64,000 nucleotides of DNA, from contig OX359190.1 of the NCBI GenBank assembly GCA_947172415.1, positions 496,001 to 560,000 of the forward strand, written 5' to 3'. This DNA comes from Chondrosia reniformis. Taxonomy: Eukaryota; Porifera; Demospongiae; Chondrillida; Chondrillidae. The notes under the pieces were generated by a model that searched no databases, was not told the origin of the DNA, and worked only from the letters and a program-made list of their open reading frames with translations. Shown here piece by piece: positions 1 through 64,000 of this stretch. The position numbers and the translations under genes were made by a program. Each line of letters begins with the position of its first letter. Positions within the stretch are counted from its first letter, which is position 1.

Positions 1-394
1 CCAGCAATAACTCAATAATTTGAAGAAAAACTCATTATTGAAGGAACACTTTACTAGAAATACTAAAAATTTAGAAGTCCTCACCAAGACATGCTTGGAC
101 AATTAACCTTTGCATGACAATAACAATTTGCTTTTACTCCATTTACAATACACTGACATTTAAAAGCCAGTGCAGAACCTATTGCTGCCATGAGAAAATG
201 CCTTATTTGTTATGGATGGCCGCACATATATTGTGACACCCTATGTAGACCCATAAACTGACTAGTTTATTGAAAGGTTTTGTATACTAACTGTATCTAT
301 AACTACTGTGACAACTGTCAATTTTTATGTACTGTTTCTATAACACCTCATTGTGACATGTTTCAAATGTGAAATATAATTTCAAATATTGTAG

Positions 395-478
395 AATCAT
401 GAATTGTCTTGTGAAGTGGCGACACTGAAAAGACTTTTAGATCAATATGATGAATTTCAACATAATGAAGAAGCATTG
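395..478 (+). pseudogene. Exon remnant (LLDQYDEF exon), first copy
   Basis: An 84-nt open exon lies between a GTAG acceptor and a GTCAGT donor and encodes 28 residues including TLKRLLDQYDEFQHNEEAL. Copies lie at 3755-3838, 13305-13388 and 15074-15156. The frame is intact in this copy. It is amphipathic and helical in character and its function is unknown. Confidence 0.55.
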
Positions 479-660
479 GTCAGTATATACATAACATATA
501 GAAAGAATATCCAAACTTTCTTGTATATATGAACAATATATATTACAAAATTTCTGGTGTTGGCAGTTGTGTGTAAGCTGAAGGCAACTGGAAAACAGGT
601 TTGTGTACATTTCCTATTAATCTAAAGTTTGCACGACCTTGGTTATATTATTCACAGCCC

Positions 661-790
661 TATCCGATATTTCACCGTGATATTCGAGTCAAACTTGGAA
701 ATCTAAAGAGACTATCATCATCATCCGAGAGTGAACTATTTAAAGAAATTGAGAGGACAACCGTGATATTCGAGTGAAGAAGGGCAGTAG
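661..790 (+). pseudogene. Diverged copy of the NEIERT coiled-coil exon
   Basis: It reads ELFKEIERT, related to NEIERTRLRRR at 10424-10562, but reaches a TGA shortly afterwards. It follows an AG acceptor after a pyrimidine-rich tract. A near copy lies at about 13893-13985. It is truncated relative to the 10.4 kb copy. Confidence 0.4.
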
Positions 791-988
791 CAAGCCTCCG
801 GCAGAGAAAGAGAAACTTAGGAAGTTGATCCCTTCAAAAGATTAGGTACAAAATTTTTGCATAGGCTAAGTGTGAGAAAGAGAACAGACGTTACAGGGAA
901 AAATTCGGTATAGTCTGGGTCATGTACAATTAGTAGGATTTGGTGGGATATTCTGGCTGTTACTATCGTGTGTGTGTGTAACATGTAG

Positions 989-1101
989 ATGATATGGAGG
1001 AAAAGATAAAAGAGCTCGAGGCTAGCAATAGAATAAAATTTGAGGAGAACCTCCATTTAAGTGAGGAATTGAGTTTACATAAACAGAGAGTGTTGCGATG
1101 A
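989..1101 (+). pseudogene. Coiled-coil terminal exon (DDMEEKIKELE), copy 1
   Basis: After a CATGTAG acceptor the frame reads DDMEEKIKELEASNR and continues as heptad-like sequence to a TGA at 1099-1101. Related copies lie near 5585-5660, 8694-8760, 9665-9740 and 15335-15450. Some copies have GTGAGTTGC just before the shared TGA, so either a donor or the stop could end the exon. In this copy the donor-like sequence is degraded to GTGTTG. Confidence 0.45.
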
Positions 1102-1317
1102 CGTTTTGGGTTACCATTGAAGCTACAAGATCACCATTATGCCATTTCCTTTCACTTTCCTCTCACTGACTCAATGGGCATTTCGACCATGGTGTTCTAT
1201 CCAAATTACTTGGCTCCTTTTTCTAAGGAATCAAATCTTCCAGTTACCTATTGTAGATATACCTTTTATTTATGCACTTATTCTTCATTCATCCTACATT
1301 CTCCTTTAATTTTGCAG

Positions 1318-1458
1318 ATCCAAGAATTAGAGAGGCATAACATGGAGCCAAGTCAAGATGAGTTAAGTCAGCAAAACATCATATCTAGAGCTTTACCCTT
1401 AACCAGTCGTATTACGATTTTTCACAATAATGTTTCTGGTTGTGAGCCATTTCAGTGA
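1318..1458 (+). pseudogene. Exon remnant (IQELERHNMEPSQDE), copy 1
   Basis: It begins after a strong TTTTGCAG acceptor and encodes IQELERHNMEPSQDE. The open frame then runs on without an obvious donor to a TGA at 1456-1458. Copies lie at 4031-4105 and 11993-12067, which stop soon after the shared segment. The first 45 nt are probably the real exon and the rest read-through. Confidence 0.4.
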
Positions 1459-2106
1459 CTCAACATTAAAATTGCTATATTTGAAATAAAAACTATGAAT
1501 TTAGTAGGGAAGGCTAGACATGTTTACACTTCATTTCTACAGTTAGTCAATTTTATCTCAAACTTTAACAAAAATTCAAGTTAAATGTTAACGTAAAGAT
1601 GTTGCCATTTTATTAGTCACGTTATGGAAACAATTTGGTAGTACTATACGTATAACTCTCCCATTTCTAGGACTAATTAAATATTCAAAAAGCCTATACA
1701 TATATCCCTGAATATTGCTGTGAAATTTAAAAATCGATTTTTTGTTAAATATTAAACGATAATCCTAAAAACGACTGGAAAAAACACTTTTCCTCTATAC
1801 AACCGGTAGCCTATAGAGCAACTAAAGTGGTCCGCGATCAGGAAAGGGTTAACCTGGAAAATAATTCCCTCCTATATTTTTTATTTAGCTTCATATGAAA
1901 GTCTTCACATACATTTGTTGGCGTCTACCAATTAAGGTGCATTTTAGAAATAGTAATTGTTTCAAGGTCACGGAGGATATCTTGTGACAGTTTAAAACAT
2001 GCAAAACATTGTGAGGAAAAGCTTATACTTCAGGTTAGTAAGAATTATGCACTTTTCTAAGAGTCACAATAAGGCTGATCTTTTTGCATTTATAAGACAA
2101 ACAATA

Positions 2107-2196
2107 TAAAGAAAATTACCACTAAAATAGTTGAATACTTGCTATCATATGGAAATAACTTTTACAATCCCTGATACTGTCCAAGTTGGTAAGTCT
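2107..2196 (+). pseudogene. Frameshifted copy of the KIVEYF exon
   Basis: It begins KKITTKIVEY as in the 6142-6232 copy but lacks about 8 nt in the middle, which breaks the frame before the GTAAGT donor. A further copy of the next exon (HVEAI) near 2388-2454 has lost one base, giving a TAG. Both are pseudogene features. Confidence 0.5.
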
Positions 2197-2592
2197 TTGG
2201 TTGATGCAACAGAATCAGTTTACATGACTTTGTCCATTGATTGGACAGTTAAAATATATATTTAAGGTGTAGCTGCCTTCCTACAACTGGTTTTGGGTGT
2301 TGCGATTAAAAGTGACAAAAAAGAAAGTAAGCTTACAATGTGTCCCTCATTTTGTATACATTACGGATATCATCTTCTCTTTGTAGCTCATGTGGAAGCC
2401 ATTAAAAAATGGATATAGACCATCAGCAACTCATAATGTCAGCAATTCAAGAGGTATATTTGCATTGTAATCTTTTTAAGTGGGGTGTACCTGTATAATT
2501 ATGTCAATTGTGTAGTTTACGAACGGATGCCAAGTAATGAAAATAATAAAGAAACAGTACTTCTCGATAATCTATCAATCCTTTTTTGGCAG

Positions 2593-2728
2593 CCCATCTA
2601 ACGAAGAGGAACATATCCGTGAAAGAAGAAGATGGAGGCTGCAATAAGCACAAATTCAGCAAGAAAAAGAGGATTACTTCATGCAGTATGAGGAAACTCA
2701 TGAATACTTGCAGAAAGTGATTCAAAAG
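2593..2728 (+). pseudogene. Coiled-coil exon with premature TAA (NEEEH...RERRRWRLQ)
   Basis: A 136-nt exon lies between CAG and GTTAGC with the same boundaries as 10694-10829. This copy has TAA at 2645-2647 where the other has TAT (Tyr). Flanking codons are otherwise nearly identical, so this is a recent nonsense change. Confidence 0.6.
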
Positions 2729-2937
2729 GTTAGCTAAACTAATGTATTGGCTGATCCCCCAATAACAATCAGAGAGGAGCAGTTAGGGTAGTCAAATTAA
2801 ATATATACGGATATGTAAGATCAATGGTCATCTGCTTCACTGCTACAGATCCCTTTCTATTTCTAAAGCTACTTGCTCACCCATAACATTTCCTTGTAGT
2901 CCTGGGCTGAATACTATTGATACCCCAAGCATTTCCA

Positions 2938-3163
2938 TGGCTGACAGAGGGAAACATTGCCGGATGTGTGGCATTAGTTTGGCAGAGGTGGGGCAGCCAA
3001 GCCAAGGGAGAGCTCGGTTGGGGTATTTTCACCAAATACAACGAAGATGAAAGTTGAAAGAGGTTGAAATTGGTCAATTGAAAGATGGTTGCAGAGGCCA
3101 AAAGATTGCAATGTATACTTGTATTAAGAATGCCTGCATATTGTTCAAAAAGTGCAACGTATA
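2938..3163 (+). pseudogene. Copy of the ADGGKHCRMCG segment with premature stop
   Basis: It encodes GKHCRMCGISLAEVGQPSQG, then meets TGA at 3048-3050 where the 11039-11263 copy has an AAG-type codon. The pair of close cysteines (CxxC) is present in both copies. It may be non-coding sequence that happens to be open. Confidence 0.35.
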
Positions 3164-3754
3164 GATTGAGAATGCATATTGAAACAGTCGATTCTACTTA
3201 ATTATATAACGCTTAAATGAATAATTCACATTTTATTGTTTGGAACCGACTTTTTTCATATATAACTCTGTACTCCTTCAGCCGCTTATTTGAAAAATTC
3301 AGGTTTTAGCAAAATAAATTCTCTAATGAAATGTTGACAAGAAAGTCCAGACAATATCTTTGGAAAACATTGTAGCAAAAACCAGGAATAACCCAATAAT
3401 TTTAAGAAAAATTCATTATTGAAGGAACACTTAACTAGAAATACTAACAATTTAGTCCTAGAATTCCTCACCAAGGCATGCTTGGACAATTAACCTTTGC
3501 ATGACAATAATAATTTGCTCTTACTCCATTTACAATACACTGACATTTAAAAGCCAGTGCAGAACATATTGCTGCCATTAGAAAATACCCTATTTGGTAT
3601 GGATGGCCACACATATATTGTGACACCCTATGTAGACCCATAAAGTGACAAAACCTAACTACTGTGAAACTGTCAATCTTTATGTACTGTATTGTTTCTA
3701 TAACACCTCATTGTGACATGTTTCAAATGTGAAATATAATTTCAAATACTATAG

Positions 3755-3838
3755 AATTGCGTGCTGTCTTATGAAATGGCAACATTGAAAGGACTTTTAG
3801 ATCAGTATGATGAATTTAAACATCCTGAAGAACCATTG
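3755..3838 (+). pseudogene. LLDQYDEF exon, copy 2, donor lost
   Basis: It is 84 nt long and collinear with 395-478 (ATLKGLLDQYDEFKHPEEPL). The donor GTCAGT has become CTCAGT at 3839, so this copy could not be spliced at the usual site. The frame itself is open. Confidence 0.55.
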
Positions 3839-4030
3839 CTCAGTTTATACATATATAATATCCTATCTCTCTTGTATGAACAATATATATTGCATACTTC
3901 CTGTAGACTACGTGTGAGAAAGAAAATTAACGTTTCTAAGGAATCAAATCTTCCAGTTACCTATTGTAGATATATCTTTTATTTATGCACTTATTCTTCA
4001 TTCATCCTACATTCTCCTTTAATTTTGCAG

Positions 4031-4105
4031 ATCCAAGAATTAGAGAGGCATAACCTGGAGCCAAGTCAAGATGAGGAAATTACTATAAAGATGCTACCAT
4101 TTTAA
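4031..4105 (+). pseudogene. Exon remnant (IQELERHNLEPSQDE), copy 2
   Basis: It starts after a TTTTGCAG acceptor and is open to TAA at 4103-4105. It is nearly identical to 11993-12067. The segment is short, charged and coiled-coil-like. Confidence 0.4.
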
Positions 4106-4442
4106 TAGTCACGATATGAAAACAATTTGGTACAAATTTCAGTATAATCCCGGCATACTAAATATTCAAAAAGTCTATATATCCCTGAATATTGAACATA
4201 TTGGTATGAAATTTAAAAATCGATTTTATGATAAATATTAAATGTTAATCCAAAAATCGACTGGAAAAAATTTCCTCTATACAACCGGTAGCCTATAGAG
4301 CCACTAAAGTGGTCCGCGATCAGGAAAGTTTTAACCTGGGAAGTAATTCCTTTCTATATTTTTAGTTAGCTTCATAAGTTTTCACATACATTTGTTGGCG
4401 TCTACCAGTCAAGGTGCATTTTAGAAGTAGTAATTGTTTCAA

Positions 4443-4511
4443 GGTCACGGAGGATATCTTGTGACAGTTCACAATGAAGAAGACCCTCAGGGTCAAATGT
4501 ATATATTACTT
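4443..4511 (+). pseudogene. Exon remnant (TVHNEEDPQGQMYILL), copy 1
   Basis: An open segment ends at a GTTAGA donor-like site. The copy at 12412-12479 keeps the frame although several upstream bases differ (GHGGYLVTV against GYEGCIVTV), which suggests past protein-level constraint. Family not recognised. Confidence 0.4.
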
Positions 4512-4544
4512 GTTAGATAACTGTGAAAATTAAATTAATGATAA

Positions 4545-4691
4545 TTTTGATATGCCATGCAAGATTAGGAAGGATATTGAAACATACAGCCAACTTTGTT
4601 CCACGATTACTTCTCACATTATAGAAAATGAGTCTTTCCATAACAACGAAATGTTGGACAGCCTTAAAAAATGGGTGTCTTTTCATCCAGG
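4545..4691 (+). pseudogene. Exon remnant (KDIETYSQLCS...LDSLKKWVSFHP), copy 1
   Basis: An open frame encodes KDIETYSQLCSTITSHIIEN and ends LDSLKKWVSFHP before GTTAGTGTG. The copy at about 12500-12668 has a 2-nt insertion (ATATAC for ATAC) that frameshifts it. A third diverged copy lies at about 7395-7522. The exact acceptor is unclear. The piggyBac-like element lies in the intron that follows. Confidence 0.45.
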
Positions 4692-4713
4692 TTAGTGTGA
4701 TTGTTTTCATGAC

Positions 4714-5207
4714 TTAACCCTTTAATGACCGTTGACGATATACATCGTCATGATAATTATATGCAGCTGATAACCGTTGACGATATACATCGTCATAGAT
4801 AGGTGGCAGGCTTTCCCGGCGAATTATTAGCATATGCGTGGCCAAAGTAAACTCTAACAGGTGTTAAGTGGTCGTCAGACAGTTGCACTTCACGATTAGT
4901 GCACACAGGTGGCAGGAACCTTCCCTCCGTGGCGAAAAAAGCCTACAAATTAACCGTATACGTACCGTGTGAGTGAAGAGAACTGACCAGGCTCTGAATG
5001 CGACCGCATAGGGTTAGGGTTAGGGTTAGTGCCTGGTCCGTTCTCTTCACTTGATTCGAAAGGCTAAACTTGACGAGAATCCACTTCCTCAGTCGTAAAA
5101 ACAACCTTACCTTACACGTAGCACTTACGTACATTACGTGGCCTTCGAAAAAGTCAGTCATAAGGTATAGGGCCGCCCACGCAATAAGTTGGCGCGGAAA
5201 GGGTTAA
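4714..5207. mobile_element. Non-autonomous piggyBac-like element (MITE) with TTAA target duplication
   Basis: TTAA at 4714-4717 and TTAA at 5204-5207 flank a 486-bp insert that begins CCCTTT and ends AAAGGG, the piggyBac-type arrangement. The paralogous copy of the host intron at 12691-12694 has one TTAA and continues directly into the same right flank (ATATCTTGG...CATAGCTAATGAC), so it is a precise empty site. No transposase frame is present. Inside, a TGACGATATACATCGTCA palindrome occurs twice (about 4735-4752 and 4776-4793) and a long hairpin with a telomere-like loop lies at 4973-5050. Confidence 0.85.
4973..5050. repeat. Hairpin with telomere-like TTAGGG loop inside the piggyBac-like element
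   Basis: Arms 4973-4992 and 5031-5050 (GTGAAGAGAACTGACCAGGC and GCCTGGTCCGTTCTCTTCAC) are complementary with one mismatch. The loop contains GGGTTAGGGTTAGGGTTAG at 5011-5029, about three metazoan telomere units. Confidence 0.85.
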
Positions 5208-5228
5208 ATATCATATCTTGGTACATAG

Positions 5229-5299
5229 CTAATGACATTTGAACTTCCTGGAGACAACTTCACGGATGGCATAACGATTCCTCAGTGTCTTTATCAATC
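5229..5299 (+). pseudogene. Exon remnant (LMTFELPGDNF...QCLYQS), copy 1
   Basis: A 71-nt segment lies between a CATAG acceptor and a GTGAGT donor and is open in one frame only. The copy at 12716-12786 has the same length and one visible residue change. A third copy near 7567-7650 is diverged yet still open (LMTFGIELKE...QCLHQ). Maintenance of frame despite divergence suggests it was coding. Its exit phase joins in frame to the LTKVD exon. Confidence 0.5.
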
Positions 5300-5404
5300 G
5301 TGAGTGTCAAACTTTATTGAATGTAAATATTTGGTACAAGTTAATACAATACTGCTTAGATTCCATTTTGCTCTTTTGCTGGTGCCTTCCCTTTACAGAA
5401 TATA

Positions 5405-5565
5405 CCAGTTTGATCAGGTAAATTGAGTGGAAGATATAGTACAGTCGTTGGAAGATAAAAAGAAGGTTATTCTACCACCGGCCCTCCAAACTAGTTGCCA
5501 TGTTAACGTCCTTGTAGGTGTTGCTCGAAGAGTTGAAGTCAATGTTAACAGAAACAATAGCTAAC
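5405..5565 (+). pseudogene. Frameshifted copy of the C-terminal LPPALQTSCHVNV exon
   Basis: It matches 9455-9625 over LPPALQTSCHVNV and VNRNNS, but the upstream part is scrambled by small indels. It keeps the TTTACAG acceptor that the 9.4 kb copy lacks. The final stop is TAA instead of TAG. Confidence 0.45.
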
Positions 5566-5998
5566 AGTGCATGTCAGATAGACTAGTTAAAAATTCAGGA
5601 GAACTTGCAATTATGGGAGGAGTTGAGGCTCCCAGAGACAAAGAGTGAGTTGCAATGATATTATGATAACAGTATGGGCAAACCATTAATACTACTTTTT
5701 TGGGGCGCTGCAATTTTCAGACAGAACTGGAGACAAAAGATACTTCACATGACCCAATTTTAGTAAATATCAGGCACTGAGGACAGTAACCATGCACCCA
5801 ATATAAAAGTGAAGGACGGGTAGTTGCAGCATAGCTACAACAGCTGATACAGCAAAAAATGGAAACCTTCAATTTCGGAAATTTTGACAAATGCCAGATA
5901 ACTATAATAAACCCAAAGGAGAACGGAGGAAAAGGAGGAAAAGGGAAAGGCCAAGACCAAGAAGCCAATTGCTTAGATTTCATTTTGCTTTTTTGCAG

Positions 5999-6060
5999 AC
6001 CCTTGGTATTTCTTACCAAGGTGGATTAGCACCATTGCAAAACATTGTGAGGAAAATTTT
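5999..6060 (+). pseudogene. LTKVD (G4-like) exon, copy with stop
   Basis: After a pyrimidine tract and CAG the phase-matched frame reads PLVFLTKVD, then TAG at 6027-6029. The 7738 copy reads PMVLLTKVDEYVQSM before a TGA. TKxD preceded by hydrophobic residues is the usual form of the guanine-specificity loop in P-loop GTPases, but no P-loop exon was found, so the assignment is tentative. Confidence 0.35.
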
Positions 6061-6141
6061 ATACTTCAGATTAGTAAGTATTATGCACTTTTCTAAGAGT
6101 CACAATAAGGCTGATCTTTTTGCAATTATAAGACAAACAAT

Positions 6142-6232
6142 ATAAAGAAAATTACAACTAAAATAGTGGAATACTTCAAAGAATGCTACCATATGGAAAT
6201 AACTTTTACAATCCCTGATGCTGTCCAAGTTG
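6142..6232 (+). pseudogene. Exon KITTKIVEYFKECYH, intact copy
   Basis: The segment is open (KKITTKIVEYFKECYHMEI, ending PDAVQV) up to a consensus GTAAGT donor at 6233. The next exon, at 6433, joins in phase. Copies: 2107 (deleted) and 7872-7960 (diverged). Confidence 0.5.
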
Positions 6233-6432
6233 GTAAGTCTTTGGTTGGTGTAATAGAATCAGTTTACATGACTTTGTCCATTGATTTGACAGTTAAGGTA
6301 TATATTTAAGATGAAGCTGCCTTCCTACAACTGGTTTTGGGTGTTGCCATTAATAGTGACAAAAAAGAAAGTATAAGTTGACAATGTGTCCTTAATTATG
6401 TATGCATTACTGATATCATCTTTTCTTTGTAG

Positions 6433-6500
6433 CTCATGTGGAGGCCATTCAAAAAATGCATATACTCCATCAGCAAATCATAATGTCAGCAATTCAAGAG
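6433..6500 (+). pseudogene. Exon AHVEAIQKMHILHQQ, intact copy
   Basis: A 68-nt exon lies between TTTGTAG and GTATAT and encodes HVEAIQKMHILHQQIIMSAI. Copies occur at about 2388-2454 (one base lost), 8178-8245 (intact, HVEAIQKLDTNCKEK) and about 9970-10040 (one base lost, TAA). Confidence 0.5.
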
Positions 6501-6562
6501 GTATATAAGCATTGTAATCTTTTTAAGTGGAGTGTATCTGTATGAATATGTCAATTGTGTAG

Positions 6563-6658
6563 TTTACGAACGGATGCCAAGTAAAGGAAAATAACGAAGA
6601 AACAGTACTTCTTGAAATGGAGAATGTCAAACAGGCCGAGTTTGAACTTGAAAAAGAG
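6563..6658 (+). pseudogene. Coiled-coil exon ETVLLEMENVKQAEFELEKE, donor lost
   Basis: A 96-nt open exon of strong heptad character. At its 3' edge the donor expected from the 10093-10188 copy (GAG|GTATAT) reads GAG|GCGGCA, so it is probably not spliced. Related fragments lie near 2519 (fused by a deletion to a later exon) and 13590-13655. Confidence 0.5.
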
Positions 6659-6903
6659 GCGGCATACTCACGAGTATATTACTATTATTTATATTATTTA
6701 AATGAATTGTGTGCAAACTCCACACCAGGGCTACGTGAATGCTTTGGTTCTGATCTGTACATGAAATGAATATCATTAAAAAGCAACAAAAACGAGAAGA
6801 AGCCAAAACAATATAAAAAAGTCACAGCAATATGTTGAGGCCATTCAAAAAATGGACACCAACTGTATCATACCATTAATCTAAATATACGCTTTTGGCA
6901 GCC

Positions 6904-7016
6904 CGTTCGATAATGAACTTTTTAACGAAATCGAGAGGACAAGAATGAGGAGGAAGTTAGTTAGAGCAGAGGCGGAGAAGGAAGACTGTTACATGAGATT
7001 GGAAGAGACGGGACAG
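6904..7016 (+). pseudogene. Coiled-coil exon ERTRMRRKLVRAEAEKEDC, copy
   Basis: An open segment after TTTTGGCAG encodes NEIERT-like and RAEAEKEDCYMRLEETGQ sequence and ends at a GTAAAA donor. It is homologous to 10424-10562. The 3' neighbour (about 7020-7390) is AT-rich with no coding signal. Confidence 0.5.
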
Positions 7017-7737
7017 GTAAAAATTGACTGCAATCAAATCCATAACACAATGGACAAACAAAAGTTTGATGTCTGTTCCATTCCTTAAACACTCCACAAA
7101 CAATTCCAATCTTACATAAATCAAATATAATATACACAAAAAACAATTACAGTGGATTCCTTAATACATTGTATATTGCTCGGAATTTACATACTAAAAG
7201 GTTTAAACTCTTCCTAATACCATACATTGCGTTAAAATAAGCGTTACCATGGAAGTAATAACATAGCATTAAAATAAGCATTACCGTGGAAGTAACAAAA
7301 TTATAGTTCTTTGACCGAAAGTAGTCTACCTATTTCGTAAGCATGGAAAAAAGGTATTGTTAATGTTAGGAGCAAGTAAGGTGGTTTCCTACATGAACTG
7401 TATATACAAACAATAACCAACTTGGCTTCACAATTACTTCATTTACATTATAGAAAATGGAGTCTTTCAGTCCAAATAAACTTTTTGATGGCCTTACAAA
7501 ATGGGTGCATCTATCCATTCAGGTGCAATTGTTTCCGTGACGTAAATCACATATTTGGTCCATAGCTGATGACATTTGGAATAGAACTGAAGGAAACCTT
7601 GATAGAAGGTATCATTACAGTTCAGTGCCTTCACCAATTGTGAATGTTAACATTTACTGAATACAGATTTTTGGTATATGTTAAGGCTATTATACTTTTT
7701 AGATTTCATAATGCTCTTTTTTTAAAGACCCATGGTA

Positions 7738-7790
7738 CTTCTCACCAAGGTGGATGAATACGTTCAGTCAATGTGAGAACCTTCTTACAC
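7738..7790 (+). pseudogene. LTKVDEYV (G4-like) exon, second copy
   Basis: After TTTAAAG the frame reads PMVLLTKVDEYVQSM, then TGA at 7784-7786. Relative to 5999-6029 the substitutions keep LTKVD unchanged while neighbouring codons vary conservatively. Confidence 0.35.
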
Positions 7791-7871
7791 TGAAGGTATG
7801 TCAGACTTGTAAACTTGTCTGAATGTCACATTAAGGCTGACCTTTTAGTATTTAAAGAAAAATAATTTTAA

Positions 7872-7960
7872 AAAAGTCACTGAGAAAATCGTTGACTATT
7901 TCCATGAGTGCCTCCAAATAAATTTCAAAGAATTTCTGATACCCGACCCAAGGGATGTTG
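7872..7960 (+). pseudogene. Exon VTEKIVDYFHECLQINFKEF, third copy
   Basis: It aligns with TTKIVEYFKECYH of 6142-6232 and ends at a GTAAGC donor at 7961. The frame is open across the aligned part. The upstream edge is degraded. Confidence 0.45.
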
Positions 7961-8177
7961 GTAAGCCTGCTTGTGGTTGGTACAATAGAGCCAATTTACA
8001 TGATTTTGTGCATTGTATTGACAGCTCAAGGAGTAATTGAAGCAGAAATGCGTTTGCTTCAACTCCTGTTGGGTGTTGCAATAAATAGTGATAAAAAAGA
8101 AAGTTGGTTGAAAATGTGACCTTCATTTTGTATGCATTACTGATGCATGATATCATCTCTCCTCTTGGTATATATAG

Positions 8178-8448
8178 TACATGTGGAGGCCATTCAAAAA
8201 CTAGATACCAACTGTAAGGAAAAAATTATGGCAGCCATCCAGGAGGTATATGCTTGTCATTTTAAGTGACATATACCTGTAAGTGTATGTCAATTATATA
8301 GCTTGAAAAAGGCACCCAACAAATGGAGAGTCACATAGAAAAATTAAAACCAGAAAAGAGCCGTAATATTCAAATAAAAAGAAAAAAGGAACATCAAGAA
8401 AATGTACAGTGTTTTAGCAAGAAAATCTGCCAGTATTACTACAAAAAG
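8178..8448 (+). pseudogene. Two consecutive open exons: HVEAIQKLDTNCKEK and LEKGTQQMESHIEKLK
   Basis: Exon 8178-8245 (HVEAIQKLDTNCKEKIMAAI) ends at GTATAT. Exon 8302-8448 (LEKGTQQMESHIEKLKPEK, then a Lys-rich tail ending QYYYKK) lies between ATAG and GTACAG. They join in phase 0. Both are helical and charged. This is the best preserved two-exon run of the cluster. What follows to about 8690 is AT-rich without exon signals. Confidence 0.5.
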
Positions 8449-9454
8449 GTACAGATTGTATATAGAATAAGGTTTTTCAGAATTCCGATCTATATAACAC
8501 TATTCTTTTGAAAGGATCATAATCCAAATGTTTAGAGCATTCAACAATCAAGAGAGACCACAAAACTGTCTTAAACACTAAAATTAGTAAAATGATACTT
8601 TTAAAAGATCAGGTACAGATAAATGAAAATATTTGCCATAAATATGTTTGTCTTGAACAGTATATGGCACAACAAAGTCCGTGGATCTGATTTGAGGAGA
8701 ACATCCAGTTAAGAGAGGAATTGAGTTCACATAAACAGGGAGTGAGTTGCGATGACATAACTTTATGGGTAGCCATTGAAGCTACAAGATCACCTTTATG
8801 CCGTTTCCTTTCCCTGATACAAAGGACATTTAGACCATAGCCAAATTACCTGGCTCTCCTTTTCTAAGGAATCAGGAATGTTCCAGGTTTCATTTTCAAA
8901 TCTTAATAAAACGCACTGCAGGCAATGAGGACAATAACAATACAGTTTAAATGTGAAGGACGGCTAATCGTAGCAGTCTGTTTAAGTGATTTTAAAGAAA
9001 AATTTACAGTTAACATAGAAAATCTAAAAGAGAGTATCTCCCACTTGGGTTACACAAAAGCAATGTAACCAAAGACTTCGTGCCAATGAGAAGCTGCAAT
9101 AAACTAATCAGTAGAAAAATGAACAGCAGATCGAGAAAATGCACTGTGTTCTGCAAAGGTCGTCTGCCAGTATCACTACAGAAAGGTACAAGATTATGGA
9201 ATAAGGACGTACGTCCCGGAAACGTACTCAAAAAAACGGAACTATAACAAACATGGTAACAGCTGTGCGTATGCGTATTCCAATCAACACTTTTCTCTTC
9301 AATTTGTCTGGACTCATTACAAAATGGATCTATTTGAACAAGTAGAAGAAAGGTATTTAATAGGGAAGAGGTTTGCCTGAGCCCAGATAATGATATTTGT
9401 TGCAATCCACATTCACCAACTGATTTACATTTGCTGGTGCCTTCCCTTTACAAA

Positions 9455-9625
9455 TATACCAGTTTGGTCAGAGAAATTGAAAGCTGTGTCCAAGAAGTCA
9501 TACAGTCGTGTGATGATAGTAAGAAGGTCAATCTCCCACCGGCCCTGCAAACTAGTTGCCATGTTAACGTCCCTGTAGGTGTTGCTCAAAGAGTTGAAGT
9601 CAATGTTAACAGAAACAATAGTTAG
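9455..9625 (+). pseudogene. C-terminal exon ...VNLPPALQTSCHVNVPVGVA...NNS*
   Basis: The open frame includes REIESCVQEVIQSCDDSKK, LPPALQTSCHVNV and VEVNVNRNNS to TAG at 9623-9625. The equivalent stop in the 5.4 kb copy also terminates, so this is probably the true C-terminus of one isoform. The acceptor CAG of the other copy reads CAA here, so splicing may be impaired. Confidence 0.45.
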
Positions 9626-10092
9626 CTGTGCGCAGTCCAGACATACTAGTTAACAATGCATGTCAGATAGACTAGTTAAATATTCAGGAGAACTTGCAAT
9701 TATGGGAGGAGTTGAGGCTCCCAGAGACAGAGTGAGTTGCAATGATATCATGATATCATGATAACAGTATGGGTAACCTAATAATACTACTTTTTACTTT
9801 AATTTTCAGACAGAACTGGAGACAGAAGATACTTCACATGACCCAATTTTAGTAAATAGCTTCAACTCCTGTTGGGTGCTGCCATAAATAGTGATAAAAA
9901 AGAAAATACGTTGACAATGTGTCCCTCATTTTGTATGCATTACTGATATCATCTCTCCTCTAGGTATAGTTCATGTGGAGGCCATTCAAAAACTGGATAG
10001 CAACTGTCAGGAAAAATAATGGCAGCAATTCAGGAGGTATATGCTTGTCATTTTAAGTGGCGTATACCTGTAAGTGTATGTCAATTATATAG

Positions 10093-10358
10093 CTTGAAAA
10101 AGGCACCTAACAAATGGAGAATCATGTAGAAAAATTAAAACTTGAATTGGAACGCACTAAGCAGGCCAAGTTTGAGCTGGAGCAAGAGGTATATATAATA
10201 TATATATCTACTACTTTCTTATCCTATCCTCTTTGGTATTTGGTGCTTGCCTCATCAGTTGTTTGGTTCAACTTTCATTGTGTGCAGTTGTTGATGAAAA
10301 ATGAGGAAATTAGCCAATTAAAAGAAGATTGTAGAACCTTGAAAATTACTCAACCTGG
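10093..10358 (+). pseudogene. Coiled-coil exons MENHVEKLKLELERTKQAKF and LLMKNEEISQLKEDC
   Basis: Exon 10093-10188 has an in-frame TAA at 10108-10110 where the 8.3 kb copy has CAA. After it MENHVEKLKLELERTKQ and FELEQE run to a GTATAT donor. Exon 10288-10358 encodes LLMKNEEISQLKEDCRTLK and ends at GTTAGT. It has no second copy in this window. Confidence 0.5.
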
Positions 10359-10423
10359 GTTAGTATAATTGTCAGATGGAGATATCAGACCTTCTCATTA
10401 ATCTAACAATATGCTTTTGGCAG

Positions 10424-10562
10424 CCTATCCGATAATGACCTATTAAATGAAATCGAGAGGACAAGATTGAGAAGGAGGATAGTTAGATCAGAGACAGAGA
10501 AGGAAGAGTGTTTTATGCGATTAGAAGAGATTGAACGGTACCAGCAGACAGTCATTCAGAAG
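10424..10562 (+). pseudogene. Coiled-coil exon LSDNDLLNEIERTRLRRRIV, donor lost
   Basis: It joins in phase to 10288-10358. It encodes LLNEIERTRLRRRIVRSET and EKEECFMRLEEIERYQQ, a clear charged coiled coil. The expected GTTAGC donor reads ATTAGC at 10563. Related exons lie at 6904, 13893 and 661. Confidence 0.5.
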
Positions 10563-10693
10563 ATTAGCCAAACTAATATACTGCCTAATCCCCCAATAAT
10601 ATTAATAATCTTCAAAAAGGCTGCAAACAAATTTTTGAATATCAGTTGGAGCTATTAGACCTTCTCGATAATCTATCAGTCCTTTTTTGGTAG

Positions 10694-10829
10694 CCCATTT
10701 AACGAAGAGGAACATTTCCGTGAAAGAAGAAGATGGAGGCTGCAATATGCACAAATTCAGCAAGAAAAGGAGGAGTACTTCATGCAGTATGAGGAAACTC
10801 GTGAATACTTGCAGAAAGTGATTCAAAAG
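10694..10829 (+). pseudogene. Coiled-coil exon FNEEEHFRERRRWRLQYAQ, open copy
   Basis: A 136-nt open exon lies between TAG and GTTAGC (QYAQIQQEKEEYFMQYEE, REYLQKVIQK). It is the intact counterpart of the nonsense copy at 2593-2728. Confidence 0.5.
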
Positions 10830-11038
10830 GTTAGCTAAACTAATGTACTGGCTGATCCCCCAATAACAATCAGAGAGGAGCAGTTAGGGTAGTCAGAATT
10901 AAATATATACGGATATGTAAGATCAATGGTCATCTGCTTCACTGCTACAGATCCCTTTCTATTTCTGAAGCTACTTGTTCACCCATAACATTCCCTTGTA
11001 GTCCTGGGCTGAATACTATTGGTACCCCAAGCATTTCC

Positions 11039-11263
11039 ATGGCTGACGGAGGGAAACATTGCCGGATGTGTGGCATTAGTTTGGCAGAGGTGGGGCAGCC
11101 AAGCCAAGGGAGAGCTCTGTTGGGGCATTTTCACCAAATACAACAAAGAAGAAAGTTGAAAGAGGTTGAAATTGGTCAATTAAAAGATTGCAGAGGCCAA
11201 AAGATTGCAATGTATACTTGTATTAAGAATGCCTGCATATTGTCCAAAAATTGCAACGCATAA
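11039..11263 (+). other. Open segment MADGGKHCRMCGISL, possible small ORF or exon
   Basis: It has an ATG-initiated frame of 74 codons (GKHCRMCGISLAEVGQ, then QQRRKLKEVEIGQLK). The 2938-3163 copy is interrupted. It carries CxxC but no recognisable domain. It could be a short exon or non-coding. Confidence 0.3.
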
Positions 11264-11393
11264 ATTGAGAATGCATATTGAAACAGTGGACTCTACTTAA
11301 TTACATAACGCTTAAAAGAATAATTCAAATTTTATTGTTTGGAACCGATTTTTTTCATATATAAACTCCGCACTCCTTCAGCCGCTTATTTGA

Positions 11394-11804
11394 ACAAGTA
11401 GTTCGAGTTTAAAAAACTCGTGGGGCGTCAGGCGCCCCTAAGTAAACTCGAACTACTTGGCTGGTACAAATTAGATGTCCGGTTCTAGTTAGATGTCCGG
11501 TTAACCGATTCCGGTTGACTCTTGTTCTATGCCGTCAATTTTTCAAGGCCAAATCTCGTAGAAAACGTTTTCACGCAAGCTTTACGTTACATAGTATTCA
11601 TAAATATGGTTTCTAAATCCTTTTCGTTCGTTTAATGTTCGACGTTAAGGAAGAGAAAGCTAGTTTTAAGCTAGAAAACAAAAGCCAGCCGAACGTCCAC
11701 CATTTTGGTGACAGATAGATATATATATATATATACAAGGTTACGAACAGGAAGCCATACGTTAACATAATTTCTGAAAACAATATAGGGCGCCTGTGGC
11801 GCTC
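11394..11804. mobile_element. ~410-bp insertion with GC-rich terminal hairpin, absent from the sister copy
   Basis: Flanks match the sister copy at about 3285-3300 (CGCTTATTTGA / AAAATT...GGTTTTAGCAAAATA), where nothing intervenes. The insert begins with a 17-bp perfect inverted repeat (11395-11411 and 11443-11459, CAAGTAGTTCGAGTTTA) enclosing GGGCGTCAGGCGCCCC. It contains two AGATGTCCGGTT units near 11473-11504 and an (AT)n run near 11720-11735. No coding frame or terminal inverted repeat across the whole insert is evident. Class unknown. Confidence 0.6.
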
Positions 11805-11992
11805 CAAAAATTTGGGTTTTAGCAAAATAAATTCTCTAATGAAATGTTGACAAGAAAGTTCAGGCAATATCTTTGGAGAACATTGTAGCAAAAACCAGGA
11901 AATAATTTGAAGAAAAACTCATTATTGAAGGAACACTTTCTATTTATGCACTTATCCTGCAATTAATCCTACATTCTCCTTTAATTTTGTAG

Positions 11993-12067
11993 ATCCAAGA
12001 ATTAGAGAGGCATAACCTGGAGCCAAGTCAAGATGAGGAAATTACTATAAAGATGCTACCATTTTAA
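11993..12067 (+). pseudogene. Exon remnant IQELERHNLEPSQDE, copy 3
   Basis: It follows TTTTGTAG and is open to TAA at the same relative position as 4031-4105. Confidence 0.4.
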
Positions 12068-12411
12068 TAGTCACAATATGAAAACAATTTGGTACAAATA
12101 TCCGTATAAGTCCCGGTTAACTAAATATTCAAAAAGCCTATATATCCCTGAATATTGAACATATTGGTATGAAATTTAAAAATCGATTTTATGATAAATA
12201 TTAAATGTTAATCCAAAAATCGACTGGAAAAAAATTTCCTCTATACAACCGGTAGCCTATAGGGCCACTAAAGTGGTCCGCAATCAGGAAAGGGTTAACC
12301 TGGGAAGTAATTCCTTTCTATATTTTTAGTTAGCTTCATATGAAAGTCTTCACATACATTTGTTGGCGTCTACCAATTAAGGTACATTTTAGAAGTAGTA
12401 ATTGTTTCAAG

Positions 12412-12786
12412 GTTACGAAGGGTGTATTGTGACAGTTCATAATGAAGAAGACCCTCAGGGTCAAATGTATATATTACTTGTTAGATAACTCTGAAAATTA
12501 TATTAATGATAATTTTGACATGCCATACAAAAGCAAGATTAGTAAGGATATTGTAACATATACAGCCAACTTTGTTCCATGATTACGTCTCACATTATAG
12601 AAAATGGAGCCTTTCCATAGCAAAAAAATGTTGGACAGCCTTAAAAAATGGGTGTCTTTTCATCCAGGTTAGTGTGATTGTTTTCATGACTTAAATACCA
12701 TATCTTGGTCCATAGCTAATGACATTTGAACTTCCTGGAGACAACTTCACGGATGGCATAATGATTCCTCAGTGTCTTTATCAATC
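12412..12786 (+). pseudogene. Three exon remnants of the TVHNEEDPQGQ / DSLKKWVSF / LMTFELPG set, second copy
   Basis: About 12412-12479 carries TVHNEEDPQGQMYILL and a GTTAGA donor. About 12500-12668 matches the KDIETYSQ exon but is frameshifted by two extra bases near 12558. 12716-12786 is the 71-nt LMTFELPG exon with the GTGAGT donor. The intron between the last two holds the empty TTAA target (12691-12694) of the element found at 4714-5207. Confidence 0.5.
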
Positions 12787-13304
12787 GTGAGTGTCAAACT
12801 GAATGTAAATATTTGGTACAAGTTAATACAATACTGCTTAGATTTCATTTTGCAATTAAATTCTCTAATGAAATGTTGACAAGAAAGTTTAGGCAATATC
12901 TTTGGAGAACATTGCAGCAAAAACCAGCAATAACCCAATAATATGAAAAAAAATCATTATTGAAGGAACACTTTACAAGAAATACTAACAATTTAGTCCT
13001 AGAAGTCTCACCAAAGCAAGCTTGGACAATTAACCTTTGCATGACAATAACAATTTGCTTTTACTCCATTTACAATACACTGACATTTAAAAGCCAGTGC
13101 AGAAAATATTGCTGCCATGAGAATATGCCCTATTTTGTATGGATGGCCGCACACATATTGTGATACCTTAGGTAGAATCTAAACAGGCCAGGTTTATTGG
13201 AAGGTTTTGTATACTAATTGTATCTATATAACTACTGTGTATGGTTTCAATAATACCTCATTGTGACATGTTTCAAATGTGAAATATAATTTCAAATATT
13301 GTAG

Positions 13305-13388
13305 AATGGAGAACTATCTAATGAAGTGGCGACATTAAAAACACTTCTAGATCAATATGATGAATTTCAACATAATGAAGAAGCATTG
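13305..13388 (+). pseudogene. LLDQYDEF exon, copy 3 (open, donor intact)
   Basis: It is 84 nt, NGELSNEVATLKTLLDQYDE, with AG acceptor and GTCAGT donor preserved. The following 13.4-14.2 kb contains diverged copies of other coiled-coil exons (about 13590-13655 and 13893-13950) with stops. Confidence 0.5.
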
Positions 13389-14410
13389 GTCAGTATATAC
13401 ATAACATATACAAAGAATATCCAAACTTTCTTGTATGAACAATATATATTACAAAATATAGGCAACTGGAAAACAGTATAATTGTACATTTCCTATTAAT
13501 CTAAAGTTTGCACGACCTTGGTTATATTACTCATAGCCCTATCCGATATTTCACCGTGATATTCGAGTGAAACTTGGAAATCTAAAGAGACTAAAGGAGT
13601 ACTTCTAGAAATGGAGAATATCAAGCAGGCCAAGTTTGAACTTGAAGAAGAGGCATGCACTATAGTATATTACTATTATTTATATTATTTTTAAGTGAAT
13701 TGTGTGCAAACCCCACACTAGGGCTACTTGATTGCTTTGTACTGCACTGTACATGAAATGAATATCATTAAAAAGAAATAAAAACGAGGAGAAGCTAAAC
13801 AATATACAAGAGAGTCACAGCAATATGTTGAGGCCATTCAATAAATGGATACCAACTGTATTATACCATTAATCTGAATATACGTTTTGGCAGCCCATCC
13901 GAGAGTGAACTATTTAAAGAAATTGAGAGGACAACCATGATATTCGAGTGAAGAAGGGCAGTAGCAAGCCTCCGGCAGAGAAAGAGAAACTTAGGAAGTT
14001 GATCCCTTCAAAAGATTAGGTACATAATTTTTGCATAGGCTAAGTGTGAGAAAGAAAACAGACGTTACAGGGAAAAATTCGGTATAGTCTGGGTCATGTG
14101 CAATTAGTTGGATTTGGTAGGATATTCTGGCTGTTACTATCATGTGTTAGTCACAGCAATATGCAGATGTTTATTATTTATTTCATATATAACTCTGTGC
14201 TCCTTCAGATGCTTAATTAAAAAATTCGGGTTTTAGCAAAATAATTTCCTAATGAAATGTTGACAGGAAGTGCAGGCAATGTCTTCAGAGAACATTCCAG
14301 CAAAAACCAGCAATAACCCAATAATTAGAAGAAAACACATTATTGAAGGAACATTTCTTGAAATACTAATAATTTAGTCCTAGAAGTCCTCACCAAGGCA
14401 GCAGTTTGGA

Positions 14411-14660
14411 TGAGGCAAGACATATGAGGAGAACAAGAATTAGAGAGACAACTGGATGTTGGGGTAAATACAGCGGAGTTCCTTATACGAGACCTTTCCT
14501 CTCAATAGTCTGACCATGTTACAGGAGGATTCGTAAACATCCAGAATTGTTTGCCATGGATTACCACTAGATGCCCATATTAAAGCCCAACGAAGTGGAG
14601 GCAAGACATATGAGGGGAACAAGAATTAGAGAGACAACTGGATTTAATAAAGCCCAACGA
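14411..14660 (+). repeat. Local direct duplication
   Basis: GAGGCAAGACATATGAGG plus GAACAAGAATTAGAGAGACAACTGG occurs at about 14411-14454 and again at about 14598-14642. AAAGCCCAACGAAGTGG occurs at about 14583 and 14648. The repeated part reads EQELERQLD, reminiscent of the coiled-coil exons. Confidence 0.6.
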
Positions 14661-15073
14661 AGTGGCCAAGTACTTCGAGTTAAAAGCACAATGAAAAAGC
14701 CAAGGAAGTTTGGAAATGTCTAGGAATCTTTATCTAGGAATCTTCTTTAGATTTAAGTTGTAATGCATGTAACTAGGCCTATGTCAGTCTAGACAGACTT
14801 TCTAATGTCTGCAGTTAAATAAGGCCATCTCCCGTTTACGCTACGGGGAAAAAACAACGTTAACTAATGAATTTGTACAAACAAAAATTGCAATGAAACT
14901 ATAAAAAGACAACTTTCAAAAGATTTAGGTACATATCAATGTAAATAATTGCAATAAATATGTGCTTGGAGGACCTTGAAAAAACACTTCACTTTAATTA
15001 ATGCTGCAGAAGTATATAAAATCAGCCAAAAAAACAACATAACCAAAGAATTTGTACTAGCAAAACGCTCTAG

Positions 15074-15156
15074 AATCATGAACTCTCCTCTGAAGTAACA
15101 CATTTAAAAACCAATTCAATAAATTTGATGAATTTGAACATTGTAAACAAGCATTG
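15074..15156 (+). pseudogene. LLDQYDEF exon, copy 4, frameshifted
   Basis: It has the same boundaries (CTAG acceptor, GTCAGT donor) but is 83 instead of 84 nt, so the exon frame is broken near 15100-15110. Confidence 0.5.
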
Positions 15157-15334
15157 GTCAGTATAATGTATCCTAGCTTTCCAGTATGAACAATACATAA
15201 TGCATAATTTCTGTTGGTTAAGTGTCAAAAAGGAGAATATTACAGAGAAAGGTTTGGTATGGTCTAGGTCTTGTGCTATTAGATGGATTGGTTGGCTGTT
15301 CTTGCTAGTATTATGGTGTATATGTAACAAGTAG

Positions 15335-15450
15335 ATGACATGAGAGAGAAGATTAAGGTTCTGGAAGAGAGTACTTGCTTAAAAATTCAGGAGAATTTGC
15401 AATTATGGGAAGAGTTGAGGCTCCCAGAGACAAAGATTGAGTTGCAATGA
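15335..15450 (+). pseudogene. Coiled-coil terminal exon DDMREKIKVLEESTC, best preserved copy
   Basis: It is open after CAAGTAG: DDMREKIKVLEESTCLKIQE, then LWEELRLPETK to TGA at 15448-15450. It is the longest of five related copies. 15450-15650 is unremarkable AT-rich sequence. Confidence 0.45.
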
Positions 15451-15658
15451 TATTATGATAACAGTATGTTAATACTACATTTTCCTGTAATTTTCAGACC
15501 TGGAGAGAGATATGACTTCACATGACCCCCGAAGAAAGTGAAAATGAAGTAAAAAAGGCTGTAAATATCTTAACTTTGGAAGTAATTGTTTTTTATTGTT
15601 CTTAGTTAGCTTCCTAGTTCTTAGTTAGCTTCCATTAGTCCTCGCACTTCCAATAATA

Positions 15659-15742
15659 GTCCAGTAACTTACCTACATTAAGTCCAGTAACTTACTAAGT
15701 CCAGTAACTTACCTACATTATGTCCAGTAACTTACCTACATT
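15659..15742 (+). repeat. Short tandem repeat (GTCCAGTAACTTACCTACATT)n
   Basis: There are four imperfect copies of a 17-23-bp unit. 15743-15980 after it is GC-richer non-coding sequence with no recognisable feature. Confidence 0.8.
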
Positions 15743-15981
15743 GAAATGCCAACCTTCATTCTCGCCTCAATGTTACCCCCGTGGAGTACGATAGCCTCGT
15801 AGCACTTTCGCAACTTTAGCTATACTTGGGTTGACATCTCGATCTCGATTCGACTCCCTACCGACTGGATCATAAAGCCTCGCTTCCGCTTCCGCTACGC
15901 TCGGTAATAAGTGCAATATTCAACAAATAGTATCGAATACTCTCTTCGCTTCGTAGGAAAATATATCTAACTGACACTCAC

Positions 15982-16142
15982 TTGACTAATATATTGAAAA
16001 GCCTCATTCTCCAGACCAATTCTATCAGCTGCCAGAGCTCCTTGCAGGAATATTCTGAGGGAGATCTCCAGAATGACCTCGTTAAGTGTCAGTACAGTCC
16101 TGACGGAAATCCAAAATCTTTTCATATTTCCTCTGCCATTGT
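15982..16142 (-). pseudogene. VPS35-like exon fragment (retromer), frameshifted
   Basis: Read on the minus strand, the segment gives RKYEKILDF and then, after one extra base near the CGTCAGGAC stretch, VLTLNEVILEISLRIFLQG and ALAADRIGLENEAFQYISQ, ending at a GTGAGT donor. VPS35, the retromer core subunit, is known to contain WEKKCQKIFSFAHQT and LPLRLFLQGALAAGEIG in this order, which this matches closely. The frameshift and the foreign upstream junction mark it as a fragment and not a working exon. Its upstream side joins DYNC2I1-derived sequence at about 16143-16150. Confidence 0.75.
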
Positions 16143-16149
16143 TCATCCT

Positions 16150-16260
16150 AAAGGCCTGAACTGATGAACTCTCCATTTCAAGGTTCACTCTGCTAATGAA
16201 AAACAGAAAACATGTGTACACCTTTAAATAAAATAGGAATATAATAGCTATACCTTAACC
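16150..16260 (-). pseudogene. Duplicated DYNC2I1 intron 11/exon 12 fragment
   Basis: It matches the minus-strand sequence around 18605-18700: the intron end ...CATTAG, then AGTGAACCTTG, ATGGA and AGTTCATCA, with a handful of differences. It is fused directly to the VPS35-like fragment. Confidence 0.75.
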
Positions 16261-16262
16261 CT

Positions 16263-16400
16263 AACCCTTGACAACAGAGAAGTCAATGAAGGCACGGGAT
16301 CTTGGTGATTGACCACATTAGCTATGATGCAATCGATGGCTGAATTGTTGAAATAGACAAAGGTACAGTTACGTTCAAAATCAATAGTTGCATTCTCACG
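16263..16400 (-). pseudogene. Duplicated DYNC2I1 exon 5 fragment joined to an unknown open segment
   Basis: CTTGACAACAGAGAAGTC through GGCACGGGATCTTGGTGAT matches exon 5 at about 21834-21873 ([11 protein letters not shown]), but one base is missing after the GTC codon, which shifts the frame. Upstream on the minus strand an open stretch (DFERNCTFVYFNNSAIDC) is joined to it. I do not recognise that part. Confidence 0.6.
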
Positions 16401-16474
16401 AATTTGGTGAAGAATTAAATTTGGCGAGCTTCAAACTACTCGCAAAATCGCCAAATCTAAGTCCTCACCAAATT
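16401..16474. repeat. Imperfect palindrome, MITE-like hairpin
   Basis: A 27-nt arm at 16401-16427 (AATTTGGTGAAGA...TTTGGCGA) pairs with 16448-16474 (TCGCCAAA...TCCTCACCAAATT) with a few mismatches across a 20-nt loop. Confidence 0.75.
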
Positions 16475-16562
16475 TTACGGTGTTTTATGTATTCATTGCT
16501 TATATTATAAAGTGCTCTGTCATCTTGCATATACCTGTATAGGGTATATATTTCATTCTTAC

Positions 16563-16652
16563 CGCATATTGCTCATCAGAATGGTCTGCTCTGAAGTGAT
16601 GAATGAAACCGGCCACTTGCTCTTGTTCCTTCATCTCCAGATCAGAATTAAC
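16563..16652 (-). pseudogene. VPS35-like exon (30 codons), orphan
   Basis: A 90-nt open exon on the minus strand lies between an AATTAG acceptor and a GTAAGA donor. It encodes EMKEQEQVAGFIHHF and RADHSDEQYA. This corresponds to the VPS35 region known as EEQGLVGRFIHLL...DPDQQY. The order relative to 15982-16142 matches VPS35, but the exon that should lie between (ARKHFGAGG and QRIRFTLPPL in animals) is replaced by DYNC2I1-derived sequence. Confidence 0.7.
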
Positions 16653-16778
16653 CTAATTCATATATACATACATACATCGGGTGAATAACACTAAAGATAT
16701 TCACACTAACACATACGTACTTAATGGAACAAGAGATGAAGGTTTATTGAGCTTCAGCAACATGAATTGATAAATTAT

Positions 16779-16866
16779 GAACGTTTCGACCCTGAGGTCT
16801 TCATCAGCAATATATATTCAGCTGATATGATATATTGCTGATGAAGACCTCAGGGTCGAAACGTTC
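16779..16866. repeat. Near-perfect 37-bp palindrome; hammerhead-like core
   Basis: Arm 16779-16815 is the reverse complement of 16830-16866, with a 14-nt spacer. The right arm reads CTGATGAAGACCTCAGGGTC then GAAACG. GACC/GGTC can pair between CTGATGA and GAAA, the layout of a hammerhead ribozyme core, with an extra A before stem II. A related arm lies at 23005-23062. Confidence 0.8.
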
Positions 16867-16994
16867 AGAATTCAGCTGTAAGTTGGATACAACACATGAT
16901 CCTTTTGCGACACCTCTTCGATGACTCAGTTTCCCGATACAAAGATAATTTAATTACAGAACCCTCTCTCAACAGCTACGCTCGAGCTACTCAC

Positions 16995-17118
16995 CTCGCT
17001 TGCAACATCGCCTTCTCCTTGCGACACTGCTCCAAGTTCTGTTTCAAGTCCTCCACTTGAACTTTGCGGCGATCGTTTTCGTTTTAAGCTTAGCGATTAT
17101 CTTGTCTTCCTTTCCCAT
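16995..17118 (-). pseudogene. Orphan first exon of an unidentified coiled-coil protein, frameshifted
   Basis: On the minus strand an ATG at 17118-17116 opens MGKEDKIIAKLK. After a one-base shift in the CTTAAAACG run the sequence continues NENDRRKVQVEDLKQNLEQC and RKEKAMLQA to a GTGAGT donor at 16994. This looks like a 5' exon of a coiled-coil gene. No second exon is recognised downstream. 17119-17513 upstream is moderately GC-rich and may be its former promoter and the 3' flank of DYNC2I1. Confidence 0.4.
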
Positions 17119-17513
17119 TTTGTCCTCGCTCGAACTGACTGCCCTACAGAGATGGGAAGGATCAATAGGTGCGGCCGTGTCGATTAATTTGTCAGACGCA
17201 ATCGGATCACAGTCGCCACTCCTTTAAACTACGACTCAAGTCGAAGCCAGTCTCACACAATATCTTACCTCTTAGTACAGCTCTCAGTTTTAATCTATTC
17301 TCGGCTCTTCTGCCTTTTATATCTCGTGGCGCATGGTAATATTATTCGTAATTATAACGTTGCGTAATTTTCCTTCGAAAGTCGTCGAGTAACCAATCAA
17401 TAATCGTCCGGATCGATTAATAAATCGATATTTTCAGCCCTTTTCAATCGCGCAGACGCAATTATTTACTTGTACATTAATGTGATTCTGCATATAATAA
17501 TCTTTACAAGTAT

Positions 17514-20500
17514 TTAACGTTGAAACAAAAGTGTTTGCAGGTAGTCATTGAAACACTCCTCCTCTTTATCTTTTGGTACGCTGTACTGCTCTACCAGTTG
17601 GTGAACTTCCACTGTGCCATCCTCAAAGGACAGAACCAGCTGAGACTGACTACCCGGGGACAGAGCCACTCTCTGATTGAGAGCAATACTAGCAATCTTC
17701 ATATTCTGTGCTTCGGCCTTTAACACTGGGGCAGAGTCACTCTGTAGGAGATCCCTTTTGATTAAATATTGTACAGTGAGACACATGTACGTATTAAAAG
17801 TGACTACCTTACCACAAGTGTATGGTAGATGAATCATCCAGGACAATAAATACACTTGGGCGGTGATGGGACCACATCAGCTGATGAATGGGTTTTCCCC
17901 TTGTGGACCGGTTCCATGACAACAGAGGTCGCTCATATTTTGTGTTATATAGTAACAAGGTCCCATCGCTACGTCCTACCACAAAGTGATCGGGTTGCCA
18001 TGGCGAGAAGGCTAGACTGGTGACATTAGCAATCTGTTCTAAAGACAACAAATTTGGAAACTGCTGTAATCACAATAGTAAACCACGACCATTCTGAAGC
18101 TACTTAGTATCGCACTTGATAATATGCACATACCTTGAGGTCTCTTGTACTCCCTTGGCACCGGTCTATTACCATACCTCTGGCAGTGCAAGACACCTCC
18201 CTACAGCACGACACAAGGGACCAACTGTCACACACTGCTAGACATAAGTCATAGCACAGTTGGCACATTTACCGTGTCGGTCCCCAAGTAAAAGTGGTTG
18301 AGGTCTCTAGGGTGGAAGGCTAGACTGTGGACAGTCATTGTGGTTACCATGCCAACAGAAGTGGGGGAGGGATCCATCACTTGGAAGGTGGAGCTCTTTA
18401 TCAACTTCACTTTGGCTGATGGAGCTAGTCCTGGACCAGTAGAGTGGAAGGAAAACATGAGCGTGTGGTTGGATGGAGAGAGGGCATCTTGTACCTACCT
18501 AGGTCTGTAATGGATCCATGAGGGTCTGGCTGTCCCAGCTCTGCTACCACCCAAATAATTACCTTACCAGTAACATCCATTGTCGCTATCTGAAACGACA
18601 AGCCTAGTGATGAACTGTCCATTGCAAGGTTCACTTTGCTAATGATAAACAGAAAACATGTGTACACTTTTAAATAAAATAGGAATATAATAGCTATATA
18701 CATAACAACTGTATAATAGCTATATAATAGCTATATACATAATAACTGTATAATAGCTATATAATAGCTATATACATAATAACTGTATAATAGCTATATA
18801 CATAACAACTGTATAATAGCTATATACATAACAACTGTATAATAGCTATATACATAACAACTGTATAATAGCTATATACATAACAACTGTATAATAGCTA
18901 TATACATAACAACTGTATAATAGCTATATACATAACAACTGTATAATAGCTATATAATAGCTATATACATAATAGTTATATAATAGTTATACAATAGGTA
19001 AGGTCCTAGGGTTCAATTAACTAAAGGAAGCCTTACTTGTGCAAAGGCTATGATTAGTGATTAGTGAAGTTTTTATTACCAAATTAAAGTAAGTCTACTC
19101 TTTGCTGGCCTCCTGGCCATGCAAGTAAAGAGTGTCACTGGGCCAGTCCAGCATGGATGGTAAATGCAGTGTGTGATTATTCACTGGTAAATGAGATAGT
19201 TCACTTAACAAGTGTTTAGCTGTCATACTCACTTGTCACTAGGTGGCATGTCTACTGCTGTCATACTCCTCACAGGAGCAGTGTGACCTTCTGATCCTAG
19301 CACTCGAGCTGTGCTGTAGGCGGGGCTTAGGGAGGGCCAGGCCACTCCCTCCCCTAGGGAGAGGGGGGAGGGAGACATTCTCAGGTCCCATAAATCTAGT
19401 GAACCATCCTCCTAAGGGTCGGGGAGTGGGGGAGGATGGGTGAGTGGGGGAGGATGGGTGAGTGGGTGGATGGATGAGTGGGTGGATGGATGAGTGGGTG
19501 GATGGATGAGTGGGGGAGGATGGATGAGTGGGGGAGGATGGATGAGTGGGTGGATGGATGAGTGGGTGGATGGATGAGTGGGTGGATGGATGAGTGGGTG
19601 GATGGATGAGTGGATGGATGAGTGGATGGATGGATGAGTGAATGGATGGATGAGTGGGTGGATGAGTGAGAGGATGAATGAGTGGATGGATGGATGAGTG
19701 GATGGATGGATGAGTGGGAGGATGGATGAGTGGGAGGATGAATGAGTGGGTGGATGAATGAGTGGGTGGATGGATGAGTGGATGGATGGATGAGTGGATG
19801 GATGGATGAGTGGGAGGATGGATGAGTGGATGGATGGATGAGTGGGAGGATGGATGAGTGGATGGATGGATGAGTGGATGAGTGGATGAGTGGATGGATG
19901 GATGAGTGGGTGGATGAGTGGATGGATGGATGAGTGGATGGATGGATGAGTGGGTGGATGAGTGGATGGATGGATGAGTGGATGGATGGATGAGTGGGTG
20001 GATGAGTGGATGGATGGATGAGTGGGTGGATGAGTGGGAGGATGAATGAGTGGGTGGATGGATGAGTGGGTGGATGGATGAGTGGGTGGATGGATGAGTG
20101 GATGGATGAGTAGGTGGATGGATGAGTGGATGGATGGATGAGTGGATGGATGGATGAGTGGGTGGATGAGTGGATGGATGGATGAGTGGGTGGATGAGTG
20201 GGAGGATGAATGAGTGGGTGGATGGATGAGTGGGTGGATGGATGAGTGGGTGGATGGATGAGTGGGTGGATGGATGAGTGGATGGATGAGTAGGTGGATG
20301 GATGAGTGGATGGATGGAAGGACTCACCATTCCTGCAAAGACAAGGGGCCCCTTACTTGGGCTAACAGTACAACAGGTTGGAACACCTTCAGAAATAAGA
20401 AGTCTACAGGAAATAGAGTTAAACAAATCTGATCTCTATCGACTACGACACTGACAGGTGTTGACTTGCCTTTCAGGTCGTGATGGTTCTCTAATGTTCC

Positions 20501-23393
20501 ACACACAAAGGACTCCTTTGGAGCTGATGGCAGTCTGTGTGGAGGAGTTGGAGGAGTTGGAGGAGTTGGAGAGACAGAGGAGAAGGGTGTCCTCAGAAGT
20601 TGGGGAAAACCCAACTATTTTCCAATATCTCTCTCCAAGATGAGAGTATGTGGTAGTTAATTTTATGTATCCTAAAAGAATAGGGAGGGAGAGGGAGAGG
20701 AGAGGGAGAGGTGGAGGAGAGGGAGGGGGAGAAGAGAGGAGAGGAAATGAGAAGAAGGAGAGGGAGAGGGAGGGGAGGGGGAGGGAGGGGGAGATATAAT
20801 GAAATCTGTCACATTAAACATACCAGCACTGAAAGCAATCACTGATTTTCCCTTCTGCTGTGCCTGTAGAGCTGTCTCTCCATTAACGACAGGGTTCTCC
20901 TCTTCCATTATAATTGAGATAACCTACATACATACCGTATGTAACAAATAATATTCATTCTTATTACAGTTACCATAGAGATTCCAGGAACAGACTAAAA
21001 CACATTCTAAATACAGTTTTATAGGACATTCTCAGACAAATCTTGCCATATACATCTACATAGCAAATAATTATCATGTCACATGACAGTCACATGACAC
21101 TCTTACTCGTCCAGCTGTGTGGAGGAAAGAAGACAGCTTTGCAGAATCCATGACATTCAAGTGTTCTGTATCCATAGCAACCGTGTTGGAATTCAGTTCA
21201 AAGTCGCCTTCTGTAGAATAGCAACAATGTGAGTCACACAACCGTCACAAGGTAGTCATGTGACTGCCTACCTTTGTCTCCTCCTGATATGCTAGCCCCC
21301 TCCTGAGGATGCTGCGTCCATTTTTCTGTAGTACTAATTTCCTCTGTTTGAGTATCATTCTCAAATGTGTCCTCTCCTGTTTCTATGGCAACCTGCCGGG
21401 CATTTCTTTGTCCAAAACTTCTCATATATACCTCATATTCTGACATTGGAGGAAGATCAAATATCTCCATGGCAACCACATCTAAATCAATCAAATCCAA
21501 CAGCTCCTGAAACAGTAGAAGAGACTGTTATTATAGAAAATTACTGCACTCAGTATAGCTAAAGAGTACGTATACTTACGTATAATATAACATAGTTCTC
21601 CAATTCACAGATATTACGACAAAGACTGCCAAGTTTTAAGTACATACATAAGTATGTACACATGTGAACACGTGTAAAATTAATATAATAGCTATATAAT
21701 AGGTACTAAAGGAAGCCTTACTTGTGCAAAGGCTATGGATTAAAACAACTGTAGAGATGTGACGTGTCAAATGTACGTACCTTTCCTCTCTGCTTGATTC
21801 TGCTGATAACTCTCTTGTCAACCATAACTGACTTGACAACAGAGAAGTCGATGAAGGCACGGGATCTTGGTGATATGACTGCATTAGCTACTGTATCCTC
21901 CCCCATAATAATTAGAGGGTTTTCCCCATCCTTCACTTCTGACAGACTGGGATATGACATGTTTGTATTTTCAAGATAAATAGCATCCATGATCTACAGG
22001 AAGTGACAATTGTAGCTCTACAGGAAGTGACAGCTTTAAATCTACAGGAAGTGACAATTGTAGCTCTACAGGAAGTGACAGTTCCAGAGGCACTTGGACC
22101 AAATTAAGAAATTAAAACTTATTTACTTTTGAATAGGAGGAGAAGGTACGTAGTTCATTTTGAGGAAGAGTATGTTCAACTGTAGTACATAAAATAAAGA
22201 AACATTCTACTTGCCTCATCAAGATGATCTTCTTCAATTTGAGCACCTTCCTCCAAATCTTCACTTGAGGCATCTTCAAATTCATCATTGTAATCCTATA
22301 CATATAATATCATGTGACTTGCATGTGACCACCATGTGATTCCCATAGCCATTTTACTTCAAACTCATCCTCTTCATAATTGATCTCTTCCTCTGGGAGA
22401 TCGTCCTCCGTCTGGTCCTTTACCTCTACCATCGGCTGGATGTCTCCTCGAATAGCTCTCTTGTGAACCTCCACATCTGTAACAAACTCAGGTTCTTCAA
22501 GCCCATCCGAATGGACTGCCATCTTCACTGTACTACCTTCCTGAGACGACAAGGTCAGTTCTGATGCAACTGGGTGCAGGTCTGCAGAGGAAAACACTTG
22601 TGGTTCACTCTCATTATCTCCATCTATTCCACTGATATGATCTCTGGTCTTTCCTTTGGAAGTAGAATGTTTCTCCTTTAAAGCCTTTTGAATATTATTC
22701 TCTGCTATTGTCTCTTTCCTCTTCTCCCTCTTTCTCCTCTCTTCTTGTTTCTGCTCTTCTTTAGGGTTCCCTTTCTTAACCTCTTTATCCTTACTCCTTC
22801 CTGAAGACTTTATCTTGCTACCATCTTGCTTCTCTTTTGGGTGCTTTCCCTCCTCCAAACGCCTTTCTTTGCTCCTTGCAGTTGTTACACTAGACTTTGA
22901 GTCTTTCTGAGCCACACGTTGCTTAGCAACAACATCACCTAGAGCAATCAAGACTTTTCTTCAATATTTCACCTATACTTCTGACCTACTTCATACTTTC
23001 ATAGAGAGCGTTTCGGTCCGTGGACCTTAATCAGTTTTATAACTGATGAACCGAAACGTTCTATTGTGAATCGTGAATTGCTACGGATAAGCTCAAGACT
23101 AATTAATACTTCATACGTACTTCTTTGCTCACCAGAATGAGCCTTGTTCTTAGAATCTCGCTTGCCTTCCCGGTCGCTAGATCTCTTACTTGAATCAGCT
23201 TTACTAGCTTTAGTATCTCGATTCTTACTGGAATCTCTCTTAGAACTTGTCTTCTGTCTCAAGCTCGGTCTCAAGGCTTTCGTCAGCTCCTCTTCTCCCC
23301 AAGTGTCATTTTTACTCTTCGGCTGTGAAGAAGGGACTAATAAGTCAATGTCAGAATAGACTGCAATTAAAGTACCTTTGATGAAGACGACAT
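17514..23393 (-). CDS. DYNC2I1: Cytoplasmic dynein-2 intermediate chain 1 (WDR60), 16 exons, 940 aa
   Basis: This is an intermediate chain of the dynein-2 motor, which powers retrograde intraflagellar transport in cilia. Exons in gene order: 23393-23376, 23322-23121, 22938-22358, 22295-22215, 21993-21781, 21506-21272, 21210-21107, 20923-20824, 20671-20470, 20403-20328, 19411-19233, 18638-18499, 18430-18273, 18200-18134, 18038-17813, 17754-17514. They sum to 2823 nt and all phases agree. Residues 1-290 are a Lys/Glu/Ser-rich tail opening with NDTWGEEEL, like DDTWKADDL of the human protein. Residues 365-443 hold [17 protein letters not shown] and TQTEEIST...WTQHP, diagnostic of WDR60. Residues 480-940 are the WD40 propeller ([37 protein letters not shown]). 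The human protein is 1066 aa; the difference lies mostly in the tail. Introns 4 and 9 use GC donors. The ATG is the first after the promoter and gives MSSSSK. Confidence 0.93.
18700..18995. repeat. ~26-bp minisatellite in DYNC2I1 intron 11
   Basis: About ten tandem copies of a unit containing CTGTATAATAGCTATATACATAA, with length variants that repeat TAATAGCTATA. It lies between exons 11 and 12. Confidence 0.9.
19005..19055. repeat. Segment shared between introns 11 and 5 of DYNC2I1
   Basis: AGGAAGCCTTACTTGTGCAA and GGCTATG, with flanking TATAATAGGTA-like sequence, recur at about 21692-21740. Confidence 0.8.
19436..20322. repeat. GGAT/GAGT minisatellite filling DYNC2I1 intron 10
   Basis: Interspersed 12- and 16-bp units of type GATGGATGAGTG(GGTG) occupy nearly all of the 916-bp intron 19412-20327, starting a few bases from the donor. 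On the minus strand one frame stays open throughout as Ser-Ile-His-Pro / Pro-Thr-His-Pro repeats. Confidence 0.95.
20545..20571 (-). repeat. In-frame 9-nt repeat in exon 9 (NSS)n
   Basis: Three copies of GGAGTTGGA on the + strand encode Asn-Ser-Ser triplets in DYNC2I1 near residue 545, between propeller strands. It is probably a length-variable loop. Confidence 0.7.
20681..20800 (-). repeat. Long polypyrimidine run at the end of DYNC2I1 intron 8
   Basis: On the minus strand about 115 nt of nearly uninterrupted CCCTCTCC-type pyrimidines end close to the CTTTTAG acceptor of exon 9 (20671). Confidence 0.9.
21994..22090 (-). repeat. Tandem repeat carrying reiterated 3' splice sites, DYNC2I1 intron 4
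   Basis: Four copies of an approximately 24-bp unit contain CTACAGGAAGTGACA (+ strand). On the minus strand each ends TGTCACTTCCTGTAG. The last copy supplies the AG used for exon 5 at 21993. Confidence 0.85.
23005..23062. repeat. Second CGAAACGTT hairpin, DYNC2I1 intron 2
   Basis: AGAGCGTTTCGGT (23005-23017) pairs with ACCGAAACGTTCT (23050-23062) with one mismatch. Inner arms ATCAGTT/AACTGAT also pair. On the minus strand it reads CTGATTAAGGTCCACGGACC then GAAACG, with a perfect GGTCC/GGACC stem, similar to the 16830-16866 arm. Confidence 0.65.
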
Positions 23394-23476
23394 TTTCCGC
23401 TTTCTAAAAGCGCTGTGAAGTCGCTTGATTGCTGTTTAGTTATAAAAGCGGTGTTTTCTCCCTAGTAAGCAGGTCA

Positions 23477-23548
23477 TCCGTGGTAGTATAGTGGTAAGTA
23501 TCCCCGCCTGTCACGCGGGAGACCGGGGTTCGATTCCCCGCCACGGAG
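23477..23548 (+). tRNA. tRNA-Asp (anticodon GUC)
   Basis: A 72-nt cloverleaf. Acceptor stem 23477-23483 TCCGTGG pairs with 23541-23547 CCACGGA, with discriminator G. The anticodon arm CCCGCCTGTCACGCGGG has GTC in the loop, and the T arm CGGGGTTCGATTCCCCG is intact and contains the B box GGTTCGATTCC. CCA is not encoded, as in eukaryotes. Runs of T begin at 23551 and serve as the Pol III terminator. It charges aspartate for cytosolic translation. It lies 83 bp from, and divergent to, the DYNC2I1 start codon. No intron. Confidence 0.97.
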
Positions 23549-23756
23549 CTTTTTTATATCTTTTTTTCCTCCTGGAACTATTATAAAACACTATCATTTA
23601 GAATAGTACAAGGATTACATCGGCGCTTACGAAAACGATTGCGAACATTCATGTACAACGATATAGACGAAAAGCGCTCTTGATCTATTAGGAAACATTA
23701 CTATATACTATATGACTGGACTGCATTGTTAACATGCGTAGTAGCTTACGAATGTT
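23549..23756. other. Spacer between tRNA-Asp and the satellite block
   Basis: It holds the T-run terminator and then non-repetitive sequence with no gene recognised. Confidence 0.6.
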
Positions 23757-24280
23757 AACTTTGTATACCAGAATTTTATGTACATTGAGGGCTAGCTGTA
23801 ACACTATCGAATTTAAAGACATGAAGCTGTAATTTTATATCAGCATTCATTGACATCTATGGAGTATGCCCAATGAGTTTTTGAAAATTTGTTGGAACTT
23901 AAAATTTGCCCTATCTCTCACCATACATTAACTATGGGTACCAGAATTTAATGTACATTGAGGAATTATATATATAATTCTGTCACATTTAAAGATATGA
24001 ACTGTACCTTTGTGTCAGCATTCACAGACAACTGTTCAATGAGTTTTTGAAATTTTCATAGAACTAAAGATTTGCCCTATTTGTCACCATACATTAATAA
24101 TGTAATCAGAATTTAATGTACATTGATCATGAAGGCTGCAACTCTATCACATTTAAAGATATGAAGTTGGGCCTTTGTGTCAGCAATATCACAGACACCT
24201 ACGGAGTATGTCCAATGAGTTTTTGAAATTTTGATTGAACTTAAAATTTGCCCTATCTCTCTCACCATACATTAACTTTG
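23757..24280 (-). repeat. Inverted, diverged satellite monomers (about 3)
   Basis: They read TTAACTTTGTATACC, TGTACATTGAGG and TTTGCCCTATCTCTCACCAT, the reverse complement of the 169-bp satellite that fills the rest of the window. They are more diverged than the forward arrays. Confidence 0.85.
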
Positions 24281-24730
24281 TATACCAAAATGCAATGAGA
24301 GATAGGACAATTTTAAGTCGAATCAAAATTTCAAAAACACATTGGACATACATCATAGGTGTCTGTGAATGCTAACACAAAGTCACAGCTTCATATCTAT
24401 ATATAAATTGGATAGAGTTACAGCCTTCAATGTTAGTGAGTGATAGGTCAAATTTTAAGTTGCATCAAAATTTCAAAAACACATTGGATATACTCCATAA
24501 GTGACTGTGAAAGCTGACACAAAGTCCCAGCTTCATATATGTCAATTTGGTAGAGGTACAGCCCTCAATGTACAATAAATTCTTGTATACAAAGTTAATG
24601 TATGGTGAGAGATATGGCAAATTTTAAGTTGCATCAAAATTTCAAAAACACATTGGACATACTCCATAAGTGTCTGTGAATGCTGACAAAAAGTCACAGC
24701 TTCATATCTTTCCATTTGATAGAGTTACAG
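24281..24730 (+). repeat. Forward satellite monomers before core 1 (about 2.7)
   Basis: The first forward monomers after the orientation switch. The one adjoining core 1 is the junction type (ATATGGCAAATTTTAAG, ATTGGACATACTCC, CACAGCTTCATATCTTTCC). Confidence 0.9.
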
Positions 24731-25917
24731 AACTATAATTTTAAGTACTATTTTGTACTATATAGAGATAATTGCGTAATATTATATATGGCCGACCGTT
24801 AGAAGGTGTATGTAACGATAAAATTCGATACTATATCTGAAAATCTAGAAGACTTTCTAAATTTTATTATACATTGGAAAATGCACTGTGTAGCACTTGA
24901 TTGTTATTGAAGCACTATCTATCCATATTTAATATATGGATCTGGTTAAAGTGAAATTTTGTCAATCGACGGCCAACGAAACTGCAAAGAAAAAAAGTTG
25001 GACCATACCGAACGCTACCATCCACGACGCTCAGAGGCCGGGATCGGTGGTAACGCTCTGCCGAGTTGAGCTTTGGGTGTCACTTGCGTGAGAAGAACCA
25101 GTTCTTCTCGATATGGCCGACTCATATGAATCCTAAGATATCAGATGCCAATCCCACATTACGTGGAACCCCCCCGAAATCCGGATTATTGGTGAGCACG
25201 TCTCTATGGCACCAACCGATTAGGAGACAGCTTCAGAGTCTAAGCGCTACCAACCTCTATGGGAACCGCAACCACCATAGAGATGTGTCCAGGTAGGCCT
25301 ACTATATAAGGTTTTTCGCTTCTATTTATATGAAGTTTTGTCCAAAGAAAACGGTTGTGGTTGGGGCTTTTTTTATATATTTCTCGTTATTTCCAGATCG
25401 GTGAACTGTTTCAAGCAAGTTTAAAGACATAGGGAGTATTTGTGGTTCATCTGAAAACTGCGGAAAGCGGAAATTATCCTGTAAGTATCTTGATGGGCCG
25501 AGGAGAACGACTTTTCTGATCCCAATTATTTTCGAGAAATCGTCAATTTATTCCACTCTAATTCTAGATCAGTAAATGGTTCCAAGCAATTTTACACACA
25601 TACGCAGTATTTCCAATACATTTCAAAACTGTGGCAAATGGGTAAAAGCCTGTATGTGTCTTGGTGGAGGGAGGAGAGCGACTTTTCATGATACAGAAAA
25701 CTGGATATAGTGCGAGGACCGATATTTATCGCCTTGACGATATTAATGTTTATGATCGATATTGCAACTGACCCGGCTGTATGAATTACTCTAAGTCTAA
25801 TTCCAAACTTACGTTTTAGCGTATATAAATATATTCTAATTTCTAGATATATGTTAAATAATGTTTTTAAAGGAAACTGTAACTCCAAAAATATTTTAAA
25901 TTATTCTTTCTAAACGT
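24731..25917 (+). repeat. Satellite-embedded core element, copy 1 (1187 bp)
   Basis: This block is unrelated to the satellite. It runs from AACTATAATTTTAAGTAC to TTATTCTTTCTAAACGT. It holds dyads ATCCATAT/ATATGGAT (24921-24941), GAGAAGAAC/GTTCTTCTC (25090-25109) and CTCTATGG/CCATAGAG (25255-25282), a TATA-like TATATAAG at 25303-25310 just after CCAG|GTAGGC, and two diverged direct repeats (25395-25520 and 25566-25692), each followed by a GTAAGT/GTATGT-like site. The GC-richer part is 25000-25290. Open frames on both strands (76 and 98 codons) start at TTG, not ATG, so coding is doubtful. No terminal repeats or target duplication are visible. Nature unknown. Confidence 0.85.
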
Positions 25918-28900
25918 AAATGTATTGTGAGAGAGAGGGAAAAGATGAACATACATTATAAACTTCAAAAACGTTTTACAAATGTTTCATACATGCCTGT
26001 GAATGCTGACTTCACGTATTAGTCTCATATGTTAGTGATTGATAGAGTTACAGCAATAAATGTACATTAAATTCTTGTATACAAAATTAATGTATGGTAA
26101 GAGATAGGGCAAATTTAAAGTTGCATCAAAATTTAAAAAACACATTGGATATACTCCGTAAATGACTGTGAAAGCTGACACAAAGTCCCAGCTTCATATA
26201 TGTCAATTTGATAGAGTTACAGCCCTCAATGTACAATAAATTCTTATATACAAAGTTAATGTATGGTGAGAGATAAGGCAAATTTTAGGTTTCATCAAAA
26301 TTTCAAAAACACATTAGATATACTCCCTAGGTGACTGTGAATGCTGACACAAAGTCCCAGCTTCATATATGTCAATTTGATAGAGTTACAGCCCTCAATG
26401 TACAATAAATTCTTGTATACAAAGTTAATGTATGGTGAGAGATAAGGCAAATTTTAAGTTTCATCAAAATTTCAAAAACACGTTAGATATACTCCCTAGG
26501 TGACTGTGAATGCTGACATAAAGTCCCAGCTTCATTTATGTCAATTTGATAGAGTCACAGCCCTCAAAGTTCATTAAATTCTTGTATACAAACTTATTGT
26601 ATGGTGAGAGATAGGGAAAATTTAAAATTTCACCAAAATTTCAAAAACACATTGGATATACTCCCTAGGTGACTGTGAAAGCTGACACAAAGTCCCAGCT
26701 TCATATAAGTCAATTTGGTAGAGTTACAGCCCTCAATGTATATTAAATTCTTGTATACAAAATTAATGTATGGTAAGGGATAAGGCAAATTTAAAGTTGC
26801 ATCAAAATTTAAAAAACACATTGGATATACTCCATAGGTGACTGTGAATGCTGACACAAAGTCCCAGCTTCATATATGTCAATTTGATAGAGTTACAGCC
26901 CTCAATGTACAATAAATTCTTATATACAAAGTTAATGTATGGTGACAGATAAGGCAAATTTTAAGTTGCATCAAAATTTCAAAAACACGTTAGATATACT
27001 CCCTAGGTGACTGTGAATGCTGACATAAAGTCCCAGCTTCATATATGTCAATTTGGTAGAGTTACAGCCCTCAATGTACAATAAATTCTTGTATACAAAG
27101 TTAATGTATGGTGAGAGATAAGGCAAATTTTAAGTTGCATCAAAATTTCAAAAACACGTTAGATATACTCCCTAGGTGACTGTGAATGCTGACATTAAGT
27201 TCCAGCTTCATTTATATCAATTTGATAGAGTTATAGCCCTCAATGTACATTAAATTCTTGTATACAAAATTAATGTATGGTGAGAGATAGGGCAAATTTT
27301 AAGTTGCATCAAAATTTCAAAAACACATTGGATAAACTCCATAGGTGACTGTGAAAGCTGACATAAAGTCCCAGCTTCATATAAGTCAATTTGGTAGAGT
27401 TACAGCCCTCAATGTACATTAAATTCTTGTATACAAAGTTAATGTATGGTGAGAGATTAGGCAAATTTTAAGTTTCATCAAAATTTCAAAAACACGTTAG
27501 ATATACTCCCTAGGTGACTGTGAATGCTGACATAAAGTCCCAGCTTCATATAAGTCAATTTGGTAGAGTTACAGCCCTCAATGTTCATTAAATTCTTTTA
27601 TACAAACTTAATGTATGGTGAGAGATAGGGCAAATTTTAAGTTGCATCAAAATTTCAAAAACACATTGGATATACTCCATAGGTGAATGTGAAAGCTGAC
27701 ACAAAGTCCCAGCTTCATATAAGTCAATTTGGTAGAGTTACAGCCCTCAATGTACATTAAATTCTTGTATACAAAATTAATGTATGGTGAGAGATAGGGC
27801 AAATTTAAAGTTGCATCAAAATTTAAAAAACACATTAGATATACTCCCTAGGTGACTGTGAATGCTGACAGAAAGTCCCAGCTTCATATATGTCAATTTG
27901 GTAGAGTTACAGCCCTCAATGTACAATAAATTCCTGTATACAAAGTTAATGTATGGTGAGAGATAAGGCAAATTTTAAGTTTCATCAAAATTTCAAAAAC
28001 ACGTTAGATATACTCCCTAGGTGACTGTGAATACTGACATTAAGTCCCAGCTTCATTTATGTCAATTTGATAGAGTTACAGCCCTCAATGTTCATTAAAT
28101 TCTTTTATACAAACTTAATGTATGGTGAGAGATAGGGCAAATTTTAAGTTGCATCAAAATTTCAAAAACACATTGGATATACTCCATAGGTGAATGTGAA
28201 AGCTGACACAAAGTCCCAGCTTCATATAAGTCAATTTGGTAGAGTTAACAGCCCTCAATGTACATTAAATTCTTGTATACAAAATTAATGTATGGTGAGA
28301 GATAGGGCAAATTTAAAGTTGCATCAAAATTTAAAAAACACATTAGATATACTCCCTAGGTGACTGTGAATGCTGACATAAAGTCCCAGCTTCATATATG
28401 TCAATTTGGTAGAGTTACAGCCCTCAATGTACAATAAATTCCTGTATACAAAGTTAATGTATGGTGAGAGATAAGGCAAATTTTAAGTTTCATCAAAATT
28501 TCAAAAACACGTTAGATATACTCCCTAGGTGACTGTGAATGCTGACATTAAGTCCCAGCTTCATTTATGTCAATTTGATAGAGTTACAGCCCTCAATGTT
28601 CATTAAATTCTTTTATACAAAATTAATGTATGGTGAGAGATAGGGCAAATTTTAAGTTGCATCAAAATTTCAAAAACACATTGGATATACTCCATAGGTG
28701 ACTGTGAAAGCTGACACAAAGTCCCAGCTTCATATATGTCAATTTGGTAGAGTTACAGCCCTCAATGTACATTAAATTCTTGTATACAAAATTAATGTAT
28801 GGTGAGAGATAAGGCAAATTTAAAATTTCACCAAAATTTCAAAAACACATTGGATATACTCCCTAGGTGACTGTGAAAGCTGACACAAGGTCCCAGCTTC

Positions 28901-31900
28901 ATATAAGTCAATTTGGTAGAGTTACAGCCCTCAATGTTCATTAAATTCTTGTATACAAAATTAATGTATGGTGAGAGATAGGCAAATTTAAAGTTGCATC
29001 AAAATTTAAAAAACACATTGGATATACTGCATAGGTGACTGTAAAAGCTGACACAAAGTCCCAGCTTCATATATGTCAATTTGATAGAGTTACAGCCCTC
29101 AATGTTCATTAAATTCTTATATACAAAGTTAATGTATGGTGAGAGATAAGAAAATTTTAAGTTTCATCAAAATTTAAAAAACACATTAGATATACTCCCT
29201 AGGTGACTGTGAATGCTGACATAAAGTCCCAGCTTCATATAAGTCAATTTGGTAGAGTTACAGCCCTCAATGTACATTAAATTCTTGTGTACAAATTAAT
29301 GTATGGTGAGAGATAAAGCAAATTTTAAGTTTCATCAAAATTTCAAAAACACATTAGATATATATACTCCCTAGGTGACTGTGAATGCTGACATAAAGTC
29401 CCAGCTTCATATATGTCAATTTGATTGAGTTACAGCCCTCAATGTACAATAAATTCTTATATACAAAGTTAATGTATGGTGAGAGATAAGGCAAATTTTA
29501 AGTTTCATCAAAATTTCAAAAACACATTAGATATACTCCCTAGGTGACTGTGAATGCTGACATAAAGTCCCAGCTTCATATAAGTCAATTTGGTAGAGTT
29601 ACAGCCCTCAATGTACATTAAATTCTTGTGTACAAAGTTAATGTATGGTGAGAGATAAAGCAAATTTTAAGTTTCATCAAAATTTCAAAAACACATTAGA
29701 TATATATACTCCCTAGGTGACTGTGAATGCTGACATAAAGTCCCAGCTTCATATATGTCAATTTGGTTGAGTTACAGCCCTCAATGTACAATAAATTCTT
29801 GTATACAAAGTTAATGTATGGTGAGAGATAAGGCAAATTTTAAGTTGCATCAAAATTTCAAAAACACGTTAGATATACTCCCTAGGTGACTGTGAATGCT
29901 GACATTAAGTCCCAGCTTCATTTATGTCAATTTGATAGAGTTACAGCCCTCAATGTTCATTAAATTCTTTTATACAAAATTAATGTATGGTGAGAGATAA
30001 GGCAAATTTAAAATTTCACCAATATTTCAAAAACACATTGGATATACTCCCTAGGTGACTGTGAAAGCTGACACAAGGTCCCAGCTTCATATAAGTCAAT
30101 TTGGTAGAGTTACAGCCCTCAATGTTCATTAAATTCTTGTATACAAAATTAATGTATGGTGAGAGATAGGCAAATTTAAAGTTGCATCAAAATTTAAAAA
30201 ACACATTGGATATACTCCATAGGTGACTGTGAAAGCTGACACAAAGTCCCAGCTTCATATATGTCAATTTGATAGAGTTACAGCCCTCAATGTACAATAA
30301 ATTCTTATATACAAAGTTAATGTATGGTGAGAGATAAGGCAAATTTTAAGTTTCATCAAAATTTCAAAAACACATTAGATATACTCCCTAGGTGACTGTG
30401 AATGCTGACATAAAGTCCCAGCTTCATATAAGTCAATTTGGTAGAGTTACAGCCCTCAATGTACATTAAATTCTTGTGTACAAAGTTAATGTATGGTGAG
30501 AGATAAAGCAAATTTTAAGTTTCATCAAAATTTCAAAAACACATTAGATATATATACTCCCTAGGTGACTGTGAATGCTGACATAAAGTCCCAGCTTCAT
30601 ATATGTCAATTTGGTTGAGTTACAGCCCTCAATGTACAATAAATTCTTGTATACAAAGTTAATGTATGGTGAGAGATAAGGCAAATTTTAAGTTGCATCA
30701 AAATTTCAAAAACACGTTAGATATACTCCCTAGGTGACTGTGAATGCTGACATTAAGTCCCAGCTTCATTTATGTCAATTTGATAGAGTTACAGCCCTCA
30801 ATGTTCATTAAATTCTTTTATACAAAATTAATGTATGGTGAGAGATAAGGCAAATTTAAAATTTCACCAATATTTCAAAAACACATTGGATATACTCCCT
30901 AGGTGACTGTGAAAGCTGACACAAGGTCCCAGCTTCATATAAGTCAATTTGGTAGAGTTACAGCCCTCAATGTTCATTAAATTCTTGTATACAAAATTAA
31001 TGTATGGTGAGAGATAGGCAAATTTAAAGTTGCATCAAAATTTAAAAAACACATTGGATATACTCCATAGGTGACTGTGAAAGCTGACACAAAGTCCCAG
31101 CTTCATATATGTCAATTTGATAGAGTTACAGCCCTCAATGTACAATAAATTCTTATATACAAAGTTAATGTATGGTGAGAGATAAGGCAAATTTTAAGTT
31201 TCATCAAAATTTCAAAAACACATTAGATATACTCCCTAGGTGACTGTGAATGCTGACATAAAGTCCCAGCTTCATATAAGTCAATTTGGTAGAGTTACAG
31301 CCCTCAATGTACATTAAATTCTTGTGTACAAAGTTAATGTATGGTGAGAGATAAAGCAAATTTTAAGTTTCATCAAAATTTCAAAAACACATTAGATATA
31401 TATACTCCCTAGGTGACTGTGAATGCTGACATAAAGTCCCAGCTTCATATATGTCAATTTGGTTGAGTTACAGCCCTCAATGTACATTAAATTCTTGTGT
31501 ACAAAGTTAATGTATGGTGAGAGATAAAGCAAATTTTAAGTTTCATCAAAATTTCAAAAACACATTAGATATATATACTCCCTAGGTGACTGTGAATGCT
31601 GACATAAAGTCCCAGCTTCATATATGTCAATTTGGTTGAGTTACAGCCCTCAATGTACAATAAATTCTTGTATACAAAGTTAATGTATGGTGAGAGATAA
31701 GGCAAATTTTAAGTTGCATCAAAATTTCAAAAACACGTTAGATATACTCCCTAGGTGACTGTGAATGCTGACATAAAGTCCCAGCTTCATTTATATCAAT
31801 TTGATAGAGTTACAGCCCTCAATGTTCATTAAATTCTTGTATACAAAATTAATGTATGGTGAGAGATAAGGCAAATTTAAAATTTCACCAAAATTTCAAA

Positions 31901-34900
31901 AACACATTGGATATACTCCCTAGGTGACTGTGAATGATGACATAAAGTCCCAGCTTCATATAAGTCAATTTGGTAGAGTTACAGCCCTCAATGTACATTA
32001 AATTCTTGTGTACAAAGTTAATGTATGGTGAGAGATAAAGCAAATTTTAAGTTTCATCAAAATTTCAAAAACACATTAGATATATATACTCCCTAGGTGA
32101 CTGTGAATGCTGACATAAAGTCCCAGCTTCATATATGTCAATTTGGTTGAGTTACAGCCCTCAATGTACATTAAATTCTTGTGTACAAAGTTAATGTATG
32201 GTGAGAGATAAGGCAAATTTTAAGTTACATCAAAATTTCAAAAACACGTTAGATATACTCCCTAGGTGACTGTGAATGCTGACATAAAGTACCAGCTTCA
32301 TTTATATCAATTTGATAGAGTTACAGCCCTCAATGTTCATTAAATTCTTGTATACAAAATTAATGTATGGTGAGAGATAGGGCAAATTTTCAGTTGAATC
32401 AAAATTTCAAAAACACATTGGATATACTCCATAGGTGACTGTGAAAGCTGACACAAAGTCCCAGCTTCATATAAGTCAATTTGGTAGAGTTACAGCCCTC
32501 AATGTACATTAAATTCTTATATACAAAATTAATGTATGGTGAGAGATAAGGCAAATTTAAAATTTCATCAAAATTTCAAAAACACATTGGATATACTCCA
32601 TAGGTGACTGTGAAAGCTGACACAAAGTCCCAGCTTCATTTATTTCAATTTGGTAGAGTTACAGCCCTCAATGTACATTAAATTCTTGTATACAAAATTA
32701 ATGTATGGTGAGAGATAAGGCAAATTTAAAATTTCACCAAAATTTCAAAAACACATTGGATATACTCCCTAGGTGACTGTGAATGATGACATAAAGTCCC
32801 AGCTTCATATATGTCAATTTGGTAGAGTTACAGCCCTCAATGTACATTAAATTCTTGTATACAAAAGTAATGTATGGTGAGAGATAGGGCAAATTTAAAG
32901 TTGCATCAAAATTTTAAAAAAACACATTAGATATACTCCCTAGGTGACTGTGAATGCTGACATAAAGTCCCAGCTTCATATATGTCAATTTGGTAGAGTT
33001 ACAGCCCTCAATGTACAATACATTCTTGTATACAAAGTTAATGTATGGTGAGAGATAAGGCAAATTTTAAGTTTCATCAAAATTTCAAAAACACGTTAGA
33101 TATACTCCCTAGGTGACTGTGAATGCTGACATTAAGTCCCAGCTGCATTTATGTCATTTTGATAGAGTTACAGCCCTCAATGTTCATTAAATTCTTTTAT
33201 ACAAAATTAATGTATTGTGAGAGATAAGGGAAATTTTAAGTTGCATCAAAATTTCAAAAACACATTGGATATACTCCATAGGTGAATGTGAAAGCTGACA
33301 CAAAGTCCCAGCTTCATATAAGTCAATTTGGTAGAGTTACAGCCCTCAATGTACATTAAATTCTTATATACAAAATTAATGTATGGTGAGAGATAAGGCA
33401 AATTTAAAATTTCATCAAAATTTCAAAAACACATTGGATATACTCCATAGGTGACTGTGAAAGCTGACACAAAGTCCCAGCTTCATTTATTTCAATTTGG
33501 TAGAGTTACAGCCCTCAATGTACATTAAATTCTTGTATACAAAATTAATGTATAGTGAGAGATAAGGCAAATTTAAAATTTCACCAAAATTTCAAAAACA
33601 CATTGGATATACTCCCTAGGTGACTGTGAATGATGACATAAAGTCCCAGCTTCATATATGTCAATTTGGTAGAGTTACAGCCCTCAATGTACATTAAATT
33701 CTTGTATACAAAAGTAATGTATTGTGAGAGATAGGGCAAATTTAAAGTTGCATCAAAATTTAAAAAACACATTAGATATACTCCCTAGGTGACTGTGAAT
33801 GCTGACATAAAGTCCCAGCTTCATATATGTCAATTTGGTAGAGTTACAGCCCTCAATGTACAATAAATTCCTGTATACAAAGTTAATGTATGGTGAGAGA
33901 TAAGGCAAATTTTAAGTTTCATCAAAATTTCAAAAACACGTTAGATATACTCCCTAGGTGACTGTGAATGCTGACATTAAGTCCCAGCTTCATTTATGTC
34001 AATTTGATAGAGTTACAGCCCTCAATGTTCATTAAATTCTTTTATACAAAATTAATGTATGGTGAGAGATAAGGCAAATTTTAAGTTGCAACAAAATTTC
34101 AAAAACACATTGGATATACTCCATAGGTGAATGTGAAAGCTGACACAAAGTCCCAGCTTCATATATGTCAATTTGGTAGAGTTACAGCCCTCAATGTACA
34201 ATAAATTCTTGTATACAAAGTTAATGTATGGTGAGAGATAAGGCAAATTTTAAGTTGCATCAAAATTTCAAAAACACGTTAGATATTCTCCCTAGGTGAC
34301 TGTGAATGCTGACATAAAGTCCCAGCTTCATATAAGTCAATTTGGTAGAGTTACAGCCCTCAATGTTCATTAAATTCTTTTATACAAACTTAATGTATGG
34401 TGAGAGATAGGGCAAATTTTCAGTTGCATCAAAATTTCAAAAACACATTGGATATACTCCATAGGTGACTGTGAAAGCTGACACAAAGTCCCAGCTTCAT
34501 ATAAGTCAATTTGGTAGAGTTACAGCCCTCAATGTACATTAAATTCTTATATACAAAATTAATGTATGGTGAGAGATAAGGCAAATTTAAAATTTCATCA
34601 AAATTTCAAAAACACATTGGATATACTCCATAGGTGACTGTGAAAGCTGACACAAAGTCCCAGCTTCATTTATGTCAATTTGGTAGAGTTACAGCCCTCA
34701 ATGTACATTAAATTCTTGTATACAAAATTAATGTATGGTGAGAGATAAGGCAAATTTAAAATTTCATCAAACTTTCAAAAACACATTGGATATACTCCAT
34801 AGGTGACTGTGAAAGCTGACACAAAGTCCCAGCTTCATATAAGTCAATTTGGTAGAGTTACAGCCCTCAATGTACATTAAATTCTTATATACAAAATTAA

Positions 34901-35380
34901 TGTATGGTGAGAGATAAGGCAAATTTAAAATTTCATCAAAATTTCAAAAACACATTGGATATACTCCATAGGTGACTGTGAAAGCTGACACAAAGTCCCA
35001 GCTTCATTTATGTCAATTTGGTAGAGTTACAGCCCTCAATGTACATTAAATTCTTGTATACAAAATTAATGTATGGTGAGAGATAAGGCAAATTTAAAAT
35101 TTCATCAAACTTTCAAAAACACATTGGATATACTCCATAGGTGACTGTGAAAGCTGACACAAAGTCCCAGCTTCATATATGTCAATTTGGTAGAGTTACA
35201 GCCCTCAATGTACAATAAATTCTTTTATACAATTTTTTTTAAAGTTAATGTATGGTGAGAGATATGGCAAATTTTAAGTTGCATCAAAATTTCAAAAACA
35301 CATTGGACATACTCCATAGGTGACTGTGAATGCTGACACAAAGTCACAGCTTCATATCTTTCCATTTGATAGAGTTACAG
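25918..35380 (+). repeat. 169-bp satellite array 1 (about 56 monomers)
   Basis: The head-to-tail monomer is AT-rich, with landmarks TGGTGAGAGATA, CATCAAAATTTCAAAAACAC, AGTCCCAGCTTCAT and GAGTTACAGCCCTCAATGTA. Two main variant classes (GGATATACTCCATAGGTGA and AGATATACTCCCTAGGTGA) intermix. The first unit after the core is strongly diverged. A five-monomer higher-order period of 848 bp is visible at about 29.7-32 kb. Confidence 0.97.
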
Positions 35381-36567
35381 AACTATAATTTTAAGTACTA
35401 TTTTGTACTATATAGAGATAATTGCGTAATATTATATATGGCCGACCGTTAGAAGGTGTATGTAACGATAAAATTCGATACTATATTTGAAAATCTAGAA
35501 GACTTTCTAAATTTTATTATACATTGGAAAATGCACTGTGTAGCACTTGATTGTTATTGAAGCACTATCTATCCATATTTAATATATGGATCTGGTTAAA
35601 GTGAAATTTTGTCAATCGACGGCCTACGAAACTGCAAAGAAAAAAAGTTGGACCATACCGAACGCTACCATCCACGACGCTCAGAGGCCGGGATCGGTGG
35701 TAACGCTCTGCCGAGTTGAGCTTTGGGTGTCACTTGCGTGAGAAGAACCAGTTCTTCTCGATATGGCCGACTCATATGAATCCTAAGATATCAGATGCCA
35801 ATCCCACATTACGTGGAACCCCCCCGAAATCCGGATTATTGGTGAGCACGTCTCTATGGCACCAACCGATTAGGAGACAGCTTCAGAGTCTAAGCGCTAC
35901 CAACCTCTATGGGAACCGCAACCACCATAGAGATGTGTCCAGGTAGGCCTACTATATAAGGTTTTTCGCTTCTATTTATATGAAGTTTTGTCCAAAAAAA
36001 ACGGTTGTGGTTGGGGCTTTTTTTATATATTTCTCGTTATTTCCAGATCGGTGAACTGTTTCAAGCAAGTTTAAAGACATAGGGAGTATTTGTGGTTCAT
36101 CTGAAAACTGCGGAAAGCGGAAATTATCCTGTAAGTGTCTTGATGGGCCGAGGAGAACGACTTTTCTGATCCCAATTATTTTCGAGAAATCGTCAATTTA
36201 TTCCACTCTAATTCTAGATCAGTAAATGGTTCCAAGCAATTTTACACACATACGCAGTATTTCCAATACATTTCAAAACTGTGGCAAATGGGTAAAAGCC
36301 TGTATGTGTCTTGGTGGAGGGAGGAGAGCGACTTTTCATGATACAGAAAACTGGATATAGTGCGAGGACCGATATTTATCGCCTTGACGATATTAATGTT
36401 TATGATCGATATTGCAACTGACCCGGCTGTATGAATTACTCTAAGTCTAATTCCAAACTTACGTTTTAGCGTATATAAATATATTCTAATTTCTAGATAT
36501 ATGTTAAATAATGTTTTTAAAGGAAACTGTAACTCCAAAAATATATTAAATTATTCTTTCTAAACGT
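35381..36567 (+). repeat. Core element, copy 2 (1187 bp)
   Basis: Same length and orientation as copy 1, with scattered single-base differences such as GGCCTACG for GGCCAACG and AAAAAAAACGG for AAAGAAAACGG. Confidence 0.95.
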
Positions 36568-39500
36568 AAATGTATTGTGAGAGAGAGGGAAAAGATGAAC
36601 ATACGTTATAAACTTCAAAAACGTTTTACAAATGTTTCATACATGCCTGTGAATGCTGACTTCACGTATTAGTCTCATATGTTAGTGATTGATAGAGTTA
36701 AAGCAATAAATGTACATTAAATTCTTGTATACAAAATTAATGTATGGTGAGAGATAGGGCAAATTTAAAGTTGCATCAAAATTTCAAAAACACGTTAGAT
36801 ATACTCCCTAGGTGACTGTGAAAGCTGACACAAAGTCCCAGCTTCATATATGTCAATTTGGTAGAGTTACAGCCCTCAATGTACAATAAATTCTTATATA
36901 CAAAGTTAATGTATGGTGAGAGATAAGGCAAATTTTAAGTTGCATCAAAATTTCAAAAACACATTAGATATACTCCATAGGTGACTGTGAAAGCTGACAC
37001 AAAGTCCCAGCTTCATATAAGTCAATTTGGTAGAGTTACAGCCCTCAATGTACATTAAATTCTTGTATACAAAATTAATGTATGGTGAGAGATAGGGCAA
37101 ATTTAAAGTTGCATCAAAATTTAAAAAACACATTGGATATACTCCATAGGTGACTGTGAAAGCTGATACAAAGTCCCAGCTTCATATAAGTCAATTTGGT
37201 AGAGTTACAGCCCTCAATGTACATTAAATTCTTGTATACAAAATTAATGTATGGTGAGAGATAGGGCAAATTTTCAGTTGCATCAAAATTTAAAAAACAC
37301 ATTGGATATACTCCATAGGTGACTATGAAAGCTGACACAATGTCCCATCTCCATATATGTCAATTTGATAGAGTTACAGCGCTCAATGTACAATAAATTC
37401 TTGTATACAAAATTAATGTATGGTGAGAGATAGGGCAAATTTTAAGTTTCATCAAAATTTCAAAAACACATTAGATATACTCCCTAGGTGACTGTGAATG
37501 CTGACACAAAGTTCCAGCTTCATATATGTCAATTTGATAGAGTTACAGCCCTCAATGTACAATAAATTCTTGTACACAAAATTAATGTATGGTGAGAGAT
37601 AAGGCAAATTTTCAGTTGCATCAAAATTTCAAAAACACATTGGATATACTCCATAGGTGAATGTGAAAGCTGACACAAATTCCCAGCTTCATATAAGTCA
37701 ATTTGGTAGAGCTACATCCCTCAATGTACATTAAATTCTTGTATACAAAATTAATGTATTGTGAGAGATAAGGCAAATTTAAAATTTCATCAAAATTTCA
37801 AAAACACATTGGATATACTCCCTAGGTGACTGTGAAAGCTGACACAAAGTCCCAGCTTCATATATGTCAATTTGATAGAGTTACAGCCCTCAATGTACAA
37901 TTAATTCTTATATACAAAGTTAATGTATGGTGAGAGATAAGGCAAATTTTAAGTTTCATCAAAATTTCAAAAACACATTAGATATACTCCCTAGGTGACT
38001 GTGAATGCTAACACAAAGTCCCAGCTTCATATATGTCAATTTGGTAGAGTTACAGCCCTCAATGTACAATAAATTCTTGTATACAAAATTAATGTATTGT
38101 GAGAGATAGGGCAAATTTTCAGTTGCATCAAAATTTCAAAAACACATTGGATATACTCCATAGGTGAATGTGAAAGCTGACACAAATTCCCAGCTTCATA
38201 TAAGTCAATTTGGTAGAGCTACATCCCTCAATGTACATTAAATTCTTGTATACAAAATTAATGTATGGTGAGAGATAAGGCAAATTTAAAATTTCATCAA
38301 AATTTCAAAAACACATTGGATATACTCCCTAGGTGACTGTGAAAGCTGACACAAAGTCCCAGCTTCATATATGTCAATTTGATAGAGTTACAGCCCTCAA
38401 TGTACAATTAATTCTTATATACAAAGTTAATGTATGGTGAGAGATAAGGCAAATTTTAAGTTTCATCAAAATTTCAAAAACACATTAGATATACTCCCTA
38501 GGTGACTGTGAATGCTAACACAAAGTCCCAGCTTCATATATGTCAATTTGGTAGAGTTACAGCCCTCAATGTACAATTAATTCTTATATACAAAGTTAAT
38601 GTATGGTGAGAGATAAGGCAAATTTTAAGTTTCATCAAAATTTCAAAAACACATTAGATATACTCCCTAGGTGACTGTGAATGCTAACACAAAGTCCCAG
38701 CTTCATATATGTCAATTTGGTAGAGTTACAGCCCTCAATGTACAATAAATTCTTATATACAAAGTTCATGTATGGTGAGAGATAGGGCAAATTTAAAGTT
38801 GCATCAAAATTTAAAAAACACATTGGATATACTCCATAGATGACTGTGAAAGCTGACACAAAGTCCCAGCTTCATATACGTCAATTTGGTAGAGTTACAG
38901 CCCTCTATGTACATTAAATTCTTGTATACAAAATTAAAGTATAGTGAGAGATAGGGCAAATTTAAAGTTGCATTAAAATTTCAAAAACACATTGGATATA
39001 CTCCATAGGTGACTGTGAAAGCTGACACAAAGTCCCAGCTTCATATATGTCAATTTGATAGAGTTACAGCCCTCAATGTACAATAAATTCTTATATACAA
39101 AGTTAATGTATGGTGAGAGATAAGGCAAATTTAAAATTTCATCAAAATTTCAAAAACACATTGGATATACTCCATAGGTGACTGTGAATGCTGACACAAA
39201 GTCCCAACTTCATATAAGTCAATTTGGTAGAGTTACAGCCCTCAATGTACATTAAATTCTTGTATACAAAATTAATGTATGGTGAGAGATAGGGCAAATT
39301 TAAAGTTGCATTAAAATTTCAAAAACACCTTGGATATACTCCATAGGTGACTGTGAAAGCTGACACAAAGTCCCAGCTTCATATATGTCAATTTGATAGA
39401 GTTACAGCCCTCAATGTACAATAAATTCTTATATACAAAGTTAATGTATGGTGAGAGATAAGGCAAATTTTAAGTTTCATTAAAATTTCAAAAACACATT

Positions 39501-42500
39501 AGATATACTCCCTAGGTGACTGTGACTGCTGACACAAAGTTCCAGCTTCATATATGTCAATTTGATAGAGTTACAGCCCTCAATGTACATTAAATTCTTG
39601 TATACAAAATTAATGTATGATAAGAGATAGGGCAAATTTAAAGTTGCATCAAAATTAAAAAAACACATTGGATATACTCCATAGGTGACTGTAAAAACTG
39701 ACACAAAGTCCCAGCTTCATATATGTCAATTTGGTAGAGTTACAGCCCTCAATGTACAATAAATTCTTATATACAAAGTAAATGTATGATGAGAGATAAG
39801 ACAAATTTTAAGTTTCATCAAAATTTCAAAAACACATTAGATATACTCCCTAGGTGACTGTGAATGCTGACACAAAGTTCCAGCTTCATATACGTCAATT
39901 TGATAGAGTTACAGCCCTCAATGTACAATAAATTCTTATATACAAAGTTAATGTATGGTGAGAGATAAGGCAAATTTTAAGTTTCATCAAAATTTCAAAA
40001 ACACATTAGATATACTCCCTAGGTGACTGTGACTGCTGACACAAAGTTCCAGCTTCATATATGTCAATTTGGTACAGTTACAGCCCTCAATGTACATTAA
40101 ATTCTTGTATACAAAAATAATGTATGGTGAGAGATAGGGCAAATTTAAAGTTGCATTAAAATTTCAAAAACACCTTGGATATACTCCATAGGTGACTGTG
40201 AAAGCTGACACAAAGTCCCAGCTTCATATATGTCAATTTGATAGAGTTACAGCCCTCAATGTACAATAAATTCTTATATACAAAGTTAATGTATGGTGAG
40301 AGATAAGGCAAATTTTAAGTTTCATCAAAATTTCAAAAACACATTAGATATATTCCCTAGGTGACTGTGAATGCTGACACAAAGTTCCAGCTTCATATAC
40401 GTCAATTTGATAGAGTTACAGCCCTCAATGTACAATAAATTCTTGTATACAAAATTAATGTATGGTGAGAGATAGGGCAAATTTTCAGTTGCATCAAAAT
40501 TTCAAAAACACATTGGATATACTCCATAGGTGAATGTGAAAGCTGACATAAAGTCCCAGCTTCATATAAGTCAATTTGGTAGAGTTACATCCCTCAATGT
40601 ACATTAAATTCTTGTATACAAAATTAATGTATGGTGAGAGATAAGGCAAATTTAAAATTTCATCAAAATTTCAAAAACACATTGGATATACTCCCTAGGT
40701 GACTGTGAATGCTGACACAAAGTCCCAGCTTCATATATGTCAATTTGATAGAGTTACAGCCCTCAATGTACAATAAATTCTTATATACAAAGTTAATGTA
40801 TGGTGAGAGATAAGGCAAATTTAAAATTTCATCAAAATTTCAAAAACACATTGGATATACTCCATAGGTGACTGTGAATGCTGACACAAAGTCCCAGCTT
40901 CATATATGTCAATTTGGTAGAGTTACAGCCCTTAATGTACAATAAATTCTTATATACAAAATTAATGTATGGTGAGAGATAAGGCAAATTTTAAGTTGCA
41001 TCAAAATTTCAAAAACACATTGGATATACTCCATAGGTGACTGTGAAAGCTGACACAAAGTCCCAGCTTCATATAAGTCAATTTGGTAGAGTTACAGCCC
41101 TCAATGTACATTAAATTCTTGTATACAAAATTAATGTATGGTGAGAGATAGGGCAAATTTAAAGTTGCATCAAAATTTAAAAAACACATTGGATATACTC
41201 CATAGGTGACTGTGAAAGCTGACACAAAGTCCCAGCTTCATATAAGTCAATTTGGCAGAGTTACAGCCCTCAATGTACATTAAATTCTTGTATACAAAAT
41301 TAATGTATGGTAAGAGATAGGGCAAATTTAAAGTTGCATCAAAATTTAAAAAACACATTGGATATACTCCATAGGTGACTGTGAAAGCTGACACAAAGTC
41401 CCAGCTTCATATATGTCAATTTGATAGAGTTACAGCCCTCAATGTACAATAAATTCTTATATACAAAGTTAATGTATGGTGAGAGATAAGGCAAATTGTA
41501 AGTTTCATCAAAATTTCAAAAACACATTAGATATACTCCCTAGGTGACTGTGAATGCTGACACAAAGTCCCAGCTTCATATAAGTCAATTTGGTAGAGTT
41601 ACATCCCTCAATGTACATTAAATTCTTGTATACAAAATTAATGTATGGTGAGAGATAAGGCAAATTTAAAATTTCATCAAAATTTCAAAAACACATTGGA
41701 TATACTCCCTAGGTGACTGTGAAAGCTGACACAAAGTCCCAGCTTCATATAAGTCAATTTGGTAGAGTTACAGCCCTCAATGTACATTAAATTCTTGTAT
41801 ACAAAATCAATGTATGGTGAGAGATACGGCAAATTTAAAGTTGCATCAAAATTTAAAAAACACATTGGATATACTCCATAGGTGACTGTGAAAGCTGATA
41901 CAAAGTCCCAGCTTCATATATGTCAATATGATAGAGTTACAGCCCTCAATGTACAATAAATTCTTATATACAAAGTTAATGTACGTATGGTGAGAGATAA
42001 GGCAAATTTTAAGTTTCATCAAAATTTCAAAAACACATTAGATATACTCCCTAGGTGACTGTGAATGCTGACACAAAGTCCCAGCTTCATATAAGTCAAT
42101 TTGGTAGAGTTACAGCCCTCAATGTACATTAAATTCTTGTATACAAAGTTAATGTATGGTTAGAGATAAGGCAAATTTTAAGTTTCATCAAAATTTCAAA
42201 AACACGTTAGATATACTCCCTAGGTGACTGTGAATGCTGACATAAAATTCCAGCTTCATTTATGTCAATTTGATAGAGTTACAGCCCTCAATGTTCATTA
42301 AATTCTTGTATACAAAATTAATGTATGGTGAGAGAAAGGGCAAATTTTAGTTGCATCAAAATTTCAAAAACGCTTTGGATATACTCCATAGGTGAATGTG
42401 AAAGCTGACACAAAGTCCCAGCTTCATATCAGTCAATTTGGTAGAGTTAGAGCCCTCAATGTACATTAAATTCTTGTATACAAAATTAATGTATGGTGAG

Positions 42501-42799
42501 AGATAGGGCAAATTTAAAATTTCATCAAAATTTCAAAAACACATTGGATATACTCCATAGGTGACTGTGAAAGCTGACACAAAGTCCCAGCTTCATATAT
42601 GTCAATTTGGTAGAGTTACAGCCCTCAATGTACAATAAATTATTGTATACAATTTTTTTAAAGTTAATGTATGGTGAGAGATATGGCAAATTTTAAGTTG
42701 CATCAAAATTTCAAAAACACATTGGACATACTTCATAGGTGACTGTGAATGCTGACACAAAGTCACAGCTTCATATCTTTCCATTTGATAGAGTTACAG
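36568..42799 (+). repeat. 169-bp satellite array 2 (about 37 monomers)
   Basis: Head-to-tail monomers. The unit next to core 3 carries a T-run insertion (TATACAATTTTTTTAAAG, about 42645-42662). Confidence 0.97.
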
Positions 42800-43986
42800 A
42801 ACTATAATTTTAAGTACTATTTTGTACTATATAGAGATAATTGCGTAATATTATATATGGCCGACCGTTAGAAGGTGTATGTAACGATAAAATTCGATAC
42901 TATATCTGAAAATCTAGAAGACTTTCTAAATTTTATTATACATTGGAAAATGCACTGTGTAGCACTTGATTGTTATTGAAGCACTATCTATCCATATTTA
43001 ATATATGGATCTGGTTAAAGTGAAATTTTGTCAATCGACGGCCAACGAAACTGCAAAGAAAAAAAGTTGGACCATACCGAACGCTACCATCCACGACGCT
43101 CAGAGGCCGGGATCGGTGGTAACGCTCTGCCGAGTTGAGCTTTGGGTGTCACTTGCGTGAGAAGAACCAGTTCTTCTCGATATGGCCGACTCATATGAAT
43201 CCTAAGATATCAGATGCCAATCCCACATTACGTGGAACCCCCCCGAAATCCGGATTATTGGTGAGCACGTCTCTATGGCACCAACCGATTAGGAGACAGC
43301 TTCAGAGTCTAAGCGCTACCAACCTCTATGGGAACCGCAACCACCATAGAGATGTGTCCAGGTAGGCCTACTATATAAGGTTTTTCGCTTCTATTTATAT
43401 GAAGTTTTGTCCAAAGAAAACGGTTGTGGTTGGGGCTTTTTTTATATATTTCTCGTTATTTCCAGATCGGTGAACTCTTTCAAGCAAGTTTAAAGACATA
43501 GGGAGTATTTGTGGTTCATCTGAAAACTGCGGAAAGCGGAAATTATCCTGTAAGTGTCTTGATGGGCCGAGGAGAACGACTTTTCTGATCCCAATTATTT
43601 TCGAGAAATCGTCAATTTATTCCACTCTAATTCTAGATCAGTAAATGGTTCCAAGCAATTTTACACACATACGCAGTATTTCCAATACATTTCAAAACTG
43701 TGGCAAATGGGTAAAAGCCTGTATGTGTCTTGGTGGAGGGAGGAGAGCGACTTTTCATGATACAGAAAACTGGATATAGTGCGAGGACCGATATTTATCG
43801 CCTTGACGATATTAATGTTTATGATCGATATTGCAACTGACCCGGCTGTATGAATTACTCTAAGTCTAATTCCAAACTTACGTTTTAGCGTATATAAATA
43901 TATTCTAATTTCTAGATATATGTTAAATAATGTTTTTAAAGGAAACTGTAACTTCAAAAATATATTAAATTATTCTTTCTAAACGT
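42800..43986 (+). repeat. Core element, copy 3 (1187 bp)
   Basis: It carries GAACTCTTTC instead of GAACTGTTTC and AACTTCAAAAATATAT near its right end. Confidence 0.95.
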
Positions 43987-46900
43987 AAATGTATTGTGAG
44001 AGAGAGGGAAAAGATGAACATACATTATAAACTTCAAAAACGTTTTACAAATGTTTCATACATGCCTGTGAATGCTGACTTCACGTATTAGTCTCATATG
44101 TTAGTGATTGATAGAGTTACAGCAATAAATGTACATTAAATTCTTGTATACAAAATTAATGTATGGTGAGAGATAGGGCAAATTTAAAGTTGCATCAAAA
44201 TTTCAAAAACACGTTAGATATACTCCCTAGGTGACTGTCAAAGCTGACACAAAGTCCCAACTTCATATATGTCAATTTGGTAGAGTTACAGCCCTCAATG
44301 TACATTAAATTCTTGTATACAAAATTAATGTATGGTGAGAGATAGGGCAAATTTAAAGTTGCATCAAAATTTAAAAAACACATTGGATATACTCCATAGG
44401 TGACTGTGAAAGCTGACACAAAGTCCCAGCTTCATATAAGTCAATTTGGTAGAGTTACAGCCCTCAATGTACAATAAATTCTTATATACAAAGTTAATGT
44501 ATAGTGAGAGATAAGGCAAATTTTAAGTTTCATCAAAATTTCAAAAACACATTAGATATACTCCCTAGATGACTGTGAATGCTGACACAAAGTTCCAGCT
44601 TCATATAGGTCAATTTGATAGAGTTACAGCCCTCAATGTACAATAAATTCTTGTATACAAAATTAATGTATGGTGAGAGATAGGGCAAATTTTCAGTTGC
44701 ATCAAAATTTCAAAAACACATTGGATATACTCCATAGGTGAATGTGAAAGCTGACATAAAGTCCCAGCTTCATATAAGTCAATTTGGTAGAGTTACATCC
44801 CTCAATGTACATTAAATTCTTGTATACAAAGTTAATGTATGGTGAGAGATAAGGCAAATTTAAAATTTCATCAAAATTTCAAACACACATTGGATATACT
44901 CCATAGGTGACTGTGAATGCTGACACAAAGTCCCAGCTTCATTTATGTCAATTTGATAGAGTTACAGCCCTCAATGTACAATAAATTCTTGTATACAAAT
45001 TATTAATGTATGGTAAGAGATAGGGCAAATTTAAAGTTGCATCAAAATTTAAAAAACACATTGGATATACTCCATAGTTGACTGTGAAAGCTGACATAAA
45101 GTCCCAGCTTCATATAAACCAATTTGGTAGAGTTACAGCCCTCAATGTACATTAAATTCTTGTATACAAAGTTAATGTATGGTGAGAGATAAGGCAAATT
45201 TAAAATTTCATCAAAATTTCAAACACACATTGGATATACTCCATAGGTGACTGTGAATGCTGACACAAAGTCCCAGCTTCATATATGTCAATTTGATAGA
45301 GTTACAGCCCTCAATGTACAATAAATTCTTGTATACAAAATTAATGTATGGTAAGAGATAGGGCAAATTTAAAATTTCATCAAAATTTCAAACACACATT
45401 GGATATACTCCATAGGTGACTGTGAAAGCTGACACAAAGTCCCAGCTTCATATATGTCAATTTGATAGAGTTACAGCCCTCAATGTACAATAAATTCTTG
45501 TATACAAAATTAATGTATGGTGAGAGATAGGCAAATTTTCAGTTGCATCAAAATTTCAAAAACACATTGGATATACTCCATAGGTGAATGTGAAAGCTGA
45601 CATAAAGTCCCAGCTTCATATAAGTCAATTTGGTAGAGTTACAGCCCTCAATATACATTAAATTCTTGTATACAAAGTTAATGTATGGTGAGAGATAAGG
45701 CAAATTTAAAATTTCATCAAAATTTCAAACACACATTGGATATACTCCATAGGTGACTGTGAATGCTGACACAAAGTCCCAGCTTCATATATGTCAATTT
45801 GATAGAGTTACAGCCCTCAATGTACAATAAATTCTTGTATACAAAATTAATGTATGGTAAGAGATAGGGCAAATTTAAAGTTGCATCAAAATTTAAAAAA
45901 CACATTGGATATACTCCATAGGTGACTGTGAAAGCTGACACAAAGTCCCAGCTTCATATAAACCAATTTGGTAGAGTTACATCCTTCAGTTTACATTAAA
46001 TTCTTGTATACAAAATTAATGTATGGTGAGAGATAAGGCAAATTTAAAATTTCATCAAAATTTCAAAAACACATTGGATATACTCCCTAGGTGACTGTGA
46101 AAGCTGACACAAAGTCCCAGCTTCATATAAGTCAATTTGGTAGAGTTACAGCCCTCAATGTACATTAAATTCTTGTATACAAAATTAATGTATGTTGAGA
46201 GATAAGGCAAATTTTAAGTTTCATCAAAATTTCAAAAACACATTAGATATACTCCCTAGGTGACTGTGAAAGCTCACACAATGTCCCAGCTTCATATAAG
46301 TCAATTTGGTAGAGTTACAGCCCTCAATGTACATTAAATTCTTGTATACAAAATCAATGTATGGTGAGAGATAGGGCAAATTTAAAGTTGCATCAAAATT
46401 TAAAAAACACATTGGATATACTCCATAGGTGACTGTGAATGCTGACATAAAATCCCAGCTTCATTTATGTCAATTTGATAGAGTTACAGCCCTCAATGTT
46501 CATTAAATTCTTGTATACAAAATTAATGTATGGTGAGAGATAAGGCAAATTTTTAGTTGCATCAAAATTTCAAAAACGCATTGGATATACTCCATAGGTG
46601 ACTGTGAAAGCTGACACAAAGTCCCAGCTTCATATAAGTCAATTTGGTAGAGTTAGAGCCCTCATTGTACATTAAATTCTTGTATACAAAATTAATGTAT
46701 GGTGAGAGATAAGGCAAATTTAAAATTTCATCAAAATTTCAAAAACACATTGGATATACTCCATAGGTGACTGTGAAAGCTGACACAAAGTCCCAGCTTC
46801 ATATATGTCAATTTGGTAGAGTTACAGCCCTCAATGTACAATAAATTCTTGTATACAATTTTTTTTAAAGTTAATGTATGGTGAGAGATAAGGCAAATTT

Positions 46901-47185
46901 AAAATTTCATCAAAATTTCAAAAACACATTGGATATACTCCATAGGTGACTGTGAAAGCTGACACAAAGTCCCAGCTTCATATATGTCAATTTGGTAGAG
47001 TTACAGCCCTCAATGTACAATAAATTATTGTATACAAATTTTTTTAAAGTTAATGTATGGTGAGAGATATGGCAAATTTTAAGTTGCATCAAAATTTCAA
47101 AAACACATTGGACATACTCCATAGGTGACTGTGAATGCTGACACAAAGTCACAGCTTCATATCTTTCCATTTGATAGAGTTACAG
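43987..47185 (+). repeat. 169-bp satellite array 3 (about 19 monomers)
   Basis: Head-to-tail monomers. The T-run insertion occurs in two successive monomers (about 46857 and 47037) before core 4. A TTCAAACACACATTGG variant occurs several times near 44.9-45.7 kb. Confidence 0.97.
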
Positions 47186-48372
47186 AACTATAATTTTAAG
47201 TACTATTTTGTACTATATAGAGATAATTGCGTAATATTATATATGGCCGACCGTTAGAAGGTGTATGTAACGATAAAATTCGATACTATATCTGAAAATC
47301 TAGAAGACTTTCTAAATTTTATTATACATTGGAAAATGCACTGTGTAGCACTTGATTGTTATTGAAGCACTATCTATCCATATTTAATATATGGATCTGG
47401 TTAAAGTGAAATTTTGTCAATCGACGGCCAACGAAACTGCAAAGAAAAAAAGTTGGACCATACCGAACGCTACCATCCACGACGCTCAGAGGCCGGGATC
47501 GGTGGTAACGCTCTGCCGAGTTGAGCTTTGGGTGTCACTTGCGTGAGAAGAACCAGTTCTTCTCGATATGGCCGACTCATATGAATCCTAAGATATCAGA
47601 TGCCAATCCCACATTACGTGGAACCCCCCCGAAATCCGGATTATTGGTGAGCACGTCTCTATGGCACCAACCGATTAGGAGACAGCTTCAGAGTCTAAGC
47701 GCTACCAACCTCTATGGGAACCGCAACCACCATAGAGATGTGTCCAGGTAGGCCTACTATATAAGGTTTTTCGCTTCTATTTATATGAAGTTTTGTCCAA
47801 AGAAAACGGTTGTGGTTGGGGCTTTTTTTATATATTTCTCGTTATTTCCAGATCGGTGAACTCTTTCAAGCAAGTTTAAAGACATAGGGAGTATTTGTGG
47901 TTCATCTGAAAACTGCGGAAAGCGGAAATTATCCTGTAAGTGTCTTGATGGGCCGAGGAGAACGACTTTTCTGATCCCAATTATTTTCGAGAAATCGTCA
48001 ATTTATTCCACTCTAATTCTAGATCAGTAAATGGTTCCAAGCAATTTTACACACATACGCAGTATTTCCAATACATTTCAAAACTGTGGCAAATGGGTAA
48101 AAGCCTGTATGTGTCTTGGTGGAGGGAGGAGAGCGACTTTTCATGATACAGAAAACTGGATATAGTGCGAGGACCGATATTTATCGCCTTGACGATATTA
48201 ATGTTTATGATCGATATTGCAACTGACCCGGCTGTATGAATTACTCTAAGTCTAATTCCAAACTTACGTTTTAGCGTATATAAATATATTCTAATTTCTA
48301 GATATATGTTAAATAATGTTTTTAAAGGAAACTGTAACTCCAAAAATATTTTAAATTATTCTTTCTAAACGT
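47186..48372 (+). repeat. Core element, copy 4 (1187 bp)
   Basis: It shares GAACTCTTTC with copies 3 and 7 but CTCCAAAAATATTTT with copies 1, 6, 7 and 8. Confidence 0.95.
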
Positions 48373-51300
48373 AAATGTATTGTGAGAGAGAGGGAAAAGA
48401 TGAACATACATTATAAACTTCAAAAACGTTTTACAAATGTTTCATACATGCCTGTGAATGCTGACTTCACGTATTAGTCTCATATGTTAGTGATTGATAG
48501 AGTTACAGCAATAAATGTACATTAAATTCTTGTATACAAAATTAATGTATGGTGAGAGATAGGGCAAATTTAAAGTTGCATCAAAATTTCAAAAACACGT
48601 TAGATATACTCCATTGGTGACTGTGAAAGCTGAAACAAAGTCCCAGCTTCATATATGTCAATTTGGTAGAGTTACAGCCCTCAATGTACAATAAATTCTT
48701 GTATACAAAGTTAATGTATGGTGAGAGATAAGGCAAATTTTAAGTTGCATCAAAATTTAAAAAACACATTGGATATACTCCATAGGTGACTGTGAAAGCT
48801 GACACAAAGTCCCAGCTTCATATAAGTCAATTTGGTAGAGTTACAGCCCTCAATGTACATTAAATTCTTGTATACAAAGTTAATGTATGGTGAGAGATAG
48901 GGCAAATTTAAAGTTGTATCAAAATTTAAAAAACACATTGGATATACTCCATAGGTGACTGTGAAAGCTGACACAAAGTCCCAGCTTCATATAAGTCAAT
49001 TTGGTAGAGTTACAGCCCTCAATGTACATTAAATTCTTGTATACAAAATTAATGTATGGTAAGAGATAGGGCAAATTTAAGGTTGCATCAAAATTTAAAA
49101 AACACATTGGATATACTCCATAGGTGAATGTGAAAGCTGACACAAAGTCCCAGCTTCATATATGTCAATTTGATAGGGTTACAGCCCTCAATGTACAAAA
49201 AATTCTTATATACAAAGTTAATGTATGGTGAGAGATAAGGCAAATTTTAAGTTTCATCAAAATTTCAAAAACACATTAGATATACTCCCTAGGTGACTGG
49301 GAATGCTGACATAAAGTCCCAGCTTCATATATGTCAATTTGGTAGAGTTACAGCCCTCAATGTACAATAAATTCTTGTATACAAATTTAATGTATGGTGA
49401 GAGATAAGGCAAATTTTAAGTTTCATCAAAATTTCAAAAACACATTAGATATACTCCCTAGGTGACTGTGAATGCTGACATAAAGTCCCAGCTTCATATA
49501 TGTCAATTTGGTAGAGTTACAGCCCTCAATGTACAATAAATTCTTGTATACAAAGTTAATGTATGGTGAGAGATAAGGCAAATTTAAAGTTTCATCAAAA
49601 TTTCAAAAACACATTAGATATACACCCTAGGTGACTGTGAATGCTGACATAAAGTCCCAGCTTCATTTATGTCAATTTGATCGAGTTACAGCCCTCAATG
49701 TTCATTAAATTCTTGTATACAAAATTAATGTATAGTGAGATATAAGGCAAATTTTAAGTTTCATCAAAATTTCAAAAACACATTAGATATACTCCCTTGG
49801 TGACTGTGAATGCTGACATAAAGTCCCAGCTTCATATATGTCAATTTGGTTGAGTTACAGCCCTCAATGTACAATAAATTCTTGTATACAAAGTTAATGT
49901 ATGGTGAGAGATAAGGCAAATTTTAAGTTTCATCAAAATTTCAAAAACACATTAGATATACTCCCTAGGTGACTGTGAATTCTGGCATAAAGTCCCAGCT
50001 TCATATAAGTCAATTTGGTAGAGTTACAGCCCTCAATGTACAATAAATTCTTGTATACAAAGTTAATGTATGGTGAGAGATAAGGCAAATTTTAAGTTTC
50101 ATCAAAATTTCAAAAACACATTGGATATACTCCCTAGGTGACTGTGAATGCTGACATAAAGTCCCAGCTTCATATATGTCAATTTGGTAGAGTTACAGCC
50201 CTCAATGTACAATAAATTCTTGTATACAAAGTTAATGTATGGTGAGAGATAAGGCAAATTTTAAGTTTCATCAAAATTTCAAAAACACATTAGATATACT
50301 CCCTAGGTGACTGTGAATGCTGGCATAAAGTCCCAGCTTCATATATGTCAATTTGGTAGAGTTACAGCCCTCAATGTACAATAAATTCTTGTATACAAAG
50401 TTAATGTATGGTGAGAGATAAGGCAAATTTTAAGTTTCATCAAAATTTCAAAAACACATTGGATATACTCCCTAGGTGACTGTGAATGCTGACATAAAGT
50501 CCCAGCTTCATATATGTCAATTTGGTTGAGTTACAGCCCTCAATGTACAATAAATTCTTGTATACAAAGTTAATGTATGGTGAGAGATAAGGCAAATTTT
50601 AAGTTTCATCAAAATTTCAAAAACACGTTAGATATACTCCCTAGGTGACTGTGAATGCTGACATAAAGTCCCAGCTTCATTTATGTCAATTTGATAGAGT
50701 TACAGCCCTCAAAGTTCATTAAATTCTTGTATACAAAATTAATGTATGGTGAGAGATAGGGCAAATTTTCATTTGCATCAAAATTTCAAAAACGCATTGG
50801 ATATACTCCATAGGTGACTGTGAAAGCTGACACAAAGTCCCAGCTTCATATAAGTCAATTTGGTAGAGTTACAGCCCTCAATGAACATTAAATTCTTGTA
50901 TACAAAATTAATGTATGGTGAGAGATAAGGCAAATTTAAAATTTCATCAAAATTTCAAAAACACTTTGGATATACTCCATAGGTGACTGTGAAAGCTGAC
51001 ACAAAGTCCCAGCTTCATATATGTCAATTTGGTAGAGTTACAGCCCTCAATGTACAATAAATTCTTATATACAAAGTTAATGTATGGTGAGAGATAAGGC
51101 AAATTTTAAGTTTCATCAAAATTTCAAAAACACATTAGATATACTCCCTAGGTGACTGTGAATGCTGACACAAAGTTCCAGCTTCATATACGTCAATTTG
51201 ATTGAGTTACAGCCCTCAATGTACAATAAATTCTTGTATACAAAATTAATGTATGGTGAGAGATATGGCAAATTTTCAGTTGCATCAAAATTTCAAAAAC

Positions 51301-53587
51301 ACATTGGATATACTCCATAGGTGAATGTGAAAGCTGACATAAAGTCCCAGCTTCATATAAGTCAATTTGGTAGAGTTACATCCCTCAATGTACATTAAAT
51401 TCTTGTATACAAAATTAATGTATGGTGAGAGATAAGGCAAATTTAAAATTTCATCAAAATTTCAAAAACACATTGGATATACTCCCTAGGTGACTGTGAA
51501 TGCTGACACAAAGTCCCAGCTTCATATATGTCAATTTGATAGAGTTACAGCCCTCAATGTACAATAAATTCTTATATACAAAGTTAATGTATGGTGAGAG
51601 ATAAAGCAAATTTAAAATTTCATCAAAATTTCAAAAACACATTGGATATACTCCATAGGTGAATGTGAAAGCTGACATAAAGTCCCAGCTTCATATAAGT
51701 CAATTTGGTAGAGTTACATCACTCAATGTACATTAAATTCTTGTATACAAAATTAATGTATGGTGAGAGATAAGGCAAATTTAAAATTTCATCAAAATTT
51801 CAAAAACACATTGGATATACTCCCTAGGTGACTGTGAAAGCTGACACAAAGTCCCAGCTTCATATATGTCAATTTGATAGAGTTACAGCCCTCAATGTAC
51901 AATAAATTCTTATATATAAAGTTAATGTATGGTGAGAGATAAGGCAAATTTTAAGTTTCATCAAAATTTCAAAAACACATTAGATATACTCCCTAGGTGA
52001 CTGTGAATGCTGACATAAAGTCCCAGCTTCATATATGTCAATTTGGTAGAGTTACAGCCCTTAATGTACAATAAATTCTTATATACAAAATTAATGTATG
52101 GTGAGAGATAAGGCAAATTTTAAGTTGCATCAAAATTTCAAAAACACATTGGATATACTCCATAGGTGACTGTGAAAGCTGACACAAAGTCCCAGCTTCA
52201 TATAAGTCAATTTGGTAGAGTTACAGCCCTCAATGTACATTAAATTCTTGTATACAAAATTAATGTATGGTGAGAGATAGGGCAAATTTAAAGTTGCATC
52301 AAAATTTAAAAAACACATTGGATATACTCCCTAGGTGACTGTGAAAGCTGACACAAAGTCCCAGCTTCATATAAGTCAATTTGGTAGAGTTACAGCCCTC
52401 AATGTACATTAAATTCTTGTATACAAAATTAATGTATGGTAAGAGATAGGGCAAATTTAAAGTTGAATCAAAATTTACAAAACACATTGGATATACTCCA
52501 TAGGTGACTGTGAAAGCTGACACAAAGTCCCAGCTTCATATATGTCAATTTGATAGAGTTACAGCCCTCAATGTACAATAAATTCTTATATACAAAGTTA
52601 ATGTATGGTGAGAGATAAGGCAAATTTTAAGTTTCATCAAAATTTCAAAAACACATTAGATATACTCCCTAGGTGACTGTGAATGCTGACACAAAGTCCC
52701 AGCTTCATATATGTCAATTTGATAGAGTTACAGCCCTCAATGTACAATAAATTCTTGTATACAAAATTAATGTATGGTGAGAGATAGGGCAAATTTTCAG
52801 TTGCATTAAATTTTCAAAAACACATTGGATATACTCCATAGGTGAATGTGAAAGCTGACACAAAGTCCCAGCTTCATATAAGTCAATTTGGTAGAGTTAC
52901 ATCCCTCAATGTAAATTAAATTCTTGTATACAAAATTAATGTATGGTGAGAGATAAGGCAAATTTAAAATTTCATCAAAATTTCAAAAACACATTGGATA
53001 TACTCCCTAGGTGACTGTGAAAGCTGACACAAAGTCCCAGCTTCATATAAGTCAATTTGGTAGAGTGACAGCCCTCAATGTACATTAAATTCTTGTATAC
53101 AAAATTAATGTATGGTGAGAGATAGGCAAATTTAAAGTTTCATCAAAATTTCAAAAACACATTAGATATACTCCCTAGGTGACTGTGAAAGCTGACACAA
53201 TGTCCCAGCTTCATATAAGTCAATTTGGTAGAGTTACAGCCCTCAATGTACATTAAATTCTTGTATACAAAATTAATGTATGGTGAGAGATAGGGCAAAT
53301 TTAAAGTTGCATCAAAATTTAAAAAACACATTGGATATACTCCATAGGTGACTGTGAAAGCTGACACAAAGTCCCAGCTTCATATATGTCAATTTGGTAG
53401 AGTTACAGCCCTCAATGTACAATAAATTATTGTATACAATTTTTTTTAAAGTTAATGTATGGTGAGAGATATGGCAAATTTTAAGTTGCATCAAAATTTC
53501 AAAAACACATTGGACATACTTCATAGGTGACTGTGAATGCTGACACAAAGTCACAGCTTCATATCTTTCCATTTGATAGAGTTACAG
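48373..53587 (+). repeat. 169-bp satellite array 4 (about 31 monomers)
   Basis: Head-to-tail monomers with a T-run monomer at about 53438-53450 before core 5. 49.2-50.7 kb is dominated by the AGATATACTCCCTAGG class. Confidence 0.97.
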
Positions 53588-54774
53588 AACTATAATTTTA
53601 AGTACTATTTTGTACTATATAGAGATAATTGCGTAATATTATATATGGCCGACCGTTAGAAGGTGTATGTAACGATAAAATTCGATACTATATCTGAAAA
53701 TCTAGAAGACTTTCTAAATTTTATTATACATTGGAAAATGCACTGTGTAGCACTTGATTGTTATTGAAGCACTATCTATCCATATTTAATATATGGATCT
53801 GGTTAAAGTGAAATTTTGTCAATCGACGGCCAACGAAACTGCAAAGAAAAAAAGTTGGACCATACCGAACGCTACCATCCACGACGCTCAGAGGCCGGGA
53901 TCGGTGGTAACGCTCTGCCGAGTTGAGCTTTGGGTGTCACTTGCGTGAGAAGAACCAGTTCTTCTCGATATGGCCGACTCATATGAATCCTAAGATATCA
54001 GATGCCAATCCCACATTACGTGGAACCCCCCCGAAATCCGGATTATTGGTGAGCACGTCTCTATGGCACCAACCGATTAGGAGACAGCTTCAGAGTCTAA
54101 GCGCTACCAACCTCTATGGGAACCGCAACCACCATAGAGATGTGTCCAGGTAGGCCTACTATATAAGGTTTTTCGCTTCTATTTATATGAAGTTTTGTCC
54201 AAAGAAAACGGTTGTGGTTGGGGCTTTTTTTATATATTTCTCGTTATTTCCAGATCGGTGAACTGTTTCAAGCAAGTTTAAAGACATAGGGAGTATTTGT
54301 GGTTCATCTGAAAACTGCGGAAAGTAGAAATTATCCTGTAAGTGTCTTGATGGGCCGAGGAGAACGACTTTTCTGATCCCAATTATTTTCGAGAAATCGT
54401 CAATTTATTCCACTCTAATTCTAGATCAGTAAATGGTTCCAAGCAATTTTACACACATACGCAGTATTTCCAATACATTTCAAAACTGTGGCAAATGGGT
54501 AAAAGCCTGTATGTGTCTTGGTGGAGGGAGGAGAGCGACTTTTCATGATACAGAAAACTGGATATAGTGCGAGGACCGATATTTATCGCCTTGACGATAT
54601 TAATGTTTATGATCGATATTGCAACTGACCCGGCTGTATGAATTACTCTAAGTCTAATTCCAAACTTACGTTTTAGCGTATATAAATATATTCTAATTTC
54701 TAGATATATGTTAAATAATGTTTTTAAAGGAAACTGTAACTTCAAAAATATATTAAATTATTCTTTCTAAACGT
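53588..54774 (+). repeat. Core element, copy 5 (1187 bp)
   Basis: It has GGAAAGTAGAAATT for GGAAAGCGGAAATT and shares ACTTCAAAAATATAT with copy 3. Confidence 0.95.
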
Positions 54775-56322
54775 AAATGTATTGTGAGAGAGAGGGAAAA
54801 GATGAACATACATTATAAACTTCAAAAACGTTTTACAAATGTTTCATACATGCCTGTGAATGCTGACTTCAGGTATTAGTCTCATATGTTAGTGATTGAT
54901 AGAGTTAAAGCAATAAATGTACATTAAATTCTTGTATACAAAATTAATGTATGGTGAGAGATAGGGCAAATTTAAAGTTGCATCAAAATTTCAAAAACAC
55001 GTTAGATATACTCCCTAGGTGACTGTCAAAGATGACACAAAGTCCCAACTTCATATATGTCAATTTGGTAGAGTTACAGCCCTCAATGTACATTAAATTC
55101 TTGTATACAAAATTAATGTATGGTGAGAGATAGGGCAAATTTAAAGTTGCATCAAAATTTAAAAAACACATTGGATATACTCCATAGGTGACTGTAAAAC
55201 CTGACACAAAGTCCCAGCTTCATATAAGTCAATTTGGTAGAGTTACAGCCCTCAATGTACATTAAATTCTTGTATACAAAATTAATGTATGGTAAGAGAT
55301 AGGGCAAATTTAAAGTTGCATCAAAATTTAAAAAACACATTGGATATACTCCATAGGTGACTGTGAAAGCTGACACAAAGTCCCAGCTTCATATATGTCA
55401 ATTTGGTAGAGTTACAGCCCTCAATGTACAATAAATTCTTATATACAAAGTTAATGTATGGTGAGAGATAGGCAAATTTTAAGTTTCATCAAAATTTCAA
55501 AAACACATTAGATATACTCCCTAGGTGACTGTGAATGCTGACACAAAGTTCCAGCTTCATATAGGTCAATTTGATAGAGTTACAGCCCTCAATGTACAAT
55601 AAATTCTTGTATACAGTCAATTTGGTAGAGTTACAGCCCTCAATGTACATTAAATTCTTGTATACAAAATCAATGTATGGTGAGAGATAGGGCAAATTTA
55701 AAGTTGCATCAAAATTTAAAAAACACATTGGATATACTCCATAGGTGACTGTGAATGCTGACATAAAATCCCAGCTTCATTTATGTCAATTTGATAGAGT
55801 TACAGCCCTCAATGTTCATTAAATTCTTGTATACAAAATTAATGTATGGTGAGAGATAAGGCAAATTTTTAGTTGCATCAAAATTTCAAAAACGCATTGG
55901 ATATACTCCATAGGTGACTGTGAAAGCTGACACAAAGTCCCAGCTTCATATAAGTCAATTTGGTAGAGTTAAAGCCCTCATTGTACATTAAATTCTTGTA
56001 TACAAAATTAATGTATGGTGAGAGATAAGGCAAATTTAAAATTTCATCAAAATTTCAAAAACACATTGGATATACTCCATAGGTGACTGTGAAAGCTGAC
56101 ACAAAGTCCCAGCTTCATATATGTCAATTTGGTAGAGTTACAGCCCTCAATGTACAATAAATTCTTGTATACAATTTTTTTTAAAGTTAATGTATGGTGA
56201 GAGATATGGCAAATTTTAAGTTGCATCAAAATTTCAAAAACACATTGGACATACTCCATAGGTGACTGTGAATGCTGACACAAAGTCACAGCTTCATATC
56301 TTTCCATTTGATAGAGTTACAG
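54775..56322 (+). repeat. 169-bp satellite array 5 (about 9 monomers, one deletion junction)
   Basis: At about 55616 GTATACA is joined directly to GTCAATTTGG, deleting part of a monomer. A T-run monomer precedes core 6. Confidence 0.95.
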
Positions 56323-57516
56323 AACTATAATTTTAAGTACTATTTTGTACTATATAGAGATAATTGCGTAATATTATATATGGCCGACCGTTAGAAGGTG
56401 TATGTAACGATAAAATAAATTCGATACTATATCTGAAAATCTAGAAGACTTTCTAAATTTTATTATACATTGGAAAATGCACTGTGTAGCACTTGATTGT
56501 TATTGAAGCACTATCTATCCATATTTAATATATGGATCTGGTTAAAGTGAAATTTTGTCAATCGACGGCCAACGAAACTGCAAAGAAAAAAAGTTGGACC
56601 ATACCGAACGCTACCATCCACGACGCTCAGAGGCCGGGATCGGTGGTAACGCTCTGCCGAGTTGAGCTTTGGGTGTCACTTGCGTGAGAAGAACCAGTTC
56701 TTCTCGATATGGCCGACTCATATGAATCCTAAGATATCAGATGCCAATCCCACATTACGTGGAACCCCCCCGAAATCCGGATTATTGGTGAGCACGTCTC
56801 TATGGCACCAACCGATTAGGAGACAGCTTCAGAGTCTAAGCGCTACTACCAACCTCTATGGGAACCGCAACCACCATAGAGATGTGTCCAGGTAGGCCTA
56901 CTATATAAGGTTTTTCGCTTCTATTTATATGAAGTTTTGTCCAAAGAAAACGGTTGTGGTTGGGGCTTTTTTTATATATTTCTCGTTATTTCCAGATCGG
57001 TGAACTGTTTCAAGCAAGTTTAAAGACATAGGGAGTATTTGTGGTTCATCTGAAAACTGCGGAAAGCGGAAATTATCCTGTAAGTGTCTTGATGGGCCGA
57101 GGAGAACGACTTTTCTGATCCCTATTATTTTCGAGAAATCGTCAATTTATTCCACTCTAATTCTAGATCAGTAAATGGTTCCAAGCAATTTTACACACAT
57201 ACGCAGTATTTCCAATACATTTCAAAACTGTGGCAAATGGGTAAAAGCCAATATGAGTCTTGGTGGAGGGAGGAGAGCGACTTTTCATGATACAGAAAAC
57301 TGGATATAGTGCGAGGACCGATATTTATCGCCTTGACGATATTAATGTTTATGATCGATATTGCAACTGACCCGGCTGTATGAATTACTCTAAGTCTAAT
57401 TCCAAACTTACGTTTTAGCGTATATAAATATATTCTAATTTCTAGATATATGTTAAATAATGTTTTTAAAGGAAACTGTAACTCCAAAAATATTTTAAAT
57501 TATTCTTTCTAAACGT
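56323..57516 (+). repeat. Core element, copy 6 (1194 bp)
   Basis: It has the 4-nt AAAT insertion (GATAAAATAAATTCG) shared with copies 7 and 8, plus a private 3-nt duplication (CGCTACTACC). Confidence 0.95.
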
Positions 57517-59106
57517 AAATGTATTGTGAGAGAGAGGGAAAAGATGAACATACATTATAAACTTAAAAACGTTTTACAAATGTTTCATACATGCCTGTGA
57601 ATGCTGACTTCACGTATTAGTCTCATATGTTAGTAATTGATAGAGTTACAGCAATAAATGTACATTAAATTCCATAGGTGACTGTGAAAGCTGACACAAA
57701 GTCCCAGCTTCATATAAGTCAATTTGATAGAGTTACAGCCCTCAATGTACATTAAATTCTTGTATACTAAATTAATGTATGGTGAGAGATAGGGCAAATT
57801 TAAAGTTGCATCAAAATTTAAAAAACACATTGGATATACTCCATAGGTGACTGTGAAAGCTGACACAAAGTCCCAGCTTCATATATGTCAATTTGTTAGG
57901 GTTACAGCCCTCAATGTACAATAAATTCTTATATATTAAGTTAATGTATGGTGAGAGATAAGGCAAATTTTAAGTTTCATCAAAATTTCAAAAACACATT
58001 AGATATACTCCCTTTGTGACTCTGAATGCTGACATAAAGTCCCAGCTTCATATATGTCAATTTGGTAGAGTTACAGCCCTCAATGTACAATAAATTCTTG
58101 TATACAAAGTTAATGTATGGTGAGATATAAGGCAAATTTTAAGTTTCATCAAAATTTCAAAAACACATTAGATATACTCCCTAGGTGACTGTGAATGCTG
58201 ACATAAAGTCCCAGCTTCATATATGTCAATTTGGTAGAGTTACAGCCCTCAATGTACAATAAATTCTTGTATACAAAGTTAATGTATGGTGAGAAATAAG
58301 GCAAATTTTATAATTAAGTTTCATCAAAATTTCAAAAACACATTAGATATACTCCATAGGTGACTGTGAATGCTGGCATAAAGTCCCAGCTTCATATATG
58401 TCAATTTGGTAGAGTTACAGCCCTCAATGTACAATAAATTCTTGTATACAAAGTTAATGTATGGTGAGAGATAAGGCAAATTTTAAGTTTCATCAAAATT
58501 TCAAAAACACGTTAGATATACTCCATAGGTGACTGTGAATGCTGACATAAAGTCCCAGCTTCATTTATGTCAATTTGATAGAGTTACAGCCCTCAATGTT
58601 CATTAAATTCTTGTATACAAAATTAATGTATGGTGAGCGATAGGGCAAATTTTCAGTTGCATCAAAATTTCAAAAACACATTGGATATACTCCATAGGTG
58701 ACTGTGAAAGCTGACACAAAGTCCCAGCTTCATATAAGTCAATTTGGTAGAGTTACAGCCCTCAATGTACATTAAATTCTTGTATACAAAATTAATGTAT
58801 GGTGAGAGATAAGGCAAATTTAAAATTTCATCAAAATTTCAAAAACACATTGGATATACTCCATAGGTGACTGTGAAAGCTGACACAAAGTCCCAGCTTC
58901 ATATATGTCAATTTGGTAGAGTTACAGCCCTCAATGTACAATAAATTCTTGTATACAAATTTTTTTAAAGTTAATGTATGGTGAGAGATATGGCAAATTT
59001 TAAGTTGCATCAAAATTTCAAAAACACATTGGACATACTCCATAGGTGACTGTGAATGCTGACACAAAGTCACAGCTTCATATCTTTCCATTTGATAGAG
59101 TTACAG
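57517..59106 (+). repeat. 169-bp satellite array 6 (about 9.4 monomers, one deletion junction)
   Basis: At about 57671 ACATTAAATTC joins CATAGGTGAC, removing most of a monomer. A T-run monomer occurs at about 58957 before core 7. Confidence 0.95.
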
Positions 59107-60297
59107 AACTATAATTTTAAGTACTATTTTGTACTATATAGAGATAATTGCGTAATATTATATATGGCCGACCGTTAGAAGGTGTATGTAACGATAAAAT
59201 AAATTCGATACTATATCTGAAAATCTAGAAGACTTTCTAAATTTTATTATACATTGGAAAATGCACTGTGTAGGACTTGATTGTTATTGAAGCACTATCT
59301 ATCCATATTTAATATATGGATCTGGTTAAAGTGAAATTTTGTCAATCGACGGCCAACGAAACTGCAAAGAAAAAAAGTTGGACCATACCGAACGCTACCA
59401 TCCACGACGCTCAGAGGCCGGGATCGGTGGTAACGCTCTGCCGAGTTGAGCTTTGGGTGTCACTTGCGTGAGAAGAACCAGTTCTTCTCGATATGGCCGA
59501 CTCATATGAATCCTAAGATATCAGATGCCAATCCCACATTACGTGGAACCCCCCCGAAATCCGGATTATTGGTGAGCACGTCTCTATGGCACCAACCGAT
59601 TAGGAGACAGCTTCAGAGTCTAAGCGCTACCAACCTCTATGGGAACCGCAACCACCATAGAGATGTGTCCAGGTAGGCCTACTATATAAGGTTTTTCGCT
59701 TCTATTTATATGAAGTTTTGTCCAAAGAAAACGGTTGTGGTTGGGGCTTTTTTTATATATTTCTCGTTATTTCCAGATCGGTGAACTCTTTCAAGCAAGT
59801 TTAAAGACATAGGGAGTATTTGTGGTTCATCTGAAAACTGCGGAAAGCGGAAATTATCCTGTAAGTGTCTTGATGGGCCGAGGAGAACGACTTTTCTGAT
59901 CCCAATTATTTTCGAGAAATCGTCAATTTATTCCACTCTAATTCTAGATCAGTAAATGGTTCCAAGCAATTTTACACACATACGCAGTATTTCCAATACA
60001 TTTCAAAACTGTGGCAAATGGGTAAAAGCCTGTATGTGTCTTGGTGGAGGGAGGAGAGCGACTTTTCATGATACAGAAAACTGGATATAGTGCGAGGACC
60101 GATATTTATCGCCTTGACGATATTAATGTTTATGATCGATATTGCAACTGACCCGGCTGTATGAATTACTCTAAGTCTAATTCCAAACTTACGTTTTAGC
60201 GTATATAAATATATTCTAATTTCTAGATATATGTTAAATAATGTTTTTAAAGGAAACTGTAACTCCAAAAATATTTTAAATTATTCTTTCTAAACGT
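59107..60297 (+). repeat. Core element, copy 7 (1191 bp)
   Basis: It has the AAAT insertion, and TGTAGGACTTG shared only with copy 8. GAACTCTTTC is shared with copies 3 and 4. Confidence 0.95.
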
Positions 60298-61446
60298 AAA
60301 TGTATTGTGAGAGAGAGGGAAAAGATGAACATACATTATAAACTTCAAAAACGTTTTACAAATGTTTCATACATGCCTGTGAATGCTGACTTCACGTATT
60401 AGTCTCATATGTTAGTGATTGATAGAGTTACAGCAATAAATGTACATTAAATTCTTGTATACAAAATTAATGTATGGTGAGAGATAGGGCAAATTTAAAG
60501 TTGCATCTAAATTTCAAAAACACGTTAGATATACTCCCTAGGTGACTGTCAAAGCTGACACAAAGTCCCAGCTTCATATATGTCAATTTGGTAGAGTTAC
60601 AGCCCTCAATGTACAATAAATTCTTGTATACAAAGTTAATGTATGGTGAGAGATAGGGCAAATTTTAAGTTGCATCAAAATTTCAAAAACACATTGGATA
60701 TACTCCATAGGTGACTATGAAAGCTGACACAAAGTCCCAGCTTCATATAAGTCAATTTGGTAGAGTTACAGCCCTCAATGTACATTAAATTCTTGTATAC
60801 AAAATTAATGTATGGTGAGAGATAGGGCAAATTTAAAGTTGCATCAAAATTTAAAAAACACATTGGATATACTCCATAGGTGACTATGAAAGCTGACACA
60901 AAGTCCCAGCTTCATATAAGTCAATTTGGTAGAGTTACAGCCCTCAATGTACATTAAATTCTTGTATACAAAATTAATGTATGGTGAGAGATAGGCAAAT
61001 TTAAAGTTTCATCAAAATTTCAAAAACACATTAGATATACTCCCTAGGTGACTGTGAAAGCTGACACAATGTCCCAGCTTCATATAAGTCAATTTGGTAG
61101 AGTTACAGCCCTCAATGTACATTAAATTCTTGTATACAAAATCAATGTATGGTGAGAGATAGGGCAAATTTAAAGTTGCATCAAAATTTAAAAAACACAT
61201 TGGATATACTCCATAGGTGACTGTGAAAGCTGACACAAAGTCCCAGCTTCATATATGTCAATTTGATAGAGTTACAGCCCTCAATGTACAATAAATTCTT
61301 ATATACAAAGTTAATGTATGGTGAGAGATAAGGCAAATTTTAAGTTGCATCAAAATTTCAAAAACACATTGGACATACTCCATAGGTGACTGTGAATGCT
61401 GACACAAAGTCACAGCTTCATATCTTTCCATTTGATAGAGTTACAG
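60298..61446 (+). repeat. 169-bp satellite array 7 (about 7 monomers)
   Basis: The shortest array. The unit before core 8 lacks the T-run insertion but keeps the junction-type ATTGGACATACTCC. Confidence 0.95.
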
Positions 61447-62637
61447 AACTATAATTTTAAGTACTATTTTGTACTATATAGAGATAATTGCGTAATATTA
61501 TATATGGCCGACCGTTAGAAGGTGTATGTAACGATAAAATAAATTCGATACTATATCTGAAAATCTAGAAGACTTTCTAAATTTTATTATACATTGGAAA
61601 ATGCACTGTGTAGGACTTGATTGTTATTGAAGCACTATCTATCCATATTTAATATATGGATCTGGTTAAAGTGAAATTTTGTCAATCGACGGCCAACGAA
61701 ACTGCAAAGAAAAAAAGTTGGACCATACCGAACGCTACCATCCACGACGCTCAGAGGCCGGGATCGGTGGTAACGCTCTGCCGAGTTGAGCTTTGGGTGT
61801 CACTTGCGTGAGAAGAACCAGTTCTTCTCGATATGGCCGACTCATATGAATCCTAAGATATCAGATGCCAATCCCACATTACGTGGAACCCCCCCGAAAT
61901 CCGGATTATTGGTGAGCACGTCTCTATGGCACCAACCGATTAGGAGACAGCTTCAGAGTCTAAGCGCTACCAACCTCTATGGGAACCGCAACCACCATAG
62001 AGATGTGTCCAGGTAGGCCTACTATATAAGGTTTTTCGCTTCTATTTATATGAAGTTTTGTCCAAAGAAAACGGTTGTGGTTGGGGCTTTTTTTATATAT
62101 TTCTCGTTATTTCCAGATCGTTGAACTGTTTCAAGCAAGTTTAAAGACATAGGGAGTATTTGTGGTTCATCTGAAAACTGCGGAAAGCGGAAATTATCCT
62201 GTAAGTGTCTTGATGGGCTGAGGAGAACGACTTTTCTGATCCCAATTATTTTCGAGAAATCGTCAATTTATTCCACTCTAATTCTAGATCAGTAAATGGT
62301 TCCAAGCAATTTTACACACATACGCAGTATTTCCAATACATTTCAAAACTGTGGCAAATCGGTAAAAGCCTGTATGTGTCTTGGTGGAGGGAGGAGAGCG
62401 ACTTTTCATGATACAGAAAACTGGATATAGTGCGAGGACCGATATTTATCGCCTTGACGATATTAATGTTTATGATCGATATTGCAACTGACCCGGCTGT
62501 ATGAATTACTCTAAGTCTAATTCCAAACTTACGTTTTAACGTATATAAATATATTCCAATTTCTAGATATATGTTAAATAATGTTTTTAAAGGAAACTGT
62601 AACTCCAAAAATATTTTAAATTATTCTTTCTAAACGT
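61447..62637 (+). repeat. Core element, copy 8 (1191 bp)
   Basis: It has the AAAT insertion and TGTAGGACTTG as in copy 7, and private changes such as GATCGTTGAACTG and GATGGGCTGAGG. Confidence 0.95.
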
Positions 62638-64000
62638 AAATGTATTGTGAGAGAGAGGGAAAAGATGAACATACATTATAAACTTCAAAAACGTTTTAAA
62701 AATGTTTCATACATGCCTGTGAATGCTGACTTCACGTATTAGTCTCATATGTTAGTGATTGATAGAGTTACAGCAATAAATGTACATTAAATTCTTCTAT
62801 ACAAAGTTAATGTACGTATGGTGAGAGATAGGGCAAATTTAAAGTTGCATCAAAATTTAAAAAACACATTGGATATACTCCATAGGTGACTGTGAAAGCT
62901 GACACAAAGTCCCAGCTTCATATAAGTCAATTTGATAGAGTTACAGCCCTCAATGTACATTAAATTCTTGTATACAAAATTAATGTATGGTGAGAGATAG
63001 GGCAAATTTAAAGTTGCATCAAAATTTAAAAAACACATTGGATATACTCCATAGGTGACTGTGAAAGCTGACACAAAGTCCCAGCTTCATATATGTCAAT
63101 TTGGTAGAGTTACAGCCCTCAATGTACAATAAATTCTTGTATACCAAGTTAATGTATGGTGAGAGATAAGGCAAATTTTAAGTTTCATCAAAATTTCAAA
63201 AACACGTTAGATATACTCCCTAGGTGACTGTGAATGCTGACATAAAGTCCCAGCTTCATTTATGTCAATTTGATAGAGTTACAGCCCACAATGTTCATTA
63301 AATTCTTGTATACAAAATTAATGTATGGTGAGAGATAGGGCAAATTTAAAATTTCACCAAAATTTCAAAAACACATTGGATATACTCCCTAGGTGACTGT
63401 GAAAGCTGACACAAAGTGCCAGCTTCATATAAGTCAATTTGGTAGAGTTACAGCCCTCAATGTACATTAAATTCTTGTATACAAAATTAATGTATGGTGA
63501 GAGATAAGGCAAATTTAAAGTTGCATCAAAATTTCAAAAACACATTAGATATACTCCCTAGGTGACTGTGAATGCTGACACAAAGTCCCAGCTTCATATA
63601 TGTCAATTTGATAGAGTTACAGCCCTCAATGTACAATAAATTCTTATATACAAAGTTAATGTATGGTGAGAGATAAGGCAAATTTTAAGTTTCATCAAAA
63701 TTTCAAAAACACATTAGATATACTCCCTAGGTGACTGTGAAAGCTGACACAAAGTCCCAGCTTCATATAAGTCAATTTGGTAGAGTTACAGCCCTCAATG
63801 TACATTAAATTCTTGTATACAAAATTAATGTATGGTGAGAGATAGGGCAAGTTTAAAGTGTCATCAAAATTTCAAAAACACATTGGATATACTCCATAGG
63901 TGACTGTGAAAGCTGACACAAAGTCCCAGCTTCATATAAGTCAATTTGATAGAGTTACAGCCCTCAATGTACAATAAATTCTTATATACAAAGTTAATGT
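62638..64000 (+). repeat. 169-bp satellite array 8 (about 8 monomers, continues beyond the window)
   Basis: Head-to-tail monomers run to the last base, so the array end is not seen. Confidence 0.97.

What the first reader, a model, noticed from the sequence alone, without database searches (positions are those of the whole stretch)
24731..64000. Composite satellite: 169-bp arrays punctuated by eight identical-orientation 1.19-kb core elements
Eight cores (1187, 1187, 1187, 1187, 1187, 1194, 1191, 1191 bp) sit in one continuous 169-bp satellite at irregular spacing (arrays of about 56, 37, 19, 31, 9, 9, 7 and 8+ monomers). Independent transposon insertions would give mixed orientation and different insertion phases. 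Here every core has the same orientation and enters and leaves the monomer at the same point. That suggests core and flanks amplify as one unit, for example by unequal exchange, rolling circles, or a Helitron-like element with internal tandem repeats. Alpha-satellite-like monomer size also makes a centromeric role possible.
Basis: partly seen in the sequence, partly recalled or inferred. Interest (0 to 1): 0.85.

Follow-up and report, generated by a model that had tools for sequence, protein, structure and literature searches.

The report
Sponge satellite carrying an unknown RNA gene
In a sponge genome, the repeated "core" inside a satellite DNA array looks like a gene for an unknown small RNA, present in about 800 nearly identical copies and driven by the same kind of promoter as the sponge's splicing RNAs, although it has not been shown to be transcribed.

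Summary
Eight same-strand cores (the other seven 98.7-99.5% identical to the query copy) sit in 169-bp satellite. Five more same-strand cores follow up to about C2:578 kb. Each core contains a 306-bp block that is nearly invariant between units with unalignable flanks: subfamily A versus B is 99.3% in the block, 74% in the promoter, 34.5% further upstream. The block has the edges of an snRNA-type gene on the minus strand. The proximal sequence element (PSE) seen before this sponge's U1, U2 and RNase P RNA genes lies at -62, TATAAATA at -28, and a T7 run at the 3' end. Promoter plus RNA 5' end match exactly at 805 places in the genome (reversed control 0). No Rfam family matches. Copies lie in 23 clusters along chromosome 1, against a centromere-specific role. 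Other subfamilies join satellite at other points or in opposite orientation. A TA insertion recurs on unrelated flanks, suggesting exchange confined to the gene. Best reading: a new, massively multicopy, probably Pol III-transcribed RNA family amplified with its satellite. Expression and function are untested.

The parts
24997..25302 (-). ncRNA gene copy 1, predicted 306-nt RNA (5' end at about 25302)
   Evidence: block nearly invariant across subfamilies; coordinates
24990..24996 (-). T7 run, predicted Pol III terminator of copy 1
   Evidence: T>=6 in 76 of 78 sampled cores
25323..25330 (-). TATAAATA at -28 of copy 1
25347..25364 (-). PSE of copy 1 (starts at -62)
   Evidence: PWM trained on U1/U2 upstreams only
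35640..36014 (-). gene copy 2: T-run, RNA 35647-35952, TATA 35973-35980, PSE 35997-36014 (last base substituted)
43059..43433 (-). gene copy 3: RNA 43066-43371 with TATA and PSE
47445..47819 (-). gene copy 4: RNA 47452-47757 with TATA and PSE
53847..54221 (-). gene copy 5: RNA 53854-54159 with TATA and PSE
56586..56963 (-). gene copy 6: RNA 56593-56901 (309 nt, 3-nt insertion) with TATA and PSE
59370..59744 (-). gene copy 7: RNA 59377-59682 with TATA and PSE
61710..62084 (-). gene copy 8: RNA 61717-62022 with TATA and PSE
24298..24730 (+). forward 169-bp monomers left of core 1
23755..24297 (-). diverged inverted monomers at the left edge of the array
26039..35380 (+). 169-bp satellite array, 55 monomers
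36689..42799 (+). 169-bp satellite array, 36 monomers
44108..47185 (+). 169-bp satellite array, 18 monomers
48494..53587 (+). 169-bp satellite array, 30 monomers
54896..56322 (+). 169-bp satellite array, about 8 monomers, split by an indel
57671..59106 (+). 169-bp satellite array, 8 monomers
60419..61446 (+). 169-bp satellite array, 6 monomers
62759..64000 (+). 169-bp satellite array, 7+ monomers, running to the window's end

Best explanation
The core is the gene unit of a multicopy small-RNA family without an Rfam match. A 306-nt RNA is read on the minus strand from an snRNA-type promoter (PSE at -62, TATA at -28) and ends at a T7 run, so transcription by RNA polymerase III, type-3 style like RNase P RNA, is most likely. 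The flanking 169-bp satellite acts as the recombination partner that multiplies the unit: unequal exchange expands arrays locally, and occasional circles or ectopic exchange seed new sites. Selection plus gene conversion confined to the gene keeps the RNA almost invariant in about 800 copies while flanks diverge. Shown here: anatomy, promoter match to host genes, copy number, sharp conservation edges, RNA variants shared between unrelated flanks. Inferred: transcription, polymerase, the amplification route, conversion as the cause of shared variants, and any cellular function.
For: Conservation: in 18 representative loci the positions 25035-25294 agree with the reference copy at 1.00, the adjoining flanks mostly at 0.7-0.95 and lower further out. 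Among 44 cluster representatives, A versus B is 99.3% in the RNA, 74.0% in the promoter, 34.5% far upstream, 60.9% downstream; A versus D is 98.6% RNA and 47.6% far upstream. One A-B pair in 20-nt steps: 0.07 at -80, 0.85 at the PSE, then 1.00 from 0 through 299. Promoter: a PWM from 6 U1 and 4 U2 upstream regions hits 8 of 8 window cores at 23.0 (seven) and 19.8 (one); training genes 20.7-27.6, maximum of 20 shuffled windows 21.2. Genes not used in training: U2 L080/L085 (one shared upstream sequence) 19.3 at -59, RNase P RNA 24.9 at -68; in the fetched core loci all 81 hits >=19 precede this RNA, hits within 90 bp of a locus end not judged. Strict PSE in 77 of 78 cores; T>=6 in 76 of 78. Genome-wide exact promoter + 5' end 805 and 3' end + T5 739, reversed controls 0. 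Exchange: a TA insertion occurs in subfamilies A (9 cores), D (2) and C (1), in 10 clusters.
Against: No expression data could be searched. No Rfam match even at E<=10, so the RNA class is unknown. Folding of the minus strand is only mildly better than shuffles (z -1.64); the plus strand is slightly better (z -2.40). The two U6 matches and the RNase MRP gene of this sponge do not show the PSE, and 3 of 6 U1 upstream regions also carry TTTATAA, so TATA alone does not separate Pol II from Pol III here. I noticed the U1/U2 motif by eye while holding the core's motif in mind, so the PWM is not wholly independent; the genes left out of training are the cleaner test. Of 31 substitutions mapped on the predicted structure, 11 break a pair, 8 keep one, 12 are unpaired. 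In a minus-strand ORF of the window a PSE-like site scores 23.3, so single PSE hits are not proof. The 78 cores exclude block matches under about 280 bp, so broken copies are under-counted.
Confidence: 0.78

Rival explanations
1. The RNA is an already known snRNA-type RNA (7SK above all) that has diverged beyond Rfam's models and was amplified with satellite.
For: Length, external type-3 promoter and oligo-U end resemble 7SK-like genes (7SK features recalled); 7SK is called poorly conserved in sequence (passages of PMC8406779).
Against: No Rfam hit at E<=10 for a 471-bp stretch around the block. A 7SK search of the whole genome was not run. The GAUC repeat contacted by HEXIM is not evident: one GATC in the RNA, counted by eye (sequence). 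Pairwise comparison with the sponge's U1, U2 and RNase MRP RNAs is no better than shuffles (47, 73 and 160 of 200 reach it); U6 (2 of 200) and RNase P (11 of 200) are marginal. 7SK is normally low copy (recalled).
Confidence: 0.18
2. The unit is a non-autonomous mobile element with internal tandem repeats (Helitron/Helentron type, or a MITE with tandem repeats), and the block is a cis element needed for mobility.
For: About 800 dispersed copies; isolated satellite-core-satellite units flanked by other DNA (L041, L045); five of eight right-hand outer ends lie at phases 46-71.
Against: No single outer end among 15 read; the junction to satellite differs in phase and orientation among subfamilies; the conserved block is internal and its edges match a promoter and terminator rather than an element end. 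End motifs and target duplications of whole units were not searched systematically.
Confidence: 0.09
3. The block is conserved as DNA (origin, insulator or protein-binding platform), and the PSE recruits SNAPc without a functional RNA.
For: Conservation alone cannot tell DNA from RNA function; structure evidence is weak.
Against: Conservation runs from the start expected from PSE spacing to the T run, on one strand, as a transcript would; 306 contiguous nearly invariant bases are unusually long for a binding platform (inference).
Confidence: 0.08
4. Ordinary structural or centromeric satellite with a higher-order repeat unit; the core has no function.
For: Monomer length near nucleosome size; AT-rich monomer (33% GC).
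Against: Spread in 23 clusters along chromosome 1; a neutral core would not keep 99% identity next to unalignable flanks unless conversion alone did it.
Confidence: 0.04
5. SINE-like retroposon family: Pol III transcripts copied back into DNA.
For: Predicted transcript of SINE length with terminator.
Against: Copies carry the upstream external promoter (805 exact cases), which retroposition of the transcript would not bring along.
Confidence: 0.03

Closest known systems
snRNA-type (SNAPc/PSE-dependent) small-RNA genes such as RNase P RNA, 7SK, U6
   Same: PSE, TATA and T-run at usual distances; the PSE sequence is that of this sponge's U1, U2 and RNase P RNA genes
   Different: About 800 copies against 7 U1, 6 U2, 2 U6, 1 RNase P and 1 MRP matches found here (lower bounds, only the best candidates are scored); RNA matches no Rfam family; embedded in satellite
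Tandem multigene RNA families under concerted evolution (5S rRNA, spliced-leader RNA arrays; recalled)
   Same: Many near-identical RNA genes with diverging spacers
   Different: Spacer is a separate 169-bp satellite of very variable length, in both orientations; copies scattered in many clusters; no Rfam match
Helitrons/HINEs and tandem-repeat MITEs with satellite-like interiors (recalled)
   Same: Non-coding core plus ~170-bp tandem repeats, dispersed
   Different: No constant ends seen, variable junctions; conserved part is an internal gene
Alpha satellite / centromeric higher-order repeats (recalled)
   Same: Monomer length of about 170 bp
   Different: Interspersed gene units; core units dispersed rather than in one domain per chromosome

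Membership tests
snRNA-type (PSE-driven) gene | PSE of the host's own type about 55-65 bp upstream of the RNA start | tested here: met
   8 of 8 window cores at -62, U1/U2 at -58/-59; strict form in 77 of 78 sampled cores
snRNA-type (PSE-driven) gene, Pol III class | TATA element at about -25 to -30 | tested here: met
   TATAAATA at -28 in 8 of 8 window cores; not specific here, since 3 of 6 U1 upstreams also have TTTATAA
snRNA-type (PSE-driven) gene, Pol III class | T-run terminator at the RNA 3' end | tested here: met
   T>=6 in 76 of 78, T5 in 1, none of 5 or more in 1; 739 exact 3' end + T5 genome-wide
snRNA-type (PSE-driven) gene | stable transcript with these ends | not testable with these tools
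   no RNA reads at hand
any known Rfam RNA family | match to a covariance model | tested here: not met
   window at gathering score: only a tRNA outside the core; core at E<=5 and block at E<=10: none
Helitron/Helentron | constant termini of the element | tested here: not met
   15 outer satellite ends in 12 loci, phases spread from 29 to 159 (left) and 46 to 164 (right); BLAST ends are approximate; variable junctions
Helitron/Helentron | Rep/helicase in an autonomous relative | not tested
   only absence of ORFs of 150 aa or more in the array was seen
SINE | dispersal of the transcribed part only | tested here: not met
   promoter and flanks accompany the RNA
Centromeric satellite | one concentrated domain per chromosome | tested here: not met
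   23 clusters along chromosome 1; tested for the core unit on one chromosome, the satellite alone was not mapped
Centromeric satellite | CENP-A occupancy | not testable with these tools
   no ChIP data
7SK | Rfam model match; 5' HEXIM-binding GAUC repeat | tested here: inconclusive
   no Rfam match in the block, one GATC by eye; Rfam may miss diverged 7SK, and the whole genome was not searched for 7SK

The most novel reading that the evidence does not exclude
A selfish or symbiotic RNA-gene/satellite partnership in which the RNA itself drives homogenisation: the transcript, or a DNA copy of it, templates conversion of all copies, so that exactly the transcribed 306 bp, and not the promoter or flanks, is rewritten across chromosomes. 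This would explain why the edges of identity coincide with the predicted transcript ends and why the same RNA variants sit on barely alignable flanks. It would make this a new kind of repeat, a satellite kept in step by its own RNA.
Probability: 0.13. Interest if true: 0.95.

Novelty: new variant of a known kind. Interest (0 to 1): 0.8.

Why it matters
If true, a sponge holds about 800 near-identical copies of an RNA gene with no known family, over a hundred times the U1 genes found here, packaged in satellite DNA. It would add an animal RNA class with an unknown and presumably dosage-heavy job, show a satellite acting as an amplifier of a gene, and give a natural test of how far-apart copies are kept identical over exactly the transcribed segment. 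It also gives a PSE motif for this sponge, which helps find other RNA genes.

Tried and rejected
Species: first guessed Ciona. A 16-base Ciona spliced-leader sequence, recalled from memory, gave 0 matches. Four paper searches built on the Ciona guess were off target.

Known RNA: Rfam at gathering threshold and at permissive E-values gave nothing for the core. Comparison with the sponge's own U1, U2, U6, MRP and RNase P RNAs was not convincing; U6 reached a score matched by 2 of 200 shuffles, which I do not take as meaningful after five tests. RNA-to-satellite complementarity: longest exact antisense match 8 nt. Protein coding: longest ATG ORF 36 aa sense and 56 aa antisense; the one family search on typed peptides failed. 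Exact patterns from the RNA in the prokaryote genome and viral contig collections: 0 and 0. Structure support from natural variants: mixed. My first monomer consensus was out of register and was replaced.

Literature: searches for sponge satellite DNA (no paper), satellite DNA with snRNA genes (8 listed), 7SK with sponge (2 listed), PSE with snRNA promoters and sponge (12 of 35 listed) and Porifera ncRNA (7 listed) showed, in titles and abstract starts, nothing describing this family. Only passages of PMC12181767 and PMC8406779 were read. The library lacks most subscription papers, so absence in print is not established.

Sampling limits: pattern listings show only about the first 100 places, so 59 of the 78 sampled cores lie on chromosomes 1 and 2; sequence searches score only the best candidates (40). 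The 78 cores keep only block matches of about 280 bp or more: the copy split by an insertion and a diverged copy in L043, a fragment in L040 and copies cut by locus ends were dropped. In one search two U2 loci (L080, L085) were printed in the wrong orientation and left out of PSE training; they were reread. Of 7 U1 matches, 6 upstream regions were read. In one search many of the ends printed for the 13 loci are locus ends or core junctions; 15 ends in 12 loci remain. Loci used in the PSE scan overlap, so its 81 hits are not 81 different places.
Full report
What the window is. The window lies at bases 496001-560000 of contig 2 of a 117.38-Mb, 15-contig genome. Contig lengths (10.41 and 10.29 Mb for the first two; 14 chromosomes plus a mitochondrion) match the kidney sponge Chondrosia reniformis, odChoReni1.1, chromosome 2 = OX359190.1 (passages and Table 3 of PMC12181767). 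That assembly is from PacBio HiFi reads with reported QV 69.8 for the primary assembly, which makes a simple collapse or chimera an unlikely cause of the pattern (inference).

Observation. Eight cores, all in + orientation, interrupt a 169-bp satellite; seven are 98.7-99.5% identical to the eighth. The 86 monomers of exactly 169 bp average 95.8% identity to their consensus. The repeated interval spans 1308-1312 bp; its last ~143 bp is a diverged monomer. Five more + cores follow up to C2:577 kb (list) and satellite ends near C2:578,370 (L039); 560-576 kb was read only in parts. The left edge has inverted diverged monomers (23755-24297), next to a tRNA-Asp gene.

The hidden feature. When cores from 18 representative loci were aligned, positions 25035-25294 agreed with the reference at 1.00 while the adjoining flanks mostly agreed at 0.7-0.95 and less further out. 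I then collected 78 cores from 11 chromosomes: 39 on C1, 20 on C2, 19 elsewhere, keeping only block matches of about 280 bp or more. B (9 cores) and D (7) have their own promoter spacers; A (45) and C (16) share one, C being set apart by an insertion in the RNA; one core was unassigned. For 44 cluster representatives the mean identities, gaps counted as differences, are: A-B RNA 99.3, promoter 74.0, far upstream 34.5, downstream 61-300 60.9; A-D RNA 98.6, promoter 77.8, far upstream 47.6, downstream 46.9; A-A RNA 99.0, promoter 98.4, far upstream 93.9, downstream 81.9. Subfamily C is 89.6% to A in the RNA, through several substitutions and a 29-nt insertion; that insertion can fold as a 7-bp stem with a UUCG loop. 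One A-B pair in 20-nt steps reads 0.07 just upstream of the PSE, 0.85 on it, 0.65-0.70 between, then 1.00 from position 0 through 299, then 0.85.

The edges are those of a gene. Read on the minus strand, the block ends at a T run (T7 in 66, T6 in 10, T5 in 1 of 78 cores, none of 5 or more in 1) and starts 28 bp after TATAAATA and 62 bp after CCAACCACAACCGTTTTC (8 of 8 window cores, one with the last base substituted). To test whether the latter is a PSE, I located the sponge's own U1 (7 matches), U2 (6), U6 (2), RNase MRP (1) and RNase P (1) RNA genes (lower bounds, only the best candidates are scored) and read upstream of 6 U1, all 6 U2, both U6, MRP and RNase P. The six U1 and the first four U2 regions share [AG]ACCACAA...TTT, the element beginning at -58 or -59. 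I recognised this by eye with the core's motif in mind, so the matrix made from those ten is not wholly independent. It scores the window cores at 23.0 (seven) and 19.8 (one), against 20.7-27.6 for the training genes and a maximum of 21.2 in 20 base-shuffled windows. Genes not used for training behave as they should: two U2 loci with one shared upstream sequence score 19.3 at -59, and the RNase P RNA gene 24.9 at -68; the latter also has ATAAATA and ends in T5, so a gene of the polymerase III class (recalled for animals) carries the same element. In the fetched core loci, which overlap, 81 hits at 19 or more lie 40-90 bp before this RNA's start and none lies elsewhere, hits within 90 bp of a locus end not judged. 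The core's PSE sits 3-4 bases further from the block edge than in U1/U2, so the true start may be at 25303-25306. Against this: the U6 and MRP genes show no such element, one minus-strand ORF in the window holds a site scoring 23.3 without a TATA-like element in the following 60 bases by eye, and 3 of the 6 U1 upstreams also carry TTTATAA, so TATA alone does not assign the polymerase.

Genome-wide counts. A 22-nt RNA pattern with up to 2 mismatches: 751. A 32-nt exact pattern from the RNA: 515. PSE + 34-50 nt + first 14 nt of the RNA, exact: 805. RNA 3' end plus T5, exact: 739. Each reversed control: 0. In the roughly 100 promoter matches listed, read by eye, an AAATAGA[AG]G element stays at the same place although the rest of the spacer differs among subfamilies. 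On chromosome 1, 69 exact copies form 23 clusters (20-kb gaps) from 72 kb to 10.33 Mb, with a median spacing inside clusters of 3.4 kb.

The satellite link. Of 78 cores, 71 have satellite on both sides within the DNA at hand (up to 1.3 kb), 6 on one side only, 1 on one side with the other unreadable. But the junctions are not constant. Of 22 cores read, two gave no left and one no right junction. In subfamilies A and C the satellite runs parallel to the core; the alignment stops at monomer phase 17 on the left in 5 of 10 and runs 8-35 bases further in the other 5, and on the right it starts at phase 122 in 5 of 11 and elsewhere in 6, the window's copy included. In B it is parallel with phases 61 and 84 in 4 of 4. 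In D it is antiparallel, left phase 50-51 in 6 of 6 and right phase 40-54 in 5 of 6. So the gene has been joined to satellite more than once, or the joints were rearranged. Fifteen outer satellite ends in 12 loci spread over phases 29-159 (left, 7 ends) and 46-164 (right, 8 ends; five of them between 46 and 71), which argues against fixed termini but does not exclude a weak preference (approximate BLAST ends).

How copies stay alike. Purifying selection on one copy among hundreds should be weak (inference). The data suggest exchange as well: a two-base TA insertion at RNA position 168 occurs in subfamilies A (9 cores), D (2) and C (1), in 10 clusters; A47G occurs in D (3) and A (2); C269A occurs in A (16) and C (14), whose flanks are alignable. 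Since A and D flanks are barely alignable, conversion limited to the gene is the simplest explanation, though independent mutation cannot be excluded. Heterology outside the gene could itself stop conversion tracts at the gene's edges, so an RNA-templated process is possible but not required.

What kind of RNA. No Rfam family matches. Folding gives a three-domain structure of -109.5 kcal/mol but only z -1.64 against shuffles, and the opposite strand has z -2.40. Natural variants give mixed support: of 31 substitutions 12 are unpaired, 8 keep and 11 break a pair; among the 10 found in three or more cores 1 breaks a pair, against 10 of the 21 rarer ones. The function is open. A diverged 7SK or similar is a live rival.

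Verdict. The Helitron and centromere readings are not supported. The array is one of many clusters of a massively multicopy, snRNA-type gene of unknown family embedded in satellite DNA. The anatomy and promoter match are shown; transcription, polymerase, amplification route and function are inferred.

Noticed in passing
L043:3131-7476 (C1:9,238,902-9,243,247): One RNA gene copy is split by a 4,346-bp insertion with ~26-bp terminal inverted repeats (CA[AG]TGGTCTCATTCTCCCC) and an 8-12-bp target duplication, with internal tandem repeats; it looks like a DNA transposon of hAT type (label recalled, not tested).
   Followed up: partly
window 1-15000: Segments of 250-760 bp recur at 80-97% identity (e.g. 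2560-3294 with 10661-11394; 3976-4717 with 11936-12694), suggesting duplicated gene pieces.
   Followed up: no
window 19430-20318: A 0.9-kb minisatellite (16-bp unit GGGTGGATGGATGAGT) lies among minus-strand ORF pieces that look like a WD-repeat dynein intermediate-chain-like protein (by eye; no family search).
   Followed up: no
window 23477-23548: tRNA-Asp(GTC) gene directly left of the satellite array.
   Followed up: no
C13:765951, C12:6259216, C8:5459986: The sponge's RNase MRP gene and two U6 matches (the second weak, 52 bits) lack the PSE shared by U1, U2 and RNase P RNA genes, which may mean a second class of snRNA-type promoter.
   Followed up: partly
L047-L057 among others: Subfamily C RNA carries a 29-nt insertion that contains a 7-bp UUCG hairpin plus several linked substitutions.
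   Followed up: partly
L041 and the diverged copy at L043:8780-9066: 4-bp insertions of TGCA/CATG type occur at three different places in RNA copies; origin unexplained.
   Followed up: no
window 22588-22607 (-): A PSE-like site scoring 23.3 lies in a minus-strand ORF (22310-22960); no TATA-like element follows in the next 60 bases by eye, so probably chance.
   Followed up: partly
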